From the NCBI RefSeq assembly GCF_000526515.1, contig NZ_JAGF01000001.1, forward strand, positions 2,232,001 to 2,296,000: a stretch of DNA of 64,000 nucleotides, written 5' to 3'. Position numbers and translations under genes: made by a program. Below the pieces are notes generated by a model. It was given only the letters and a program-made list of their open reading frames with translations, made no database searches and was not told the origin of the DNA. This document shows positions 1-64,000 of the stretch, piece after piece. Position 1 is the first letter of the stretch. Each line of letters starts with the position of its first letter. This DNA comes from Cellulomonas sp. KRMCY2 (GTDB lineage Bacteria > Actinomycetota > Actinomycetes > Actinomycetales > Cellulomonadaceae).

Positions 1-1215
1 CTGCCGTACAAGGTGGTCGGCGGGACGCGCTTCTACGAGCGCCGCGAGGTCAAGGATGCGGTCGCCTACCTGCGGGCGATCGCCAACCCGGACGACGACG
101 TCAACCTGCGCCGGGTGCTGAACGTGCCCAGGCGCGGCCTCGGCGACCGTTCGGAGGCGATGGTCGCGGCCTTCGCCGAGCGGGAGCGGATCTCGTTCGG
201 CGCGGCACTCGACCGGGTCGAGGAGGCTCCCGGCGTCGGCAGCCGCGCGGTCACCGGCCTGCGGGCCTTCGCGACCATGATGTCCGAGCTCCGTGATCTT
301 GCGGCGTCGGGTGCCGGCCCGGCCGAGGTGCTCGGCGCCGTGCTCGACCGCACCGGCTATCTGGCGGACCTGCGGGCGAGCGAGGACCCGCAGGACGCGT
401 CCCGGGTGGAGAACCTCGCCGAGCTGCACGCCGTCGCGACCGAGTTCGAGGCGGCCGAGCCCGATGCCGACCTGGCCGACTTCCTCGAGCGGGTGTCGTT
501 GGTCGCGGACTCCGACCAGATCCCGGCCGACGACCCCTCGGCGGACGGGAGCCCGGGTGGTGCGGCCAAGCCCGACCAGGGCGTGGTGACCCTGATGACC
601 CTGCACACCGCCAAGGGGCTGGAGTTCCCGGTCGTCTTCGTGACCGGCTGGGAGGATGGGACGTTCCCGCACATGAGGTCGCTCGCCGACCCCGACCAGC
701 TCGCCGAGGAGCGCCGCCTCGCCTACGTCGGGCTGACCAGGGCCCGCCAGCGCCTGTACATCTCGCGGGCGGCCGTACGCACCGCCTGGGGCGTGCCCAA
801 CGAGTTCCCCGCGAGCCGGTTCCTCGACGACGTGCCCGACGAGCTCGTGGACTGGCGGCGCCGCGAGTCGAGCATGGCGGTGCTGCGTGGCTCGGGCAGC
901 GGCTGGGGCGGCGGCGCGTCAGCCTGGGGCGGGCGGTCCGGCGGCGGCTCGGGCGGTGGGTCCCGGTCCGGACCCGTGGCCACGAAGAAGATCGCCCTGC
1001 CCTCGACCGGCGCGACCTTCGGGTCGGCGACGCCGCGCCAGGCGGGCGACGTGCCGAACCTGACGATCGGCGACAAGGTCACGCACGACGCGTACGGCCT
1101 CGGCACCGTGGTCGGCGTCGAGGGTGCCGGCGCCAACGCCGTGGCGAAGGTCGACTTCGGCGGGGACGGCACCAAGCGCCTGCTGCTGCGCTACTCGCCC
1201 GTGACCAAGCTCTGA
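1..1215 (+). CDS. pcrA: ATP-dependent DNA helicase PcrA/UvrD, C-terminal part
   Basis: Superfamily 1A 3'-5' DNA helicase of repair and replication-fork maintenance. The reading frame is open from the first base, so the N-terminal half (Walker A, motifs Ia-III) lies outside the window. Visible are the motif V region TLHTAKGLEFPVV and motif VI YVGLTRARQRLY. A Gly/Ser-rich linker follows (about 890-970), then a basic segment and a Tudor-like end beginning GDKVTHDAYGLGTVVGV. That end is the actinobacterial and Firmicutes PcrA hallmark and contacts RNA polymerase in characterised relatives. It is the first gene seen and converges on the operon at 1325-3495. Confidence 0.93.
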   Translation: MPYKVVGGTRFYERREVKDAVAYLRAIANPDDDVNLRRVLNVPRRGLGDRSEAMVAAFAERERISFGAALDRVEEAPGVGSRAVTGLRAFATMMSELRDLAASGAGPAEVLGAVLDRTGYLADLRASEDPQDASRVENLAELHAVATEFEAAEPDADLADFLERVSLVADSDQIPADDPSADGSPGGAAKPDQGVVTLMTLHTAKGLEFPVVFVTGWEDGTFPHMRSLADPDQLAEERRLAYVGLTRARQRLYISRAAVRTAWGVPNEFPASRFLDDVPDELVDWRRRESSMAVLRGSGSGWGGGASAWGGRSGGGSGGGSRSGPVATKKIALPSTGATFGSATPRQAGDVPNLTIGDKVTHDAYGLGTVVGVEGAGANAVAKVDFGGDGTKRLLLRYSPVTKL

Positions 1216-1239
1216 GCCGCGAGGCGGCGTCCCGGCAGC

Positions 1240-1306
1240 AGCCGGCCACCGTCGGCGTGACGGCGGCCACCGTCCGCGTGCCGGCGGCCACCGTCGGCGT
1301 GACGGC
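1240..1306. repeat. 21-bp tandem repeat, three copies, at a convergent junction
   Basis: Unit approximates GGCCACCGTCGGCGTGACGGC. It fills most of the 109-bp gap between the pcrA stop and the convergent membrane-protein stop. No other feature is seen in the gap. Confidence 0.8.
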
Positions 1307-1324
1307 GAGCCCGCACGGGGCAGG

Positions 1325-1723
1325 TCAGAGCGAGCGAACGATGTGCGCCACCTGGTCGAGGCTGAGCATCGGCAGCTGACGACGGACCTCGCGTGCTGCG
1401 ACCAGCTCGCCCTGGGTGTCGCGCAGCACCCGGATCGCGTCCTGGTCGAGGGACTCCGCCGCGGCGTCGGGCGACCCGCCGAACGTCCTCGCGAGGTCAC
1501 GCGCCCGCCGGACCCGGTCGTGGCGGACCGAGAGCAGGCCGCCGGCCGCCGAGGCCAGCGCGAGCGCCGCCACGACCAGTGCCACCGCGGATCCTTGGGT
1601 CACGCCGGCCCACAGCAGGACGAGGGCGACGACGCCGAGGATCGCGGCGAGGACGAGCCGGGCCAGACGTCGTCGTGCTGCAGCTGCCGGATCGCTCGCG
1701 GAGGGTGTCCCGGGCATGGTCAC
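1325..1723 (-). CDS. small two-helix membrane protein, last gene of the T7SS-like operon
   Basis: 132 residues. A short basic N-terminus (RRRLARL) precedes two adjacent hydrophobic helices at about residues 22-62, and a charged C-terminal domain of about 70 residues probably faces the cytoplasm. The start ATG overlaps the stop of the upstream gene (ATGA, 1720-1723), so the two are translationally coupled. No family recognised. Its position after a WXG100-like substrate suggests an accessory membrane component, which is inference from context only. Confidence 0.7.
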   Translation of the reverse strand: MTMPGTPSASDPAAAARRRLARLVLAAILGVVALVLLWAGVTQGSAVALVVAALALASAAGGLLSVRHDRVRRARDLARTFGGSPDAAAESLDQDAIRVLRDTQGELVAAREVRRQLPMLSLDQVAHIVRSL

Positions 1724-2451
1724 ACGGCCCCCACGGGCCAGGCGCCGTTCGGGAAGGCGTCCGCTGCGGAGGCCGCACCCTTCATGGCGACGATCTGGGC
1801 CGTCTGCGCCGCGAGCAGGGCAGTCAGCGAGGCGATCGCCGCCCAGACCAGCGACCCGCTGACGGCCGCCTCCTCGAGGATGATGGCGACGCCGGCAGGC
1901 GAGAAGACGACGGAGCCGAAGGCCGCGATCGCAGCGGCGGCCGCAACGATGACCTTGACCAGGATGACGCCGAGCGCGACGTAGAAGGCGCAGCCCGCTG
2001 CCGCGCAGATGCCGAGGGACACGGCCATCGTGGTGGAGATCGACTGGATCTCGGCCGCCGCGGTCGGCTGGGTGGAGGTTGCGCGGGTGTAGGCGGTCGC
2101 GGCCTCACCGGTCCAGTCGTAGGCGGCGCGCAACGTGCTCGGGTGGGTGTTGCCCGCCACCGCCGACGCAGGCGCGCCGACCGAGGCGTGCCAGTCGTAC
2201 GCCTTCCAGAAGAACAGCGGCGGCGCGAGGACCCCCTCGAGGAGCTCGCCGAGCTTCTCCAGGAGCCACGAGCCGAACTCGATGAGCTTGTTGCCGCAGT
2301 CGACCAGGGCGTCGGCGACCCAGTCCATGACGTACCAGTGCGACGTGGCGCTGTTGATCGTCGGCGCCACGCGCCCGAGCTGGCCGGACAGGCTCGTCAT
2401 CCCGCTGTTGAGCTCGTTGATCACCGCGGTGTACTGCGCTTCGCTGAACAT
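1720..2451 (-). CDS. type VII secretion substrate-like protein with hydrophobic C-terminal half
   Basis: 243 residues. The N-terminal half is predicted helical and contains YDWTGEAATAY, matching the W-x-G-x-A-A-x-A-(Y/F) turn of WXG100-superfamily proteins. Two long hydrophobic stretches follow, at about residues 143-178 and 182-210, so it may be membrane-embedded or need a partner. ATG is chosen because AGGGGGAT lies six bases upstream; an adjacent in-frame GTG is possible. It sits between an EspC-like gene and a small membrane protein. Membership of the T7SS substrate class is inferred from the motif and neighbours; no ESX ATPase gene is in the window. Confidence 0.6.
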   Translation of the reverse strand: MFSEAQYTAVINELNSGMTSLSGQLGRVAPTINSATSHWYVMDWVADALVDCGNKLIEFGSWLLEKLGELLEGVLAPPLFFWKAYDWHASVGAPASAVAGNTHPSTLRAAYDWTGEAATAYTRATSTQPTAAAEIQSISTTMAVSLGICAAAGCAFYVALGVILVKVIVAAAAAIAAFGSVVFSPAGVAIILEEAAVSGSLVWAAIASLTALLAAQTAQIVAMKGAASAADAFPNGAWPVGAV

Positions 2452-2468
2452 CACGATCCCCCTGCGTG

Positions 2469-2768
2469 CTAGTAGGCGTCGGCGACGTGCTCGGAGACCT
2501 CGACGTCCCCCCGGTCGTACGCGTCGGCGTTGCGGAGCAGGGCTGAGGCGATCGCCGTCATCTCGCGCTCGCCCTCGAGGCAGCGGGCCGTCACCGCGTC
2601 GATGGTGGCCTCGTACTCGGTGACGATCGGGTTGAAGATGCCGGCGGTGAGCCGGGTCAGCCGCAGCACGCCCGCCTGGGTGGCCGCGCTCCTGATGAGG
2701 ACGGCCTGCTCGTCCCATGTGCCGGCCTCCTTCCGGAGGGCCTCGGTGACGACGAAGACGTCAGACAT
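2469..2768 (-). CDS. EspC/WXG100-like small helical protein
   Basis: 99 residues, all predicted helix, with the length of ESX secretion-associated proteins. The C-terminal region ALLRNADAYDRGD resembles the EspC-family helix that ends in (N/A)-x-Y-R-x-x-D. There is no signal peptide and no cysteine. The start overlaps the end of the upstream YbaB-like gene by 8 bp, and the next gene begins 17 bp downstream, so it is mid-operon. Such small proteins usually pair with another helical hairpin protein for export; a partner in this operon is likely but unproven. Confidence 0.6.
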   Translation of the reverse strand: MSDVFVVTEALRKEAGTWDEQAVLIRSAATQAGVLRLTRLTAGIFNPIVTEYEATIDAVTARCLEGEREMTAIASALLRNADAYDRGDVEVSEHVADAY

Positions 2769-3495
2769 GGTGGTCCCCCTGGTGTGGTGTCCCGGTGACT
2801 GCTGGGTCCGGTGGCCGCAGGTGCGCCAGCGCCGCCGCAAGAAGGGTGTCGATCTCCGCGGACCGTTGCGCCACGGCCTCGGCCTCGGCCCGCAGCGCGG
2901 CGCGCGCGGCACCCAGGGCCTCGTTGAGCGCCATGGTGACCTGCGGGCCGGCGCGTCCGTCGGCCCAGCCGCGATCGATCTCGCACCGCGTCAAGGACCC
3001 TGCGGCGAACCCGACCGTGACCCGCCCGTCGGCCCCGGTCCCGACGACGTCGGCCGGCACGCTCGGCACGGCGCCGACAGCGGAGGCGGCATTGTGCAGG
3101 GCGCTGATCGCCTGCTCCGCGACGTCCTCGAGCGGGGGCACGACCATGCCGTCGGCGAGCTCGGGGACCGCCCACCGCAGCGGCGCAGGCTCCTGCGACC
3201 GGACCGGTGCATCGGTGGGTGCCTGAGCCAGTGCGCGCATCCGCTCCAGCCCGGCCACGCCCGCGGCCTCGACCACGGCGGTGCCCAGGGCTGTCGGATC
3301 GAGGTGGGCGGACCAGTCGCGGTCGACGTCGATCCCGGTCACGTCGCCGGCTCGGCCCAAGGAGACGACCACCGACCCCGTGCCGTCGGTCCCGCGGATC
3401 TGGTCCGGCAGCGCGTCCTGCGCTGCGCGCAGCGACGCGGCGAGGTCCCACAGCCGGTGCACGACGGAGTCGATGCCCCCTGATGTCTGCGACAT
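2761..3495 (-). CDS. YbaB/EbfC-like protein heading the T7SS-like operon
   Basis: 244 residues. The N-terminal pattern (short helix, then [19 protein letters not shown]) matches the central beta-strands of the YbaB/EbfC DNA-binding fold. A related segment ([18 protein letters not shown]) recurs about 110 residues later, followed by a long C-terminal helix. Duplicated or extended YbaB-like proteins often accompany WXG100/EspC-like genes in actinobacteria. ATG start with an AGGGGAC-type ribosome binding site. First gene of the leftward operon, divergent from sucC. DNA binding is not established. Confidence 0.6.
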
Positions 3496-3574
3496 GCGTC
3501 CCCTGTCGTGTGCTGGTCCGTGGACAGGTTAGCGGGCTGGCCGTGATCATGGGGCGAATCGGACAACGGCGATC

Positions 3575-3611
3575 TCTCGATGTGAAGATGTCTGGCCGCC
3601 GCGGTTACGAT
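3575..3611 (+). promoter_or_regulatory. sucC upstream element and candidate -10
   Basis: TCTCGATGTGAAGA (3575-3588) is an imperfect palindrome sharing GATCTCTCGAYGT with a site upstream of icd. TACGAT at 3606-3611 is a plausible -10 for sucC. The rest of the 170-bp divergent gap shows nothing further. Confidence 0.4.
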
Positions 3612-3665
3612 CCCCGCGGGCGGCGCGTTCGTGCGCGGCAGCCGGACGACGGAAGGCGGAGCAGG

Positions 3666-4847
3666 GTGGACCTGTTCGAGTACCAGGCACGGGATGTCTT
3701 CGAGAAGCACGGGGTCCCCGTGCTGGGCGGCATCGTCGCCCGTACGCCCGACGAGGCGCGGGCCGCTGCCGAGCAGCTCGGTGGCGGGACGGTCGTCGTC
3801 AAGGCGCAGGTCAAGACCGGTGGTCGCGGCAAGGCCGGCGGCGTCAAGCTCGCCCACTCGCCCGACGAGGCCGCCCAGCGCGCGCAGGAGATCCTCGGCC
3901 TGGACATCAAGGGTCACGTGGTCCGGACGCTCATGGTCGCCCAGGGTGCCCAGATCGCCGAGGAGTACTACTTCTCGGTGCTGCTGGACCGGGCCGAGCG
4001 GCGCTACCTCGCGATGGCCAGCGTCGAGGGCGGCATGGAGATCGAGCAGCTCGCCGTCGAGCGCCCCGAGGCGCTCGCCAAGGTCGCGGTCGACCCGCTG
4101 GTCGGCATCGATGCGGCCAAGGCAGCCGAGATCGTCGCGGCGGCCGGGTTCGCGCCCGACGTCGCCGACCAGGTCGCCGACGCCATCCGGAAGCTGTGGA
4201 CCGTGTACCGCGAGGAGGACGCGACCCTCGTCGAGGTCAACCCTCTGGTCCGGACGACCGACGGCCGGATCGTCGCGCTGGACGGCAAGGTGACGCTCGA
4301 CGCGAACGCGGACTTCCGGCACCCGGAGCACCTCGCGCTCGAGGACTCCACGGCGACCGACCCGCTCGAGGCCCGCGCCAAGGCGGCGGACCTCAACTAC
4401 GTCAAGCTCGACGGCTCGGTCGGCATCATCGGCAACGGCGCCGGGCTCGTGATGAGCACCCTCGACGTCGTGGCCTACGCAGGCGAGGCGCACGGCGGGG
4501 TCCGGCCGGCGAACTTCCTGGACATCGGCGGTGGCGCCTCGGCCGAGATCATGGCGGCCGGCCTGGACATCATCCTGTCCGACCCGCAGGTCAAGGCCGT
4601 CTTCGTCAACGTCTTCGGCGGCATCACGGCGTGCGACGCGGTCGCGAGCGGCATCGTCGCGGCGCTGGAGATCCTCGGCGACCACGCGACCAAGCCGCTC
4701 GTGGTCCGGCTCGACGGCAACAACGTCGTCGAGGGCCGCCGGATCCTGGCGCAGGCCGCGCACCCCCTGGTCACGCTCGCCGAGACCATGGACGGCGGCG
4801 CAGACAAGGCCGCCCAGCTGGCGCACGCCGGCGCAACGGCCGCCTGA
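3666..4847 (+). CDS. sucC: succinyl-CoA synthetase beta subunit (ADP-forming)
   Basis: TCA-cycle enzyme, cytoplasmic: succinyl-CoA + ADP/GDP + Pi to succinate + ATP/GTP + CoA, as a complex with SucD. 393 residues, normal for SucC. It begins [16 protein letters not shown], the standard SucC opening. An ATP-grasp domain includes [10 protein letters not shown], with VEVNPLV further on, and the C-terminal CoA-ligase domain carries [13 protein letters not shown] is chosen because the family opening starts there and GGAAGGCGGAGCAGG precedes it; the longer open frame upstream is not conserved-looking. sucD follows after 49 bp, so they form one operon. Confidence 0.96.
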
Positions 4848-4896
4848 GCCCCGCGACACCGACCCGCATCGACGCAGAGACGAGAGAACAGCAGAC

Positions 4897-5784
4897 ATGG
4901 CGATCTTCCTGACTGAGGCCTCCAAGGTCATCGTCCAGGGCATGACGGGTTCCGAGGGGCAGAAGCACACGACCCGCATGCTCGCCGGTGGCACCGCCGT
5001 GGTCGGCGGGGTCAACCCCCGCAAGGCCGGCACGAACGTGGACTTCGCGGTGGGGACCGGGACGGTCTCCGTGCCCGTCTTCGGCACCGTGGCCGACGCC
5101 GTGGCCGCGACCGGAGCCGACGTCTCGGTGGTCTTCGTGCCGCCCGCGCACACCAAGGCCGCCGTGCTCGAGGCCGTCGACGCCGGCGTGCCGCTCGTGG
5201 TCATCATCACCGAGGGCGTACCGGTCGCCGACACGGCGGAGTTCTTCACCGCCGCACAGGCCAAGGGCGTGCGCCTGATCGGCCCGAACTGCCCGGGCCT
5301 GATCAGCCCGGGGAAGTCGAACGTCGGCATCATCCCGGCGGACATCACCGGCCCGGGGAAGATCGGCCTGGTCTCCAAGTCCGGGACCCTGACCTACCAG
5401 ATGATGTACGAGCTCCGGGACATCGGCTTCTCGACAGCGATCGGCATCGGCGGGGACCCGATCATCGGCACCACCCACATCGACGCGCTCGAGGCCTTCG
5501 AGGCCGACCCGGAGACCGCCGCCATCGTCCTGATCGGCGAGATCGGCGGAGACGCCGAGGAGCGCGCAGCGGCGTACATCGCGCAGCACGTGACCAAGCC
5601 CGTGGTCGGCTACGTCGCGGGCTTCACAGCGCCGGAGGGCAAGACGATGGGTCACGCGGGCGCGATCGTGTCCGGCTCGTCCGGTACCGCCGCGGCCAAG
5701 AAGGAGGCCCTCGAGGCCGCCGGGGTCAAGGTCGGCAAGACGCCGAGCGAGACGGCGGAGCTCATCCGTCAGATCCTGTCCTGA
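4897..5784 (+). CDS. sucD: succinyl-CoA synthetase alpha subunit
   Basis: Partner of SucC. It binds CoA in its N-terminal Rossmann domain and carries the phosphorylated catalytic histidine. 295 residues, normal for the family. Visible are [11 protein letters not shown] and GGVNPRKAG of the CoA domain, the signature [18 protein letters not shown], and [11 protein letters not shown] holding the active-site His at about residue 253. ATG start 49 bp after sucC. Confidence 0.97.
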
Positions 5785-5814
5785 CGGTCGCTGACCGGGC
5801 CGAGAGCGCGCGCA

Positions 5815-5874
5815 CCAGGGCCGGCGCCTCCAGGGCCGGCGCCTCCGGGGCCGGCGCCTCCGGGGCCGGCGACA
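5815..5874. repeat. 15-bp tandem repeat, about four copies
   Basis: Unit CCAGGGCCGGCGCCT (later copies CCGGGGCCGGCGCCT), between sucD and the DUF6350 gene. Its reverse translation is a meaningless Gly-Ala-Pro string, so it is treated as non-coding. Confidence 0.85.
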
Positions 5875-5929
5875 CGCCCGGCCCGGCCGATGGCGGGGCG
5901 TGCACCGGTCCAGCAGGGACGATGAACGG

Positions 5930-7357
5930 GTGAGCAGAACGCCGACCCCGCGCGACCGCGCCGCAGCACGCACCCCGGCGGCGCAGCGGACCGGCAGCGC
6001 CGGTCCCTCGCCTGTCGACGGTGCGCCGCGCTGGGTGTCCGGCCTGCTCTCCGGCGCGCAGGCCGCGCTGCTGTCGTTCCTCGTGGTGACCATGCCGGCC
6101 CTGGCCGCCTACGTCGCGACCTCGGCCGACCCGTCCAACCTCGGCATCGGCTGGCCGCGGGCGGTCGCCGTCGGCGGCGCCCTGTGGCTCTTGGGGCACG
6201 GCGGGCTGCTGTCGGCCGGTGGCACCGTCGTCACGCTCGTCCCGCTCGGCATCACGGCGCTCGCCGTGTTCTCCGCCTACGCCTCGGCCCGCCGGTCGGC
6301 GCACCCCACCCTGTCCGCGTGGCTCGCCGGGATCGGTGGCTACGGCGTCGTGGTCGCCGCCGTCGTGCTGGTCGCCGGTGAGAGCGGGCCGCTGGGCGCC
6401 GGGCCGGGCGCGGTCGTGCGGCTCGTGCTCGGAACGCTCCTGGTCGCCGGGACGGGGCTCGGCGCCGGCATCGTCCGGGTTCGGCGCCTGCGCGAGCGCA
6501 CCCGTCGCTGGTGGTCCCGCATCCACGCCGTCGTGCGGGCCGGTGCGGCAGCCGGGACGCTCGCGTTGACCATGGTGGTCGGCGTCGCGGCACTGGTCAC
6601 CAGCGCCTGGGTGCTGGCGGGGCGCGCCGCGACCGGCGACGTGGTCGACGGCCTCGGCGTCGACACCTTCGGCGGTCTGCTGCTCGCTGTCGCCCAGCTC
6701 GCCCTCGCGCCGAACCTCGTGCTCTGGGCCATGGCGTGGCTGGTCGGACCCGGCTTCGCGATCGGGCAGGGGACCGTCTACTCACCCGGTGAGGTCGTCA
6801 GCGGTCCGTTGCCGGCGCTGCCGATGCTCGGTGCGCTGCCGCAGCCGGGGAGCGAGGGTGGCCCGCTCCGGTGGGTCCCTCTGGTCGTGGTGGTCGCCGG
6901 TGGGCTGGCAGGGTGGTCGCTGCACCGGCGCCTGACGGTGACCCGGGCCTGGCACCCGCTGGCGGCGTCGGGGTGTGCCGCCGTGGCCGCAGGCGTGCTC
7001 GCCGCGATCCTCACGGCGCTCGCCGGCGGGGCGGTCGGACCAGGCCGGCTTGCCGTGGTCGGCGGTCCGGTGCTCCTGATCGGCGTGCTCGTGACGGGGC
7101 TCACCGCTGTGGGGGCCGCCCTGGTGGCCGTGCCGAGCGATCCCGTGGTCCGCGCGGCCGTCGCCCGGCGCGCTGCCGACCTGTGGCGGCGGCTGCGCGG
7201 CGACGCGGACATCGACCTCAGCCCTGCCGGTGGCGGGTCCCCGGCCGGCGGTCCCTCGGACGGCGAGACCACGGACGCCTTGACCGCGGATGCCCGGACC
7301 GCGGATGCCGCCGTCACTGCGCATGCGACGCCGGAGGTCGGTCGGGCCGGCACCTGA
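5930..7357 (+). CDS. DUF6350-type polytopic membrane protein
   Basis: 475 residues, with roughly ten to twelve hydrophobic segments from residue 40 to about 410 and a polar, Asp/Thr/Ala-rich C-terminal tail. Length, topology and location between sucCD and purN match the actinobacterial DUF6350 family, whose function is unknown. GTG at 5930 is preferred over an in-frame GTG at 5900 because a -10-like GACGAT ends exactly six bases before it, the leaderless arrangement seen repeatedly here. The N-terminal 35 residues are basic and Pro/Thr-rich, so the N-terminus is probably cytoplasmic. Confidence 0.75.
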   Translation: MSRTPTPRDRAAARTPAAQRTGSAGPSPVDGAPRWVSGLLSGAQAALLSFLVVTMPALAAYVATSADPSNLGIGWPRAVAVGGALWLLGHGGLLSAGGTVVTLVPLGITALAVFSAYASARRSAHPTLSAWLAGIGGYGVVVAAVVLVAGESGPLGAGPGAVVRLVLGTLLVAGTGLGAGIVRVRRLRERTRRWWSRIHAVVRAGAAAGTLALTMVVGVAALVTSAWVLAGRAATGDVVDGLGVDTFGGLLLAVAQLALAPNLVLWAMAWLVGPGFAIGQGTVYSPGEVVSGPLPALPMLGALPQPGSEGGPLRWVPLVVVVAGGLAGWSLHRRLTVTRAWHPLAASGCAAVAAGVLAAILTALAGGAVGPGRLAVVGGPVLLIGVLVTGLTAVGAALVAVPSDPVVRAAVARRAADLWRRLRGDADIDLSPAGGGSPAGGPSDGETTDALTADARTADAAVTAHATPEVGRAGT

Positions 7358-7382
7358 TCGGCGTCGGCTGGAGCACGTCGGC

Positions 7383-8003
7383 TCAGCCGCCGCCCTGTCC
7401 GAGCGCCTGCTCGAGCCGCGCGGTCAGGGCGTCCTGGAACGCGGTCTCGCACCCCTCACGGACCGAGATGGTCAGCGCGCCGCGCAGGCAGTCCTGGCGG
7501 TCCACCTGGAGCGGCCACAGCGCGAGCATCGTCACCAGCGACAGCGACATGAGCGCGGCCAGCGCCAGTCCGACGGCAAGGACCGGGACGAGCGTGCCAC
7601 GCATCCCGGCCCGCCAGACCGTCCTGATCGCCCGGATGCCCACCACGATGGCGCCGATCGCGAACGCCAGGGCCGCTGCCTGCCACGGCAGGGTCAGCGA
7701 TGCCGTGAGCAGGGTCGCCAGGATGAGCAGGCCGAAGTGCATCACCTGGCGGCTCGCGGCGCGGACCGCCTCGGGATCCGCCGGACGCTGGGGCGCGCTG
7801 TCGGGCCCACCGGGCTGCCGGACGTCCGGACGTTGTTCGCCACCGGGGTGCCGGGCGTCCGGACCGGTTCCGCCGCCGGGGTGCCGGACGTCGGGACGTG
7901 CTCCGTCCGCCGGGGTGTCGGGCGACCCGGCCGGACCACCTGGTCCGGGGTCCGGGGAGCGGGCACCCGAGCCGCCCGGGGGCGGTGCGTACGGGTTGCT
8001 CAC
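7383..8003 (-). CDS. Pro/Gly-rich membrane protein of unknown function
   Basis: 206 residues. The N-terminal 80 residues are disordered, with three imperfect repeats of a PDVRHPGG/PDARHPGG type. Two or three hydrophobic helices follow at about residues 92-160 and then a soluble tail with two cysteines (DCLRG and EGCET). GTG start with AGGAG nine bases upstream. Convergent with the DUF6350 gene (25-bp gap) and divergent from purN. No family recognised. Confidence 0.65.
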   Translation of the reverse strand: MSNPYAPPPGGSGARSPDPGPGGPAGSPDTPADGARPDVRHPGGGTGPDARHPGGEQRPDVRQPGGPDSAPQRPADPEAVRAASRQVMHFGLLILATLLTASLTLPWQAAALAFAIGAIVVGIRAIRTVWRAGMRGTLVPVLAVGLALAALMSLSLVTMLALWPLQVDRQDCLRGALTISVREGCETAFQDALTARLEQALGQGGG

Positions 8004-8103
8004 GATCTCTCCTCACCGGGCGCCGGGACGGCGTGGGTCAAGTCTCCCATCCTGCGGACGAGCGCCCGGCGTCCGGCGGGAGCGAAACCGCTAGGGTCGC
8101 CGC

Positions 8104-8787
8104 GTGGCCCCGAACCCCCCTGCCCCCCGCCACGGCCGGCGGTCGTCCGACGCGACGGGCACGCCCGGACCGGCGCGCGTCGTCGTGCTCGTCTCGGGCG
8201 GGGGCTCCAACCTTGCCGCCCTGCTCGCCGCGCACGGCGACCCGGCCTACGGGGCCCGCGTCGTCGGCGTCGTGAGCGACACCGCGGACGCGGGCGGCCT
8301 GACCGTCGCGCGGGACGCAGGCGTCGCGACAGCCGTCGTCGCGCCGTCCGACTTCGCCGACCGGGCCGCCTGGGACGCGGCGCTCGCCGAGGCGGTGCGC
8401 GTGTTCGGCCCGTCCCTGGTGGTCAGCGCCGGGTTCATGCGGATCCTCGGTGCGCCCTTCCTCGACCGCTTCGGCGGCCGCTTCGGCGGCCGCGTGATCA
8501 ACACCCATCCCGCGCTGCTGCCGTCCTTCCCGGGGGCGCACGGTGTCCGTGACGCGCTCGCGCACGGCGTCAAGGTGACGGGCTGCACCGTGCACCTGGT
8601 CGACGCGGGTGTCGACACCGGCCCGATCATCGCCCAGCGGGCCGTGGAGGTCGCGGCCGACGACGACGAGGCGAGCCTGCACGAGCGGATCAAGACCGTC
8701 GAGCGGGCCCTGCTGGTCGACGTCGTCGGGCGGATCGCCCGTGGTGGGCTCGTCGTCGACGGGCGCCGGGCCCGGCTGCTCGGCTGA
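8104..8787 (+). CDS. purN: phosphoribosylglycinamide formyltransferase (GAR transformylase)
   Basis: Third step of purine synthesis: transfers formyl from 10-formyl-THF to glycinamide ribonucleotide. 227 residues including about 24 extra, poorly ordered N-terminal residues before the core VVVLVSGGGSNLAALL, the substrate phosphate loop. Catalytic Asn and His lie in INTHPALLPSFPG and the catalytic Asp in DAGVDTGPII. The GTG start follows TAGGGT by exactly six bases, suggesting a leaderless mRNA. Unlike purH and glyA it has no ZTP riboswitch. A 21-bp stretch spanning its stop codon is duplicated downstream. Confidence 0.95.
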   Translation: MAPNPPAPRHGRRSSDATGTPGPARVVVLVSGGGSNLAALLAAHGDPAYGARVVGVVSDTADAGGLTVARDAGVATAVVAPSDFADRAAWDAALAEAVRVFGPSLVVSAGFMRILGAPFLDRFGGRFGGRVINTHPALLPSFPGAHGVRDALAHGVKVTGCTVHLVDAGVDTGPIIAQRAVEVAADDDEASLHERIKTVERALLVDVVGRIARGGLVVDGRRARLLG

Positions 8788-8828
8788 GGTCGTGCTGCTC
8801 GGCCGGACCCGGCTGCTCGGCTGAGGTC
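8771..8828. repeat. 21-bp direct repeat spanning two stop codons
   Basis: CCCGGCTGCTCGGCTGAGGTC occurs at 8771-8791 and 8808-8828. Copy one contains the purN stop; copy two runs into the stop of the convergent epimerase gene. Confidence 0.85.
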
Positions 8829-9777
8829 AGCGGGCGGCGAGCGTCTCGGCGATGATCGTGGGCCACGGCGTCGGCGCCAGCCCGAGCACCTGCTGCGACC
8901 GGGTCGAGTCGAGCACGAAGGGCTCGGTGAACTGGTAGCCGATCCGATGGATCTCGCGCAGCATCGGCTGCCCGACGCCGATCAGGCGGACCAGCCACAT
9001 CGGCACGGGCGCGATCCGCGGTCGTGGTGCGCCGGCTGCCTCGGCGAATCGGGTGGCGAGCTCGCGGTAGGTCAGCGGTTCCGGCGTGGGGGCGTGCCAG
9101 GCGTGCCCCCACGCCGCCGGCTCGGTCGCCGCTGACGCGAGGGCGCAGGCGAAGTCCGGAAGGTAGGTCCAGCTGTGCGGCTGGTCGGCCGAGCCGATCG
9201 GGGCCAGCCGACGGCCGGCGAGCAGGGGGTCGAGCATGCGGGGTCCGGCGTGCGCATGCTGCTCGGCCTCGGGTCCGAGGTAGTCGCTCCCGCGGACCTC
9301 GGTGGCCCGCAGCCGGCCGGCGCGGTGCCGGGCCTGCGCCTCACGCCACATCGCGGCGCGCACGACACCCTTCGTCTCGGTGCTCGCGAGGGGCGAGTCC
9401 TCGCGCATGGGATACGTGCCGGCTCCGTAGGAGTAGAGGTTGCCGGCGATCACGAGGGGCGCCCCGGTGGCCTCGGCCGCCTGGAGCAGGGCCTCGGCCA
9501 CGGGCGGCCAGTCGGTCGCCCAGCGGTGGTAGGGCGGGTTCACGCAGTTGTAGAGCGCTTCGGCGCCGGCCGCCGACGCCGTGAGTGCCCGGCCGTCGGT
9601 GCCGTCGATGGCGGCATGGGTGATCGTGCCGGGGCCGGTGGAGCGGCCGGCGCGGCGATGGGCCGGCGTCGGCGCACCGGAACGGCTCAGGACGAGGACG
9701 TCGTGGCCGGTCGTGGCGAGCAGGCCGGCGAGGGTTCGACCGATCGGGCCCTTGCCCAGGATGACGTGGCGGGACAT
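8827..9777 (-). CDS. NAD(P)-dependent epimerase/dehydratase-like oxidoreductase
   Basis: 316 residues, extended short-chain dehydrogenase fold. The N-terminal ILGKGPIGRTLAGLLA is a GxGxxG-type dinucleotide loop and the middle region carries NLYSYG. The catalytic YxxxK of true epimerases is not evident: the expected segment reads SYGAGTYPMRED. It may therefore be an atypical, NmrA-like or sensor-type member. Divergent from a TetR gene across 120 bp holding four operator-like palindromes, so it is probably that repressor's target. Substrate unknown. Confidence 0.75.
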   Translation of the reverse strand: MSRHVILGKGPIGRTLAGLLATTGHDVLVLSRSGAPTPAHRRAGRSTGPGTITHAAIDGTDGRALTASAAGAEALYNCVNPPYHRWATDWPPVAEALLQAAEATGAPLVIAGNLYSYGAGTYPMREDSPLASTETKGVVRAAMWREAQARHRAGRLRATEVRGSDYLGPEAEQHAHAGPRMLDPLLAGRRLAPIGSADQPHSWTYLPDFACALASAATEPAAWGHAWHAPTPEPLTYRELATRFAEAAGAPRPRIAPVPMWLVRLIGVGQPMLREIHRIGYQFTEPFVLDSTRSQQVLGLAPTPWPTIIAETLAAR

Positions 9778-9792
9778 CGTGCCTCCGAGTGT

Positions 9793-9876
9793 GAGCGGTG
9801 CTCTCTTGTATGAGCGATGCTCACACATGTGTCCAGGCGATGTCAAGAGCACCGCTCTCTCTAGTGAACAGTGCTC
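9793..9876. promoter_or_regulatory. TetR operator cluster: four GAGC-N3-GCTC palindromes
   Basis: GAGCGGTGCTC (9793-9803), GAGCGATGCTC (9812-9822), GAGCACCGCTC (9847-9857) and the one-mismatch GAACAGTGCTC (9866-9876). They form two pairs, each with 19 bp start to start, one pair near each divergent gene. This predicts cooperative TetR dimers repressing both genes. Confidence 0.75.
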
Positions 9877-9897
9877 TTCATGCGGCATGATGGACCC

Positions 9898-10704
9898 ATG
9901 ACGGCCACCCCCCGCACGGCCCGCGAACGGGCACGGGCCACCTTCACGGCGGACCTGCTCGACGCGGCCCGCGCACGTCTGGTCGCCGACGGGGCCGCCG
10001 GGCTCTCGCTCCGAGCGGTCGCGCGCGACCTCGGCGTCGCGTCCTCGGCCGTGTACCGGTACGTCGCGTCGCGGGACGCCCTGCTGACCCTGCTCATCAT
10101 CGAGGCGTACGACGCGGTCGGCGCGGTCTGCGAGGACGCGGCCGCCGCGGCCCGGGGCCGGGGGGAGCCGCCTGCCCAGGTGTGGCTCGCCGTCGGGCAG
10201 GCATTCCGGGCCTGGGCCCTGACCAACCCGCGCTCCTACGAGCTCATCTACGGCACCCCGGTGCCCGGCTACGCCGCCCCGCAGGACACGGTCGCCCCGG
10301 CCACCCGGATCTGGGCGGTGATCATCGGCATCGTGCTGGATGCCCATGCCGACGGGTCGCTGGAACCGGTCGGGCCGGGCTTCGACGCCGAGGGCCTGGT
10401 GGATCCCGGCGCGCTGGAGTTCGCCGCGGCCCTGGCGGCCGCGCCGGGACGCGTGACGGCGCTCGCGGACCGCCCGGGCTGGTCGGCGTGGGAAGCCGTG
10501 CGCTCCTTCACGCTGTTCGTCTGTCTGGTCGGCGCGGTGACTGCCGAGCTGTTCGGACACTTCCACAAGGTCACTGCCGACCCGGCCCGAGCCTTCGACG
10601 CCATCCTCGCCACGGCGGCGGCCGGCGGCGGGCTGCGGGTGGACCTGGGTCGCGGATCGCCCCGGCGGGTTGACGATCGGGGGACGGCCGGACCGGGCCG
10701 GTGA
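9898..10704 (+). CDS. TetR/AcrR-family transcriptional regulator
   Basis: 268 residues. The N-terminal DNA-binding domain shows LSLRAVARDLGVASSAVYRYVASRDALLTLL, the TetR helix-turn-helix followed by the YRYV..RDALL signature. The C-terminal half is the variable ligand-binding domain and resembles the TetR C-terminal type with AWALTNPRSYELIYGTPVPGY. ATG at 9898 is chosen because CATGAT ends six bases upstream; ATGs at 9871 and 9880 would place operator DNA inside the gene. Probably autoregulated through the adjacent palindromes. The last 30 residues are basic and Gly-rich. Ligand unknown. Confidence 0.88.
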   Translation: MTATPRTARERARATFTADLLDAARARLVADGAAGLSLRAVARDLGVASSAVYRYVASRDALLTLLIIEAYDAVGAVCEDAAAAARGRGEPPAQVWLAVGQAFRAWALTNPRSYELIYGTPVPGYAAPQDTVAPATRIWAVIIGIVLDAHADGSLEPVGPGFDAEGLVDPGALEFAAALAAAPGRVTALADRPGWSAWEAVRSFTLFVCLVGAVTAELFGHFHKVTADPARAFDAILATAAAGGGLRVDLGRGSPRRVDDRGTAGPGR

Positions 10705-10756
10705 CGGCGCCCTGCCCTGCCCTCCCCTGCCCCGCCCTACCCCGCTAGACTGGCCC

Positions 10757-10840
10757 CGGCCGTGACTGGCGTACCTGAGGTGGAGCAACCACCGGGGAGC
10801 GGCCGACGTCCCCTGCAGTGCACCGTTCGCCTGGGTGCCT
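10757..10840 (+). ncRNA. ZTP riboswitch (pfl motif) upstream of purH
   Basis: Shows the conserved aptamer pieces in order: P1 arm CGGCC (10757-10761) pairing with GGCCG (10801-10805), then GTGACTGGCG, the GGTGG...CCACC hairpin (10779-10793), CCGGGGAGCG, and after a linker the pseudoknot segment CGCCTGGGTG (10829-10838). TAGACT at 10746-10751 is a -10 placing the transcript start at the aptamer edge. ZTP/ZMP binding signals 10-formyl-THF shortage and normally raises expression. The purH start is about 40 bp downstream. Confidence 0.92.
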
Positions 10841-10880
10841 GGGTGCACCGTTCGTACCGTGCCGACCCAGGAGCATCCCG

Positions 10881-12512
10881 ATGTCTGCCAGCACCCGTCC
10901 CGCCCCCCTCCCCGCCGACGATGCCCGGCGCCCGGTCCGCCGGGCCCTGATCAGCGTCTACGACAAGGCCGGCCTGCCCGAGCTCGCCGCTGCGCTGCAC
11001 GACGCCGGTGTCGAGCTCGTCTCGACCGGCTCGACCGCCGCGACGATCGCCGCCGCCGGCGTGCCGGTGACCCCGGTCGAGGAGCTCACCGGCTTCCCCG
11101 AGTGCCTCGACGGCCGGGTCAAGACGCTGCACCCGCGCGTGCACGCGGGCATCCTCGCCGACACCCGCAGGCCCGAGCACCTCGCCCAGCTCGCCGAGCT
11201 GGGCGTCGAGACCTTCGAGCTCGTCGTGGTGAACCTCTACCCGTTCACGGCCACCGTGGCGTCGGGCGCAGGGCCGGACGAGTGCGTCGAGCAGATCGAC
11301 ATCGGCGGCCCCTCGATGGTCCGGGCCGCCGCGAAGAACCACCCGAGCGTCGCCGTCGTCGTCGACCCCACGGCGTACGACGACGTGATCGCCTCGGTCC
11401 GGGCCGGCGGCTTCACCCACGCGCAGCGCACCGCGCTCGCGGCGAAGGCCTTCGTGCACACCGCGACCTATGACGTCGCCGTCGCGTCCTGGATGGGCAA
11501 CGTCCTGACCACGACCGACGCCGTCGACGGCATCGCGACGGGCTTCCCGGCGTGGATCGGTGGCACCTGGGACCGGGCCGACGTGCTGCGCTACGGCGAG
11601 AACCCGCACCAGCGTGCCGCGCTCTACACGAACGGCTACCAGGCCGGCGGGCTGGCGACGGCCCGGCAGCTGCACGGCAAGGCGATGAGCTACAACAACT
11701 ACGTCGACGCCGACGCCGCGTGGCGGGCCGCGCACGACCACAGCGGTCCGGCCGTCGCGATCATCAAGCATGCGAACCCGTGCGGCATCGCCGTCGGCGC
11801 GGACATCGCCCAGGCCCACGCCAGGGCGCACGCGTGCGACCCGCTGTCGGCCTACGGCGGTGTCATCGCGGCGAACGGTGTGATCACGAAGGCCGCGGCC
11901 GAGCAGATCGCACCGGTCTTCACCGAGGTCGTCGTCGCGCCGGGCTTCGAGCCGGACGCCCTGGAGATCCTCACCGCGAAGAAGAACATCCGGCTGCTGG
12001 TCGTCGACACGCCGCCGACCGCGACGGTCGAGACCCGGCCGATCAGCGGCGGCCTGCTCGTCCAGGCGACCGACCGGATCGATGCCGTGACGCCCGACGG
12101 CGGCGACGACCCGGCGCGCTGGGTCCTGGCCGCCGGGGAGCCGGCCGACGCGGCCACGCTCGCGGATCTGGCCTTCGCCTGGCGCTCGGTCCGCGCGGTC
12201 AAGTCGAACGCGATCCTGCTGGCCTCCGACGGTGCGTCGATCGGGGTCGGGATGGGGCAGGTCAACCGGGTCGACTCGTGCCGGCTGGCCGTCGAGCGAG
12301 CCAACTCCGGCGACGTCGAGCGGGCCCGCGGGGCGGTCGCGGCCTCCGATGCGTTCTTCCCGTTCGCCGACGGCCTCCAGGTGCTCCTGGACGCCGGCGT
12401 GCGTGCCGTCGTGCAGCCCGGTGGCTCCGTCCGCGACGACGAGGTGATCGCCGCGGCGACCGCTGCCGGCGCAACCCTCTACCTCACCGGCACCCGCCAC
12501 TTCGCGCACTGA
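10881..12512 (+). CDS. purH: bifunctional AICAR transformylase/IMP cyclohydrolase
   Basis: Last two steps of IMP synthesis, using 10-formyl-THF. 543 residues, normal for PurH. The N-terminal cyclohydrolase domain begins [15 protein letters not shown] and continues [19 protein letters not shown], with VVNLYPF and ENPHQ-type segments. The C-terminal transformylase domain has the catalytic KH in [13 protein letters not shown] and [13 protein letters not shown] chosen at MSASTRP, after GACCCAGGAGC. Controlled by the ZTP riboswitch in its leader. Confidence 0.97.
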
Positions 12513-12536
12513 CCCTGCTGCCCCTGCTCCGCCCAC

Positions 12537-12578
12537 GACCTGTCGGACCCGCGGCCCAGACCTGTCGGACCTGCGGCC
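12537..12578. repeat. 20-bp direct repeat, two copies at 22-bp spacing
   Basis: GACCTGTCGGACCYGCGGCC at 12537-12556 and 12559-12578, in the convergent gap between purH and the flavoprotein gene. Confidence 0.8.
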
Positions 12579-12611
12579 GCCCGAGCGGTGGTCGCTGGTC
12601 CGACACGTGGT

Positions 12612-13919
12612 TCAGGGGCGGTGGGCGTCGCGCAGGGGGCGGGCCGGGTCGGCGGCGACGGCGCGGTCGAGGTGGGGCAGCGCCGGCGCGGTGAAGAGCC
12701 GGCGGGCTGCCCCGACGTCGCGGGGTCGGTCGACCGCCAGCACGGCGGTGAGCTCGTCGGTCCCGGCGGTGAACCACAGCGCCGTGAACTCCGCAGCCGC
12801 GTGATCGTCACCCGTCCCGCGGAGCACGACGTCGTCCTCCGGGCCGGGTGCGCCGACCATCGCCAGCTCATGGCCCAGCTGCGTCGAGAAGACGTACGGC
12901 GCCACGTCGTGCGGCGGTCCGTCGCCGGCCGTGCCGAGCAAGGTGCGGACCGCCACCGCCGGCCCGCGCAGGGCGCCGTCCCAGTGCCCCCCGGGGACCC
13001 AGCCGTGCCGCGCGGAACGTCGGCGGGCCAGGTCGCCGACGGCCACGACCCGGCCGCGGGTGCCGGGCACGCGGTAGCCCCCGTCGACGGCGATCGAGCC
13101 GTCCGCGGCCACCGGCAGGGCGTCGCCGATCCAGGCCGAGGACGGCCGGGCGCCGACCGCGGCGAGCACGACGTCGGCGTCGAGGACCCGCCCGTCGGCG
13201 AGCTCGACCTGCCCGGCTGCGACGCGGACCACACCGGTCCCGGTCAGCAGGCGGACACCGGCCGCCGCGTACCAGGGGATCGTGAGGGCACCGACCGGGA
13301 CGCCGAGGGCTGTCGCGGACGGCGCGGGCGCGGCCTCGACCACCGTCACGTCCACCCCGGCGCCGGCCGCGACGCCGGCCACCTCGGCGCCGATCCAGCC
13401 CGCTCCGACGATCACCAGCCGTGCTCCGGGCGTCAGCGCCGTCCGGAGCCGGGCGGCGTCGGCGGCCGTGTGCAGGGTCAGGGCCGTCTCCCACCCGGCC
13501 GGCCGGACGGCGTGCGCGCCGGTCGCCAGGACGGCCGCGTCTGCTGCGACCGACCCGGTGGTCGTCCGGATCGTCACACCGTGCGCGCCGACCTGCAGGC
13601 CGGTCGCGGCCTCGCCGAGCCGGACGTCGTCCGCCCGGTCGAGGTCGATGCCCAGCTCCGCCCGGAGCCAGGCCGGCTCGGCGCGGGTGAACAGCTCCTT
13701 GGACAGCGGCGGCCGGTCGTAGGGTTCGACGTCCTCAGCCCCGACGAGGGTCACGTGCCCGTCGAAGCCGTGGTCGCGCAGGGCGTGGACCGCCTGGCTC
13801 CCGGCGAGCCCGCCGCCCACGACGACGATCGAGCGCAACGGCCCGCCCAGGTCGTGGGTCAGGTCGTGGGTCAGGTCGTCGGGCGGGTCGGCTGACGTGA
13901 GGTCGCGGTGGGCCGGCAC
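12612..13919 (-). CDS. FAD-dependent pyridine nucleotide-disulfide (ferredoxin reductase-type) oxidoreductase
   Basis: 435 residues. The FAD-binding motif IVVVGGGLAGSQAVHALR is near the N-terminus, followed by PYDRPPLSKELF typical of rubredoxin/ferredoxin reductases. A second Rossmann motif VIVGAGWIGAEVAG binds NAD(P)H, and the FAD C-terminal motif is VVAVGDLAR. This is the BphA4/rubredoxin-reductase branch, which passes electrons from NAD(P)H to a ferredoxin; no ferredoxin or oxygenase gene is adjacent. GTG at 13919 is the only start-like codon before the FAD motif region. Residues 7-17 contain a DLTHDLTHDL repeat encoded by a 12-bp tandem repeat. Confidence 0.85.
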   Translation of the reverse strand: MPAHRDLTSADPPDDLTHDLTHDLGGPLRSIVVVGGGLAGSQAVHALRDHGFDGHVTLVGAEDVEPYDRPPLSKELFTRAEPAWLRAELGIDLDRADDVRLGEAATGLQVGAHGVTIRTTTGSVAADAAVLATGAHAVRPAGWETALTLHTAADAARLRTALTPGARLVIVGAGWIGAEVAGVAAGAGVDVTVVEAAPAPSATALGVPVGALTIPWYAAAGVRLLTGTGVVRVAAGQVELADGRVLDADVVLAAVGARPSSAWIGDALPVAADGSIAVDGGYRVPGTRGRVVAVGDLARRRSARHGWVPGGHWDGALRGPAVAVRTLLGTAGDGPPHDVAPYVFSTQLGHELAMVGAPGPEDDVVLRGTGDDHAAAEFTALWFTAGTDELTAVLAVDRPRDVGAARRLFTAPALPHLDRAVAADPARPLRDAHRP

Positions 13920-13941
13920 CCGATCACGGTAGTCTCCGGGC

Positions 13942-14328
13942 GTGACGCCTGCCCCGCCGGAACCGGTCGAACGGCACACCGCCCCGGCACTCTGGCTCGT
14001 CGTGCTGGCCCTCGTCGGGATGACCCTGACGGCGGTCGCGGACGGTGCCCGGACCGCCGCAGCCGTGCTCGTGGCGACGCTGGTCGGCGCCGCGGCCGCC
14101 CGGCTGATCGGCCGCGGCCGCCATCCCGAGGGGATCGCGGTGCGCTCGACCTGGCTGGACGTGACGATCCTCCTGCTGCTCGCGCTGGGCATCGGGCTGC
14201 TGATGCTTGCGCCAGGCGTCGCCCCTGACCCTGCTGCGACCGGGTCCGTGACCGGGTCGGCAGCAGGATCAGCGGCAGGGTCAGCAGCGGGTCAGTACCG
14301 GTCGGGCACCGGCTCCCCGTCGTCCTGA
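13942..14328 (+). CDS. DUF3017-like three-helix membrane protein
   Basis: 128 residues with hydrophobic helices at about residues 15-32, 36-55 and 74-93, and a low-complexity Ser/Ala/Gly tail (repeats of GSAA). Size, topology and neighbourhood (near mdh) fit DUF3017, a family of unknown function often beside folD and mdh in actinobacteria. The GTG start follows TAGTCT by exactly six bases, a leaderless arrangement. Its last 37 bp overlap the convergent aquaporin gene, within repetitive sequence. Confidence 0.7.
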   Translation: MTPAPPEPVERHTAPALWLVVLALVGMTLTAVADGARTAAAVLVATLVGAAAARLIGRGRHPEGIAVRSTWLDVTILLLLALGIGLLMLAPGVAPDPAATGSVTGSAAGSAAGSAAGQYRSGTGSPSS

Positions 14329-15281
14329 GCGTCGATCGCGTCGATCGCCTCGTCCTCGACGGACGTGCCGGCGAACGCGAACCATGCCAGTCCGGCGATC
14401 GCCGCACCGAGCAGGGGCGCGGCCCAGAACAGCCACACCTGTCCGATCGCGTCGCCCCCGGCGAAGATCGCCGACGCGGTCGAGCGTGCCGGGTTGAGCG
14501 ACGCGCCGGTGACCGGGCTGAGCACGAGCAGCAGGGCGGCGTAGGTGAACCCGATCGCGATCGGGGCCGCACCCGGCAGCGCGCGGCGGTGCCGGGCGCC
14601 CAGCACGACGGCGACCAGGAGCGCTGCGGCGACGGTCTCCAGCAGCAGGGCGGCCTTGAGGTCGAAGCCGACGGTGTCGCCGGACATCGCCCAGAGCGGT
14701 GAGCCGCTGTCCCAGCCGTTGGCCGTCATGGCCCAGAGCTCACCGGCATCGGTCAGCTGGAGCAGGCCAGGCAGCCCGCTCGGGATCGTCGAGAAGAGGA
14801 CGGCGGCAGCCGCGACCCCGCCGACCAGCTGTGCGAGCCAGTAGAGCGGGAGGTCGAGCCAGGGCGTCCGGCCCGCGATCGCCGAGCCGAGCGTGACGGC
14901 CGGGTTGAAGTGGCCACCCGAGACGTGCCCGAGGGTCGCTGTGGCGGCGGCGAGGACCAGGCCCGCCGCGAGCGCGCTGCCGAACGCACCGGCGCCGCTC
15001 AGTGGGCTGTACAGCACGGTCCCGAGCGTCACGATCACCAGGGCGAAGGTGCCGAGCGCCTCGGCGCCGATCCGCGCGGCCACGCCGGGGCCGCCGGCGT
15101 CCGTAGCGGAGGTCGTCGGGATGAAGCCGCCGAAGCCGACGGGCGTGTCGGTGTCGTCGTCCGCGACGTCGTCGACCGGTGCGGAGCCGGGCGCGTCGTC
15201 GACGGTCCCGAGCTCGGGGGCAGCGCCTGCCGCGGCGTCGGTCACGGCCGGGTCGATGGGGGTGGGGTCGTTGGTGGACAT
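14292..15281 (-). CDS. aquaporin/glycerol facilitator family (MIP) channel
   Basis: 329 residues. Both pore motifs are present, HFNPAVTLG and SLNPARS, set in the six-helix duplicated MIP fold. Helices begin near residue 70, after an unusually long Asp/Ala/Pro-rich N-terminal tail of about 65 residues. Arg after the second NPA is the conserved selectivity-filter residue. ATG at 15281 is preferred because AGGA lies about eight bases upstream; an upstream in-frame start at 15311 adds ten residues. Water versus glycerol specificity cannot be decided here. Confidence 0.92.
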   Translation of the reverse strand: MSTNDPTPIDPAVTDAAAGAAPELGTVDDAPGSAPVDDVADDDTDTPVGFGGFIPTTSATDAGGPGVAARIGAEALGTFALVIVTLGTVLYSPLSGAGAFGSALAAGLVLAAATATLGHVSGGHFNPAVTLGSAIAGRTPWLDLPLYWLAQLVGGVAAAAVLFSTIPSGLPGLLQLTDAGELWAMTANGWDSGSPLWAMSGDTVGFDLKAALLLETVAAALLVAVVLGARHRRALPGAAPIAIGFTYAALLLVLSPVTGASLNPARSTASAIFAGGDAIGQVWLFWAAPLLGAAIAGLAWFAFAGTSVEDEAIDAIDAQDDGEPVPDRY

Positions 15282-15397
15282 GCGAATCCTGTCGTCGAGA
15301 GCGGTGGGCATCGTCTACGCCACCGTCGGGCATCATGCCATCGCAACGGACGCCGTACGGTACAACCGCCGGTCAGGCGCACCCGTTCGGAAAGATC

Positions 15398-15416
15398 TCT
15401 CGACGTCGAGTAATCT
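15398..15416 (+). promoter_or_regulatory. icd upstream palindrome and -10
   Basis: TCTCGACGTCGAGT (15398-15411) contains the perfect palindrome CTCGACGTCGAG and is flush against TAATCT (15411-15416), a good -10. It shares GATCTCTCGAYGT with the sucC upstream site. A regulator here would block or tune RNA polymerase at the promoter. Confidence 0.5.
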
Positions 15417-15512
15417 GACCGGCAGCAGGAGGCGCCGACGCCCCGCCGGCGCAGCCGGTCCGCCGGGCGCCTGGGGCCGGAGCACGAACCACCACAGCAA
15501 CGGAGTTCATCG

Positions 15513-17758
<2,246 letters not shown>

Positions 17759-17796
17759 CGTGTCGCCTCCCCGCACCGGTCGGGTAGGCCGGGCCC

Positions 17797-18078
17797 GTGG
17801 CTGACACCTGGGCCCGGGTGGCCGTCCGGGTGCGGCCGGGTGCGTCCCGGACGCGGGTCGGCGGTGCGTACGCCGATCGGCTCGTCGTCGCGGTGAGCGC
17901 CCGCGCGGTCGAGGGCGCCGCGACCGAAGCGGTGCTCGAGGCGGTCGCCAGGGCCTTCGGCGTCCGACGACGTCACGTCCGGCTGCTCACCGGTGCGACC
18001 AGTCGCGACAAGGTGATCGAGATCGACAGCCCCGCTGCCGCTGTCGCTCAGCGCCTCGTGGAGCTCCTCGAGGGCTGA
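17797..18078 (+). CDS. DUF167/YggU-family small protein
   Basis: 93 residues. It begins ARVAVRVRPGASRTRVGG, with the conserved RVxPGAS segment, then LVVAVSARAVEGAATEAVLEAVA and GATSRDKVIEI, matching the YggU fold. Function of the family is unknown. GTG start is exactly six bases after TAGGCC, a weak leaderless-type arrangement, 38 bp beyond mdh. Confidence 0.85.
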   Translation: MADTWARVAVRVRPGASRTRVGGAYADRLVVAVSARAVEGAATEAVLEAVARAFGVRRRHVRLLTGATSRDKVIEIDSPAAAVAQRLVELLEG

Positions 18079-18081
18079 TCT

Positions 18082-18097
18082 GCGCGGCGGCCCGCGC
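18082..18097 (+). terminator. GC hairpin after the DUF167 gene
   Basis: GCGCGG/CCGCGC arms with a CGGC loop, four bases past the stop. No U-tract follows, as is common in high-GC genomes. Confidence 0.4.
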
Positions 18098-18155
18098 CCG
18101 GTCACGGCGTGTAGCGGGGCCCGACCAGCAGGGACGCCGACCGCATTCATCCCAT

Positions 18156-18172
18156 TGCTGCAAGTTGCAGCA
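18156..18172. promoter_or_regulatory. 17-bp palindrome upstream of the amylopullulanase gene (LacI-type operator)
   Basis: TGCTGCAAGTTGCAGCA is a perfect inverted repeat about a single central base. It contains CTGCAAG, the complement of the CTTGCAG element tied to maltose/starch repressors of the LacI family in Streptomyces. Control of amylase expression by a MalR-like repressor is inferred. Confidence 0.6.
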
Positions 18173-18197
18173 TGGTTTACAGTCCGGGGACACCCGA

Positions 18198-18213
18198 CTT
18201 CACCCGGGTGAAG
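18198..18213. promoter_or_regulatory. second palindrome upstream of the amylopullulanase gene
   Basis: CTTCACCCGGGTGAAG is a perfect 16-bp palindrome 25 bp before the start codon. Its CTTCAC/GTGAAG half-sites equal those of the ROK-gene operators at 28936 and 29037, but with four central bases instead of three. Confidence 0.5.
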
Positions 18214-18237
18214 AACGTGGTGACAAGGGAGTCCCCG

Positions 18238-21200
18238 ATGGCCAAGCCCACGCGCGCAGCGACCGCCCTGCTGGCAACCCTCGCGGTTGCCCTGACCGGA
18301 GCGGTGGGCCTCGCCGGTCCGCTCGTTCCCACCGCGCAGGCGGTCGCCACGAGCGTCGCCCTCGTCGGTGACCTGCAGAGCGAGCTCGGCTGCCCCGGCG
18401 ACTGGCAGCCCGACTGCCCCGCGACCGAGCTCGCCGCGACGGCCACGCCCGGCCAGTTCGCCGCCGAGTTCGAGGTCCCGGCCGGTTCCTGGCAGTACAA
18501 GGTCGCGCTCAACGACACCTGGGACGAGGCGTACGGACGCGACGGCGGCGGCGACAACATCCCCCTGGTGATCGCCGGCCCGACGACCCTCCGGGTGACC
18601 TACGACGACACCACGCACCGGATCGCGCTGACCCCCACGGCCCTGACCGGTGACCACACCCCGGCCGACGACGCCCTGGTCGCCGCACCCGTGCGCCAGC
18701 CGGGGTCAGCCGAGCAGTTCTACTTCGTGATGACCGACCGGTTCGCCAACGGCGACCCCCTCAACGACACCGGTGGCCTGACCGGTGACCGCCTCACGAC
18801 CGGGTTCGACCCGACCGACAAGGGCTTCTACAACGGTGGCGACCTGGCGGGTCTCCGCGCCCAGCTCGACTACATCGACGGCCTCGGCACGACGGCGATC
18901 TGGCTCACGCCGTCGTTCCTCAACCGCCCGGTCCAGGGCACCGGCGCCGACGCCTCGGCGGGCTACCACGGGTACTGGATCACCGACTTCACCCAGATCG
19001 ACCCGCACCTGGGCACCAATGCCGAGCTCGAGGGCCTCATCGCCGACGCCCACGCGCGGGGGATCAAGGTCTACTTCGACATCATCACCAACCACACCGC
19101 CGACGTCATCGACTACTCGGAGGGCCAGTACTCCTACATCGACCAGGCCACGAGCCCGTACTACGAGGCCGACGGCGTGACGGCCTTCGACCCCGCCACG
19201 TACGCCGGCACCGGGACGTTCCCCGCGCTCGACCCCGTCAACTCCTTCCCGTACACGCCGGTCGTCGCGCCCGAGGACGCCGAGGTCAAGGTCCCGGCGT
19301 GGCTGAACGACCCGACGCTCTACCACAACCGCGGCAACTCGACCTACACCGGTGAGTCGACGACGTACGGCGACTTCTCCGGCCTCGACGACCTCATGAC
19401 CGAGCAGCCGACGGTGGTCGACGGCTTCGTCGACGTCTACGAGGGCTGGATCGACCTGGGCATCGACGGCTTCCGGATCGACACCGTCAAGCACGTGAAC
19501 TTCGAGTTCTGGGAGCAGTGGACCACCGAGGTCCTCGACTACGCCCACGCGCAGGGCAAGCCCGACTTCTTCATGTTCGGCGAGGTGTACGACGCCGACC
19601 CGGCCAAGCTCTCGCCCTACGTGCGCCGGACCGACATGAGCTCCGTCCTGGACTTCACGTTCCAGTCCTCGGCCTCGACGTTCGCCCGTGGCTTCAGCCC
19701 GGACGGTCTGACCCAGCTCTTCGCGGGCGACGACATGTACACGACACCGACGACGAGCGCCTCGGCCCTGCCGACCTTCCTCGGCAACCACGACATGGGT
19801 CGCATCGGCTACTTCGTGGCCGGCGACGGCAACGGCCTCGAGCGGTCGGAGCTGGCGCACAGCCTGATGTACCTCACGCGCGGTCAGCCGGTCGTCTACT
19901 ACGGCGACGAGCAGGGCTTCGCCGGCCTCGGCGGCGACAAGAGCGCCCGTCAGACGCTCTTCGCGTCGCAGGTCGCCGAGTACACCGACCAGCAGCTGCT
20001 GACCGGTGAGACCGTCGGGTCGGTCGACCGCTTCGACACCGACGCGCCGCTCTACGACCACATCGCTGCGCTCGCTGCGCTGCGTGACACGACGCCCGCC
20101 CTCCAGACCGGCGCCCAGATCGAGCGGCCGGACACCGGTGCCGGCGAGGACTCGGTGTATGCCTTCTCCCGCGTCGACCGGGACGAGAAGATCGAGCACC
20201 TGGTCGCGGTGAACAACGCCACCTCCGCCACCTCGGTCACAGTCGACACCCTGACTCCCGGCGCAGGCTTCACCTCGCTGCTGGGCGACCACGCGGCGGT
20301 CACCGCGGACACCGACGGCCTGGTGTCCCTCACGGTCCCGGCGCTGGCCGCCGTGGTGCTCGTGGCGGACGCACCCGTGGCCGCGGGTGCCGCGGACATC
20401 GCCGTCGACCTGCCGGTCGCCGGTGCTGCGCTCTCCGGGGTCTCACCGGTCCGGGCGGACGTCGCGGACGACGTCTGGTCCGAGACCTCCTTCGCCTACC
20501 GGGTCGTCGGCGACGACGCGTGGACACCGCTCGGCACCGCCGAGACGACGTCGCCGCGGGTCTTCCACGACGTCACCGGCCTCGCGGACGGCACCCTCGT
20601 CGAGTACCGCGCCGTGAGCGTGGACGCCGCAGGCGCGGCGGTGGCCGCCTCGAGCTTCGGGTCGGTCGGCGTCGCCGTCAACGGTGTCGTGCCGGACGAG
20701 CCGGAGGAGCCCGGTCCGGGCACCGGCCGGACGGACATCCAGGTGTCGATCCCGGGCGACCTGAACAGCGAGCTCGGCTGCCCGGGCGACTGGCAGCCCG
20801 AGTGCGAGGCGATCATGCTCACGCACCGCGGCAACGGCGTCTACTCGGGCACCTTCACGGTCCCGGCCGGCAGCTGGCAGTACAAGATCGCCATCAACGG
20901 CGCGTGGACCGAGAACTACGGCGCCGGCGGTGTGGCAGGCGGCGACAACGTGACCTTCTCGCTCGCCGAGCCCCAGGCCGTGACCTTCGTCTACGACGAC
21001 GCCACGAAGTGGTTCAGCTCGAGCGCCCAGGGCCCGCTCATCACGCTGCCGGGCTCGTTCCAGAGCGAGGTCGGCTGCCCGGGCGACTGGCAGCCGGACT
21101 GCGTCGTGACGTCCCTCCAGGACAAGGAGGGCGACGGCACCTACACGTACACGACGGCCGCCATCCCGGCCGGGGCGTACGAGCTCAAGGTCGCGCACAA

Positions 21201-24057
21201 CCTCGGGTGGGACGAGAACTACGGTGTCGGCGGGACACCGGGCGGGGCGAACATCCCGTTCTCGGCCCCGGGCGGCAAGCCGATCACCTTCACCTACGAC
21301 ATCGCCACGCACCTGCTGACCATCGAGGTCACCGACCCGCCGCTGGCTGGTCTGGGTCTGTGGCAGGCGCACTGGGTCGACGCGACGACGATCGCCTGGC
21401 CGGCCGACCTGGTGCCCGAGGGCGCCGACCCGGCCACCCTGGTCTGGCGACTGCACCACGCGCCGGACGCCTCGCTCGAGGTCGTCGACAACGCGGTCAC
21501 CGGCGGCGAGGCGGTCGACCTGGTGCTCGACCCCGCGGGCCTGAGTGCTGCCCAGCTCGAACGCTTCCCGGCGCTCGAGGGCTACCTCGCCCTGCACCTC
21601 GACGGCGTCGCGCAGCCCGACGTCGCCACCTGGCTGACCGGTGAGCTCCTGGTGGGCCAGTACGACGGTCCGGGGGCCGACGCGGCGGCGACGGCGATCA
21701 CCGGGGTGCAGATCCCCGGGGTCGTCGACGATCTCTACGCGGCCGACGCGGCCGAACGCGCGCTCGGTGCGACGTGGCGCCACAACACGCCGTCCCTCGC
21801 CCTGTGGGCACCGACCGCGCAGGACGTCGACGTGCTGCTGTGGCGCGACGGCGACACCACGGCCGAGCCCGAGCGGGTGCCGATGCTGCGCCGGTCCGAC
21901 GGCACCTGGACGGTCCAGGGCAAGCGGTTCTGGTCCGGCGCCTCGTACCTGTACGAGGTGACCGTCTACGCGCCGTCGACCGACGCGGTCGAGGTCAACC
22001 AGGTCACCGACCCGTACTCGGTCGCACTGACCGTCAACTCGACGCACTCGGTGCTCGTCGACCTGGACGACCGGGCCTACCGCCCGCGGCAGTGGGAGCG
22101 CACGCGCCAGCCCGTCGTCGAGCCGGTCGACCAGACGATCTACGAGCTGCACGTCCGGGACTTCTCGATCAACGACGCGACGGTCCCGGCCGAGCTGCGT
22201 GGCACCTACCGGGCCTTCGCGGTCAACGGTGCCGGCCGTACGCACCTGCGCGACCTGGCCGCAGCCGGCCTGACCACCGTGCACCTGCTGCCGACGTTCG
22301 ACATCGCGTCGATCGAGGAGGACCGCAGCGCACAGGCCACGCCGCCGTGCGACCTGGCATCCTTCGCGCCCGACTCGATCGAGCAACAGGCCTGCATCGA
22401 CCCGATCCGGGATGCGGACGGCTACAACTGGGGCTACGACCCGCTGCACTTCTCGGCGCCCGAGGGCTCCTACGCCGTCGACCCCGACGGCGGTGCCCGG
22501 GTCGCCGAGTTCCGCACGATGGTCGGGGCGCTGCACGCCGACGGCCTGCAGGTCGTGCTCGACCAGGTGTTCAACCACACCGCTGCGAGCGGCCAGGACC
22601 CGAAGTCGGTGCTGGACCGGATCGTGCCCGGGTACTACCACCGGCTCAACGCGGTCGGCGCGATCGAGACGTCGACGTGCTGCCAGAACCTGGCGACCGA
22701 GCACTCCATGACCGAGAAGCTCATGGTCGACTCGGTGGTCACCTGGGCCAGCGAGTACAAGGTCGACGGCTTCCGCTTCGACCTGATGGGTCACCACAGC
22801 GTCGAGACGATGCAGGCGGTCCGGGATGCGCTCGAGGAGCTGACGATGCGCAAGGACGGCGTCGACGGCTCGAAGGTCTACCTGTACGGCGAGGGCTGGA
22901 ACTTCGGTGAGGTGGCCGACAACCGGCTCTTCACCCAGGCCACCCAGGGCCAGCTCGACGGCACCGGCATCGGTACGTTCAGCGACCGGCTGCGCGACGC
23001 GGTCCGGGGCGGTGGGCCCTTCGACGAGGACCCGCGGATCCAGGGCTTCGGCAGCGGCGCCTACACCGACCCCAACGGGGCGGCGGTCAACGGCACCGAG
23101 GACGAGCAGCTCGCCCGCCTGCAGCACCAGGGCGACCTGGTCCGGCTCGGGCTCGCCGGCAACCTGCGCGACTACTCCTTCGTCGCCAGCGACGGCCAGG
23201 TCACCACGGGTGCCGAGCTCGACTACAACGGCCAGCCGGCCGGCTACGCGACGTCACCGGAGGAGGTCATCACCTACGTCGACGCGCACGACAACGAGAC
23301 GCTCTTCGACGCCCTGACGCTCAAGCTGCCGACGGACACCCCGATGGCTGACCGGGTGCGGATGAACACCCTGTCGCTGGCCACCACGGCCCTGTCCCAG
23401 ACGCCGTCGTTCTGGCACGCGGGCACCGACCTGCTGCGCAGCAAGTCGCTGGACCGCAACAGCTACAACTCCGGCGACTGGTTCAACGAGCTCGACTTCA
23501 CCGGCCAGGAGAACGGCTTCGGCCGTGGCCTGCCGCCGGCCGGGGACAACGCCGCCAAGTGGCCCTACCAGCAGCCGCTGCTGGCCGACCCGGCGCTGGT
23601 GCCGACGCCGCAGGACATCGCAGCGGCGACGGCGGCAGCCCAGGACATGCTGCGGCTGCGGTTCTCGACCGACCTCTTCCGGTTGGGCGACGCCGGCCTG
23701 ATCGAGCAGAAGGTCACGTTCCCCAACAGCGGACCCGACGCGGCACCGGGTGTGATCGTCATGCGGGTCGACGACACGGTCGGCCGCGACGTCGACCGCC
23801 GCCTGGACGGCCTGCTCGTCGTGTTCAACGCCTCGGACGAGGAGATCACGGTTCCGGTGGACGGCCTGGCCGGCACGACGTACGCGCTCTCGCCGGTGCT
23901 GGCAGCCGGCAGCGACGACGTCGTGCGGCAGACGGGGTGGGACGTCGCCACCGGCACCGTGACCGTCCCGGCCCGCACCGTGACCGCGCTGGTCGACGAC
24001 CAGCGCCACGGTCACGGCGGTGGCCATGGTGGATCGGGCGGCTGCCGCCCGAGCTGA
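18238..24057 (+). CDS. secreted two-domain amylopullulanase (alpha-amylase plus type I pullulanase)
   Basis: Extracellular starch/glycogen degradation, cutting alpha-1,4 and alpha-1,6 bonds. 1,939 residues. Sec signal peptide (KPTRAATALLATLAVAL, cleavage near TAQA-VA at about 35). An X25-type carbohydrate domain with CPGDWQPDC lies at about 40-110. The first GH13 barrel has nucleophile Asp415 in DGFRID, acid/base Glu449 in FGEVYD and Asp519 in GNHDMG. Two more X25-type repeats follow at about 834-905 and 934-1010, then a pullulanase module with YELHVRDFS. In that module Asp1515 is in DGFRFD, Glu1552 in YGEGW and Asp1685 in DAHDNET. All six catalytic acids are present. The Gly/His-rich tail has no sorting signal. 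ATG follows AAGGGA by seven bases. Confidence 0.93.
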   Translation: MAKPTRAATALLATLAVALTGAVGLAGPLVPTAQAVATSVALVGDLQSELGCPGDWQPDCPATELAATATPGQFAAEFEVPAGSWQYKVALNDTWDEAYGRDGGGDNIPLVIAGPTTLRVTYDDTTHRIALTPTALTGDHTPADDALVAAPVRQPGSAEQFYFVMTDRFANGDPLNDTGGLTGDRLTTGFDPTDKGFYNGGDLAGLRAQLDYIDGLGTTAIWLTPSFLNRPVQGTGADASAGYHGYWITDFTQIDPHLGTNAELEGLIADAHARGIKVYFDIITNHTADVIDYSEGQYSYIDQATSPYYEADGVTAFDPATYAGTGTFPALDPVNSFPYTPVVAPEDAEVKVPAWLNDPTLYHNRGNSTYTGESTTYGDFSGLDDLMTEQPTVVDGFVDVYEGWIDLGIDGFRIDTVKHVNFEFWEQWTTEVLDYAHAQGKPDFFMFGEVYDADPAKLSPYVRRTDMSSVLDFTFQSSASTFARGFSPDGLTQLFAGDDMYTTPTTSASALPTFLGNHDMGRIGYFVAGDGNGLERSELAHSLMYLTRGQPVVYYGDEQGFAGLGGDKSARQTLFASQVAEYTDQQLLTGETVGSVDRFDTDAPLYDHIAALAALRDTTPALQTGAQIERPDTGAGEDSVYAFSRVDRDEKIEHLVAVNNATSATSVTVDTLTPGAGFTSLLGDHAAVTADTDGLVSLTVPALAAVVLVADAPVAAGAADIAVDLPVAGAALSGVSPVRADVADDVWSETSFAYRVVGDDAWTPLGTAETTSPRVFHDVTGLADGTLVEYRAVSVDAAGAAVAASSFGSVGVAVNGVVPDEPEEPGPGTGRTDIQVSIPGDLNSELGCPGDWQPECEAIMLTHRGNGVYSGTFTVPAGSWQYKIAINGAWTENYGAGGVAGGDNVTFSLAEPQAVTFVYDDATKWFSSSAQGPLITLPGSFQSEVGCPGDWQPDCVVTSLQDKEGDGTYTYTTAAIPAGAYELKVAHNLGWDENYGVGGTPGGANIPFSAPGGKPITFTYDIATHLLTIEVTDPPLAGLGLWQAHWVDATTIAWPADLVPEGADPATLVWRLHHAPDASLEVVDNAVTGGEAVDLVLDPAGLSAAQLERFPALEGYLALHLDGVAQPDVATWLTGELLVGQYDGPGADAAATAITGVQIPGVVDDLYAADAAERALGATWRHNTPSLALWAPTAQDVDVLLWRDGDTTAEPERVPMLRRSDGTWTVQGKRFWSGASYLYEVTVYAPSTDAVEVNQVTDPYSVALTVNSTHSVLVDLDDRAYRPRQWERTRQPVVEPVDQTIYELHVRDFSINDATVPAELRGTYRAFAVNGAGRTHLRDLAAAGLTTVHLLPTFDIASIEEDRSAQATPPCDLASFAPDSIEQQACIDPIRDADGYNWGYDPLHFSAPEGSYAVDPDGGARVAEFRTMVGALHADGLQVVLDQVFNHTAASGQDPKSVLDRIVPGYYHRLNAVGAIETSTCCQNLATEHSMTEKLMVDSVVTWASEYKVDGFRFDLMGHHSVETMQAVRDALEELTMRKDGVDGSKVYLYGEGWNFGEVADNRLFTQATQGQLDGTGIGTFSDRLRDAVRGGGPFDEDPRIQGFGSGAYTDPNGAAVNGTEDEQLARLQHQGDLVRLGLAGNLRDYSFVASDGQVTTGAELDYNGQPAGYATSPEEVITYVDAHDNETLFDALTLKLPTDTPMADRVRMNTLSLATTALSQTPSFWHAGTDLLRSKSLDRNSYNSGDWFNELDFTGQENGFGRGLPPAGDNAAKWPYQQPLLADPALVPTPQDIAAATAAAQDMLRLRFSTDLFRLGDAGLIEQKVTFPNSGPDAAPGVIVMRVDDTVGRDVDRRLDGLLVVFNASDEEITVPVDGLAGTTYALSPVLAAGSDDVVRQTGWDVATGTVTVPARTVTALVDDQRHGHGGGHGGSGGCRPS

Positions 24058-24117
24058 GACGGACCTGCGTGCGGGGCCCGTCGGTCGGCGGCGGGCACCG
24101 ATCTCCGGCGACAGTCG

Positions 24118-24144
24118 TCCGGGCACCCGCGTGCGGTGCCCGGA
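24118..24144 (+). terminator. strong hairpin downstream of the amylopullulanase gene
   Basis: Perfect 10-bp arms TCCGGGCACC and GGTGCCCGGA around a 7-base loop, 61 bp after the stop. The right arm's last base is the A of the ATG at 24144, so the hairpin would also hide the translation start of the next gene. Confidence 0.65.
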
Positions 24145-24800
24145 TGACTGCGCTGCCGGACGAGATCCGCGAGCACTACGAGCACCATGTCGACGAGGAC
24201 GCACGGCTGCGGGGTGGCCTGGGCCGGCTCGAGCACGCGCGCGTCCAGGAGATCGTCCGTCGGCACCTGACCGCCGGGCCGCAGCGCGTCCCGGACGTCG
24301 GTGGTGCGACCTTCGACGTCGCGCTGATGTTCGGCCCGCTGTACCACCTGCCCGAGCGGGCCGACCGCGTCGCCGCCTGGCGGGAGGCGGCGCGCGTCGT
24401 CGTCCCTGGCGGTCTCGTGCTCGGGATGGCAATCTCCCGGTTCGCGTCCCTCTTCGACGGTCTGGCTCAGGGCCATCTGTTCGAACCGCGGTTCCGGACG
24501 CTCGTCGAGGCGGACCTCGCCACCGGTCGGCACGAGAACCCGACGGGGGACCCCGGCTGGTTCACGACGGCGTACTTCCACCGACCGGAGGAGCTGCGCA
24601 CGGAGGCGGACGACGCGGGTCTCGAGGTGCTGGAGGTCGTCGGTGTCGAGGGCCTCGCGCCATGGCTCAGGCACCTGGCGTCGCGCTGGGACGAGCCGGC
24701 GGACCGGCAGGCCATCCTGCAGGCCGCGCGGGTGATCGAGGTGGAGCCGAGCGTGCTCGGCCTGAGCCCCCACCTCGTCGCGGTCGCCCGCCGGCGTTGA
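24144..24800 (+). pseudogene. class I SAM methyltransferase with an internal deletion
   Basis: 218 residues, still in frame. The N-terminal IREHYEHHVDEDARL and C-terminal half (FGPLYHLPERADRVAAWREAARVVVPGGL, then FTTAYFHRPEEL) are those of small-molecule methyltransferases. Between RVPDVGGATFDVALMF the normal 45-55 residues from motif I through motif III are missing: motif I (DVGGGTG) runs straight into the strand before GPLYHL. The SAM-binding loop and its acidic partner are thus gone, and catalysis is unlikely. The start codon sits in a terminator-like hairpin with no visible ribosome binding site. The loss is an inference from family layout. Confidence 0.7.
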
Positions 24801-24881
24801 CGCTGGTGCAGGTGGGTGAATCTGCCGCGCCCGGGGCGACTGCGCCACCGGCATGATCGTCACAGCCGGTACTGTCCGGGC

Positions 24882-25427
24882 GTGACCCAGACCTTCAACT
24901 CGCCTCCGGGCTGGCCGACGCCACCAGCAGGATGGACCCCACCGGAGGGCTGGCAGCCCGACCCGAGCTGGCCGCCGGCACCGGCCGACTGGCTGTGGTG
25001 GCGTGCCGATCCGCAGACCTACGCACCGGCCCACGCGCCCGCGTCGGCGACCCTGATACCGACCGGGGCGGTGCTCGCGCCGCCGTACGACGGCTTCGCC
25101 ACCGGCACGTCGCCGGCGGGCCCGGCTCACGCCTCAGGTGCGGCCTACGCCCCGGGTGCGGCCTACGCCCCGGGTGCGGCCTACGCCCCGGCGGGCGCCA
25201 TGTACGCCCCGGGGGTCTCGCCGTTCGCGGTGGGGCCGTCGGCCGAGCGACAGGCAGGCAAGCGCGCGATGCTCATCGGTGGTGGGATCGCAGCAGCCGG
25301 GCTCGCGGTCACCGGGCTGACCTACGCCTTCGCGGAACCGGGTGGCAGGTTCACGGTGCTGTGGGGTGCGGTCCTGTGGGGGATCGTCGCGCTCGTCCGG
25401 GGAGCGGTGCAGTACCGCCGCGGCTGA
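24882..25427 (+). CDS. Pro-rich small membrane protein with YAPGA repeats
   Basis: 181 residues. The N-terminal half is Pro/Trp/Ala-rich (PPGWPTPPAGWTPPEGW), followed by three exact GAAYAP repeats encoded by an 18-bp tandem repeat near 25140-25190. Two C-terminal transmembrane helices lie at about residues 130-175. Proline-rich N-termini with a short membrane anchor are common in actinobacteria; no function can be assigned. GTG start is six bases after TACTGT, a leaderless pattern. Confidence 0.7.
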   Translation: MTQTFNSPPGWPTPPAGWTPPEGWQPDPSWPPAPADWLWWRADPQTYAPAHAPASATLIPTGAVLAPPYDGFATGTSPAGPAHASGAAYAPGAAYAPGAAYAPAGAMYAPGVSPFAVGPSAERQAGKRAMLIGGGIAAAGLAVTGLTYAFAEPGGRFTVLWGAVLWGIVALVRGAVQYRRG

Positions 25428-25455
25428 TCCGTGCGCCGATCGTCCGTTGGCTCGC

Positions 25456-26352
25456 TCAGCCCTTGACCGAGCCGGACATGAGGCCGCCGATGAAGTACTT
25501 GCCGAGCAGGATGTACACCAGGAGCGTGGGCAGCGAGGCCAGCAGGGCGCCGGCCATCGAGATGCCGTAGTCCTGCAGCAGCGCCCCGTTGGCCAGGTTG
25601 TTCAGCGCGAGGGTGACCGGACCGTTCTGGCTCGAGGAGAAGAACACGGCGAAGAGGAAGTCGTTCCACGCCGACGTGAACTGCCAGATGAGCACCACGA
25701 CGAAGCTGGGTACCGAGATCGGCAGCACGACCCACGCGTAGGTCCGCAGCAGGCCGGCCCCGTCGACCCGGGCCGCCTCGACCAGCTCCTCGGGCACGGA
25801 CATGTAGTAGTTGCGGAAGATCAGCGTCGTGATCGGAAGGCCGTAGATGACGTGCAGCAGGATCAGCGACGGGACGCCGCTCGGCACGCCCGCCCCCAGC
25901 ATCAGCTGCAGCAGCGGGATCATCACCGCCTGGTACGGGATGAACATCCCGAACAGGATGAGCGTGAAGACGACGTCGGCGCCCGGGAAGCGCCACCGTG
26001 CCAGCACGAAGCCGTTCATCGAGCCGAGGAAGGACGAGATGACGGCGGCCGGCACGACCATCTGGACCGTGCGCCACAGGGCGGGGGACAGGGCGGTCCA
26101 TGCGCCTCGCCAGTTCTCCAGGGTCCAGGCCTGCGGCAGGTCCCAGGCGCGGGTCGGAGCGGCGTCCCCGGCCCCCTTGAAGCTCGTCACGAGCAGCACG
26201 TACACCGGGATCAGCACGACGAGCAGGAAGAGCAGGAGCGCGACGTAGCGCAGCGTCCTGCCGATCGAGAGACGACTCTTGGGCCTCGGCCCGGCAACCA
26301 CCGGGACCTTGCCCAGCGGTGCCGTGAGCGCGGCCGGGGCGACGGCGGTCAC
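25456..26352 (-). CDS. sugar ABC transporter permease (MalG-type)
   Basis: 298 residues, inner-membrane permease of a CUT1 sugar importer. Six predicted helices; the cytoplasmic EAA loop reads EELVEAARVDGAG. GTG start overlaps the stop of the MalF-type gene (GTGA). It ends the SBP-MalF-MalG operon. No ATPase gene is present, so it probably shares a general MsiK/MsmK-type ATPase encoded elsewhere, as is usual for CUT1 systems in actinobacteria. Confidence 0.92.
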   Translation of the reverse strand: MTAVAPAALTAPLGKVPVVAGPRPKSRLSIGRTLRYVALLLFLLVVLIPVYVLLVTSFKGAGDAAPTRAWDLPQAWTLENWRGAWTALSPALWRTVQMVVPAAVISSFLGSMNGFVLARWRFPGADVVFTLILFGMFIPYQAVMIPLLQLMLGAGVPSGVPSLILLHVIYGLPITTLIFRNYYMSVPEELVEAARVDGAGLLRTYAWVVLPISVPSFVVVLIWQFTSAWNDFLFAVFFSSSQNGPVTLALNNLANGALLQDYGISMAGALLASLPTLLVYILLGKYFIGGLMSGSVKG

Positions 26353-27254
26353 GAGTCGGCCCCCTTGCGGTTCAGGTGCACGAGGTACGGAACGATCAGG
26401 AGCGCCACGATCACCAGGAGCACGACGCCGACGGCCGCCGAGTTGGCGTAGTCGAAGCTCGACTTGAACACGTACATGTCGATGGCCGGAACCTTGGTCT
26501 GGTAGTTGGCGGGCTTGGAGATCGACATGATCAGGTCGAACGCCTTGAGGGACATGTGGCCGACGACGATCACAGCGGCAAGGGCGACCGGGCTCAGCTG
26601 GGGGAAGATCACGTACCGGTACAGCTGCCACTCGCTGGCACCGTCCATCCGGGCGGCCTCGCGATGCTCCTCCGGGATACCCCGGAACCCGGCGAGGAAC
26701 AGGGCCATCACGTAGCCGGACAGCTGCCAGATGGCCGGGACGGCGATGGCGGCGATGCCCCAGTTGACGTTGTTCCACCAGCTGTTCTGCAGGAAGCCCA
26801 GACCGACCATCTGGAACAGCCGGTTCAGGCCGGACGCCGCCTCGCCCTGGTTCGAGTTGAGCAGCCAGCGCCACACCACGCCGGATGCGACGAACGAGAC
26901 GGCCATCGGGAACAGGTAGACCGAGCGGAAGAGGCCCTCGAACCGCACCGGTCGGTCCAGCAGCCATGCCCACAGGAAGCCGAAGAACATCGTGCCGCCG
27001 AGGAAGACGGCCGTGTAGAGCAGGAGGTTCCGCAGGGAGTGCTGGAAGGCGTCGTCCCCGAGGAGCTCCGCGTAGTTCGCCAGGCCGACGAAGCTGTTGG
27101 GCAGCTGGCCGGTGGCCTGCGCCGAGGTGTGGATGTCCGTGGCAGAGGTGTGTGCGTTGACGGCGAGCAGCCCGTAGACGAAGACCGCGAGCAGGGCCAA
27201 CGACGGCGAGATCAGCAGGAGAGGCGGACCCCAACGACGGACGACGCGACGCAC
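26349..27254 (-). CDS. sugar ABC transporter permease (MalF-type)
   Basis: 301 residues, six predicted transmembrane helices, with EAA loop EEHREAARMDGAS for contact with the ATPase. It follows the substrate-binding protein gene after an 81-bp gap holding a large hairpin and is translationally coupled to the MalG-type gene. With the glucose-type binding protein it forms a glucose/hexose importer, inferred from the binding protein's family. Confidence 0.92.
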   Translation of the reverse strand: MRRVVRRWGPPLLLISPSLALLAVFVYGLLAVNAHTSATDIHTSAQATGQLPNSFVGLANYAELLGDDAFQHSLRNLLLYTAVFLGGTMFFGFLWAWLLDRPVRFEGLFRSVYLFPMAVSFVASGVVWRWLLNSNQGEAASGLNRLFQMVGLGFLQNSWWNNVNWGIAAIAVPAIWQLSGYVMALFLAGFRGIPEEHREAARMDGASEWQLYRYVIFPQLSPVALAAVIVVGHMSLKAFDLIMSISKPANYQTKVPAIDMYVFKSSFDYANSAAVGVVLLVIVALLIVPYLVHLNRKGADS

Positions 27255-27279
27255 GGCGGCCTCTCCCTCGAACGGACGG

Positions 27280-27316
27280 GCCGCCCCGCCGGCCTCACGG
27301 AGGTCGGCGGGACGGC
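27280..27316 (-). terminator. intercistronic hairpin between binding-protein and permease genes
   Basis: Twelve-base arms (GCCGTCCCGCCG with CGGCGGGGCGGC on the transcript, one G-U pair) capped by an inner CCTC/GAGG stem. Such hairpins reduce readthrough or protect the upstream mRNA, giving more binding protein than permease. Confidence 0.6.
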
Positions 27317-27335
27317 ATCGGGCACTGCGCGGTCG

Positions 27336-28625
27336 TCAGCCGACGGCCTCGGCGAGCTCGGACTGGAACGTCGCGACGTCCGAGGCCCCGGTGGTGAACT
27401 TGCTGGTCGCGTCGGAGATCCCGTTGAGCGTCGCGATCGGCGCTGCGGCACCGTGCGCCAGCGAGGAGACGATCGTGTCCTGGCCGAAGGACTCGATCGC
27501 GGTCTGCTGGTACTCGCTGAAGTCCTCGGGGTTCGCGTCCGTGCGGGCCGGGATGGAGCCCTTGGCCTTGTTGAACGCGGTCTGGCCCTCGGCGGAGCCG
27601 ACGGTCTCGAGCCACGCCTTCGCGCCGTCAGGGTGCGGGGCGCCGACCGGGAGGGTGAAGGAGTCGGCGAGGAAGTTGAAGACGCCATCGGTTCCCGGCA
27701 CCGGGAAGTAGATGAAGTCGGTCCCGGCTTCCTTGCCGGCCTCGTCGAAGGCCGCGACAGCCCAGTCGCCCATCACGTTGAAGGCGGCCTGACCGTCGAT
27801 GACCTGCTGGGTGGCATCCGGCCAGTCGAGGCCGTCACGGTCGGTGTTCGTGTACGAGAGCAGCTTCTCGAAGTCCTCGAGCGCACCGAGCACCTCGCCG
27901 CCGGCCCAGTCGGTCGTCCCGTCCCACAGACCGGAGTAGGCCTCGGCGCCGAGGTCCGCGAGCAGCACGTTCTCGAGCAGGTGGACCTGGGTCCACGTCG
28001 TTGCGATCGACAGCGGGGTCTTGCCCGTGGCCTGGACCGCGTCGAGGGCCACGAACCAGTCGTCGAGGCTCGCGTACTGCGCTGCGGGGTCGAGCCCCGC
28101 CTCCTCGAGCACCGCCGGGTTGGCCCACACCATGTTCGACCGGTGGATGTTCGACGGCACCGAGTAGATCTTGCCGTCGACCGTCAGGCGGTCGACAAGG
28201 TCGGCCGGGAACGCGTCCCGCAGGTCGAACTCGTCGTAGAGGGCGGAGACGTCCTCGAGCTGGCCGGCGGTGATGTAGTCGGTGAGCTCCGCGCCGGCGT
28301 GCGCCTGGAAGGTGTCCGGCGGGTCGTTGGCCTGCAGGCGGGACTGGAGCAGGTCCTTGGCGGCCGAACCGGCACCGCCGGCGACCGCGCCGTTGATGAA
28401 GGTCACGTCGGGGTGCTGCTCCTCGAACACGCCGACCATCGCGTCCAGGCCGAGCTTCTCCGAGCCGCTGGCCCACCAGGTGAAGACCTCGACCTCCTCC
28501 GCGGCCGTCCCGTCACCCGTGTCACCGGTGTCGTCGGACTCGCCGCCCGAGTCGCAGGCCGTCAGGGCGAGGCTTGCCAAGGCCAGCCCTGTCGCCGCTG
28601 CGATGAACCTCCGGTTTGTTCGCAT
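27336..28625 (-). CDS. glucose-type ABC transporter substrate-binding lipoprotein
   Basis: 429 residues. Signal peptide with lipobox LTAC (Cys about residue 24), then an acidic Gly/Asp linker, then a mature domain beginning VEVFTWWASGSEK. The segments NGAVAGGAGSAAKDLLQSRL, PPDTFQAHAGAEL and YSVPSNIHRSNMVW closely follow the glucose/galactose-binding proteins of CUT1 transporters, such as that of Thermus. Glucose or a related hexose is therefore the likely ligand. Expressed from a good promoter at 28775-28803, with GAGGAGA before the ATG. Confidence 0.9.
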   Translation of the reverse strand: MRTNRRFIAAATGLALASLALTACDSGGESDDTGDTGDGTAAEEVEVFTWWASGSEKLGLDAMVGVFEEQHPDVTFINGAVAGGAGSAAKDLLQSRLQANDPPDTFQAHAGAELTDYITAGQLEDVSALYDEFDLRDAFPADLVDRLTVDGKIYSVPSNIHRSNMVWANPAVLEEAGLDPAAQYASLDDWFVALDAVQATGKTPLSIATTWTQVHLLENVLLADLGAEAYSGLWDGTTDWAGGEVLGALEDFEKLLSYTNTDRDGLDWPDATQQVIDGQAAFNVMGDWAVAAFDEAGKEAGTDFIYFPVPGTDGVFNFLADSFTLPVGAPHPDGAKAWLETVGSAEGQTAFNKAKGSIPARTDANPEDFSEYQQTAIESFGQDTIVSSLAHGAAAPIATLNGISDATSKFTTGASDVATFQSELAEAVG

Positions 28626-28774
28626 CGTGTCTCCTCTGCCTTCGTCGCCATACGGATGGGGTCAGGTGAGGGCCCGGCCCGGGACACTGAGGTGATCGCC
28701 CTGCGGGTTGCTGCAGCGCATCATCGCGGGCAGCAGGGCCGAACGACGCAGATCGCTCTGCCGTCCTAAGGCCG

Positions 28775-28803
28775 ATCCAACGACTGGCGGCTTTTGGTGT
28801 CAA
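28775..28803 (-). promoter_or_regulatory. sigma70-type promoter for the glucose-type transporter operon
   Basis: Reading leftward: TTGACA, a 17-bp spacer, then TTGGAT. An imperfect palindrome ACGCAAGCGT at 28810-28819 just upstream is a possible LacI-type site. The remainder of the 377-bp divergent gap holds one ROK operator at 28936 and the ROK-gene -10; nothing else is evident in it. Confidence 0.65.
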
Positions 28804-28935
28804 GAAGTGTACGCAAGCGTGCCCCAATCGTGATCTTCGCGCGCCACGGGCCGCCACCGGCGACCCACCGGGGGCCCGGGGCGTCTGAGCAGTGCTCGGC
28901 GACCGCGCGGTCGTTCGTCACGGGAGAATCGATGT

Positions 28936-28950
28936 CTTCACTTAGTGAAG
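28936..28950. promoter_or_regulatory. ROK operator site 1
   Basis: CTTCACTTAGTGAAG, a 15-bp palindrome (6-bp arms, 3-bp centre) located upstream of the ROK-gene -10 and between the divergent transporter and repressor genes. Confidence 0.65.
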
Positions 28951-29002
28951 CCAGGAGTGGCGGTGCCGAGTCGCCCAGGTCGCCCTGTGTATCCTTCCCG
29001 CT

Positions 29003-30187
29003 GTGGGCAATGACCGGGTGACTCCCGGCTCTCAAACTTCACTCCGTGAAGCCAACCGGGCCAGGATCGTGAGTGCGGTCCAGCGGCGCGGCTCCCTGAC
29101 GCAGGTCGAGCTGGCCGGGGTGACCGGGCTGTCACCTGCCACCGTGTCGAACATCGTCAAGGAGCTCACGGCAAGCGGTCTCCTGCACACCGCGCCCACC
29201 TCGCGCAGCGGCCGTCGGGCGCAGCAGGTCACCCTCGCGCGCAACCTCGGCCTGGTCGCAGGAGTGCACTTCGGCACCCGGTCCCTGCGGGTCGCGCTCG
29301 CCGACGTGACGCACCGGATCGTCGCCGAGCAGCGCATGCCGCTGCCCCCGGACCACCGGGCCGACTCCGGCCTGGAGAGCGCGGCCCTGCTCATCAGCGA
29401 GATGGTCGAGTCGGTCGACGCGAGCATGCAGGAGGTGCTGGCCGTCGGCGTCGGTGTGCCGGCTCCGGTCGACGTGCGCACCGGTCTCGTCTCCACCGTC
29501 GGGATGCTCCGCGGCTGGGACGGCGTCTCGGTGCCGGACGAGCTCGAGCGCCGGCTCGGCGTCCCGGCCTACATCGACAACGACGCGAACCTCGGTGCGC
29601 TGGCGGAGGTTCGGCTCGGTGCTGCGCGCGGGCGCCGGAACGTCGTCTACGTGCGGGTCTCGCACGGCGTCGGCGGTGGCCTGGTGATCGACGGCGACGT
29701 GTTCCACGGCCGGTCCGGCATGGCGGGTGAGATCGGGCACGTCACGATCGACGACAACGGTCCGATCTGCCGGTGCGGCAACCGCGGCTGCCTCGAGACC
29801 TTCGTCGGTGCGCCGGTCCTGCTGGCGATGCTCCAGTCCAGCCATGGCAGCCTGACCCTGCGCGACGTGATCACCCGCGCCCAGGAGGGTGATCCGGGCT
29901 GCCGCCGGGTCATCTTCGACGCCGGCAAGCACCTCGGCGTCGCCACGGCGAGCGTGTGCAACCTCTTCGACCCCGAGCTGGTGGTCGTCGGCGGGCAGCT
30001 CGCCGAGGCCGGGGCGATCCTGCTCGACCCGCTGCGCGCCGTGCTGGCCCAGCGCACCCTGCCGAGCGCGGCAGGCGACATCGAGGTGCTGCCCTCCGAG
30101 CTCGGCGCGACAGCCGAGGTCCGCGGCGCACTCGTCGTCGCCCTGGACCGGGCCAGCATCGCAGGCTCCGTGGTGGCCGCCGGATGA
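29003..30187 (+). CDS. ROK-family transcriptional repressor
   Basis: 394 residues. A winged helix N-terminal domain (LTQVELAGVTGLSPATVSNIVKEL) is fused to a ROK sugar-kinase-like domain. That domain has VGVPAPVD, YIDNDANLGALAE, GEIGHVTID and the zinc motif CRCGNRGCLE, all intact. It likely senses a sugar and represses one or both flanking importers. The GTG at 29003 lies seven bases after TATCCT, so the mRNA is probably leaderless; a second in-frame GTG is at 29018. One operator precedes the promoter and one lies inside the first codons. Overlaps the next gene by ATGA. Confidence 0.88.
   Translation: MGNDRVTPGSQTSLREANRARIVSAVQRRGSLTQVELAGVTGLSPATVSNIVKELTASGLLHTAPTSRSGRRAQQVTLARNLGLVAGVHFGTRSLRVALADVTHRIVAEQRMPLPPDHRADSGLESAALLISEMVESVDASMQEVLAVGVGVPAPVDVRTGLVSTVGMLRGWDGVSVPDELERRLGVPAYIDNDANLGALAEVRLGAARGRRNVVYVRVSHGVGGGLVIDGDVFHGRSGMAGEIGHVTIDDNGPICRCGNRGCLETFVGAPVLLAMLQSSHGSLTLRDVITRAQEGDPGCRRVIFDAGKHLGVATASVCNLFDPELVVVGGQLAEAGAILLDPLRAVLAQRTLPSAAGDIEVLPSELGATAEVRGALVVALDRASIAGSVVAAG
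29037..29051. promoter_or_regulatory. ROK operator site 2, inside the repressor gene
   Basis: CTTCACTCCGTGAAG overlaps codons about 12-17 of the ROK gene, 101 bp downstream of site 1. It differs from site 1 only in the central bases. Spacing allows a repression loop or a roadblock to elongation. Confidence 0.65.
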
Positions 30188-31269
30188 GGCTCATCGAGGC
30201 CACGCGTGGCCTGGTCGTCCTGGCTGCGCTCGCGGCGCTCCTCGCCGCCTGCACCGCACCGGCCGACCCGTCGCCCGACGACCTCGGGGTCCGGTCGATC
30301 GCGCTCCTGCTGCCCGAGTCCAAGACCGCGCGCTACGAGAGCATCGACCGCCCGACCTTCGAGGACGTGGTGGCCGAGCGCTGCCCGGAGTGCACGGTGC
30401 TCTATGCCAACGCCGACCAGGACGCGGCCCTGCAGCAGCAGCAGGCCGAGTCGGTCCTGACCCAGGGCGTCGGTGTCCTCGTGCTCGACGCCGTCGATGC
30501 TGCGGCCGCGCAGAGCATCGTGACGGCCGCGGAGGCCCGCGGCGTCGCGGTGATCGCCTACGACCGGTTCATCTCCGACGTGCCGCTCGACTACTTCGTG
30601 GCCTACGACAGCGCACGGGTGGGGATGCTGCAGGGCCAGGCGCTCGTGCGGGCGATCGGCGGCGACATCCGACCGGGCGACGGCGTGCTCGCGGTGCACG
30701 GCTCGCCGACCGACCCGAACGTGGCCGGGCTCAAGCGCGGGCTCGCGCAGGCGCTCGAGGGGTCCGGTCTCGAGGTGCTCGCCGAGTACGACACCCCGGA
30801 CTGGAGCCCGGACAAGGCGCAGGAGTGGGTCCAGGGCCAGCTCACGCAGTTCTCCGAGCGGGTGATCGGCGTCTACGCCGCGAACGACGGCACGGCAGGC
30901 GGCGCGATCTCGGCCATGCGGGCCGCCGGCATGGACCCGGTGCCGCCGGTCACCGGCCAGGACGCCGAGCTCGCGGCCATCCAGCGGATCGTCGCCGGTG
31001 ACCAGGACATGACCGTCTACAAGGCGATCAGCCAGCAGGCCAGGACGGCTGCCGAGCTGGCCGTGCGGGTGCTGCGGGGCGAGAGCCCGGTGGCGACCGC
31101 GCGGGTGGACGGGATCCCGTCGCTGCTGCTCGAACCGGTCGCGGTGACCCGCGACCAGGTGCAGAACGTCATCGTCCGGGGTGGGGTCTACACGGTCGAG
31201 GAGATCTGTGTGGAGCCCTATGTGCCGGCATGTCGCGACCTCGGGCTGCTCGAGGCGGAGGAGGAGTGA
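30184..31269 (+). CDS. xylose/ribose-type ABC transporter substrate-binding lipoprotein
   Basis: 361 residues, periplasmic-binding-protein type I fold. Lipobox LLAAC at about residue 23. Family segments of XylF-like proteins: SQ-type start replaced by IALLLPESKTARYES, then QQQQAESVLTQGVGVLVLDAVDA, GVAVIAYDRFI, AYDSARVGMLQGQAL and VYAANDGTAGGAI. ATG overlaps the ROK stop (ATGA), and the ATPase gene overlaps its stop by one base, so ROK, binding protein, ATPase and permease form one operon. Ligand probably a pentose or similar sugar. Confidence 0.88.
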   Translation: MRLIEATRGLVVLAALAALLAACTAPADPSPDDLGVRSIALLLPESKTARYESIDRPTFEDVVAERCPECTVLYANADQDAALQQQQAESVLTQGVGVLVLDAVDAAAAQSIVTAAEARGVAVIAYDRFISDVPLDYFVAYDSARVGMLQGQALVRAIGGDIRPGDGVLAVHGSPTDPNVAGLKRGLAQALEGSGLEVLAEYDTPDWSPDKAQEWVQGQLTQFSERVIGVYAANDGTAGGAISAMRAAGMDPVPPVTGQDAELAAIQRIVAGDQDMTVYKAISQQARTAAELAVRVLRGESPVATARVDGIPSLLLEPVAVTRDQVQNVIVRGGVYTVEEICVEPYVPACRDLGLLEAEEE

Positions 31270-32063
31270 TGGACGTGGTGGAACCGGCTGAACCGGCGGG
31301 GCCGGTGCTGTCCCTGCGCGGGATCTCGTACAGCTTCGGGGCGGTCCGGGCGCTCGTCGACGTCGCCCTCGACGTGCACGCGCGGGAGGTCGTGGCCGTC
31401 GTCGGTGACAACGGCGCGGGCAAGTCGACGCTCGTCGGCGTGATGTCCGGCGTGCTGCGGCCCGACGCCGGCGAGGTGAGCGTCGGCGGCCGTCAGGTCG
31501 AGCTGAGCTCACCGGCCGTGGCCCGGCACCTGGGGATCGCCACCGTCTTCCAGGACCTCGCGCTGTGCGAGGACATCGACGTCGTGGGCAACCTCTTCCT
31601 CGGTCAGGAGCTGCGCCACGGGCCGGCCCTCGACGAGGTCGCGATGGAGCGCGAGGCGTGGCGCCTGCTCGACCAGCTGGCCGCGCGGATCCCCTCCGTG
31701 CGCGCGCCCGTCGCCAGCCTGTCGGGCGGCCAGCGCCAGGTCGTCGCGATCGCCAGGGCGCTGCTCGGTGAGCCACGCGTCCTGGTGCTCGACGAGCCGA
31801 CCGCCGCGCTCGGCGTCACCCAGACGGCCGAGGTGCTCAACCTCGTCGAGCGGGTCCGCGACCGCGGCTACGGCGTCGTCCTGATCAGCCACAACATGAC
31901 CGACGTGCAAGCCGTCGCCGACCGCGTCGTGGTGCTGCGGCGGGGCCGGCTCAACGGGGACTTCGACGCCAACCAGGCCAGCTACGAGGACATCATCGCC
32001 GCGATCACCGGGGTCGGCCCCGCCGTCCCGCGCCGCGACCGGGCGCACGGGGAGATCTCATGA
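31269..32063 (+). CDS. sugar ABC transporter ATP-binding protein (XylG-like, single domain)
   Basis: 264 residues. Walker A GDNGAGKST, signature LSGGQRQ, Walker B VLVLDEPTAAL and switch His in LISHNM are all present. Unlike XylG, RbsA or MglA of E. coli (two fused ATPase domains of about 500 residues) this has one domain, so it should act as a homodimer. It starts on the last base of the preceding stop and overlaps the permease by ATGA. Confidence 0.92.
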   Translation: MDVVEPAEPAGPVLSLRGISYSFGAVRALVDVALDVHAREVVAVVGDNGAGKSTLVGVMSGVLRPDAGEVSVGGRQVELSSPAVARHLGIATVFQDLALCEDIDVVGNLFLGQELRHGPALDEVAMEREAWRLLDQLAARIPSVRAPVASLSGGQRQVVAIARALLGEPRVLVLDEPTAALGVTQTAEVLNLVERVRDRGYGVVLISHNMTDVQAVADRVVVLRRGRLNGDFDANQASYEDIIAAITGVGPAVPRRDRAHGEIS

Positions 32064-33298
32064 GCAGGTCGTGGTCCGCGCCGACGGGCGAGCGGGCGCA
32101 CCGCACAGCAGGCCACGAGCTGTCCTGGCGGCACGGGGGTGCGCCCTGGCGTCCGCGGCCGGGTCGTGACCTCGGGTCGATGCCGGTCCTGGTCGCGCTG
32201 GGCGTTCTCGCGCTCGTCTTCCAGGCGTTCAACAGCAACTTCCTGTCGAGCGACAACCTGGTGAACCTGACGCTGCAGTCGGCGACCATCGGAGTCATCA
32301 CGCTGGGCGTCGTCCTCATCCTGCTCGTCGGCCAGATCGACCTGTCGGTCGGTGCGGTGAGCGGGCTCGCCGCGGCCGTCGTCGCCGTGGGTTTCATGCA
32401 GCGGGGCTGGCCGCTCGTGGTGGCGGTCGTGGCTGCCGTCGCCCTCGGTGCCGGGGTCGGTGCGATCTACGGCTGGTTGTTCACCCGGCTCGGCGTCCCG
32501 AGCTTCGTCATCACCCTGGCCGGCCTGCTCGTGTGCGTCGGCATCCAAGTACGGGTCCTGGGGTCGACCGGGTCGGTCAACCTGCCCTACGAGTCGTGGC
32601 TCGTGCGGTTCTGCCAGCAGACCTTCCTGCATCCGGTCACGTCCTACGTCGTGGTCGTGGTCGTCGTCGTCGGCTATGCGGCCTCGCGACTGCTCGAGCG
32701 GCACCGGCGGCTCGTTGCCGAGCTGCCGGCGGCGACCCTCACCACCGTCGCGGTCCGGACCGGCCTGCTCGGCATCGTGGTCCTCGTGCCGACCTGGTAC
32801 CTCAACCTCAACCGGGGCATCGGCGCCATGTTCGCCCTGTTCGTCGGGCTGGTCGCCGTGGCCGACCTGCTGCTCCGACGCACCCGATGGGGCCGTTCGG
32901 TGCGGGCGATCGGCAGCAACGTGGACTCGGCGCGGCGCGCCGGCTTCGCCGTGCGCCGCGTGTACGTCTCGTGCTTCATGGCGTCGGCCGGGCTCGCGGC
33001 GCTCGGCGGCGTGCTCTCGGCCGGCCGGCTCGCCGCAGCCAACCAGGGGACCGGTGGTTCGGACACCAACCTGACGGCGATCGCCGCGGCGGTCATCGGT
33101 GGGACGAGCCTGTTCGGCGGCCGCGGCAGCGCGTGGTCGGCCGTGCTCGGCGTCTTCGTCATCCAGTCGATCTCGAGCGGTCTGACCCTGCTCAACGTCG
33201 ACGGCTCGATCCGCTACATCGTCACCGGCGTGGTCCTCGCGCTCGCGGTCACGCTCGACGCGCTGTCGCGTCGCTCGCGGCCGGCGCCGACGCGCTGA
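32060..33298 (+). CDS. sugar ABC transporter permease (XylH-like)
   Basis: 412 residues, BPD_transp_2 family, about ten helices. Conserved DLSVGAVSGLAA, RAIGSNVDSARRAGF and the late AAAVIGGTSLFGGRGSAW match XylH/RbsC permeases. The N-terminal 40 residues are polar and His/Arg-rich before the first helix. Last gene of the ROK operon; a four-copy tandem repeat lies between it and the convergent purU. Confidence 0.92.
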   Translation: MSRSWSAPTGERAHRTAGHELSWRHGGAPWRPRPGRDLGSMPVLVALGVLALVFQAFNSNFLSSDNLVNLTLQSATIGVITLGVVLILLVGQIDLSVGAVSGLAAAVVAVGFMQRGWPLVVAVVAAVALGAGVGAIYGWLFTRLGVPSFVITLAGLLVCVGIQVRVLGSTGSVNLPYESWLVRFCQQTFLHPVTSYVVVVVVVVGYAASRLLERHRRLVAELPAATLTTVAVRTGLLGIVVLVPTWYLNLNRGIGAMFALFVGLVAVADLLLRRTRWGRSVRAIGSNVDSARRAGFAVRRVYVSCFMASAGLAALGGVLSAGRLAAANQGTGGSDTNLTAIAAAVIGGTSLFGGRGSAWSAVLGVFVIQSISSGLTLLNVDGSIRYIVTGVVLALAVTLDALSRRSRPAPTR

Positions 33299-33317
33299 CC
33301 GACCCGGACCGGCCGGC

Positions 33318-33385
33318 GCCGCGGACTGCTCGGTGCCGCGGACTGCTCGGTGACCCGGACTGCTCGGTGCCCCGGACTGCTCAGC
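33318..33385. repeat. 17-bp tandem repeat, four copies
   Basis: Unit GCCGCGGACTGCTCGGT, first two copies identical, the last two diverged. The purU stop codon (33381-33383) is inside the fourth copy. Confidence 0.88.
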
Positions 33386-34253
33386 GGAAGACGATCGTGC
33401 GGTGCCCGTCGAGGAGCACGCGGTGCTCGGCGTGCCACCGCACCGCTCGCGCGAGCGCACGCCGCTCGACGTCCTGACCCAGGGCCATCAGGTCCTCGAC
33501 CCGGCGTGAGTGGTCCACCCGCTCGACGTCCTGCTCGATGATCGGGCCCTCGTCGAGGTCGCCGGTCACGTAGTGCGCGGTCGCGCCGATCAGCTTGACC
33601 CCGCGCTCGTGGGCCTGGGCATAGGGACGCGCGCCCTTGAAGCTCGGCAGGAACGAGTGGTGGATGTTGATGATCCGGCCGTTCAGGGCGCGGCACAGGT
33701 CGTCGGACAGGATCTGCATGTAGCGCGCGAGCACGACGAGCTCGACGTCGAGCTCCTCGACCAGCTCGAGCAGGCGGGCCTCGGCCGCGGCCTTGGTGTC
33801 GCGGGTCACCGGCACGTGGTGGAAGCCGATCCCGTAGAACTCGGCGAGGCCCTTGAGGTCGACGTGGTTGCCGACCACGCCGACGATGTCCACCGGCAGG
33901 CCTTCGGAGCGCTGCCGGAACAGCAGGTCGTTGAGGCAGTGCGCAGCCGTCGAGACCATGACGAGGGTCCGCATCGGCCGGCCGACGACGTCGAGCTGCC
34001 AGGTCATCGAGAACGTGGCGGCGAGCAGCTCGAAGGCCGAGGTGAGCTCGGTGCGGGACGTGCGGGACTCGACCTGCACCCGCATGAAGAACAGGCCGCT
34101 GAGCGGGTCGCCGAACTGCTGGGACTCGGTGATGTTGCCGCCGTGCTCGGCGAGCAGACCGGCGACGGCGTGCACGATGCCTGGACGATCCGGGCACGAC
34201 AGGCTCAGCACCCAGTGGGTCGGCACGGCGGGGGCGATCGGCGCATCGGTCAC
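33381..34253 (-). CDS. purU: formyltetrahydrofolate deformylase
   Basis: Hydrolyses 10-formyl-THF to formate and THF, balancing the one-carbon pool. 290 residues, normal for PurU. N-terminal ACT domain (WVLSLSCPDRPGIVHAVAGLL), then a PurN-like formyltransferase domain with VVGNHVDL, ARYMQILS, the catalytic Asn/His in IINIHHSFLPSFKGA, and the Asp in GDLDEGPII. GTG at 34253 is chosen because the ACT domain begins about 14 residues later and TAGCCT lies eight bases upstream. Without a riboswitch, unlike glyA close by. Confidence 0.94.
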   Translation of the reverse strand: MTDAPIAPAVPTHWVLSLSCPDRPGIVHAVAGLLAEHGGNITESQQFGDPLSGLFFMRVQVESRTSRTELTSAFELLAATFSMTWQLDVVGRPMRTLVMVSTAAHCLNDLLFRQRSEGLPVDIVGVVGNHVDLKGLAEFYGIGFHHVPVTRDTKAAAEARLLELVEELDVELVVLARYMQILSDDLCRALNGRIINIHHSFLPSFKGARPYAQAHERGVKLIGATAHYVTGDLDEGPIIEQDVERVDHSRRVEDLMALGQDVERRALARAVRWHAEHRVLLDGHRTIVFR

Positions 34254-34393
34254 GAGGCCCGAGGCTACCCGGCTCACGCCCGGTCCCGTGAGCGGCACGG
34301 TCGCGTCGATGCAGGATGGCGGTTCGGCCCGACGACCGTCTTGCGGGCGGAGTGTCCGGCCCGCCGATCCCGGGCGTCTGAGACGATGGCTGC

Positions 34394-34960
34394 ATGAGCA
34401 CGCCAGAGGTGAGGATCGACATCGTCCGGGACGAGGCGGCCGGTGAGCTGCTGACCGTGCGCCGTGCTGCCTTCGTCAGCGAGGCGCAGATCTACGACGA
34501 CCCGAACATCCCACCGCTGACCCAGACTCTCGAGGAGCTGCGGGCCGACCTCGCCGATCCCGACGTCGTGACGCTCGGCGCGTGGATCGGGCACCGCCTC
34601 GTCGGGTCGATCCGGGTCGGCCTCGAGGGCCCCAAGGCCACCCTCGGTCGGCTCGCGGTGGCTCCCGACCTGCAGGGCAAGGGGATCGGCACCCAGCTCC
34701 TGCTCGCGGTCCCGGCGCACCTTCGCGCCGACACCTCCGAGGTGTGGGTCTTCACCGGCCAGGACTCGCTGCAGAACCTCGCGATGTACACCAAGCACGG
34801 GTACGAGCACCAGTACGACCAGGCGGCGGGCGACCTCACCTACGCGTACCTGCGCAAGATCCTCGGTGACGACGCCGACGACGCCGATGACGCCGACGAC
34901 ACGGACGACGACGAGCCGGACGAGACCGCGGACGCTGCCACCGAGGCAGAGCCCGTCTGA
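34394..34960 (+). CDS. GNAT-family N-acetyltransferase with acidic tail
   Basis: 188 residues. The acetyl-CoA-binding segment reads LGRLAVAPDLQGKGIGTQLL, the canonical (R/Q)-x-x-G-x-(G/A) loop, followed by YTKHGYEHQYD. The C-terminal 30 residues are almost only Asp/Glu with DDADDADD repeats encoded by a 9-bp repeat. The ATG is exactly six bases after GACGAT, a leaderless arrangement. Substrate unknown. It ends just before the glyA riboswitch promoter. Confidence 0.85.
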   Translation: MSTPEVRIDIVRDEAAGELLTVRRAAFVSEAQIYDDPNIPPLTQTLEELRADLADPDVVTLGAWIGHRLVGSIRVGLEGPKATLGRLAVAPDLQGKGIGTQLLLAVPAHLRADTSEVWVFTGQDSLQNLAMYTKHGYEHQYDQAAGDLTYAYLRKILGDDADDADDADDTDDDEPDETADAATEAEPV

Positions 34961-34975
34961 CGACGCGCTAGTCTG

Positions 34976-35056
34976 AGCCGGTCGCGACTGGCGAAGGGTG
35001 GGTCACCACCGGGGAGCGACGCAGCAGCAGACTTCGGGTCGTACGCCTGGGCCCCC
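34976..35056 (+). ncRNA. ZTP riboswitch (pfl motif) upstream of glyA-folD
   Basis: Same aptamer as at purH: P1 arms GTCGC (34981-34985) and GCGAC (35016-35020), CGACTGGCG, a GGTGG/CCACC hairpin, CCGGGGAGCG, and pseudoknot segment CGCCTGGGC (35045-35053). -10 TAGTCT at 34969-34974. GGCCCC at 35050-35055 can pair with GGGGCC at 35093-35098, offering an expression platform. glyA starts about 75 bp downstream. Confidence 0.92.
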
Positions 35057-35129
35057 GGTCACCACACCGAGTGTGCGTGCCCGGACAGACCCGGGGCCAC
35101 CACCACACTGCTGATGCGCAAGGAGAGCC

Positions 35130-36410
35130 ATGACCTCCGAGAACGTCCTCGACCTGCCGCTGTCGCAGCTCGACCCCGAGATCCAGGCCGTCCTGGACGG
35201 TGAGCTCGCCCGCCAGCGGGGCACCCTCGAGATGATCGCGAGCGAGAACTTCGTCCCGCGCGCCGTCCTGCAGGCCCAGGGCTCGGTCCTGACCAACAAG
35301 TACGCCGAGGGCTACCCGGGCAAGCGGTACTACGGCGGCTGCGAGCAGGTCGACATCGCCGAGAGACTGGCGATCTCGCGCGCCAAGGCCCTCTTCGGCG
35401 CCGAGCACGCCAACGTCCAGCCGCACTCCGGCGCCACGGCCAATGCTGCAGTCCTGCACGCGCTGATCAACGCGGGCGACCGGATCCTCGGCCTCGAGCT
35501 GGCTCACGGCGGGCACCTGACCCACGGCATGAAGATCAACTTCTCCGGCAAGCTGTATGCGGTCTCGGCCTACGGAGTCGACCCCGACACGTTCCTGATC
35601 GACATGGACAAGGTCCGCGAGGCGGCGCTGGAGCACCGGCCCGACGTCATCATCGGCGGTTGGTCCGCGTACCCGAGGCAGCTCGACTTCGCGGCCTTCC
35701 GCTCGATCGCCGACGAGATCGGCGCCAAGCTCTGGGTCGACATGGCGCACTTCGCCGGCCTGGTCGCAGCCGGCCTGCACCCGAGCCCCGTCCCGTACGC
35801 CGACGTCGTCTCCTCGACCGTGCACAAGACCATCGGCGGCCCGCGCTCGGGCTTCATCCTGAGCCGCGAGGAGTTCGCCCGCTCGATCGACTCGGCGGTG
35901 TTCCCCGGCCAGCAGGGTGGCCCGCTGATGCACGTCATCGCGGCCAAGGCGGTCTCCTTCAAGATCGCCGGCACCGACGGGTTCCGGGACCGCCAGCAGC
36001 GCACGCTCGACGGTGCACGGATCCTCGCCGACCGCCTCTCGCAGCCTGACGTCGCAGCGGCCGGCGTCTCGGTCCTGACCGGCGGCACCGACGTGCACCT
36101 GGTGCTCGTCGACCTGCGGCACTCCGACCTGGACGGTCAGCAGGCCGAGGACCTCCTGCACACGGCCGGGATCACCGTCAACCGCAACGCGGTGCCCTTC
36201 GACCCGCGGCCGCCGCGCGTGACCTCCGGCCTGCGGATCGGCACGCCCGCGCTGGCCACCCGGGGCTTCGGCGACGCCGAGTTCACCGAGGTCGCCGACA
36301 TCATCGCGACGGCCCTGGTCGCCGGCCAGGGCACCGATGTCGAGGCACTGCGCGCCCGGGTGCAGAAGCTGACCGAGGCGTTCCCGCTCTACCCGGGTCT
36401 GCAGCAGTGA
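35130..36410 (+). CDS. glyA: serine hydroxymethyltransferase
   Basis: PLP enzyme converting serine + THF to glycine + 5,10-methylene-THF, the main one-carbon source. 426 residues, normal. Visible motifs: [74 protein letters not shown], and the PLP lysine at residue 233 in [13 protein letters not shown]. The last segment is a little divergent from the usual TTTHKTLRGPRGG. AAGGAGAG precedes the ATG. Coupled to folD by GTGA overlap and controlled by the ZTP riboswitch. Confidence 0.97.
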
Positions 36411-37306
36411 CCGCACGGGTTCTCGACGGCGCGGCGGCAGCGGCGGCGGTCAAGGCGGAGCTCGCCGTGCGGGTCGCGGCGCTCCGGGCGGCGGGGGCCG
36501 TGCCCGGCCTCGGCACGATCCTGGTCGGCGACGACCCCGGCTCGCTCGCGTACGTCGGCGGCAAGCACCGCGACTGCGCCGAGGTCGGCATCGCCTCGAT
36601 CCGGGTGGACCTGCCGGTGACGGCCTCCCAGGCCGACGTCGAAGCGGCGGTCGACCGGCTCAACGCGGACCCGGCCTGCACCGGATACATCGTCCAGCTG
36701 CCGCTGCCGAAGGGCATCGACACCAACGCGGTCCTCGAACGCATGGACCCGGCCAAGGACGCCGACGGGTTGCACCCGACGAACCTCGGTCGCCTGGTGC
36801 TCCGGGTCAACGAGCCGATCGACTCGCCGTTGCCGTGCACGCCGCGCGGGATCCTCGAGCTGCTCGGACGGCACGGGATCACCGTGGCGGGCAAGCACGT
36901 GGTCGTCGTCGGGCGCGGGACGACGGTGGGCCGCAGCATCGGCCTGCTCCTGACCCGCCGCGAGCACAACGCGACAGTGACGCTCACGCACACCGGGACG
37001 AGGGACCTGTCGGCGCACCTGAAGCGGGCGGACGTGATCGTCGCGGCGGCGGGGGTGCCGGGGATCGTCCGGGCGCAGGACGTCGCACCCGGTGCGGTCG
37101 TGCTCGACGTCGGCGTGTCCCGGATCGTCGACGACCTGACCGGCAAGGCCCGGTTGATCGGCGACGTCGATCCGGGCGTCCGGGACGTCGCGGGGTGGAT
37201 CTCGCCCAACCCCGGCGGGGTCGGCCCGATGACCCGCGCGATGCTGCTCGCCAACGTGGTGGACTCCGCCGAGGCCGCCACCCGCTCCTCGACCACCACC
37301 GCCTGA
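36407..37306 (+). CDS. folD: bifunctional methylene-THF dehydrogenase/methenyl-THF cyclohydrolase
   Basis: Converts 5,10-methylene-THF to 10-formyl-THF with NADP, feeding PurN and PurH. 299 residues. Active-site Tyr/Lys in [15 protein letters not shown], then [30 protein letters not shown], and the NADP loop [17 protein letters not shown], followed by DVGVSRI and [23 protein letters not shown] replaces the common GRSxxVGxP but keeps the fold pattern. GTG start overlaps the glyA stop. Confidence 0.95.
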
Positions 37307-37330
37307 CCCGCCCCGGCGCACCTCCCGCCC

Positions 37331-37470
37331 GGTGGAGCGTTCGGTCCGTGAGTGGAGCGTCCGGTCCGTGAGTGGAGCGTCCGGTCCGTGAGTGGAGCGT
37401 CCGGCCTGTGAGTGGAGCGTCCGGCCCGTGAGTGGAGCGTTCGGCCCGTGAGTGGAGCGTTCGAGCCTGA
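37331..37470. repeat. 20-bp tandem repeat array, seven contiguous copies
   Basis: Unit AGTGGAGCGTCCGGTCCGTG with few substitutions, no spacers. An inverted near-copy CCGAACGCTCCATT lies at 37491-37504, able to pair with copies containing AGTGGAGCGTTCGG. It fills most of the 296-bp gap from folD to the exonuclease gene; nothing else is seen there. Confidence 0.92.
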
Positions 37471-37602
37471 CACGCTCGGCGCGTCGGCGTCCGAACGCTC
37501 CATTCGGGCTGGGCGCTGGCCGGACGGGCTGGGCGTCACGGTGGGAGGAGCCCCGGGTGGACGTGCGCGCGCGATGTCGGACCGATGGGCTTGGATGAGC
37601 GC

Positions 37603-38400
37603 GTGCTGACGATCGCCACTGCCAACGTGAACGGGATCCGGGCCGCCTTCCGGCGGCGGATGGGGGACTGGGTCGAGGCCCGCAAGCCCGACGTCCTGCT
37701 GCTGCAGGAGGTCCGGGCCCCGCAGGAGATGCTCGGTGACTTCCTTCCACCCGACCAGTGGGACCTTGCGCACGCCGAGTGCCGGACCAAGGGGCGAGCG
37801 GGGGTCGGGATCGCCTCGCGCCTGCCGATGAGCGCGATCAGGATCGGGCTGGACCGGGACGTGGTGAGCAACAGCGGTCGCTGGGTCGAGGCGGACCTGG
37901 AGCTGCCGGGCAGCGGCGCACTGACGGTGATCTCCACGTACGTCCACTCCGGCACGGCCGAGACCCCGACGATGGACGAGAAGTACCACTTCCTCGATCT
38001 GGTCACCGCGCGCCTGGCCGAGCTCCGGGCGGCGGGCGGGTACGTCGTCCTGACCGGGGACCTCAACATCGCGCACCGGAACATCGACATCAGGAACTGG
38101 AAGGGCAACCTCAAGGCCGCAGGCTTCCTGCCGCAGGAGCGCGCCTACCTCGATCGCTGGTTCGACGAGCAGGGCTGGGTCGACCTCGGCCGGCGCCTCG
38201 GCGGTGACGGACCAGGCCCCTACACGTGGTGGTCGTGGCGCGGCCAGGCCTTCGACAACGACGCCGGCTGGCGGATCGACTACCAGATCGCCTCGCCGGA
38301 GCTCGCCGACCGGGCTCTGAAGGCCGAGGTGGACCGGGCGCCGTCGTACGCGCAGCGGTGGAGCGACCATGCGCCCCTCGTGGTCACCTACGACCTCTGA
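37603..38400 (+). CDS. xthA: exodeoxyribonuclease III
   Basis: AP endonuclease/3'-5' exonuclease of base excision repair. 265 residues, typical. Motifs of the EEP fold: ANVNGIRAAFRR, LLQEVRAP with the metal-binding Glu, GRAGVGIASR, TGDLNIAHRNIDIRNWKGN with the catalytic Asp/Asn, and C-terminal RIDYQIAS and WSDHAPLVV. GTG at 37603 is preferred over ATG 37585 because TTGGAT ends exactly six bases before it and the family opens MLTIATANVNG. Confidence 0.93.
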   Translation: MLTIATANVNGIRAAFRRRMGDWVEARKPDVLLLQEVRAPQEMLGDFLPPDQWDLAHAECRTKGRAGVGIASRLPMSAIRIGLDRDVVSNSGRWVEADLELPGSGALTVISTYVHSGTAETPTMDEKYHFLDLVTARLAELRAAGGYVVLTGDLNIAHRNIDIRNWKGNLKAAGFLPQERAYLDRWFDEQGWVDLGRRLGGDGPGPYTWWSWRGQAFDNDAGWRIDYQIASPELADRALKAEVDRAPSYAQRWSDHAPLVVTYDL

Positions 38401-38410
38401 TTCGATTCTC

Positions 38411-38490
38411 GGGGCTCACGGTCGGTGGGGCTCACGGTCGGTGGGGCTCACTGGCGGCGGTGCTCACGCGCGGTGGGGCTCATGGGCGGG
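38411..38490. repeat. 16-bp tandem repeat, two exact and three degenerate copies
   Basis: GGGGCTCACGGTCGGT at 38411-38442 twice, then diverged copies up to 38490. The stop codon of the convergent MFS gene is inside the fourth copy. Confidence 0.8.
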
Positions 38491-39804
38491 CACCGGCAGG
38501 TCGCGCATCCGGACCAGTGGCGACAGCAGCACGGGGAGCGCTGACGCTGCCACGCCGCCGGCCGCGAGCCACAGCGTCGGCGTGACCCCGAGGCGCGTCC
38601 CGGACAGTCCGCCGAGCAGGCCGCCGATCGGCAGCGTGCCCCACACGATGAAGCGCACCGAGGCGTTCATCCGGCCCAGCAGGGCCGGTGGGCACAGCCG
38701 CTGGCGGAAGCTGACCTGAGCCACGTTGTAGACCACGACCGCGAAGGTGAAGAGCACGCCGCCGGCGATCAGCGGGACCTCCGGGGGGACCCCGAGGGCG
38801 GCCAGGGGCAGGGTCAGCGGGGTGAGTGCGAACGCCGGCCCCATCGCAAGCGCCGAGACGACGACGACCCGGCCCTCGCCGAGCAACCGCGCGGCGCGGT
38901 CGGCGAGCACAGCGCCGACCAGCCCACCGACGCTCGACGCGGAGAGCACCAGACCGAGCGCCGCAGCGTCGAGGCCGACGATCCGCAGCACGAAGATCAC
39001 GACGACGGCTGACGAGACGGCGCCGAAGAGGTTGCCGATCGAGGTGCACGCGACGATCCTGCGCAGCAGCGGCTGGCGGACGACGAACCCAAGGCCCTCG
39101 GCGATCTCGGTGCGCAGCGGGCGCCGGTCCTCGACGGCGGGCAGCGTCTCGGCGTCGCGGATCCGGCCGACGAACAGGGCGGAGAACAGGTACGTCACCA
39201 CGGTTCCGCCGATCAGGACCGGTGCCGTGACCACCCTCAGGAGTGCGCCGCCGATCGCCGGTGCCCCGACCATCGCGACCGACTGCGTGGCCTGCAGCTT
39301 GGAGTTGCCCTCGACGATGTGCTCGAGGCCGACCAGACCGGGCACGTAGCTCTGGTGGGCGACGTCGAAGAACACCGTCGCTGCGCTCAGGACCAGGCCG
39401 GCGGCGTACAGGACCGGCATCGACGCGTGCCCCGCCACGGCCGTGAGCACGACGACTGCGAGGACGGCGGCACGGACCAGATCGGCGACGATGAGCGTCC
39501 GGCGCTTGCGCATCCGGTCCACCCACGCGCCGGCCGGTAGACCGATGACCAGGAACGCTGCCGTCTCGGCGGCGTTCAGGGCGCCCATCTGCCACTCGGT
39601 GGCGTGCAGGTTCGTGACGGCGTAGACGGGCAGGGCCAGCCCGGTGAGCTGAGCGCCGAACTGACCGAGCGCATCGCCGATCCACAGCTGGCGGAAGTTG
39701 CGGTGGAAGGCCAACGACCGGTGCGCCGGGCCGGGGAGCCCAGGGACGGCCTGGCCGGCGGTGGCGTCGCGTTCGGTGGGTTCGCTGGTCACGGTCGGAA
39801 GCAT
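38464..39804 (-). CDS. MFS efflux transporter
   Basis: 446 residues, about twelve helices, major facilitator superfamily of the MFS_3/enterobactin-exporter-like type. It opens SLAFHRNFRQLWIGDALGQFGAQLTGLALPVYA; the A-loop between helices 2 and 3 reads GAWVDRMRKRRTLI. Divergent from an ArsR-family gene across 45 bp that hold an inverted repeat, so drug- or metabolite-responsive export is likely. Substrate unknown. ATG 39804 is the conserved-looking start. Confidence 0.88.
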   Translation of the reverse strand: MLPTVTSEPTERDATAGQAVPGLPGPAHRSLAFHRNFRQLWIGDALGQFGAQLTGLALPVYAVTNLHATEWQMGALNAAETAAFLVIGLPAGAWVDRMRKRRTLIVADLVRAAVLAVVVLTAVAGHASMPVLYAAGLVLSAATVFFDVAHQSYVPGLVGLEHIVEGNSKLQATQSVAMVGAPAIGGALLRVVTAPVLIGGTVVTYLFSALFVGRIRDAETLPAVEDRRPLRTEIAEGLGFVVRQPLLRRIVACTSIGNLFGAVSSAVVVIFVLRIVGLDAAALGLVLSASSVGGLVGAVLADRAARLLGEGRVVVVSALAMGPAFALTPLTLPLAALGVPPEVPLIAGGVLFTFAVVVYNVAQVSFRQRLCPPALLGRMNASVRFIVWGTLPIGGLLGGLSGTRLGVTPTLWLAAGGVAASALPVLLSPLVRMRDLPVPAHEPHRA

Positions 39805-39809
39805 GCATT

Positions 39810-39833
39810 AGTGATTGGGAGTTGTCAATCACT
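39810..39833. promoter_or_regulatory. inverted-repeat operator between the MFS and ArsR genes
   Basis: AGTGATTG and CAATCACT form perfect 8-bp arms around 8 bases. Occupies half of the 45-bp divergent gap, so binding would block both promoters. TACAGT at 39837-39842 is the probable -10 for the ArsR gene. Confidence 0.7.
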
Positions 39834-39849
39834 GGCTACAGTGGCTGCC

Positions 39850-40449
39850 ATGGAACAGGCTGAGCAGATGGCGGGCGGGCAGGGTGGTGCGGCACGGCCC
39901 CCGGTCACCCCCGGTCCACCGGACGATGCCGCGCGCGACGCCGACGCCCGCGCACTCGCGTCGGTCATCCGCGTGCGGATCCTGCGGCTGTGCCTCGACG
40001 AGGCCTTGACGAACAAGGAGATCGCGCATCGGCTCGGCAAGGAGCCCGCGGCGACGTTCCATCACGTCCGGACCCTCGCCGGCCGGGGCTTCCTGGCCGC
40101 GCAGTCCGAGCGTCGTGGGGCACGCGGCGCACGCGAGGTGCCGTACCTGGCGACCAGGAAGTCCTGGCGGGCGGCCACCGGGCCCGACCAGAACCGGGTG
40201 CTGATCGATGCGTTCCTGGCCGACGTCGACGACGCGGACCCCAGCTCGTTGCGCGCCACCCGCCTCGGCGTCCGGCTGGATGCTGCCGCCTACGCGGAGC
40301 TCGAGCGCCGGATGGCCGACATCTTCCAGGAGCTCGCCGACCGCCCGGCCGATCCGGCCGGGACGCCCTACTCGATCTTCCTGGCCATCCACGAGGACGC
40401 CGCCCGTCTCCCCACGCCGACCCGCCTGCCCGACCCACAGCCCCACTGA
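39850..40449 (+). CDS. ArsR-family winged-helix regulator
   Basis: 199 residues. The winged helix runs from about residue 35 (ALASVIRVRILRLCLDEALTNKEIAHRLGKEPAATFHHVRTLAGRGFL), the HTH_20/ArsR type with no metal-binding cysteines. The C-terminal 80 residues form a second helical domain. A Pro/Gly-rich 30-residue lead precedes the domain. ATG lies seven bases after TACAGT. Probably represses the divergent MFS gene and itself. Confidence 0.85.
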   Translation: MEQAEQMAGGQGGAARPPVTPGPPDDAARDADARALASVIRVRILRLCLDEALTNKEIAHRLGKEPAATFHHVRTLAGRGFLAAQSERRGARGAREVPYLATRKSWRAATGPDQNRVLIDAFLADVDDADPSSLRATRLGVRLDAAAYAELERRMADIFQELADRPADPAGTPYSIFLAIHEDAARLPTPTRLPDPQPH

Positions 40450-40450
40450 G

Positions 40451-40485
40451 CTGCTCGGCCGGTGCGGCTGCTCGGCCGGTGCGCC
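40451..40485. repeat. 17-bp direct repeat, two copies
   Basis: CTGCTCGGCCGGTGCGG then CTGCTCGGCCGGTGCGC, starting two bases after the ArsR stop at a convergent junction. Confidence 0.8.
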
Positions 40486-40516
40486 GGTCGGACGGACCCG
40501 GGAGGGCGGGCGGGGG

Positions 40517-41974
40517 TCAGGTGCCGCCGCGCAGCGCCGTGATCGGCTCGATGCCGGCGGCCTTGAGGGCGGGGTACGTGCCGGCGCCCAGGCCGATGAC
40601 CCCGCCGAGCAGGGCGGCGCCGATCACGACGAGGGTGTCGAGGATCGGCGTCCACTCCTTGGCCAGGGAGACGGCGACCACGACGCCGACGCCGAGCGCC
40701 GCGCCAATCAGGCCGCCCAGCAGACCGATCACCACGGACTCGACGAGGAACTGGTTGCCGATGTTCGACCTGGTCGCGCCCAACGCCCGCCGCAGACCGA
40801 TCTCGCCGATCCGCTCGCGTACCGACAGGAGCGTGACGTTCGCGATCCCGAGCCCACCGACCAGCAGCGCCACCCCGCCGAGCGCGAGGAAGATCGCATT
40901 GATGTCGGCCTGCACGTTCTGCCGTACGGCCGAGCCGCTCGGCGGCACCTGGACGTCGATGTTCTCGGGGTTGTTCGGCTCGAGTGCCAGCCCGGCCTGC
41001 GCGCCGACGACCGGCCCGGCCCCGACGGCGATCGTGGCGTGGGCCTCCTCGAGCCCGGTGAGACCGAAGTCGGCGCGGGCCGTGCCGACCGGCATGATCA
41101 CGGCGTCCAGGAGGTCCGTCCGACGCTTGGCGTCGTCGATGATCCCGATCACCGTGTACGAGCGCTCGCCGATGAAGATCGACGGCTGGCTCTCGACCCG
41201 GTTGACGCCCAACCGCGTCGCCGCCCGTGCGCCGAGCACCACGACGCGGTCGGCCCGCTCGTCGTGGCCGGAGTCGAAGTAGCGGCCGGTCACCACCTGG
41301 CCACGGATGGCCTCGAGCAGGCCCGGGGTCGTGGCGACGACCTTCGGGGTGGCGAGCGTCGGCGCGGACGGGTCGTTGACCGGCACCGCCGTGATCGTCG
41401 CCTCGCCGATGTCGACCGAGCTGATGCCGCCGGCCGCCTCCACGCCGGCGATCCGCTCGAGCCGGTCCTCGACGTCCCACGGGATCCGGCCGACGGCGCG
41501 TTCGCCGCTCTGGGTTCGACTGGTCGCAGGCTGCACCACGACCTGGGTCGCGGCCACGGCGTCGAACTGGCGCGCGATCTGGCCGGCCGCGGTCTGCGCG
41601 AGCCCGACGGTCACCACCAGCGAGCCGATGCCGAGCACGGTGCCGATGATCGTCAGGACGAGCCGGCCGGGTCGGGCACCGATGCCGTGCGCGGCCTCGG
41701 CGACCAGGTCACGGATGCCGTACCGGTCGAGCGCGGCGCCGCGGGGGACGACGGACGACCGCCGCCGCCGTGCGCCCGGCAGTCGCAGCGACGCCGGGCG
41801 CCACCGTGGCAGCCACCGTGGCAGCCACCTCCTGCCCCGGGAGCGTGTGCGGGCTCCGCTGTCGGCGCCATCGGCGCCATCGACGACAGAGCCGTCCGCC
41901 GGGAGCGTGCCCTCGGTGCCCTCGTCGGCCGGACCTGCACCACGTGACCGGTTCAGCACGTTGGGCCAGGCCAT
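40517..41974 (-). CDS. ABC transporter permease, MacB/FtsX type
   Basis: 485 residues. A MacB-like periplasmic domain is flanked by one N-terminal and three C-terminal helices. The C-terminal FtsX region includes NVTLLSVRERIGEIGLRRALGATRSNI, a MacB hallmark, and GVVVAVSLAKEW. A long basic, low-complexity N-terminus (about 85 residues) precedes the first helix at LVLTIIGTVLGIGSLVV. Start overlaps the ATPase gene's stop by one base. Works with the ATPase and fusion protein as a tripartite-like exporter. Confidence 0.9.
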   Translation of the reverse strand: MAWPNVLNRSRGAGPADEGTEGTLPADGSVVDGADGADSGARTRSRGRRWLPRWLPRWRPASLRLPGARRRRSSVVPRGAALDRYGIRDLVAEAAHGIGARPGRLVLTIIGTVLGIGSLVVTVGLAQTAAGQIARQFDAVAATQVVVQPATSRTQSGERAVGRIPWDVEDRLERIAGVEAAGGISSVDIGEATITAVPVNDPSAPTLATPKVVATTPGLLEAIRGQVVTGRYFDSGHDERADRVVVLGARAATRLGVNRVESQPSIFIGERSYTVIGIIDDAKRRTDLLDAVIMPVGTARADFGLTGLEEAHATIAVGAGPVVGAQAGLALEPNNPENIDVQVPPSGSAVRQNVQADINAIFLALGGVALLVGGLGIANVTLLSVRERIGEIGLRRALGATRSNIGNQFLVESVVIGLLGGLIGAALGVGVVVAVSLAKEWTPILDTLVVIGAALLGGVIGLGAGTYPALKAAGIEPITALRGGT

Positions 41975-42705
41975 CAGGCGACCTCGGTCAGGACGCCGTC
42001 GGCGATCCGGACCTGCCGCTGGGCGTGTGCCGAGACTGCGGCGTCGTGCGTGATGACCAGGAGCGTCAGACCGTCGCGGTGCAGCTCGTCGAACAGGTCC
42101 ATCACGCCGGCCGACGTCGTGGAGTCCAGGTTCCCGGTCGGCTCGTCGGCCAGCAGCACGTGCGGCGACGCGATGACGGCACGGGCGATCGCCACCCGCT
42201 GGCGCTCACCCCCGGAGAGCACAGTCGGCATGAAGCTCAGGCGGTGGCTGAGTCCCACCCGTTCCAGCGCCGCGAGCGCCCGCTCCTTGCGCTCGGCCCG
42301 TGGGACACCGCTGTAGAGCGTGGCCAGGAGCACGTTGTCCATCACGGTGCGGTGCGGGAGCAGGTGGAACGACTGGAAGACGAAGCCGATCCGCCCGCCG
42401 CGCAGGGCCGAGCGGTCCTGCTCCGACGCGGTCCCGGTGGGCACGCCGTCGAGCAGGTAGTCACCCGACGTCGGACGGTCGAGCAGGCCAAGGATGTGCA
42501 GCAGCGTGGACTTGCCCGAACCCGACGGCCCGACGACGGACACGTACTCGCCGGTGTCCACCCGCAGGTTCGCCTGGCGCAACGCCTCGACCGGCGGGGT
42601 GCCGGGGAACGTGCGGGTCAGCGAGCGCAGCTCGATCACCGGGGACGGCACCGGGGTCGCCGCGGGCTCCTGTCCAGGGCTGTGGACGACGTCGATCAGG
42701 GTCAT
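41974..42705 (-). CDS. ABC transporter ATP-binding protein, MacB/LolD type
   Basis: 243 residues. Walker A GPSGSGKST, signature LSGGERQRVAIAR, Walker B VLLADEPTGNLD and switch His in LVITHD. The GEYVSVVGPSGSGKSTLLHILGLLDRPTSG layout is that of MacB/LolD ATPases. Overlaps the fusion-protein gene (ATGA) and the permease gene, so the three are one translationally coupled operon. Confidence 0.94.
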   Translation of the reverse strand: MTLIDVVHSPGQEPAATPVPSPVIELRSLTRTFPGTPPVEALRQANLRVDTGEYVSVVGPSGSGKSTLLHILGLLDRPTSGDYLLDGVPTGTASEQDRSALRGGRIGFVFQSFHLLPHRTVMDNVLLATLYSGVPRAERKERALAALERVGLSHRLSFMPTVLSGGERQRVAIARAVIASPHVLLADEPTGNLDSTTSAGVMDLFDELHRDGLTLLVITHDAAVSAHAQRQVRIADGVLTEVA

Positions 42706-44327
42706 GCGTCGCCCGATTCGTCGGTGGTCGGCTCGGTCGTCGCGTCGTCCGTCGGCTCCTCGGTGTCGGCGTCCGTCTCATCGGTGCCCTGCTCGTCGGC
42801 CGCGCCACCGCCCGTGATGCCGATGACGACCCGGTCGCCCTCGGCGAGCTCCCCGTCGACGGCCGTGACCTCGACGAAGCCACCTGCGGCCAGGCCGGGC
42901 TCGACGGTGACGAGGGTCGACGCGTCGTCGTCGCCCAGGACCTCGACGCGGGCCTCACCGCCCGGACCGGCCGTCAGGGCTGCGGTCGGGACCGCGAGCA
43001 CCTCGCCCTCGGTCGAGCTGACCGGGATCGTCATCCGGACGTTCGCGCCCTGCAGCTCGGCGCGCTGCTCCTCGGTCAGGGCATCGGGGACCACGACGAC
43101 GCGCTTGCGGTCCGAGTCCTCCGACGCGGTGTCACCTGCGGCCGGCACGCCGACCGTCAGGACCGTGCCGGTCACGTCCTCGCCGCCGGGCAGCGTGATC
43201 GTCACCGGTGAGCCCTCGGCGATGAGGTCGGCGTCCGTCTGCGACACGTTCCCGGCGATCTGCAGGGTCGCACCCGAGACGCTCATCACGGCCGTGCCGG
43301 CGACTGTCGCACCCCGCTTGACGTTCACGGAGTCGACACGGCGCGGGGTGGCGCTGAGGTAGACGACCTCGCTCGAGGGCAGCGGGGTGATGACGTCCTG
43401 CTGGGCCTTGGCGAGGTCCTCGCGGGCGTCCGTGAGGGCTCGCTGGGCCGAGGTCAGGGCGGCCTGGGCGGCAGAGGTGTCGGGAGCGGCATTCGCCTCG
43501 TCGCGGGCCGCGATCGCCACGTTCATGGCGAACTCGAGTGACCTGACAGCCGAGTCACTGCAGTTCGGCGGATCGGTGCCCTCGGGGACCGGTGCGGCAC
43601 AGCTGTCCAGGAGCTCGTGGTACGCGATGTATGCCAGGTCGGCGTCCTGCCGTGCTGCCAGCCGCTGCGACTGCAGAGTCCCGCCCTGCGGGTGGTCGAC
43701 CTCCTGCCGTGCCGTCGTCACCTGCTCCTCGGCGCTGCGGACCATGTCCCGGGCGGCGTCGAGGGCGTCGTCGGCGTCCGCGCCGGCGGTGGGTGGTGCG
43801 TACCCGACCCGGTTGTACAGCTCGACGACCGCAGCGGCCGTCGCGGCGTCGTAGTCGTCGGACTCCGGGTCGCCCGCGTCGATGCCCAGGGCACCGAGCG
43901 CCGCCTTGAGCTGGAGCACGTCCGGCCCCGAGACCCCGACCCGCAGCGTCCGGTAGACCGGCAGCTCACCGGCCAGCAGGATGACCGGCCGGCCGGTCAC
44001 CTCGAGCATCACGGCGCCGGCGTCGAGCGTTGCGCCCACCTCGGGGACCTGGCCCGTGACGATGGCGGCCCCGCCGAGGTCGCCGGTCTCGAGGGTGACG
44101 TTCACCGGGTCCTCGTAGATCGCGTCGCCGCGCAGCACGACGTCGTTGGCGAGCAGCCGCCGCTCGACCGGGACGGTGATCTGACCGGCCTCCGGCGGGG
44201 CCGCGTTCGCGGCGGCGTCGGCCGGCGAGATGATCAGGCGGCTCAGGCCGAGGCCGGCGCCGAGGCTGACCACCGCGGTGATCGCCATGATCCAGATCGT
44301 GCGGGTCGAGCCCGTCATCGTCGTCAT
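42702..44327 (-). CDS. membrane-fusion-type protein with peptidoglycan-binding domain
   Basis: 541 residues. One N-terminal transmembrane helix, then a split lipoyl/barrel-sandwich region. A peptidoglycan-binding-type segment VGVSGPDVLQLKAALGALGI precedes a long coiled-coil (about residues 200-320, rich in Ala/Gln/Glu). The beta-barrel half follows, ending in an acidic Thr/Asp/Glu tail. In actinobacteria such proteins replace the Gram-negative periplasmic adaptor for MacB-like exporters. Two cysteines in LLDSCAAPVPEG..NCSDS could form a disulfide. Substrate unknown. Confidence 0.85.
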   Translation of the reverse strand: MTTMTGSTRTIWIMAITAVVSLGAGLGLSRLIISPADAAANAAPPEAGQITVPVERRLLANDVVLRGDAIYEDPVNVTLETGDLGGAAIVTGQVPEVGATLDAGAVMLEVTGRPVILLAGELPVYRTLRVGVSGPDVLQLKAALGALGIDAGDPESDDYDAATAAAVVELYNRVGYAPPTAGADADDALDAARDMVRSAEEQVTTARQEVDHPQGGTLQSQRLAARQDADLAYIAYHELLDSCAAPVPEGTDPPNCSDSAVRSLEFAMNVAIAARDEANAAPDTSAAQAALTSAQRALTDAREDLAKAQQDVITPLPSSEVVYLSATPRRVDSVNVKRGATVAGTAVMSVSGATLQIAGNVSQTDADLIAEGSPVTITLPGGEDVTGTVLTVGVPAAGDTASEDSDRKRVVVVPDALTEEQRAELQGANVRMTIPVSSTEGEVLAVPTAALTAGPGGEARVEVLGDDDASTLVTVEPGLAAGGFVEVTAVDGELAEGDRVVIGITGGGAADEQGTDETDADTEEPTDDATTEPTTDESGDA

Positions 44328-44513
44328 CGTGCAAGGCCTCTCATGGCGTCGGCTCGGGGTGTTCTGGTGGTTCCCACCGGGTGGACCGGGCAGGCAGGTG
44401 GGCCGCTGGAGCGACCGTAGCGATCGTACGAACCAGGTAGATCACCCCACGGGATGACGCGCACGTCACGACGTCGCGACCGGGGGTGGACAACCATCTG
44501 CCTGACAGGTTGC

Positions 44514-44551
44514 GTCCCGCGCCCGGCCGGTGTGACGGCCAGGCGCGGGAC
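44514..44551 (-). terminator. terminator hairpin after the acidic lipoprotein gene
   Basis: 10-bp arms GTCCCGCGCC (44514-44523) and GGCGCGGGAC (44542-44551) with a further GGCC/GGCC inner stem, 14 bp beyond the stop. The remaining 190 bp up to the exporter operon shows nothing clear. Confidence 0.7.
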
Positions 44552-44565
44552 GGCGCGCCGGCGGC

Positions 44566-45630
44566 TCAGCCCTTGGCGCCCGAGTCGGCCTGCGTGGACG
44601 CGAGCCAGGCGTCCAGCTCGTCCTTGTGCTGGTCGACGAAGTCCTGCTGGTACTCGATGTTGATGTCCTGCTGCGCCTTGGTGAGGTCGACCTCGTCCCG
44701 GCACGTGTAGTCGGCCACCGCCGTCTCGATCTCCTCGTCGGTGATGGCAGCGAGATCGTCCTGGATGCCCGCCTCGATCGCGGCGTAGTCCTCCTCGGTC
44801 CACTCCCCGTTCGGGTCCATGTCCGCGTAGGCGTCCTCGTAGATCGCGTTCGTCTTGTCGTAGATCAGGTTCTGGGCGTCCGCGGGCTCGGCCAGCCCCG
44901 CGTAGCCGGCGTCGGCCATGCAGGTGGCCCACTCGGCGTTGAGCTCGGTGATGCGCGGGTCGACCATGGCGGCCTCCCACATCGCGTTCATGTCCTCCTG
45001 GAGGGCGGCGAACTCGTCGTCGCCCCCGCCCATGCCCATGTCCCCGTAGACCTCGTTGGAGGCGCTGCCCTGGCAGCCGGCGTCCTCCCAGTTGTACTCG
45101 TACTCGGCCTCGGGGTCCGTCTCGTCGAAGTTCTGCACCCCGTACAGGGCTTCCCAGTAGGCCTGCTGCTCGGTCTCGGACATCGTCTCGACGTACTCCT
45201 GGTTGGGGTCGACGAACTCCTGCCCCTCCTCCTCCGGCAGCGGCTGCTCCTCACCCCCCGGGTTGGTCGTCGCGCCGTAGCCGTACTGCTCGGCGAACTC
45301 CAGGGTGTCCCACGGGATGTCCTCCGCATCCGCAGAGAGGGCCATGCCGCTGCTCTTGGACGAGTAGTCGACCGGGGTGTACTGGAAGCCGAGGTCGGCC
45401 ATGCACTCGGCGGTGAGCTCCTCGACACGGATCATGTCCGCGTTGCCCTGCTCCTCGTCGTAGTCGCCGTACATCTGCTCGAAGTACTCGTCGAGCGGGC
45501 CGAGCTCCGGCTCCGCGGCGGACGCCGCGCCGTCGTCCTTCTCGCCGCCCGAACCGCAGCCGGCGAGGGTCAGGGCCAGGGCCGCGCAGGCTGCGGCCGC
45601 GACTGATGTCCGGGACGTGGAGATCTTCAT
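44566..45630 (-). CDS. acidic lipoprotein of unknown function
   Basis: 354 residues. Signal peptide with lipobox LAGC (Cys about residue 26). The mature protein is extremely acidic and rich in Tyr, Trp, Gln and Met, predicted mainly helical. Four or five cysteines are spaced so that pairs such as AECMADLGF and ATCMADAGY recur, hinting at an internal duplication with disulfides. ATG start with AGAGG upstream. Monocistronic, ended by a strong hairpin, next to the MacB-like operon. I recognise no family. Confidence 0.75.
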   Translation of the reverse strand: MKISTSRTSVAAAACAALALTLAGCGSGGEKDDGAASAAEPELGPLDEYFEQMYGDYDEEQGNADMIRVEELTAECMADLGFQYTPVDYSSKSSGMALSADAEDIPWDTLEFAEQYGYGATTNPGGEEQPLPEEEGQEFVDPNQEYVETMSETEQQAYWEALYGVQNFDETDPEAEYEYNWEDAGCQGSASNEVYGDMGMGGGDDEFAALQEDMNAMWEAAMVDPRITELNAEWATCMADAGYAGLAEPADAQNLIYDKTNAIYEDAYADMDPNGEWTEEDYAAIEAGIQDDLAAITDEEIETAVADYTCRDEVDLTKAQQDINIEYQQDFVDQHKDELDAWLASTQADSGAKG

Positions 45631-45959
45631 CGATGTGCCTCTCGGGAAGGACGTGTGGCCGGTCTCGAAGCGAACGTACTGGCGGGCGGTCGTCGTGCAG
45701 ATCGTCCTGCGGGATGACCTCTCGTACGGCCATGGTCGGATCTGCCCGGGCGGTGCGCAGACGACCCCAGCACTCATGACGTCCGGCGGCGACAAAACGT
45801 TGTGCCCCCGGAGCGCCATCGGCCCGGACGGGTCACTGGATGGTCGCTGTGACTGCACATGAGCAGCCAAGGGCCCACCGTAGCGCGCACCTGGAACCGC
45901 TCTCAGGGCATTTGAGTCACGGTTCCGTCACAGGTCGGCGGAGCCCGGCCCGGGCGAGG
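45631..45959. other. 329-bp gap between the acidic lipoprotein gene and galK
   Basis: Should contain the lipoprotein promoter reading leftward and the end of the gal operon. A small GC-rich inverted repeat (GCCCGG/CCGGGC near 45941-45955) could end galK transcription. No convincing gene, repeat array or clear -10/-35 pair is seen. Confidence 0.4.
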
Positions 45960-47192
45960 TCACGCGGTGCGGCCGGCAGCCTCCGCCGGGGTGGCGACGA
46001 CGAACGCCGGCGCGGCGAGGCCGGCGTCGGCGAAGGCCGCGGCGACCGCTGCGGCGACCCGCCCGGTGTCGCCGGACCGGACCAGCGCGACCGCCGAGCC
46101 GCCGAACCCGCCGCCGACCATCCGGCCGCCGAGCGCGCCGGCGGCGAGGCACGAGTCGACGGCCAGGTCGAGCTCGCGGCAGCTGACCTCGTAGTCGTCG
46201 CGCAGCGAGACGTGCGCCGCCGTCAGGACCGGGCCGACCTGTTCGACCTGGTCGGCGTCCAGCAGGCGCACGACCTCCTCGACCCGGGCGATCTCGGTCA
46301 CGACGTGCCGCACCCTGCGCGCCACGACGTCGGCCTGGTCGGCGAACTCCCCGGCCAGCCGGGCCAGCGCGGCGGGCAGGTCGGCGACGTCGCGCAGCGT
46401 GGCCACACCCAGTGCCCGCGCGGCCTGCTCGCACATCGCCCGACGGGCCGCGTACTGACCGTCGACCAGCTGGTGCTCGGCGCGGGTGTCGACGACCAGC
46501 AGGGCGAGGCCGTGCGCGGCGAGGTCGAACGGGATGTGGCGGGTCGAGCCGTCACGGACGTCGAGCAGCAGGGCGTGCCCGGCGGTGCAGCGCAGGGACG
46601 CGGACTGGTCCATGCCGCCGGTCGGTGCGCCGGCGATCTCGTTCTCCGCCCGGATGCACATGTCCGCGAGCGCTGCCCGGCCGCTGTCGTGGGCTGCCAG
46701 ACCCAGGTCGTGCACCTCGTCGAGCGCAACCGCGACGGCGCACTCGAGCGCGGCGGAGGAGGAGAGACCGGCCCCGTAGGGGACGCACGAGTCCACCACG
46801 GCGTCGAACCCGCCGACCGGGTGGCCCGCCTGGCGCAGCGCCCAGGCGACGCCGGCCGCGTAGGCCGCCCAGCCCGGCACGGTGCCCGGTGCGACGTCGG
46901 ACAGGCGGACGGTCACGACGCCCGCGGAGGCCTCCTGCGCGGAGGCGAGACGGATGACGTCGTCCTGCCCGTCGGTGGCCCGGCGGCGGCGCAGGGCCAC
47001 GTACGTGCGGTGCGGCAGGGCGATCGGCAGGCACAGACCGCCGTTGTAGTCGGTGTGCTCACCGATGACGTTGACCCGCCCGGGGGCCGACCACACGCCG
47101 TCGGGCGCGGCACCGAACCGCGCCTCGAACGCGTCGCGGACGCGAGCGGCCCCGTCGGCGGGCGCCCACGCCTCGATCCAGGTCGCGGTCAC
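45960..47192 (-). CDS. galK: galactokinase
   Basis: Leloir pathway: galactose + ATP to galactose-1-phosphate. 410 residues. Galactokinase signature GRVNVIGEHTDYNGG, GHMP ATP-binding motif PYGAGLSSSAALECA, GGMDQSASL and the C-terminal GGRMVGGGFGGSAVAL are present, including the catalytic Asp in MDQ. GTG start overlaps the galT stop (GTGA); the longer open frame upstream lies inside galT. Last gene of the DeoR-galT-galK operon. Confidence 0.96.
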   Translation of the reverse strand: MTATWIEAWAPADGAARVRDAFEARFGAAPDGVWSAPGRVNVIGEHTDYNGGLCLPIALPHRTYVALRRRRATDGQDDVIRLASAQEASAGVVTVRLSDVAPGTVPGWAAYAAGVAWALRQAGHPVGGFDAVVDSCVPYGAGLSSSAALECAVAVALDEVHDLGLAAHDSGRAALADMCIRAENEIAGAPTGGMDQSASLRCTAGHALLLDVRDGSTRHIPFDLAAHGLALLVVDTRAEHQLVDGQYAARRAMCEQAARALGVATLRDVADLPAALARLAGEFADQADVVARRVRHVVTEIARVEEVVRLLDADQVEQVGPVLTAAHVSLRDDYEVSCRELDLAVDSCLAAGALGGRMVGGGFGGSAVALVRSGDTGRVAAAVAAAFADAGLAAPAFVVATPAEAAGRTA

Positions 47193-48409
47193 AGCGCGAT
47201 CGCCTGGAGGCGCGCGGCGATCAGCTCGGGGGTGGTGTCGCTGATCCAGGAGGCCATCCCGGACTCGACCCCCGCGAGGTACTTGAGCTTGCCGGGGGCG
47301 CGCAGCACCGAGAAGACCTGCAGGTGCAGGCGGCCGAGCTCCCGGCCCGGCCCGACGACGGCCTGGTGCCAGCCGGCGATGTAGGGCAGCGGGATCGGGC
47401 CACCGTCCGCCTCGACGAAGAACCGGTCCAGCCGGCGCAACAGCTGCAGGTAGACGACGGCGAGGTCGTCCCGCTCGGTGTCGGTCAGTCCGGGCAGGTC
47501 CAGGACGTCGCGGTTCGGGGCCAGGTGCACCTCGACCGGCCATCGGGCAGCGGCCGGCACGTAGGCGGTCCAGTGCTCGGACTCGAGCACCACGCGGGTC
47601 CCGGCGCGCCGCTCGGCGTCGAGCACGTCGCGCAGCAGGTGGCCGCCGGTGCGTTCGCGGTGCTCGGCAGCCTGGCGCAGCATCGCCTGGGTCCGGGGGG
47701 TCACGTACGGGAAGGCGTAGATCTGGCCGTGCGGGTGCGGCAGGGTCACGCCGATCTCGCGGCCGCGGTTCTCGAAGCAGAAGACCTGCTCGATGCCGGG
47801 CATGGCGGACAGCTCGGTGGTGCGGTCCGCCCATGCCTCGATGATCGTGCGCACCCGCTGGGGGGTCAGGTCGGCGAAGGAGCTCGTGTGATCGGCCGAG
47901 AAGCAGACGACCTCGCAGCGGCCGGCTGCCGGGCGGGCCTGCCACAGCGGCTCCCCGTCGACCTGCCAGCCCTCGCCGAGCGTGTCGGTCGGCAGCTGCA
48001 TGAGCGCGGCGAAGCGGTTCTCGAAGACGGCGACGTCGTAGTCGGTGTCCGGGATCTCGCCGTCGGAGTACTCCGCCCCCGGGCGGGCCGGGCACAGCGG
48101 GCAGGAGTCGGCGGCCGGCAGGAACGTGCGGTTCATCCGGTGCGAGGCCATCGGCACCCAGTCCCCGGTCAGCGGGTCGAGCCGCATCTCCGGGCCGGTG
48201 ACCGGTCGTTCGACGCCGTCCGGCCCGACGACCGGAGCGAACCGGTTCGGCAGCGGGCGGGGGTCGTCCAGCCGGCGGGTCGACGCTCCGGAGGCGTACG
48301 GCTCGGAGTCGTCGAAGTAGATCAGGTCACGGCCGTCGGCGAGGGTGGTCGCCGTGCGACGCACGCCGGTGGGCGCTGGACCGGTGGGCGCTGAGCCGGT
48401 GGGTGTCAC
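47189..48409 (-). CDS. galT: galactose-1-phosphate uridylyltransferase
   Basis: Leloir pathway uridylyl transfer between UDP-glucose and galactose-1-phosphate. 406 residues as annotated. Zn-site cysteines in CPLCPARPG, SADHTSSFADL, the active-site HxH in LPHPHGQIYAFPYV, and HLAPNRD. The GTG at 48409 overlaps the DeoR stop and adds a repeated PTGSAPTGPAPTG lead from a 15-bp tandem repeat. The family usually begins at VRRTATTLADGRDLIYFDD, so a GTG at 48364 is a serious alternative start. Confidence 0.94.
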   Translation of the reverse strand: MTPTGSAPTGPAPTGVRRTATTLADGRDLIYFDDSEPYASGASTRRLDDPRPLPNRFAPVVGPDGVERPVTGPEMRLDPLTGDWVPMASHRMNRTFLPAADSCPLCPARPGAEYSDGEIPDTDYDVAVFENRFAALMQLPTDTLGEGWQVDGEPLWQARPAAGRCEVVCFSADHTSSFADLTPQRVRTIIEAWADRTTELSAMPGIEQVFCFENRGREIGVTLPHPHGQIYAFPYVTPRTQAMLRQAAEHRERTGGHLLRDVLDAERRAGTRVVLESEHWTAYVPAAARWPVEVHLAPNRDVLDLPGLTDTERDDLAVVYLQLLRRLDRFFVEADGGPIPLPYIAGWHQAVVGPGRELGRLHLQVFSVLRAPGKLKYLAGVESGMASWISDTTPELIAARLQAIAL

Positions 48410-49248
48410 GGTGCTCCTTGTGCGGTGCGGGCGGGTGCTCGGTGGGGTTCGGGGGCCGGGGGCGACGCGTCGACGGAGACCAGGACGAGCCGGCCGACGG
48501 CGTCACGCAGGATGGCCACCGCGTCGGCGTCCAGGCCGTCGTCGCAGATCAGGACGTCGACGTCGGAGAGGTCGGCGATCCGGCTCAGGCCGACCTCGCC
48601 CCACTTCGACCGGTCCGCCAGGACGACCGTCTGGCGGGCGGACGCGATCAGCGCGCGGTCGGTCTCCGCCTCGAGGAGGTTCGGCGTCGTCAGGCCCGCG
48701 TAGGGGTCCAGGCCGTGCACGCCGAGGAAGGCCACGTCGACGTGCAGGGCCTCGAGGCTCCGGATGGCGGCCGGTCCGACGAGTGCGTCGGACGGCGTGC
48801 GGGTGCCGCCGGTCAGGATGACGGTCAGCGCGTGGTCGTCCGGGCGGTGCAGCGCCTCGGCGGCGGGCAGCGAGTTCGTCACGACGGTCAGCGGCCGGAG
48901 CGTGACGTCGTCGGCGACGAGCTGGGCGAGCAGGTGCGTCGTCGTCCCGGCGGACAGTGCGATCGCCCCGCCCGGGGTGATGTGCTCGACAGCCGCGCGT
49001 GCGATGGCCGACTTCTGGGTCGCGGCGAGCTCGCGCTTGGCGCGGAAGCCGGGCTCGTGCGCCGCGTGCCGTGCGTCGACTGCCCCGCCGTGCACGCGAT
49101 CGACCAGGCCCCGCCGCGCGAGCTCGGAGATGTCCCGCCGGATCGTCATGTCGGAGACGTCGAGCCGGGTGACGAGGTCGGCCACCCGGGCTGCGCCGCG
49201 CGCGCGGACCTCGCCCAGGATCAGCTCTTGCCGTTGAGAAGCCAGCAC
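48406..49248 (-). CDS. DeoR/GlpR-family repressor of the galactose operon
   Basis: 280 residues. N-terminal DeoR helix-turn-helix (ASQRQELILGEVRARGAARVADLVTRLDVSDMTIRRDISELARRGLVDRVHGGA) and a C-terminal phosphosugar-sensing domain with ALSAGTTTHLLAQ and DRSKWGEVGLSRI. GTG at 49248 is preferred over 49266 because AATACT ends six bases upstream and the family opens LASQRQ. It heads the galT-galK operon with a 4-bp overlap, so it probably autoregulates and senses a galactose-derived phosphate. Confidence 0.88.
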   Translation of the reverse strand: MLASQRQELILGEVRARGAARVADLVTRLDVSDMTIRRDISELARRGLVDRVHGGAVDARHAAHEPGFRAKRELAATQKSAIARAAVEHITPGGAIALSAGTTTHLLAQLVADDVTLRPLTVVTNSLPAAEALHRPDDHALTVILTGGTRTPSDALVGPAAIRSLEALHVDVAFLGVHGLDPYAGLTTPNLLEAETDRALIASARQTVVLADRSKWGEVGLSRIADLSDVDVLICDDGLDADAVAILRDAVGRLVLVSVDASPPAPEPHRAPARTAQGAP

Positions 49249-49249
49249 C

Positions 49250-49276
49250 CGAACAGTATTCACCACAAGCGAACAG
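49250..49276. promoter_or_regulatory. DeoR-type direct-repeat operator
   Basis: CGAACAG at 49250-49256 and 49270-49276, 20 bp apart start to start (two helical turns), flanking the operon's -10. DeoR/GlpR proteins typically bind such repeats. Autoregulation is inferred. Confidence 0.55.
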
Positions 49277-49308
49277 AAGTCGACACCGCGTGCGGTGTGG
49301 GGCCGTGC

Positions 49309-50451
49309 CTAGCGACCGGCGGGAGTCAGGCCCAGTGATCGGCCGGCCAGCCCGCGCGAGCGCTGGGAGAGCGACCGGGCGACCTCGCGCAGCACGAGCG
49401 CGGCGGGGGAGTCCGGTGCGGTCAGGACGACGGGGGTGCCGTCGTCGCCGGCCTCGCGGAGCGCCACGTCGATCGGCACCTGACCGAGCAGCGGCACCTG
49501 CGTCCCGGTGGCCCGGGCCAGGTTGTCCGCGACGATCTGCCCACCGCCGGCGCCGAAGATCTCCAGGCGGCTGCCGTCCGCCTGCTCGAGCCACGACATG
49601 TTCTCCACGACCCCGACGACGTGCTGCCGCGTCTGCAGGGCGATCGAACCCGCGCGCTCGGCGACCTCGGACGCCGCGACCTGCGGCGTGGTCACGAGCA
49701 CGAGCTCGCTGGACGGCAGCATCTGGGCCACCGAGATCGCGATGTCGCCGGTCCCGGGTGGCAGGTCGAGCAGCAGCACGTCGAGGTCGCCCCAGAAGAC
49801 GTCGGCCAGGAACTGCTGCAGTGCCCGGTGCAGCATCGGGCCGCGCCAGACCACCGGCTGGCCGGGCGGGACGAACATGCCGATCGAGATCACCTTCACG
49901 CCGTGCGCGATCGGCGGCAGGATCATGTCGTCGACCTTGGTCGGGGTCTGCGTGACGCCGAGCATGCGCGGGATCGAGAACCCGTAGACGTCTGCGTCGA
50001 GCACGCCGACCTTGAGCCCGTCGGCGGCCATCGCGACCGCGAGGTTGGCCGTGACCGAGGACTTGCCGACGCCGCCCTTGCCCGATGCGATCGCGTAGAC
50101 CCGGGTCAGGTTGCCGGGCTGGGCGAACGGGATGACCGGCTCGGACGCACCCCCGCGGAGCATCGAGCGCAGCTCGGACCGCTGCTCCGGGCTCATCACG
50201 CCGAGGTCCACCCGGACCGAGGCGACACCCTCGAGGGCGGTGACCGTCGCTGTCACGTCCGTGGTGATCGTGTCCTTGAGCGGGCAGCCCTCGGTCGTCA
50301 GGTCGATACCGACGACGACCTCAGCACCGGCCGTCGTCTCGTCGAGGGTGACCGAGCGCACCATCCCGAGCTCGGTGATCGGGCGGCGGATCTCCGGGTC
50401 GATCACGCCGGCGAGGGCAGCGGTGACGGACTCGACTGTGGGCACTGGCAT
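49309..50451 (-). CDS. Mrp/ApbC-type P-loop ATPase (iron-sulfur carrier family)
   Basis: 380 residues. N-terminal MIP18/DUF59 domain (PEIRRPITELGMVRSV), then a deviant Walker A IASGKGGVGKSSVTANLA, LDADVYGFSIPRMLG, DLPPGTGD and a long C-terminal domain. In the usual position of the CxxC that bridges an Fe-S cluster, it reads ENMSWLEQADGS with no cysteine. The ATG is six bases after TACGAT on the leftward strand, a leaderless arrangement. Role in cluster transfer is therefore family-based and uncertain for this version. Confidence 0.88.
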   Translation of the reverse strand: MPVPTVESVTAALAGVIDPEIRRPITELGMVRSVTLDETTAGAEVVVGIDLTTEGCPLKDTITTDVTATVTALEGVASVRVDLGVMSPEQRSELRSMLRGGASEPVIPFAQPGNLTRVYAIASGKGGVGKSSVTANLAVAMAADGLKVGVLDADVYGFSIPRMLGVTQTPTKVDDMILPPIAHGVKVISIGMFVPPGQPVVWRGPMLHRALQQFLADVFWGDLDVLLLDLPPGTGDIAISVAQMLPSSELVLVTTPQVAASEVAERAGSIALQTRQHVVGVVENMSWLEQADGSRLEIFGAGGGQIVADNLARATGTQVPLLGQVPIDVALREAGDDGTPVVLTAPDSPAALVLREVARSLSQRSRGLAGRSLGLTPAGR

Positions 50452-50594
50452 GCGGACATCGTAAGCGGGCGTCGCGGATCCGGTACGGGACCGACCACAC
50501 CGGTGGCTGTGGGCTGCGCCACGGAGAGACTCCCGGACCGACCGACCGACCGACCGGCGCGCGGGCGTCGGTGCTGGTGTCTACGCTCCGGGAC

Positions 50595-51392
50595 ATGGAC
50601 ATCGAGCACGGCACGTACCTGATCGCGATCCGCGAGGAGTCCGAGCGCTTCCTCGAGGCGCTCGCCGGCATCCCCGGTGACGCACCCGTCCCCTCGTGCG
50701 CCGGCTGGACGGCGGCCGACCTGCTCTGGCACCTCACCGACGTCCAGTACTCCTGGGCGCAGGTGGTGAGCACAGGTGTGACGGGTGACGACGTCGCCGA
50801 ACGACCGCGACCGACCGACGTCGCCGGACTGCGAGCGCTCGCGGCCCGGTCCGGAACCGAGCTGCTCGCCGCCCTCGCCGCCCATGACCCGCACGAGCCC
50901 TGCTGGTCGTGGCACGAGGACGGCGGCACCGTCGGCTGGGTGGCCCGTCGGCAGGCGCACGAGGCGCTGATCCATCGGGTCGACGCCGACCTCACGGCCG
51001 GCCGGGCAGCCGGGCCCCCGTCGGCCGAGCTGGCCGCGGACGGCGTCGACGAGCTGCTGCGGGTCATGCTGGACGGCGTACCGGACTGGGGCACCTTCAC
51101 GCCGGACGGCGTCACGGTGGCGATCGCCTGCGACAACGTCGACGCCTCCTGGGTGCTGGCCCTGGGCAGGTTCACCGGGACCAGCGCCACATCGGGCACG
51201 ACCTACGACCTGGATGCCGCCGCGGTGCTCGACGAGGACGATGGCGGGGCGGACGACCTGACGCTCAACGGCTCGGCCTGGGACCTCGACCGGTGGCTCT
51301 GGGGCCGGGGCACGGCGGACGCGCTGACGATCTCGGGCGACCGCGCGCTGCTGGAGCGGCTGCGTGCGCTGGTGACCGAGGCGACCCAGTAG
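50595..51392 (+). CDS. maleylpyruvate isomerase/mycothiol-dependent family protein
   Basis: 265 residues, DinB-like fold. CAGWTAADLLWHLTDVQYSWA has the metal-binding His of the MDMPI N-terminal domain, and VARRQAHEALIHRVDA a second His/Glu set; a C-terminal sterol-carrier-like domain follows. Such proteins use mycothiol, the actinobacterial thiol. ATG chosen because TACGCT lies seven bases upstream; eight extra residues are possible from 50571. Actual substrate unknown. Its stop codon is within a duplicated 18-bp unit. Confidence 0.82.
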   Translation: MDIEHGTYLIAIREESERFLEALAGIPGDAPVPSCAGWTAADLLWHLTDVQYSWAQVVSTGVTGDDVAERPRPTDVAGLRALAARSGTELLAALAAHDPHEPCWSWHEDGGTVGWVARRQAHEALIHRVDADLTAGRAAGPPSAELAADGVDELLRVMLDGVPDWGTFTPDGVTVAIACDNVDASWVLALGRFTGTSATSGTTYDLDAAAVLDEDDGGADDLTLNGSAWDLDRWLWGRGTADALTISGDRALLERLRALVTEATQ

Positions 51393-51416
51393 GTCAGAGC
51401 GACCCAGTAGGTCAGC
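51381..51416. repeat. 18-bp direct repeat carrying both stop codons of a convergent pair
   Basis: GCGACCCAGTAGGTCAGA then GCGACCCAGTAGGTCAGC. The first copy contains the rightward stop (TAG 51390-51392), the second the leftward stop (TCA 51412-51414). Confidence 0.9.
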
Positions 51417-51969
51417 GCGGGGCGTCCTGGCGGGCCGTGCGCTCACCCGCCCGGTCGGGCTGCTGGTCCTCGCGGTCCGCCTCGCGCTCGGACTCCCGCT
51501 CAGCCGACATCTCCTGCAGGAGGTCACGCAGCTCGGACCGGACGAAGTCCCTGGTGGCGACGTCGCCGAGGGCGATGCGCAGGGCGGCCATCTCGCGCGC
51601 GAGGTACTCGGTGTCCGCGAGCGAGCGGTCCGCGCGCTGGCGGTCCTGCTCGGCAGCCACCCGGTCGCGGTCGGTCTGCCGGCTCTGTGCGAGCAGGATC
51701 AGTGGCGCCGAGTACGACGCCTGCAGCGAGAGCATGAGCGTCAGTGCCGTGAATCCCAGCGCGGCCTTGTCGAACCGCAGGTCGTCGGGGCCCCAGGTGT
51801 TCCAGGACAGCCACGTGAGACAGAAGACGGTCATGTAGAGGAGGAAGCGCGGCGTGCCCATGAACCGGGCGATGCCCTCGGACACCTGCCCGAAGACGTC
51901 GGGCCGGAACTTGGGCCGTCGGACGAGCGACCGGCGGGCGTCGCGGGGGAGGTCGAGTCGGTCAGCCAC
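51412..51969 (-). CDS. DUF1003-family membrane protein
   Basis: 185 residues. FGQVSEGIARFMGTPRFLLYMTVFCLTWLSWNTWG and the second helix FTALTLMLSLQASYSAPLILLAQSRQTDRDR match DUF1003, with two transmembrane helices. A long Arg/Glu/Asp-rich C-terminal cytoplasmic coil follows. Overlaps the MgtE-like gene's stop by 8 bp, so they are one operon; this pairing is common in actinobacteria. Function unknown. Confidence 0.9.
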   Translation of the reverse strand: MADRLDLPRDARRSLVRRPKFRPDVFGQVSEGIARFMGTPRFLLYMTVFCLTWLSWNTWGPDDLRFDKAALGFTALTLMLSLQASYSAPLILLAQSRQTDRDRVAAEQDRQRADRSLADTEYLAREMAALRIALGDVATRDFVRSELRDLLQEMSAERESEREADREDQQPDRAGERTARQDAPR

Positions 51970-53251
51970 GGCCCGCCTCCATCTGGGCGGTCATCGCCCG
52001 GTCGGTGTCCTCGGCGTCGTTCTCGCGCCAGTCCTCCGGCAGCAGGTGGTCGAGCACGTCGTCGACGCTGACCGCGCCGAGCAGGCGCCGCTCCTCGTCG
52101 ACGACCGGCAGCGCGAGCAGGTTGTAGGTCGCCAGGAGCCGGGTCAGCTGGCTCAGGGGGGCGTCCGCGGTCACCCGCTCGATCTCGGTGTCGACCAGGG
52201 CGCCGATCGCCTCGTGCGGTGCCTCGCGCAGCAGCCGCTGGAAGTGCACAGCACCGAGGAAGCGGCCGGTCGGGGTCTCCAGCGGTGGGCGCACCACGAA
52301 GACCATCGAGGCCAGGGCCGGCGGCAGGTCCTGGCGGCGGATGTGTGCCAGCGCAGCCGCGATCGTGGTCTCGGGCGGCAGCACGACGGGCTCGGTGGTC
52401 ATCAGACCACCGGCGGTGTTCTCCTCGTACGCCAGGAGGCGGCGGACGTCGCGGGCCTCCTCCGGCTCCATCAGCTCGAGCAGCTCGGCGGCCTGCTCGA
52501 CGGGCAGCTCGCTGAGCAGGTCTGCGGCGTCGTCGGGCTGCATGACGTCCAGGACGTCGGCCGCCCGGTTCAGACCGAGCGCGGACAGGATCGCGACCTG
52601 GTCGTCCTCGGGCAGCTCCTCGAGGACGTCGGCGAGGCGGTCGTTGTCCAGGGCGCTGGCAACCTCGAGCTGTCGGGTGGCGCCGAGGTCGTGCAGCACG
52701 TCGGCGAGGTCGGCCGGCTTCATGCCCTCGTAGGAGGCGAGCATCAGCTCGGCACCCTGGGCGGCGCCGCCGGCCAGGGTCTTGACCTCGTGGGCGTCGA
52801 TCAGCAACGTCTCGCCACGGCGGCGCAGAGCGAGCCCCTTGCCGGCGGGCTGCCGCCGCACGAAGAGCCGGGTCACCAGCCAGTCCCGCGAGCGCTGCTG
52901 CTCGAGGGCGACGTCGACGATCGTCGCCTCGCCCGAGCCGTCGGTCAGCTCGACCCGGCGGTCCAGGAGCTCGCCGATGACGAGCGTCTCCGACGCGCGC
53001 TGCTCGAACCGCCGCATGTTGAGCAGGCCGGTGCTGATCACCTGGCCGGCGTCGATGCTGGTCACCCGGGTCAGCGGCAGGAAGACCCTGCGGCGTCCCG
53101 GGACCTCGACCACCAGGCCGACCGCGCGCGGGGGTCCCTGGCTGCGCAGGAGCACGACGACGTCGCGCACGCGGCCGACGTGGTCCCCGATCGGGTCGAA
53201 GACGACGGTTCCAGCCAGGCGCGCGGCGAAGACGCGGGTTCCGACGCTCAC
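51962..53251 (-). CDS. MgtE N-domain/CBS protein lacking the channel
   Basis: 429 residues. An N-terminal PRC-barrel-like region (FDPIGDHVGRVRDVVV) is followed by an MgtE intracellular N domain of repeated helices (EELPEDDQVAILSAL, MQPDDAADLLSELP, MEPEEARDVRRLL). Two CBS domains come last (TTEPVVLPPETTIAAAL and LPVVDEERRLLGAVSVDDVLDHLLPE). No transmembrane segment is present, unlike true MgtE magnesium channels, so it is a soluble sensor. GTG start is six bases after TACGCT, leaderless. Operon with DUF1003. Confidence 0.88.
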   Translation of the reverse strand: MSVGTRVFAARLAGTVVFDPIGDHVGRVRDVVVLLRSQGPPRAVGLVVEVPGRRRVFLPLTRVTSIDAGQVISTGLLNMRRFEQRASETLVIGELLDRRVELTDGSGEATIVDVALEQQRSRDWLVTRLFVRRQPAGKGLALRRRGETLLIDAHEVKTLAGGAAQGAELMLASYEGMKPADLADVLHDLGATRQLEVASALDNDRLADVLEELPEDDQVAILSALGLNRAADVLDVMQPDDAADLLSELPVEQAAELLELMEPEEARDVRRLLAYEENTAGGLMTTEPVVLPPETTIAAALAHIRRQDLPPALASMVFVVRPPLETPTGRFLGAVHFQRLLREAPHEAIGALVDTEIERVTADAPLSQLTRLLATYNLLALPVVDEERRLLGAVSVDDVLDHLLPEDWRENDAEDTDRAMTAQMEAGRG

Positions 53252-53363
53252 GCGGTCAGCGTAGTGCGACCGGACACGTGCGTCCGATGGCCCGCCGGGC
53301 CGGAGCGCGCGTGCTCGAGGGCAGTGGTGGCCCCGGCCGGTCCGATGGGCGAGAATCACGACC

Positions 53364-54020
53364 ATGACGATGAACCGGACGTCCGGCGTCCCCCGTGTCC
53401 CGACGTTGCCGAAGGGTGAGCAGGTGGCGGCGTACGACACCTACCTCGAGGCGCAGCACGCCGTCGACCACCTCTCGGACAAGGCCTTCCCGGTCCAGCA
53501 CGTCACCATCGTCGGCACCGACCTGCGGATGGTCGAGCGGGTCACCGGGCGCCTGACCTACTCGCGGGTCGCCCTGGCCGGGCTCGCCTCCGGAGCCTGG
53601 TTCGGGCTCTTCGTCGGGCTGCTCCTGTCGCTCTTCGCCACCACCGATGCGGCCGCGCTGCCGATCCTGCCGGCGGTCGCGATCGGTGCCGCCTTCGGGA
53701 TCCTGTTCTCGGTGATCTCCTACGCGTTCGCCGGCGGCAGGCGGGACTTCACGTCGTCGAGCCAGATCGTCGCGTCGACCTACGCCCTGCTGTGCGGCTC
53801 CGAGCACGCGCACAAGGCGCGCGCGCTCCTGGCCGAGGCCGGCGGTCCTGGGCTCGGTCGCGCCGCGGTTCCGGCCGTCCCGGCCCAGCCTGCGCGACCG
53901 GCCACAGCCGCAGAGCTCCCGCAGCCCCCGGAGCCCGGTGTGCCGGCCCAGCCCGGTGACCGGACCGAACCCGGCCATCGGACCGGGCCGCCCGCGCCGC
54001 CGGCCGACCCGGGGGTCTGA
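53364..54020 (+). CDS. general stress protein 17M-like domain membrane protein
   Basis: 218 residues. AAYDTYLEAQHAVDHLSDKAFPVQHVTIVGTDLRMVERVTGRLTY matches the YflT/GSP17M N-terminal domain. Two hydrophobic helices follow (residues about 70-125), the GAWFGLFVGLLLSLF segment being typical. The C-terminal 60 residues are Pro/Ala-rich and disordered. ATG start seven bases after GAGAAT. Function of the family unknown. Confidence 0.8.
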   Translation: MTMNRTSGVPRVPTLPKGEQVAAYDTYLEAQHAVDHLSDKAFPVQHVTIVGTDLRMVERVTGRLTYSRVALAGLASGAWFGLFVGLLLSLFATTDAAALPILPAVAIGAAFGILFSVISYAFAGGRRDFTSSSQIVASTYALLCGSEHAHKARALLAEAGGPGLGRAAVPAVPAQPARPATAAELPQPPEPGVPAQPGDRTEPGHRTGPPAPPADPGV

Positions 54021-54044
54021 GCACCTGACACGGCTGCTTCCAAT

Positions 54045-54054
54045 GTGATATCAC
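54045..54054. promoter_or_regulatory. GTGATATCAC palindrome upstream of the SPFH gene
   Basis: Ten-base perfect palindrome in an AT-richer patch, 48 bp before the SPFH start and far from coding sequence. A GntR-type operator or promoter element is possible. Confidence 0.4.
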
Positions 54055-54102
54055 TTTGATCGCGGCGACCACGGTGGTCGCCGGATCGAGGAGGCAGCAA
54101 TC

Positions 54103-55038
54103 ATGACGTCCATCGTCGAACGTGACCCCACGCCCGCCGGACGACCGGTCGGCCACAGCGGGGTCGAGGTCGACATCCGCGAACGACCCGCCTGGCAGGC
54201 CAACGGCTTCGTCGGGGTGGGCGCCGCCCTCCTGCTCGCCGGGCTCGGCACCTGGGCGCTCATCCGCGCCGACGCCGACGGCACGGCCCTCATGGCCGTG
54301 CTCGGGACGCTCGCCTACCTCGCCATGGTCGTCATCGCCGGGTCGCTCGCGATCGTCCAGCCGGGCCGGACGAACGTCGTGCAGTTCTTCGGCCGCTACG
54401 TCGGCACCGTGCGCCGCGCAGGCCTGATCTGGGTCATCCCGTTGAGCACCCGCAAGTCGCTGTCGGTGCGGGTCCGCAACTTCGAGACCGCGCGGATGAA
54501 GGTCAACGACTCGACCGGCAACCCGGTGGAGATCGCCGCGATCGTCGTCTGGCAGGTCGCGGACACCGCGAAGGCCACGTTCGCCGTCGAGGCCTACGGC
54601 GAGTTCATCGCCGTCCAGGCCGAGTCCGCGGTCCGGCACGTCGCCGGCACCTACCCCTACGACGGGGCGGACGGCGAGCGCTCCCTGCGCGGGTCGACCG
54701 ACCAGGTCTCGCTCGAGCTGGCGCACGAGGTCGCCGAGCGGGTGGCCCTGGCCGGGCTCGAGATCGTCGAGGTCCGGATCAGCCACCTCGCGTACGCCCC
54801 CGAGATCGCCCAGGCCATGCTCCAGCGTCAGCAGGCCTCCGCGGTCATCGCGGCCAGGTCCCGGATCGTCGAGGGTGCGGTCGGGATGGTGCAGATGGCA
54901 CTGGAGCAGCTCGCGGCCCAGGGCGTCGTCGTGCTCGACGAGGAACGCAAGGCCGCGATGGTCTCCAACCTCCTGGTCGTGCTGTGCGGGGACTCACGCG
55001 CGACACCTGTCGTGAACACGGGCACCCTGTACCAGTGA
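54103..55038 (+). CDS. SPFH/band 7 (stomatin-like) membrane protein
   Basis: 311 residues. Two N-terminal hydrophobic helices (about 35-85), then the band 7 domain: NVVQFFGRYVGTVRRAGLIWVIP, RVRNFETARMKVNDSTGNPVEIAAIVVWQV, and the helix GLEIVEVRISHLAYAPEIAQAML. It probably assembles as a ring scaffold at the membrane. ATG with GGAGG nearby. Overlaps the small RHH gene's start by GTGA. Partner unknown. Confidence 0.9.
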   Translation: MTSIVERDPTPAGRPVGHSGVEVDIRERPAWQANGFVGVGAALLLAGLGTWALIRADADGTALMAVLGTLAYLAMVVIAGSLAIVQPGRTNVVQFFGRYVGTVRRAGLIWVIPLSTRKSLSVRVRNFETARMKVNDSTGNPVEIAAIVVWQVADTAKATFAVEAYGEFIAVQAESAVRHVAGTYPYDGADGERSLRGSTDQVSLELAHEVAERVALAGLEIVEVRISHLAYAPEIAQAMLQRQQASAVIAARSRIVEGAVGMVQMALEQLAAQGVVVLDEERKAAMVSNLLVVLCGDSRATPVVNTGTLYQ

Positions 55039-55238
55039 CATCCGGTCCTGCGGACGACCCCGGCCCCGTGGGGTCGTCCGGTGCCCGTGAGCGCAAGTCG
55101 ATGCTGCTGCGGCTCGACCCCGCGGTGCACGAGGCGCTGGCGCGCTGGGCAGCGGACGACCTGCGCAGCACCAACGCCCACGTGGAGTGGCTGCTGCGCC
55201 GAGCACTCGAGCAGGCCGGTCGACTACCGGGGCGCTGA
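55035..55238 (+). CDS. ribbon-helix-helix-type small DNA-binding protein
   Basis: 67 residues. KSMLLRLDPAVHEALARWAADDLRSTNAHVEWLLRRAL resembles Arc/HicB-like RHH proteins that bind DNA as dimers. GTG start overlaps the SPFH stop (GTGA), so it is coupled. No toxin gene follows, making an antitoxin role unlikely; regulation of, or joint work with, the SPFH gene is inferred. Confidence 0.72.
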   Translation: MTSGPADDPGPVGSSGARERKSMLLRLDPAVHEALARWAADDLRSTNAHVEWLLRRALEQAGRLPGR

Positions 55239-55271
55239 CCGTCCGGGCGTTCGTGACCCGGCCGGACCGGT

Positions 55272-55307
55272 GGCCGGCCTGCTGCGCCTCAGCGCAGGAG
55301 GCCGGCC
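55272..55307. terminator. long bidirectional hairpin at a convergent junction
   Basis: GGCCGGCCT/AGGCCGGCC and CTGCGC/GCGCAG arms, CTCA loop. The right arm overlaps the last codons of the aminopeptidase gene. It can terminate both converging transcripts. Confidence 0.75.
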
Positions 55308-56872
55308 ATCCAGGCCTCGACGTCCTCGGGTCGCCGGGGCAGGGCGGCGGACAGGTTCTCGTTGCCCTCGGCCGTGATCAGGACGTCGTCCTCGATGCGG
55401 ATGCCGATCCCGCGGTACTCCGGTGGCACGGCGAGGTCGTCGGCCTTGAAGTACAGGCCGGGCTCGATCGTGAAGACCATGCCCGGCTCCAGCACGGCGT
55501 CGAGGTACATCTCGCGCCGCGCCTGGGCGCAGTCGTGCACGTCGAGGCCCAGGTGGTGGCTCGTGCCGTGCACCATCCAGCGGCGGTGGAACTGCCCGTC
55601 GGGGTCGAGCGACTCCTGCGCCGTGCCCGGCAGCAGGCCCCACTCGGCCAGGCGTGCGGCGATCACCGCCATCGCGGCCGCGTGCACGTCGCGGAACCTG
55701 CTCCCGGGCCGGGCGACGGCGAACGCGGCGTCGGCGGCGTCGAGGACGGCGGTGTAGATCCGTCGCTGGACCTCGGTGAACGCACCGTCGACCGGCAGCG
55801 TCCTGGTGACGTCCGCGGTGTAGAGGGACTCGACCTCGACGCCGGCGTCGACCAGCACGAGGTCGCCGGCGCGCACCTGACCGTCGTTGCGGATCCAGTG
55901 CAGCGTCGTCGCGTGCTCGCCTGCGGCGGCGATCGTCTCGTACCCGACGGCGTTGCCCTCCTCGCGGGCCGTGCCGTCGAAGGCAGCCTCGATGACGCGC
56001 TCGCCGCGGGTGTGACCGGTGGCCCGGCCCAGGTTGCGCACCACACGCTCGAACCCGACGACTGTCGCCCCGACGGCCGCGCGCAGCTGGGCGACCTCGT
56101 GCTCGTCCTTGACCAGTCGCAGCTCGCTCAGCGCCTCGGCCAGCTCGGCGTCGGCCACGGCCCTCTGCGCGTCGGTCAGGTCCGAGTCGGCCCGCGCCGT
56201 CTCGACCGCCTCGGACGTCGCCGCGTCGGCATCCGGGACGATCCGCACCCGCACGCCCCCGGGGCCGACGTCCTTGGACAGGGCCGCCGCCAGCCCGTCG
56301 AGCGCGGCCGTGGTGATGCCGGTGAGCACGGCGAGGTCGTCGAGCGTCGGGCGGGCGCCGACCCAGAACTCGCCGTAGCGCGAGTCGGCGAAGAACTCCT
56401 CGGTGTCCCGGCCGGACATCGGCCGGAAGTACAGGACCGCCTCGTGGCCGTCGTCGACGGGGTGCAGCACCAGGACGGCGTCGGGCTCCTGGTCGGTACC
56501 GAGCCCGGTGAGGTGGGCGAAGGCGGAGTGCGGACGGAACCGGTAGTCCGTGTCGTTCGACCGCGTCACCAGGGGGCCGGCGGGGACCACGAGCCGCTCG
56601 CCCGGGAACATCTCCGAGATCCGGTCACGACGGGCTGCGGCGAACGGCGCCGCGGCGGCCGGACCGGCGTCGTGGGCCGGACGGTCGGCCCAGCGGTCGG
56701 CGATGAACGCCCGGAACGCGGCCGACGTCGGTCGCTGCGAGCGGTTCGAGCCGCGGTCGGCCAGCGCCTGCGCCGGCTGGGCGGCGGCGCCGGTCCCGGG
56801 CATCGGGGCGGTCCCGGTCGTCGTCGGTACCTGGTCGTCGGTGGTCCTGTCGATGGACCGGTCGTCTGCCAT
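55289..56872 (-). CDS. pepP: Xaa-Pro aminopeptidase (aminopeptidase P)
   Basis: Metallopeptidase removing the N-terminal residue before proline. 527 residues, pita-bread fold with an N-terminal creatinase-like domain preceded by about 50 disordered residues. Metal ligands are recognisable in LVLVDAGVEVESLYTADVTRT (two Asp), GTSHHLGLDVHD (His), FTIEPGLYF (Glu) and RIEDDVLIT (Glu). ATG at 56872 is used; another ATG nine bases upstream is equally possible. Divergent from the PHP gene. Confidence 0.93.
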   Translation of the reverse strand: MADDRSIDRTTDDQVPTTTGTAPMPGTGAAAQPAQALADRGSNRSQRPTSAAFRAFIADRWADRPAHDAGPAAAAPFAAARRDRISEMFPGERLVVPAGPLVTRSNDTDYRFRPHSAFAHLTGLGTDQEPDAVLVLHPVDDGHEAVLYFRPMSGRDTEEFFADSRYGEFWVGARPTLDDLAVLTGITTAALDGLAAALSKDVGPGGVRVRIVPDADAATSEAVETARADSDLTDAQRAVADAELAEALSELRLVKDEHEVAQLRAAVGATVVGFERVVRNLGRATGHTRGERVIEAAFDGTAREEGNAVGYETIAAAGEHATTLHWIRNDGQVRAGDLVLVDAGVEVESLYTADVTRTLPVDGAFTEVQRRIYTAVLDAADAAFAVARPGSRFRDVHAAAMAVIAARLAEWGLLPGTAQESLDPDGQFHRRWMVHGTSHHLGLDVHDCAQARREMYLDAVLEPGMVFTIEPGLYFKADDLAVPPEYRGIGIRIEDDVLITAEGNENLSAALPRRPEDVEAWMAGLLR

Positions 56873-56955
56873 GCCACCCATCGTCCCACCCGCCCGGACC
56901 GGTCCGCCCCGCAGGTCCGGGGGGACGGGACGCGGCGGAGCCCTACCCTGGGCGG

Positions 56956-57798
56956 GTGCGCATCGACCTCCACACCCACTCCGCGGCGTCGGACGGCACC
57001 GACGCACCCGCGGACGTGGTGGCCGAGGCGGCCCGGGCCGGCCTGGACGTCGTCGCGCTCACCGACCACGACACGACGCTCGGCTGGGACGAGGCGGCGG
57101 TGTCCGCCGGCCACCACGGCATCGCCCTCGTCCGGGGTGTCGAGATCTCCTGCCGGGCGGGCGGGACGAGCGTGCACCTGCTCGGCTACCTGCACGACCC
57201 GGCCGACCAGGAGCTCGTGGCCGAGCTCGACCGGACCCGACGCAGCCGCGTCGGACGTGCTCGGGCCATCGTCGAGCGCCTGGCCCTCGACTACGACCTG
57301 ACCTGGGACGACGTGCAGGCGCAGACCGTCACCGGAACGACTGTCGGTCGTCCGCACATCGCCGACGCGCTGGTGGCCAAGGGCATCGTCGCCGACCGGT
57401 CGGCGGCCTTCGTGTCGCTCCTGGCGGTGAGCTCGCCGTACTACGTGCACCACCACGCGCCGGACGTCGTCCGTGCGGTCGAGCTCGTGCGGGCGGCGGG
57501 CGGTGTCCCGGTGCTGGCGCACCCGGGCGCGATCGAGCGTGGGCAGGTGATCTCCGACCAGGTGATCCGGCGGATGGTCGATGCCGGCCTGGCCGGGCTC
57601 GAGGTGCACCACCGCGACCACGACGCCGCGCAGCGCGAGCGTCTCGCCGCCGTCGCAGCGGCGTCGGGCCTGCTCGTCACGGGTTCGAGCGACTACCACG
57701 GAGCAGGGAAGCCGAACGTGCTGGGAGAGAACGTGACATCCGTCGAGGCCTTCGAGGCGATCGAGTCGCAGGGCAGGCTGGCGGTGCTCCGACCATGA
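56956..57798 (+). CDS. PHP-domain phosphoesterase
   Basis: 280 residues. RIDLHTHSAASDGT opens the protein, with the metal-binding HxH, then VALTDHDT, GVEISCR, PVLAHPG and a C-terminal SSDYHG, the full PHP metal-ligand set. Likely hydrolyses a nucleoside phosphate such as 3',5'-bisphosphates or RNA oligos (YciV/TrpH-like). GTG start six bases after TACCCT, leaderless. Coupled to marC by ATGA. Confidence 0.9.
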   Translation: MRIDLHTHSAASDGTDAPADVVAEAARAGLDVVALTDHDTTLGWDEAAVSAGHHGIALVRGVEISCRAGGTSVHLLGYLHDPADQELVAELDRTRRSRVGRARAIVERLALDYDLTWDDVQAQTVTGTTVGRPHIADALVAKGIVADRSAAFVSLLAVSSPYYVHHHAPDVVRAVELVRAAGGVPVLAHPGAIERGQVISDQVIRRMVDAGLAGLEVHHRDHDAAQRERLAAVAAASGLLVTGSSDYHGAGKPNVLGENVTSVEAFEAIESQGRLAVLRP

Positions 57799-58415
57799 CC
57801 GCCCTCGTCGACGCCAGGTTCTTCGCCGAGGTCTTCATCACGCTGTTCGTGATCATGGACCCGCCCGGCACGGTGCCGGTCTTCCTCGGCCTGACCAGCA
57901 CGATGACCGGCCGGCAGCGCAACCGCGCGGCGCGGCAGGCGATCCTGGTGGCGTTCGGCGTGATCGTGTCGTTCGCGCTCTTCGGCCAGGAGCTGCTCAG
58001 CTACATGCACATCTCGCTGCCGGCGCTCCAGGCATCCGGTGGCCTGCTGCTGCTCCTGGTGGCGATGGAGCTGCTCACCGGCAAGATGGAGGAGCCCCAG
58101 CCGTCCGGGAACGCCGCGGTCAACGTGGCCCTCGTGCCGCTGGGTACGCCGCTGCTGGCCGGGCCCGGCGCGATCGTCGCGACCATGGTCTTCGTGCAGC
58201 GCGCCCACACGGCGGAGCACTGGATCTCCCTCGCGCTGGGCGTCATCGCCGTACACCTGACCCTGTGGTTCGCGATGCGCTTCGCGAACGTGATCCACAA
58301 GGTGCTCAAGGACAGCGGCACGACCCTGGTCACCCGGATCGCCGGGCTGCTGCTCGCAGCGATCGCGGTCCAGCTCGTCGGTGACGCGGTCCGTGCGTTC
58401 ATCGAGGCCGGCTGA
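57795..58415 (+). CDS. MarC-family integral membrane protein
   Basis: 206 residues, six predicted helices. FITLFVIMDPPGTVPVFLGLT and PLGTPLLAGPGAIVATMVF are the MarC-family halves with conserved PxG motifs. Function in antibiotic resistance was not confirmed for the family; it is regarded as an uncharacterised membrane protein. Start overlaps the PHP gene's stop. Confidence 0.92.
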   Translation: MTALVDARFFAEVFITLFVIMDPPGTVPVFLGLTSTMTGRQRNRAARQAILVAFGVIVSFALFGQELLSYMHISLPALQASGGLLLLLVAMELLTGKMEEPQPSGNAAVNVALVPLGTPLLAGPGAIVATMVFVQRAHTAEHWISLALGVIAVHLTLWFAMRFANVIHKVLKDSGTTLVTRIAGLLLAAIAVQLVGDAVRAFIEAG

Positions 58416-58504
58416 GCCACCGGACGACCGGGCCACCGGACGACCGAGCCGCCCCACCGGATCGGTGGAGCGGCTCGGTCGGTGCGTCGGTGCGTCGGTG
58501 CGTC
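58416..58504. repeat. 16-bp x2 and 8-bp x3 tandem repeats at a convergent junction
   Basis: GCCACCGGACGACCGG at 58416 and 58432 directly after the marC stop, then GGTGCGTC three times at 58481-58504, the last reaching into the helicase stop codon. Confidence 0.82.
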
Positions 58505-60278
58505 AGGCGTCGGTCGCGGTGGTGCCGCCGTCGGCGCCGGCCCCGCCCCGGGTGCGACGCCGGCTGCGTGACCGTCGCTTGCCGCCCTCGCCGGACGACG
58601 CACCCTCTGCTGGTGGGCCGGCCTGGCTCGTGGTCGGCTCGGACGACTGTGCGGTGCCGGCCGCACCGCGGGTGCGCTCGCCGGAGCGCTCGCCCCGACC
58701 GCCGCGCTCGTCGCGCGCGCCGCGGGCTCCCGAACCGCCGGCTCCGCCGCGGCCACCGCCGCCCCCGGATCCGCCGTGGCCGTGCTCGCCGTGGCCGCCG
58801 CCCGACCGGTGCCCGTCGCGGCCGGAGCCGTCGGGCCTCGGCGCTGCGCGCGTGGTGTGCTTGCCGGTCTCGCCGAGGTCCTCGAGCGACTCCGCGCTGA
58901 GCCCCGCGCGAACCTGCGCGGACCGCGGCAGGCGGCCCTTGGTGTTCTCGGGGATGTCCAGCTCGGTGAACAGGTGGGCCGAGTTCGAGTAGGTCTCGAC
59001 CGGCTCGGGGTAGCCGAGGTCGAGTGCCTTGTTGATCAGGCCCCAGCGCGGCATGTCGTCCCAGTCGACGAACGTCACGGCGGTACCCGTCTTGCCGGCG
59101 CGCCCGGTGCGCCCGGTGCGGTGCAGGTAGGTCTTCTCGTCCTCGGGGCACTGGTAGTTGACCACGTGCGTGACGTCGTCGACGTCGATGCCGCGAGCCG
59201 CCACATCGGTGGCGACGAGCACGTCGATCTTGCCGCTGCGGAAGGCCCGCAGGGCCTGCTCACGCGCACCCTGACCGAGGTCGCCGTGGATGGCGCCCGA
59301 CGCGAAGCCGCGCTCGGCGAGATCGTCGGCCACCTTGGCGCAGGTCCGCTTGGTCCGTGCGAAGACGATCGTCAGACCGCGGCCGCGTGCCTGCAGCATC
59401 CGGGCCAGCACCTCGACCTTGTCCATGGCGTGCGCGCGGTAGACGACCTGCTTGATCGCCTTGAGCGTCGCGCCGCCGTCGTCCGGGTCCTGCGCGCGGA
59501 TGTGCGTGGGCTGCGTCATGTACCGGCGGGCCATCGCCACGACGGCGCCCGGCATGGTCGCCGAGAACAGCATGGTCTGGCGGGACGCCGGTGTGCGGGA
59601 CAGCAGCTTCTCGACATCCGGCAGGAAGCCGAGGTCGAGCATCTCGTCGGCCTCGTCGAGCACGACGGTGCGTGCCCGGGACAGGTCGAGGAAGCCCTGG
59701 TTCATCAGGTCGATCATGCGGCCGGGGGTGCCGACGACGACCTCGACGCCACGGGCGAGCGCCTCGACCTGCGGCTCGTAGGCGCGGCCGCCGTAGACCT
59801 GCAGCACCCGGACACTGCGTCGCGTGGAGGCCGTGGCCAGGTCACCGGCGACCTGGACGGCGAGCTCGCGGGTCGGCACGACCACGAGCGCCTGCGGCTT
59901 GCCGGGCGCGGGCAGGGAGCTGAAGCCCTCCTCGTCAGGTGCGAGCACGCCGTTGAGCAGCGGGACCCCGAAGCCGAGGGTCTTGCCCGTGCCGGTCTTG
60001 GCCTGGCCGATGATGTCGTGGCCGGCCAGGGCGACCGGCAGCGTCATCGCCTGGATCGGGAACGGGTTGCTGATCCCCACGTCGGCCAGGGCCTGGACGA
60101 TCTCGGGGCGGATGTCGTAGTCGGCGAACGACGGGTCACGTGCCTGGATGGTCTGCGCATCGGCACTCGACGCGGCAGCGGACAGGTCCTGCGGCTCGGT
60201 CGGCTGCGACCTGGTGGCAGCGACGTCGATGGTCTCGTCGGTATCCGGCTGAGAGCCGGGATCGGTCGTGGTGGTCAT
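58503..60278 (-). CDS. DEAD-box RNA helicase
   Basis: 591 residues. Q motif FPIQAMTLP, motif I AKTGTGKT, Ia PTRELAVQV, II DEAD in VVLDEADEMLDLGF, III SAT, and VI HRTGRTGRAG are all present, so it is an active-looking helicase of the RhlE/CshA kind. The C-terminal 130 residues are Arg/Gly/Ser-rich for RNA contact. ATG has AGGTAGGA upstream. The 235-bp gap to the divergent gene includes a long leader; TAGGAT (complement of 60472-60477) may be its -10. Confidence 0.95.
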   Translation of the reverse strand: MTTTTDPGSQPDTDETIDVAATRSQPTEPQDLSAAASSADAQTIQARDPSFADYDIRPEIVQALADVGISNPFPIQAMTLPVALAGHDIIGQAKTGTGKTLGFGVPLLNGVLAPDEEGFSSLPAPGKPQALVVVPTRELAVQVAGDLATASTRRSVRVLQVYGGRAYEPQVEALARGVEVVVGTPGRMIDLMNQGFLDLSRARTVVLDEADEMLDLGFLPDVEKLLSRTPASRQTMLFSATMPGAVVAMARRYMTQPTHIRAQDPDDGGATLKAIKQVVYRAHAMDKVEVLARMLQARGRGLTIVFARTKRTCAKVADDLAERGFASGAIHGDLGQGAREQALRAFRSGKIDVLVATDVAARGIDVDDVTHVVNYQCPEDEKTYLHRTGRTGRAGKTGTAVTFVDWDDMPRWGLINKALDLGYPEPVETYSNSAHLFTELDIPENTKGRLPRSAQVRAGLSAESLEDLGETGKHTTRAAPRPDGSGRDGHRSGGGHGEHGHGGSGGGGGRGGAGGSGARGARDERGGRGERSGERTRGAAGTAQSSEPTTSQAGPPAEGASSGEGGKRRSRSRRRTRGGAGADGGTTATDA

Positions 60279-60513
60279 GTCCTACCTCGTAGGTCGGTCC
60301 CACGGGGCCACACGCATCGGCGCGACGAGAGCTTCGTCGCACCGGGAGCGGGCCGCGCCGCGGGCGAAGGCCGGCAGCCGATCGTGGAAGGCGCCGCCCG
60401 GGCGCTGGGCTCGAATGTGCCTGCGCGGGCGAGGATGTCGGGACGACCGGTCAACCGATGTACCCGCCCATCCTAACGGACCGCCGCCTGCGGACGGGCG
60501 ATAGCCTGGCCGG

Positions 60514-61245
60514 ATGACCAGTGCACCGCCGGCGGACCCTCTCGAGCACACCGCATCGGACGAGGTGACCGACGACGCGGACCTGACGCCGACCGCCCTC
60601 GGGCACAGCCTCGCGGTGCTCGGGATGATCGCGTTCAGCGAGCTCGCCACCTTCTCCCGCCTGGCCGCCGACGCGGCCGCAGCCCCGTCCCTCGACCAGC
60701 GGCTCGAGCTCTCCCGGCTCGCCGGGGTCGCGCTGGACCGGCTCAGTCGGGTCGGCGCACGGGTGGTCGAGCTGGGCGGGGAGCTCCAGCCCGTGATGGC
60801 CCCGTTCGCCGGGGTCCTGGTCGAGTTCGACCAGCGCACCGTTCCGAGCACGTGGGGGGAGCGGCTGCTCAAGGGCTACGTCGGCTACGGCGTGTCCGAC
60901 GACTTCGGCCGGATCATCGCGAAGGCGCTCGACCCGAGGACCGGCGACCTGGTGGCCACGGTGCTCTCCGACGACGGGCACTCGCGGTTCGTCGTCGAGT
61001 CGCTCGCCCAGGCAGCGACCGTCGACGCGACGCTCGCGTCACGACTGGCCCTGTGGGGACGGCGTCTGGTGGGCGAGGCGCTCGGCGTCGTGCAGGGCGT
61101 GATCGCCGACCACCCCGAGCTCGCCGACCTGCTCGACCTGGCGATGGCGGACGTGCCCGGGAACGGGGACGTCCAGCAGCGGTTGTTCGCGGAGCTGACC
61201 GCCGAGCACAGCCGCCGGATGGAGCGCCTCGGGCTGACACCCTGA
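60514..61245 (+). CDS. ferritin-like (MiaE_2-type) protein
   Basis: 243 residues, mostly helical. SLAVLGMIAFSELATFSRLAADA supplies the first helix with its Glu. The family resembles MiaE_2, putative tRNA-hydroxylase-like proteins of actinobacteria. Later helices show few of the expected metal-binding E-x-x-H pairs (DDGHSRFVVESLA is the best candidate), so hydroxylase activity is uncertain. ATG is six bases after TAGCCT, leaderless. Sits between the helicase and DUF3107 as in mycobacteria. Confidence 0.78.
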   Translation: MTSAPPADPLEHTASDEVTDDADLTPTALGHSLAVLGMIAFSELATFSRLAADAAAAPSLDQRLELSRLAGVALDRLSRVGARVVELGGELQPVMAPFAGVLVEFDQRTVPSTWGERLLKGYVGYGVSDDFGRIIAKALDPRTGDLVATVLSDDGHSRFVVESLAQAATVDATLASRLALWGRRLVGEALGVVQGVIADHPELADLLDLAMADVPGNGDVQQRLFAELTAEHSRRMERLGLTP

Positions 61246-61247
61246 GG

Positions 61248-61287
61248 CGTTCGCAGCCCGGCCGCGCCGTTCGCAGCCCAGCCGCGT
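61248..61287. repeat. 20-bp direct repeat, two copies
   Basis: CGTTCGCAGCCCGGCCGCGC and CGTTCGCAGCCCAGCCGCGT, two bases after the ferritin-like gene's stop, at the convergent junction with DUF3107. Confidence 0.85.
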
Positions 61288-61314
61288 CGAGGCCGGCCGC
61301 CGCCGACCCGGCCA

Positions 61315-61545
61315 TCAGATGTTGTGGAAGCCGACCTTGCGGGTCTCGTCCCCACCGATCTCGACGTAGCCCAGGGCGCTTGCCGGCACGATCACTCGGC
61401 GACCACGGGTGTCGGTGAGCTGCAGCGGCTCATCGTTCTCGATGGTCCTGGCCACGACCTTCGCGACCTCCTCGGAGGTCTGGTCGGTCTCCAGCACCAG
61501 CTCGCGTGCCACGTGCCGTACGCCGATCGTGATCTCCACGCCCAT
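61315..61545 (-). CDS. DUF3107 small protein
   Basis: 76 residues. GVEITIGVRHVARELVLETDQTSEEVAKVV and GRRVIVPASALGYVEIG match the actinobacterial DUF3107 family, of unknown function. ATG at 61545 is preferred because GGAGG lies just upstream; the GTG at 61554 is the longer alternative. Followed leftward by the repeat and convergent gene. Confidence 0.9.
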   Translation of the reverse strand: MGVEITIGVRHVARELVLETDQTSEEVAKVVARTIENDEPLQLTDTRGRRVIVPASALGYVEIGGDETRKVGFHNI

Positions 61546-61636
61546 CGCCTCCACAGCCTTGGTTCAGTTCGCCCATCCTAGGCAGGCCCGGAGCCGATCC
61601 GTGCCTCTGTCCGCCCAGGGCGGATCGCGTGCCGGA

Positions 61637-62308
61637 TCACGTGCCGGAACACTGCTCGGGAGCGTCGTCGCCGGGCTCCGGTCGGTCGCGGACCAGGCCG
61701 GCCACCCCGCGCCACGCGAGCTGGGTCACGAGCTCGACGGTCTCGTCCACCGCGACCCGCCGGCTCCGGTAGCGCGAGGTGGCCGCGACCCGTGCCATCC
61801 CGACCAGGGCCGTGCTGAGCAGCTCCGCATGCTCGGGCGGCAGGCCGGCGAGCTCGCGCAGGCCGCCGCAGATCGCCCGGGCCGCCTCGGCCGACGCCTG
61901 GTCGACGCGCAGCCGGACGTCGTTGTCGTGCGTCACGTCCGACTCGAAGAGCAGCGAGAAGGAGTCGCCGGCATCCTCGACGAACTCCACGTACGCGCGC
62001 ACGATGCCGCGCACGACGGCGCGACCGCCCTGCGGGTCGTCCGGGTCCGCCGCTGCCAGGGCGGCGCCGACGGCCGCGACGAGCGCCTCGCCCCGGTGGT
62101 CGACGACGGCGAGGTAGAGGTCGAGCTTCGACGGGAAGTGCCGGTAGAGGACCGGCTTGCTCACCTGCGCGCGCTCGGCGATGTCGTCCATCGAGACGTG
62201 GTGGAACCCCTCGCGCGCGAACAGGTCGAGGGCGACCGTGAGCACCTGGGCGCGGCGGGCGTCCCGCGCCATGCGGGGACTCCTGGGGCGCGGCGCGGTC
62301 TCGGTCAC
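61637..62308 (-). CDS. TetR/AcrR-family transcriptional regulator
   Basis: 223 residues. DARRAQVLTVALDLFAREGFHHVSMDDIAERAQVSKPVLYRHFPSKLDLYLAVVD is a textbook TetR DNA-binding domain. The C-terminal domain resembles regulators located beside DUF3107 in actinobacteria. GTG start is six bases after TAGCAT on the leftward strand, leaderless. Divergent from the DUF3152 gene across about 90 bp containing a short 11-bp duplication. Ligand unknown. Confidence 0.9.
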   Translation of the reverse strand: MTETAPRPRSPRMARDARRAQVLTVALDLFAREGFHHVSMDDIAERAQVSKPVLYRHFPSKLDLYLAVVDHRGEALVAAVGAALAAADPDDPQGGRAVVRGIVRAYVEFVEDAGDSFSLLFESDVTHDNDVRLRVDQASAEAARAICGGLRELAGLPPEHAELLSTALVGMARVAATSRYRSRRVAVDETVELVTQLAWRGVAGLVRDRPEPGDDAPEQCSGT

Positions 62309-62399
62309 GGATCGATGCTAGCCAGGTGCCGAGCAGGTCCAGAGCAGGTCCTGAGCACGACTGGCTGCTCCGGAGCGCGGTAGGTGCGACCATGGGTCG

Positions 62400-63416
62400 G
62401 TGACCTCCGCCCATTCCGGGGCGCGGAGCCCGGCGCGGGCCCGACCCCGGACCCCACCGCGCCATGGCACAGGTCGGCGCTCGTGGCGCCCGCCGCGTGC
62501 GCCGGGACAGCGGTTCGGTCCGCTGGCGCTCGCCGCCGGGGTCGCCGTCGGCCTGGCGGGCGGCGTCGTGACCGGGACCGCGATCGAGCGTTCGGGGGTC
62601 GAGGCGACGGTCGCGGCGGCCGGGGTGTCCGTGTCCCGGCCGGACGAGGGCCTGCCCGGCCGGGGCGCCTTCGAACGGGTCGTCGGCGGCGTCGGTGCTG
62701 CTGCCGAGGTGCCGTCCGACGGGTCGCCCACGCTGGTGGACAGCGTGCTCGTGGACAGCAGGGCGGACCAGGTCGGCCCGCCGTCGGCCGCGACCCCTGC
62801 CGTACCGGTGGCCATCGATCCGTCGGCGCTCGACGCGGCGGGCCTGACGTTCGCCGACCGCGAGGCCGGTCTGCTGTCGACAGTCGTTCCGGACGGGCTC
62901 AGCGGCGAGCTCGTCGTCGTGCCGGGCAGCGAACCGGCGCCGGCGCCCGAGCGCGCCGTGCGGACGGTCCGGGTCGAGGTCGAGGCGGGACTCGACGTTG
63001 ACGGTGAGATGTTCGCGCGGACGGTGATGGCGACCCTCAACGACCCGCGCGGCTGGGGCGCCGACGGCTCGGTGAGCTTCGCGCGGACCGACGGCGACGC
63101 CGACCTCCGGGTCGTCCTGGCCTCGCCGGGCACGGTCGACGACCTGTGCGCACCGCTGAGCACTGTCGGCGAGTACTCGTGCGGCAGCGACGGGGCTGCG
63201 GTCATCAACGACAAGCGCTGGGTCTTCACGACGCCCGACTTCGCCGACAAGACCCTGTACCGCCAGTACGTGATCAATCACGAGGTCGGTCACCTGCTCG
63301 GCCACGGGCACCTCGAGTGCCCGGGTCCCGGTGAGGTCGCGCCGCTGATGCAGCAGCAGACGGTCGGGGTCGCGCCGTGCATCGCGAACGGGTGGCCGTT
63401 CCCGGACGCCGCCTGA
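62400..63416 (+). CDS. DUF3152 secreted metallopeptidase-like protein
   Basis: 338 residues. A basic N-terminus of about 40 residues precedes one hydrophobic helix (LALAAGVAVGLAGGVV), an uncleaved anchor or signal. The C-terminal 180 residues are the DUF3152 domain with VINHEVGHLLGHGHLECPG, an HExxHxxGxxH metzincin-like zinc motif, and cysteines likely disulfide-bonded (DDLCAPL, YSCGS, LECPG, APCIANG). Surface or extracytoplasmic peptidase activity is predicted but unproven. GTG start; a better upstream signal is not seen. Confidence 0.85.
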   Translation: MTSAHSGARSPARARPRTPPRHGTGRRSWRPPRAPGQRFGPLALAAGVAVGLAGGVVTGTAIERSGVEATVAAAGVSVSRPDEGLPGRGAFERVVGGVGAAAEVPSDGSPTLVDSVLVDSRADQVGPPSAATPAVPVAIDPSALDAAGLTFADREAGLLSTVVPDGLSGELVVVPGSEPAPAPERAVRTVRVEVEAGLDVDGEMFARTVMATLNDPRGWGADGSVSFARTDGDADLRVVLASPGTVDDLCAPLSTVGEYSCGSDGAAVINDKRWVFTTPDFADKTLYRQYVINHEVGHLLGHGHLECPGPGEVAPLMQQQTVGVAPCIANGWPFPDAA

Positions 63417-63514
63417 CGCGAGGTGCGGCGCCGCCGCCCGTGTGAGCGCCGCCCGTCCCAGAGCCGCCCCGTGTCGGCGCCGCCGGTGTCAGCGCTGTGT
63501 GATGGGATCTGCGC

Positions 63515-64000
63515 GTGCCGTTGACCCTCCGCTCTCCCGCGCCACCGGCCGCGTGGCCGGTGCCGGACGACGACCAGCGGCGGGTCCTGGAGCACCGCGG
63601 GCCGGCCCTCCTCGTGCTCGGGCCGGCAGGCAGTGGTCGGACGACGACGGCGCTCGCGGTCGTCGCCGATCGCATCGACAGCGGAGAGGTCCGGCCGCAG
63701 GACGTCCTGCTGCTCGCGCCGACCCGTCGCGCGGCAGCCCGGCTGCGTGACGCGCTCTCGGCCAGGCTGCTCCGGACGACCGGCGTGCCGATCGTCAGGA
63801 CACCCGCCGCCGCGGCGTTCTCGGTGCTCCGGGCGCGTGACGCACTGCTCGGCGACCCGGCGCCGACCCTGATCAGCGGTCCCGAGCAGGACCTCGTCCT
63901 GGCCGAGCTCCTGGCGGGCCACGCCGAGGCCCAGGGCGTCGACATCGCGTGGCCGCCCCGCGTGCCTGCGCAGGCGCTGGGCCTGCGGGCCTTCCGCGAC
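63515..64000 (+). CDS. UvrD/RecB-like helicase-nuclease subunit, N-terminal part (AdnA-like)
   Basis: 162 residues visible; the gene runs off the window. The segment ALLVLGPAGSGRTTTALAVVADRI is the SF1 helicase Walker A region, followed by VLLLAPTRRAAARLRDALS (motif Ia-like) and RTPAAAAFSVLRAR. The Walker A lysine is replaced by arginine (GSGRT for GSGKT). Position after DUF3152 matches the adnA place in mycobacterial-type gene order, where AdnA pairs with AdnB for double-strand break resection. GTG start is six bases after TGGGAT. Confidence 0.75.
   Translation, partial: MPLTLRSPAPPAAWPVPDDDQRRVLEHRGPALLVLGPAGSGRTTTALAVVADRIDSGEVRPQDVLLLAPTRRAAARLRDALSARLLRTTGVPIVRTPAAAAFSVLRARDALLGDPAPTLISGPEQDLVLAELLAGHAEAQGVDIAWPPRVPAQALGLRAFRD

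What the first reader, a model, noticed from the sequence alone, without database searches (positions are those of the whole stretch)
1240..61287. Unrelated short tandem duplications mark most convergent gene junctions
I count 13 convergent junctions. Nine have a 16-21 bp unit repeated 2-4 times in the gap or across the stops (1240, 8771, 12537, 33318, 38411, 40451, 51381, 58416, 61248). A tenth (14292-14328) is an overlap inside a repetitive tail. Two of the other three are too short (about 25 bp), and one has a long hairpin instead. Repeat sequences differ at each site, so this is not one mobile repeat family. Stop codons often lie inside a copy: both stops at 51381, both at 8771-8829, purU at 33381. 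Of twelve divergent gaps only one or two show a short duplication (11 bp at 62331, a GACC microsatellite near 50537). Repeated local duplication at gene ends looks selected or mechanistically driven, perhaps by transcription collision, slippage, or a role in ending converging transcripts.
Basis: seen in the sequence. Interest (0 to 1): 0.74.

Follow-up and report, generated by a model that had tools for sequence, protein, structure and literature searches.

The report
Tandem duplications where genes end
In this actinobacterium and some of its relatives, short stretches of DNA (mostly 15 to 25 letters) have been copied side by side again and again just past the ends of genes, most often where two genes run into each other tail to tail, probably because copying slips there and nothing removes the result.

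Summary
All nine arrays are in the sequence, far beyond chance, with unrelated units. The genome is Actinotalea-like (4.5 Mb). In 1.18 Mb of it outside the window, tandem repeats sit in 20 of 68 convergent gaps of 30-150 bp, 15 of 235 codirectional and 0 of 51 divergent gaps. The window is an outlier: 8 of 9 convergent gaps of at least 30 bp, against 23 of 106 elsewhere; its flanks are ordinary. Congeners, some other genera of the family and Nonomuraea show the same bias; seven other actinobacteria sampled and Shinella do not. Orthologous junctions carry unrelated repeats in different species, and the 18-bp duplication at 51381 is single-copy in a congener, so arrays arise repeatedly and recently from local DNA. 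They are not strictly convergent: codirectional 3' flanks have them too, at a similar rate per free gene end, and convergent gaps have two such ends and almost no conservation. Hairpins, Ku and stop codons inside copies do not explain them. Best reading: slippage-type duplications, at a rate that differs between lineages, survive in unconstrained 3' flanks. A positive-supercoiling/gyrase hotspot at gene ends is the main live rival. A terminator role is not supported.

The parts
1243..1307 (.). 21-bp unit x3.1 in the convergent gap 1215|1325 (UvrD/PcrA-like helicase gene / small ORF)
   Evidence: TRF score 116; gap anatomy; Pfam of the left gene; no orthologous pair in the fetched congener stretches
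8772..8828 (.). 19-bp unit x3.1 spanning both stops, convergent gap 8787|8827 (formyltransferase-like / epimerase-like)
   Evidence: TRF score 72; orthologous gap is 2 bp in congener G014 and 17 bp in G018, both without a repeat
12531..12578 (.). 22-bp unit x2.1 in the convergent gap 12512|12612 (AICARFT/IMPCHase, purH-type / pyridine nucleotide-disulphide oxidoreductase)
   Evidence: TRF score 82; congener G018 has an unrelated 24-bp x2 array at the same junction, G008, G014 and G009 none
14254..14295 (.). weak 12-bp x3.6 array at the end of the DUF3017-like gene, overlapping convergent pair 14328|14292
   Evidence: TRF score 56, below the threshold used for counting; congener G018 has a 30-bp x2.2 array here
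33303..33382 (.). 17-bp unit x4.7 filling the convergent gap 33298|33381 (BPD_transp_2-type transport permease / purU-type formyltransferase)
   Evidence: TRF score 111; G008 and G014 have unrelated 19-bp arrays here, G018 a weak one (score 58), and G002, G011, G009 none scoring >=50
38411..38489 (.). 16-bp unit x4.9 running into the 3' end of the right gene, convergent gap 38400|38464
   Evidence: TRF score 109; the pair overlaps by 13 bp in G008 and G014, without a repeat
40450..40483 (.). perfect 17-bp x2 starting directly after the stop, convergent gap 40449|40517
   Evidence: TRF score 68; unrelated arrays in G002 (score 66) and, weaker, G008 (55); none in G014
51381..51419 (.). 18-bp unit x2.2 containing both stops, convergent gap 51392|51412 (mycothiol maleylpyruvate isomerase-like / DUF1003)
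   Evidence: TRF score 71; single copy with a 1-bp gap in congener G008; the joined form found in 1 of 81 family genomes, this one
58414..58450 (.). 16-bp unit x2.3 at and after the marC-type stop, convergent gap 58415|58503
   Evidence: TRF score 67
58478..58514 (.). 8-bp unit x4.8 on the other side of the same gap, into the DEAD-box helicase gene end
   Evidence: TRF score 60; period below the range used for counting
58442..58480 (.). long hairpin between the two arrays of gap 58415|58503, candidate bidirectional terminator
   Evidence: fold
61248..61286 (.). 20-bp unit x2.0 starting 2 bp after the stop, convergent gap 61245|61315 (MiaE-like / DUF3107)
   Evidence: TRF score 71; congener G014 has an unrelated 26-bp x3.1 array, G018, G008, G002 and G011 none
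55269..55311 (.). hairpin across the right-hand stop in convergent gap 55238|55289, which has no tandem array
   Evidence: fold
5815..5871 (.). 15-bp unit x3.8 in a codirectional gap, 30 bp after the stop of the CoA-ligase gene
   Evidence: TRF score 100; Pfam
37332..37460 (.). 20-bp unit x6.4 (95% match) in a codirectional gap, 25 bp after the stop of the folD-type gene
   Evidence: TRF score 216, strongest array in the window; Pfam
63432..63495 (.). 15-bp unit x4.2 in a codirectional gap, 15 bp after the DUF3152 gene stop
   Evidence: TRF score 77; Pfam

Best explanation
The arrays are young minisatellites born in place. In this lineage a slippage-type copying error now and then duplicates 15-25 bp of local sequence, and further slippage adds copies. 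Inside genes such events usually break the reading frame, and upstream of genes they disturb promoters and ribosome sites, so they are lost there. In the flank downstream of a stop codon they do no harm, and a copy that contains the stop leaves the protein unchanged, so they persist for a while and then decay or are replaced. A short convergent gap is two such flanks laid together with no start signal in it, so it collects about twice as many per junction and shows them most clearly. Shown here: excess over chance, distribution by junction class, recurrence at the same junction in different species with unrelated units, a pre-duplication state in a congener, near absence of sequence conservation in convergent gaps, and a tendency of array-rich lineages to have more repeats inside genes too. 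Inferred: slippage as the birth process, absence of function, and that the lineage difference is a difference in birth rate.
For: Excess over shuffles: 43 vs 0.4 of 149 convergent, 46 vs 1.0 of 488 codirectional, 9 vs 0.5 of 215 divergent gaps. Graded distribution: pooled family, outside the window, gap corrected for repeat length <150 bp: conv 41/226, co 29/820, div 1/102. Codirectional gaps of 250-600 bp have 9-10% coverage in the first 50 bp after the stop, against 0-2% in the last 50 bp before the start. Rates per free 3' end are alike in short convergent and long codirectional gaps. Constraint runs the other way: flanks alignable between species (z>3) in 1/38 convergent tests, about 40% of divergent (n=80) and codirectional 5' flanks (n=19), 21% of codirectional 3' flanks (n=19) and 80% of short codirectional gaps (n=25); with repeat-bearing pairs removed, conv 0/6, co 3' flanks 0/8, co 5' flanks 3/8, co short 10/12, div 31/88. 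Single-copy state of the 51381 unit in G008 (gap 1 bp); 33298|33381 carries unrelated arrays in three species. Copies are similar (median 90%, n=53). Lineages with convergent arrays also have more repeats inside genes (11 lineages 5.5-23.3 vs 11 lineages 2.3-12.7 per 100 kb, Mann-Whitney p 0.005, grouped after the fact, G146 with only 20 kb left out; rank correlation 0.49, p 0.02 without G146, 0.30, p 0.17 with it).
Against: Constraint alone should act in all actinobacteria, but the eight genomes give conv 2/80 (corrected gap <150 bp), seven of them 0/68, and three of those seven are as G+C-rich as the family; so a lineage factor is needed, and its cause is unknown. Array density in convergent gaps falls with gap length (2.8, 1.26, 0.14 per kb for corrected gaps 0-60, 60-150, 150-600; p 0.02 for the first two), while codirectional density is flat (0.49, 0.46, 0.44); uniform birth without constraint predicts a flat convergent density. 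Likewise only 1/66 ends of convergent gaps >=250 bp have an array near the stop, against 10/120 for codirectional; missed genes in long convergent gaps may account for this but were not checked. The homology expected of slippage is unproven: 9 perfect two-copy cases, 3 of 9 with >=3 bp against 9% expected, too few. The window's own excess (8/9) is explained only as chance plus selection of the window.
Confidence: 0.5

Rival explanations
1. Mutational hotspot at gene ends: positive supercoiling ahead of RNA polymerase collects downstream of genes and is trapped between convergent genes. Gyrase cleavage or fork stalling there leads to small tandem duplications.
For: The order convergent > codirectional 3' flank > 5' flank/divergent matches published maps: gyrase occupancy higher between convergent genes and downstream of termination sites in M. 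tuberculosis (PMC5433769, passages seen), and positive supercoils at 3' ends trapped by convergent transcription (PMC8360656, passages seen). Density in convergent gaps falls with gap length.
Against: No relation to a crude codon-usage score of the flanking genes (0.267 in 47 gaps with arrays vs 0.260 in 168 without, p 0.83). Supercoiling should exist in the lineages without arrays too. From recall, gyrase leaves a 4-base stagger, which does not explain 15-25-bp units.
Confidence: 0.22
2. Selected function: the arrays end, insulate or space converging transcripts (terminators, Rho sites or spacers), and selection keeps array-bearing gaps although units differ.
For: Same junctions acquire arrays independently in several species. 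Of the 41 array-bearing convergent gaps with corrected length <150 bp in the pooled family, 17 would be under 30 bp without the repeats, so arrays do push gene ends apart.
Against: Hairpin strength does not differ between convergent gaps with and without arrays (39% of 46 vs 39% of 93 with z>2). Array frequency does not rise in the shortest corrected gaps (9/39, 8/51, 14/56, 5/35, 5/25), and pairs with corrected overlap have none (0/20). In congeners 24 of 37 orthologous convergent gaps list no array of score >=50 (counted).
Confidence: 0.12
3. Repair of staggered breaks by end joining (Ku/LigD) with fill-in, giving duplications as long as the overhang.
For: A Ku gene is present in this genome and in all six congeners examined.
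Against: Ku is also present in all seven array-poor genomes, and not found in G146, which has an array in 1 of 2 convergent gaps. Some perfect duplications have extra flanking homology (3 of 9, few cases).
Confidence: 0.1
4. One dispersed or mobile repeat family (REP/BIME- or MIRU-like) that inserts between convergent genes.
For: Position between convergent genes recalls such elements (recall).
Against: Units differ at every site; the 51381 joined unit occurs in 1 of 81 family genomes; a 200-bp query round it finds only two partial matches of 30-32 bp elsewhere in the genome, both outside the array.
Confidence: 0.02

Closest known systems
Bacterial minisatellites / VNTR loci, such as the rnc-fpg1 region of M. 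tuberculosis (PMC2734929, passages seen)
   Same: Locally unique tandem arrays that appear in one lineage where relatives have a much shorter gap (a few bases in most); that array starts 40 bp after a stop codon.
   Different: That locus lies between codirectional genes and is linked to expression of the next gene; here the bias is to 3' flanks and convergent gaps, across the genome, with no sign of function.
Tandem repeats of Borg elements (PMC9879509, passages seen)
   Same: Units unique to each locus, with examples of 18-21 bp, formed recently and independently from local sequence, variable between close relatives, highly genome-specific.
   Different: Borg repeats are perfect, A-rich, and about half lie inside genes with unit lengths divisible by three; here they are GC-rich, mostly imperfect and placed at gene ends.
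REP/BIME and similar dispersed palindromic repeats (partly recalled; PMC2884548 passages)
   Same: Intergenic, often clustered, a source of small length differences between strains.
   Different: Those share one sequence family and are palindromic; these share no sequence.
Positive-supercoiling and gyrase zones between convergent genes (PMC8360656 and PMC5433769, passages seen)
   Same: Same ranking of junction classes: convergent and 3' ends high, divergent low.
   Different: Those are protein and topology maps; the passages that I saw do not report duplications.

Membership tests
Minisatellite / VNTR | Head-to-tail array of a unit of about 10-60 bp | tested here: met
   TRF; nine convergent arrays score >=60
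Minisatellite / VNTR | Copy number varies between strains of one species | not testable with these tools
   Genomes held are one per species; between species one copy in G008 against 2.2 here at 51381
REP/BIME or other dispersed repeat family | Same sequence at many places in the genome | tested here: not met
   Unit sequences differ at all sites; unit 51381 sought in 81 family genomes, found once; whole-genome DNA search done for one junction only
REP/BIME or other dispersed repeat family | Palindromic unit | tested here: inconclusive
   Stem strength of whole gaps is not higher with arrays; single units were not scored
Intrinsic terminator | GC-rich hairpin followed by a T tract | tested here: not met
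   T tract beside the best stem in 0% of 154 convergent gaps of the family pool, window included; hairpins not enriched with arrays
Intrinsic terminator | Transcript 3' ends at the site | not testable with these tools
   No RNA data
Duplication by replication slippage | Short homology flanking the duplicated unit | tested here: inconclusive
   Perfect two-copy cases n=9; 3/9 with >=3 bp extra against 9% expected
Duplication by Ku-dependent end joining | Occurs only where Ku is present | tested here: not met
   No Ku match in G146, which has an array in 1 of 2 convergent gaps (20 kb sampled, so one case); seven Ku-positive genomes have 0/68

The most novel reading that the evidence does not exclude
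Some actinobacterial lineages have a duplication process directed to gene ends, driven by the positive supercoiling and gyrase activity trapped where transcription converges. It keeps inserting 15-25-bp local copies there, pushing overlapping convergent genes apart, so that tandem arrays are a genomic record of transcriptional collision.
Probability: 0.2. Interest if true: 0.75.

Novelty: new variant of a known kind. Interest (0 to 1): 0.45.

Why it matters
Bacterial minisatellites are usually treated as scattered typing markers (recall). Here their position follows gene orientation, in some lineages and not in others. That makes a simple question testable: do gene ends mutate more, or are they merely more forgiving? 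It also gives a way in which overlapping convergent genes become separated, and it warns against reading repeats between convergent genes as regulatory elements. Ten full-text searches of the held library listed no paper whose title or abstract opening describes this bias; the lists were capped and most subscription papers are not held.

Tried and rejected
Regional effect: the window lies near the middle of the chromosome coordinates, so I asked whether the repeats cluster there. The 316 kb around the window are ordinary (conv gaps >=30 bp 6/28). A XerCD-site pattern written from memory gave no clear terminus.

Hairpin-driven slippage: rejected as the main driver, since stems are no stronger with arrays (mean z 2.13 with, 2.93 without) and array-poor outgroups have similar stems (38% of 32 vs 36% of 154 with z>2).

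Ku/end joining: does not separate lineages (Nonomuraea and Shinella not tested). Expression proxy by codon usage: no difference, but a poor proxy in GC-rich genomes. Stop codons inside copies: below random expectation. Unit length modulo 3: no bias in convergent arrays (17/16/20 for remainders 0/1/2). Microhomology: too few perfect cases. Shinella sp. PSBB067: 0 of 127 gaps (30-600 bp) with an array. Nonomuraea gerenzanensis: 10 of 17 convergent gaps of 30-150 bp, so the trait is not confined to the family.

Rows dropped or regrouped: G148 and G138 were left out of the family pool, because the caller trained on GC-rich DNA called too few genes there (G+C 0.546 and 0.645; between them 0/1 convergent gaps of 30-150 bp). 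G062, although of the same family, was counted with the outgroups (0/10); with it the family pool is 41/236. The seven 'array-poor' outgroups were grouped after seeing the result; all eight give 2/80. G146 was left out of one test, and the result with it is given. The window itself is left out of pooled rates where stated. The pooled class tally was wrong (a missing class filter in my script) and is not used; one search replaces it.

Gene calls come from my own codon-model caller, not checked against an annotation. Long convergent gaps may hide missed genes.
Full report
WHAT WAS CLAIMED AND WHAT IS THERE. TRF finds all nine listed arrays with scores of 67 to 116, and the weaker tenth at 14254-14295 with score 56. 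My gene calls give 13 convergent, 32 codirectional and 13 divergent junctions; 9 of the 13 convergent ones carry an array of score >=60. Neighbouring genes are mostly recognisable by Pfam, and 51 of 59 called genes have a match in at least one of six congeners. The three convergent junctions without an array have gaps of 25, 28 and 50 bp, the last with a long hairpin.

CHANCE. Dinucleotide shuffles of the gaps plus 25 bp on each side (own genome including the window, and six congeners; gaps 30-600 bp) give 0.4 array-bearing gaps of 149 convergent, 1.0 of 488 codirectional and 0.5 of 215 divergent. Observed: 43, 46 and 9.

IS THE WINDOW TYPICAL? Relatives named by a protein scan are Actinotalea species, and three congener contigs have the same lengths as the records of A. 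subterranea, A. ferrariae and Actinotalea sp. K2 found there, so I take the genus to be Actinotalea. I sampled 1.176 Mb of the same genome outside the window. With gaps of at least 30 bp, arrays are at 23/106 convergent, 37/395 codirectional and 8/149 divergent junctions; with gaps of 30-150 bp, 20/68, 15/235 and 0/51. The excess at convergent junctions holds for score limits from 50 to 100. The window (8/9) is far above the rest of its genome (binomial 3.6e-5; about 0.0025 over 70 windows), while the 316 kb around it are ordinary (6/28). Most units are short: 38 of 53 convergent arrays of the pooled family have periods of 15-24 bp (periods of 10-60 bp were looked for, and at two copies the score limit of 60 excludes units under 15 bp).

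RELATIVES. Six congeners (400 kb) give conv 10/35, co 4/62 and div 0/27 at 30-150 bp. Six other genera of the family give 8/27, 1/52 and 0/18. Within these, G009 (0/13), G143 (0/8) and G152 (0/6) have none at corrected gaps <150 bp.

ORTHOLOGOUS JUNCTIONS. At 51392|51412 the 18-bp unit, duplicated here across both stops, is present once in G008, with a 1-bp gap. At 33298|33381 three species (this one, G008, G014) have unrelated arrays of score >=60, G018 a weak one (58), and G002, G011 and G009 none. At 38400|38464 the genes overlap by 13 bp in G008 and G014 but are 63 bp apart here, nearly all of it array. At 12512|12612, 14328|14292, 40449|40517, 58415|58503 and 61245|61315 congeners carry arrays of their own or none. 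In all, 24 of 37 orthologous convergent gaps compared list no array of score >=50. Not every window junction could be compared: 1215|1325 and 25427|25456 have no orthologous pair in the fetched stretches. So arrays arise anew from local sequence and turn over between species 76-81% identical in this region.

CONVERGENT OR JUST 3' END? Short convergent gaps (30-100 bp) have 11-26% of positions in arrays, against 0-5% in codirectional 3' flanks of the same gap length. But many short codirectional gaps are probably inside operons. In codirectional gaps of 250-600 bp the first 50 bp after the stop have 9-10% coverage, and the last 50 bp before the start 0-2%. Counting arrays with midpoints within -25 to +60 bp of a stop gives, for convergent gaps, 60/392 ends (<100 bp), 12/90 (100-250) and 1/66 (>=250), where one array often counts for both ends; and for codirectional gaps 15/694, 14/246 and 10/120. 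Short convergent and long codirectional gaps are thus about equal per free gene end, and convergent junctions look like two 3' flanks added together. Against this: array density per base falls with gap length in convergent gaps but is flat in codirectional gaps, and long convergent gaps are poor; whether these hide missed genes was not checked.

CONSTRAINT. Between the window and congeners, flank sequences are alignable (z>3) in 1/38 convergent tests, about 40% of 80 divergent tests, 42% of codirectional 5' flanks and 21% of codirectional 3' flanks (n=19 each), and 80% of short codirectional gaps (n=25). Leaving out pairs with arrays: 0/6, 31/88, 3/8, 0/8 and 10/12. Arrays therefore lie where sequence is least conserved.

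WHAT DOES NOT EXPLAIN THEM. Hairpins: 39% of convergent gaps with (n=46) and without (n=93) arrays have strong stems; codirectional gaps with arrays have fewer strong stems than those without (10-12% vs 25-27%). Stops inside copies: 31/51 overlaps against 41.6 expected. Expression proxy, gene length: no difference. Ku: present in array-poor genomes.

LINEAGES. Eight other actinobacterial genomes (800 kb; one of them, G062, of the same family) give conv 1/38, co 7/167 and div 1/38 at 30-150 bp, and 2/80 convergent at corrected gaps <150 bp; the two are in G098, which also has 7/23 at codirectional 3' ends. In longer codirectional gaps (150-600 bp) these genomes have arrays as often as the family (18/100, against 18/133, 6/40 and 5/39), so what they lack is chiefly the gene-end share. 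Nonomuraea gerenzanensis is rich (conv 10/17, co 6/52, div 1/22), Shinella has none (0/8, 0/46, 0/4). Lineages with convergent arrays tend to have more tandem repeats inside genes as well (p 0.005 without G146, grouped after the fact; rank correlation 0.49, p 0.02 without and 0.30, p 0.17 with G146), which fits a lineage-wide difference in duplication rate, though the ranges overlap. The comparison 41/226 against 0/68 (p 1.2e-5) also uses a group formed after the fact. The cause of the lineage difference is unexplained.

MECHANISM. Best-supported: slippage-type duplication from local sequence with a lineage-dependent rate, kept where nothing selects against it. The birth step is inferred; the microhomology test is underpowered. 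Main rival: a hotspot from positive supercoiling and gyrase at gene ends, which matches published maps (PMC5433769, PMC8360656; passages seen).

NOVELTY. Each array is an ordinary minisatellite. Lineage-specific arrays between genes are known, as at rnc-fpg1 in M. tuberculosis (PMC2734929, passages seen), and locus-unique recent arrays are known from Borgs (PMC9879509, passages seen). The orientation bias was not described in the titles or abstract openings listed by my ten searches.

Noticed in passing
window 37332-37460: Strongest tandem array of the window (20 bp x6.4, 95% match) lies in a codirectional gap 25 bp after the folD-type stop, not at a convergent junction.
   Followed up: partly
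window 7807-7921: 33-bp x3.5 array that probably lies inside the longer reading of the minus-strand gene at 7383-8003 (two of three congener orthologues are longer than my first call), so an in-frame coding repeat and not a divergent-gap repeat.
   Followed up: partly
window 25071-25427: Doubtful ORF with no Pfam match and no orthologue in the fetched congener stretches; holds an 18-bp x3.5 array at 25129-25191.
   Followed up: no
window 58442-58480: A long hairpin, perhaps a two-way terminator, is flanked on both sides by different tandem arrays.
   Followed up: no
L178-L182 and L187 (Nonomuraea gerenzanensis): Tandem arrays in 10 of 17 convergent gaps of 30-150 bp, with units of 14-41 bp there, often longer than in Actinotalea; possibly a better organism for studying the effect.
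   Followed up: partly
L148-L152 (G098, 9.2 Mb genome of the same class): Arrays at 7 of 23 codirectional 3' ends (gaps >=100 bp), more than in the window's genome (13 of 232), with 2 of 12 convergent gaps.
   Followed up: no
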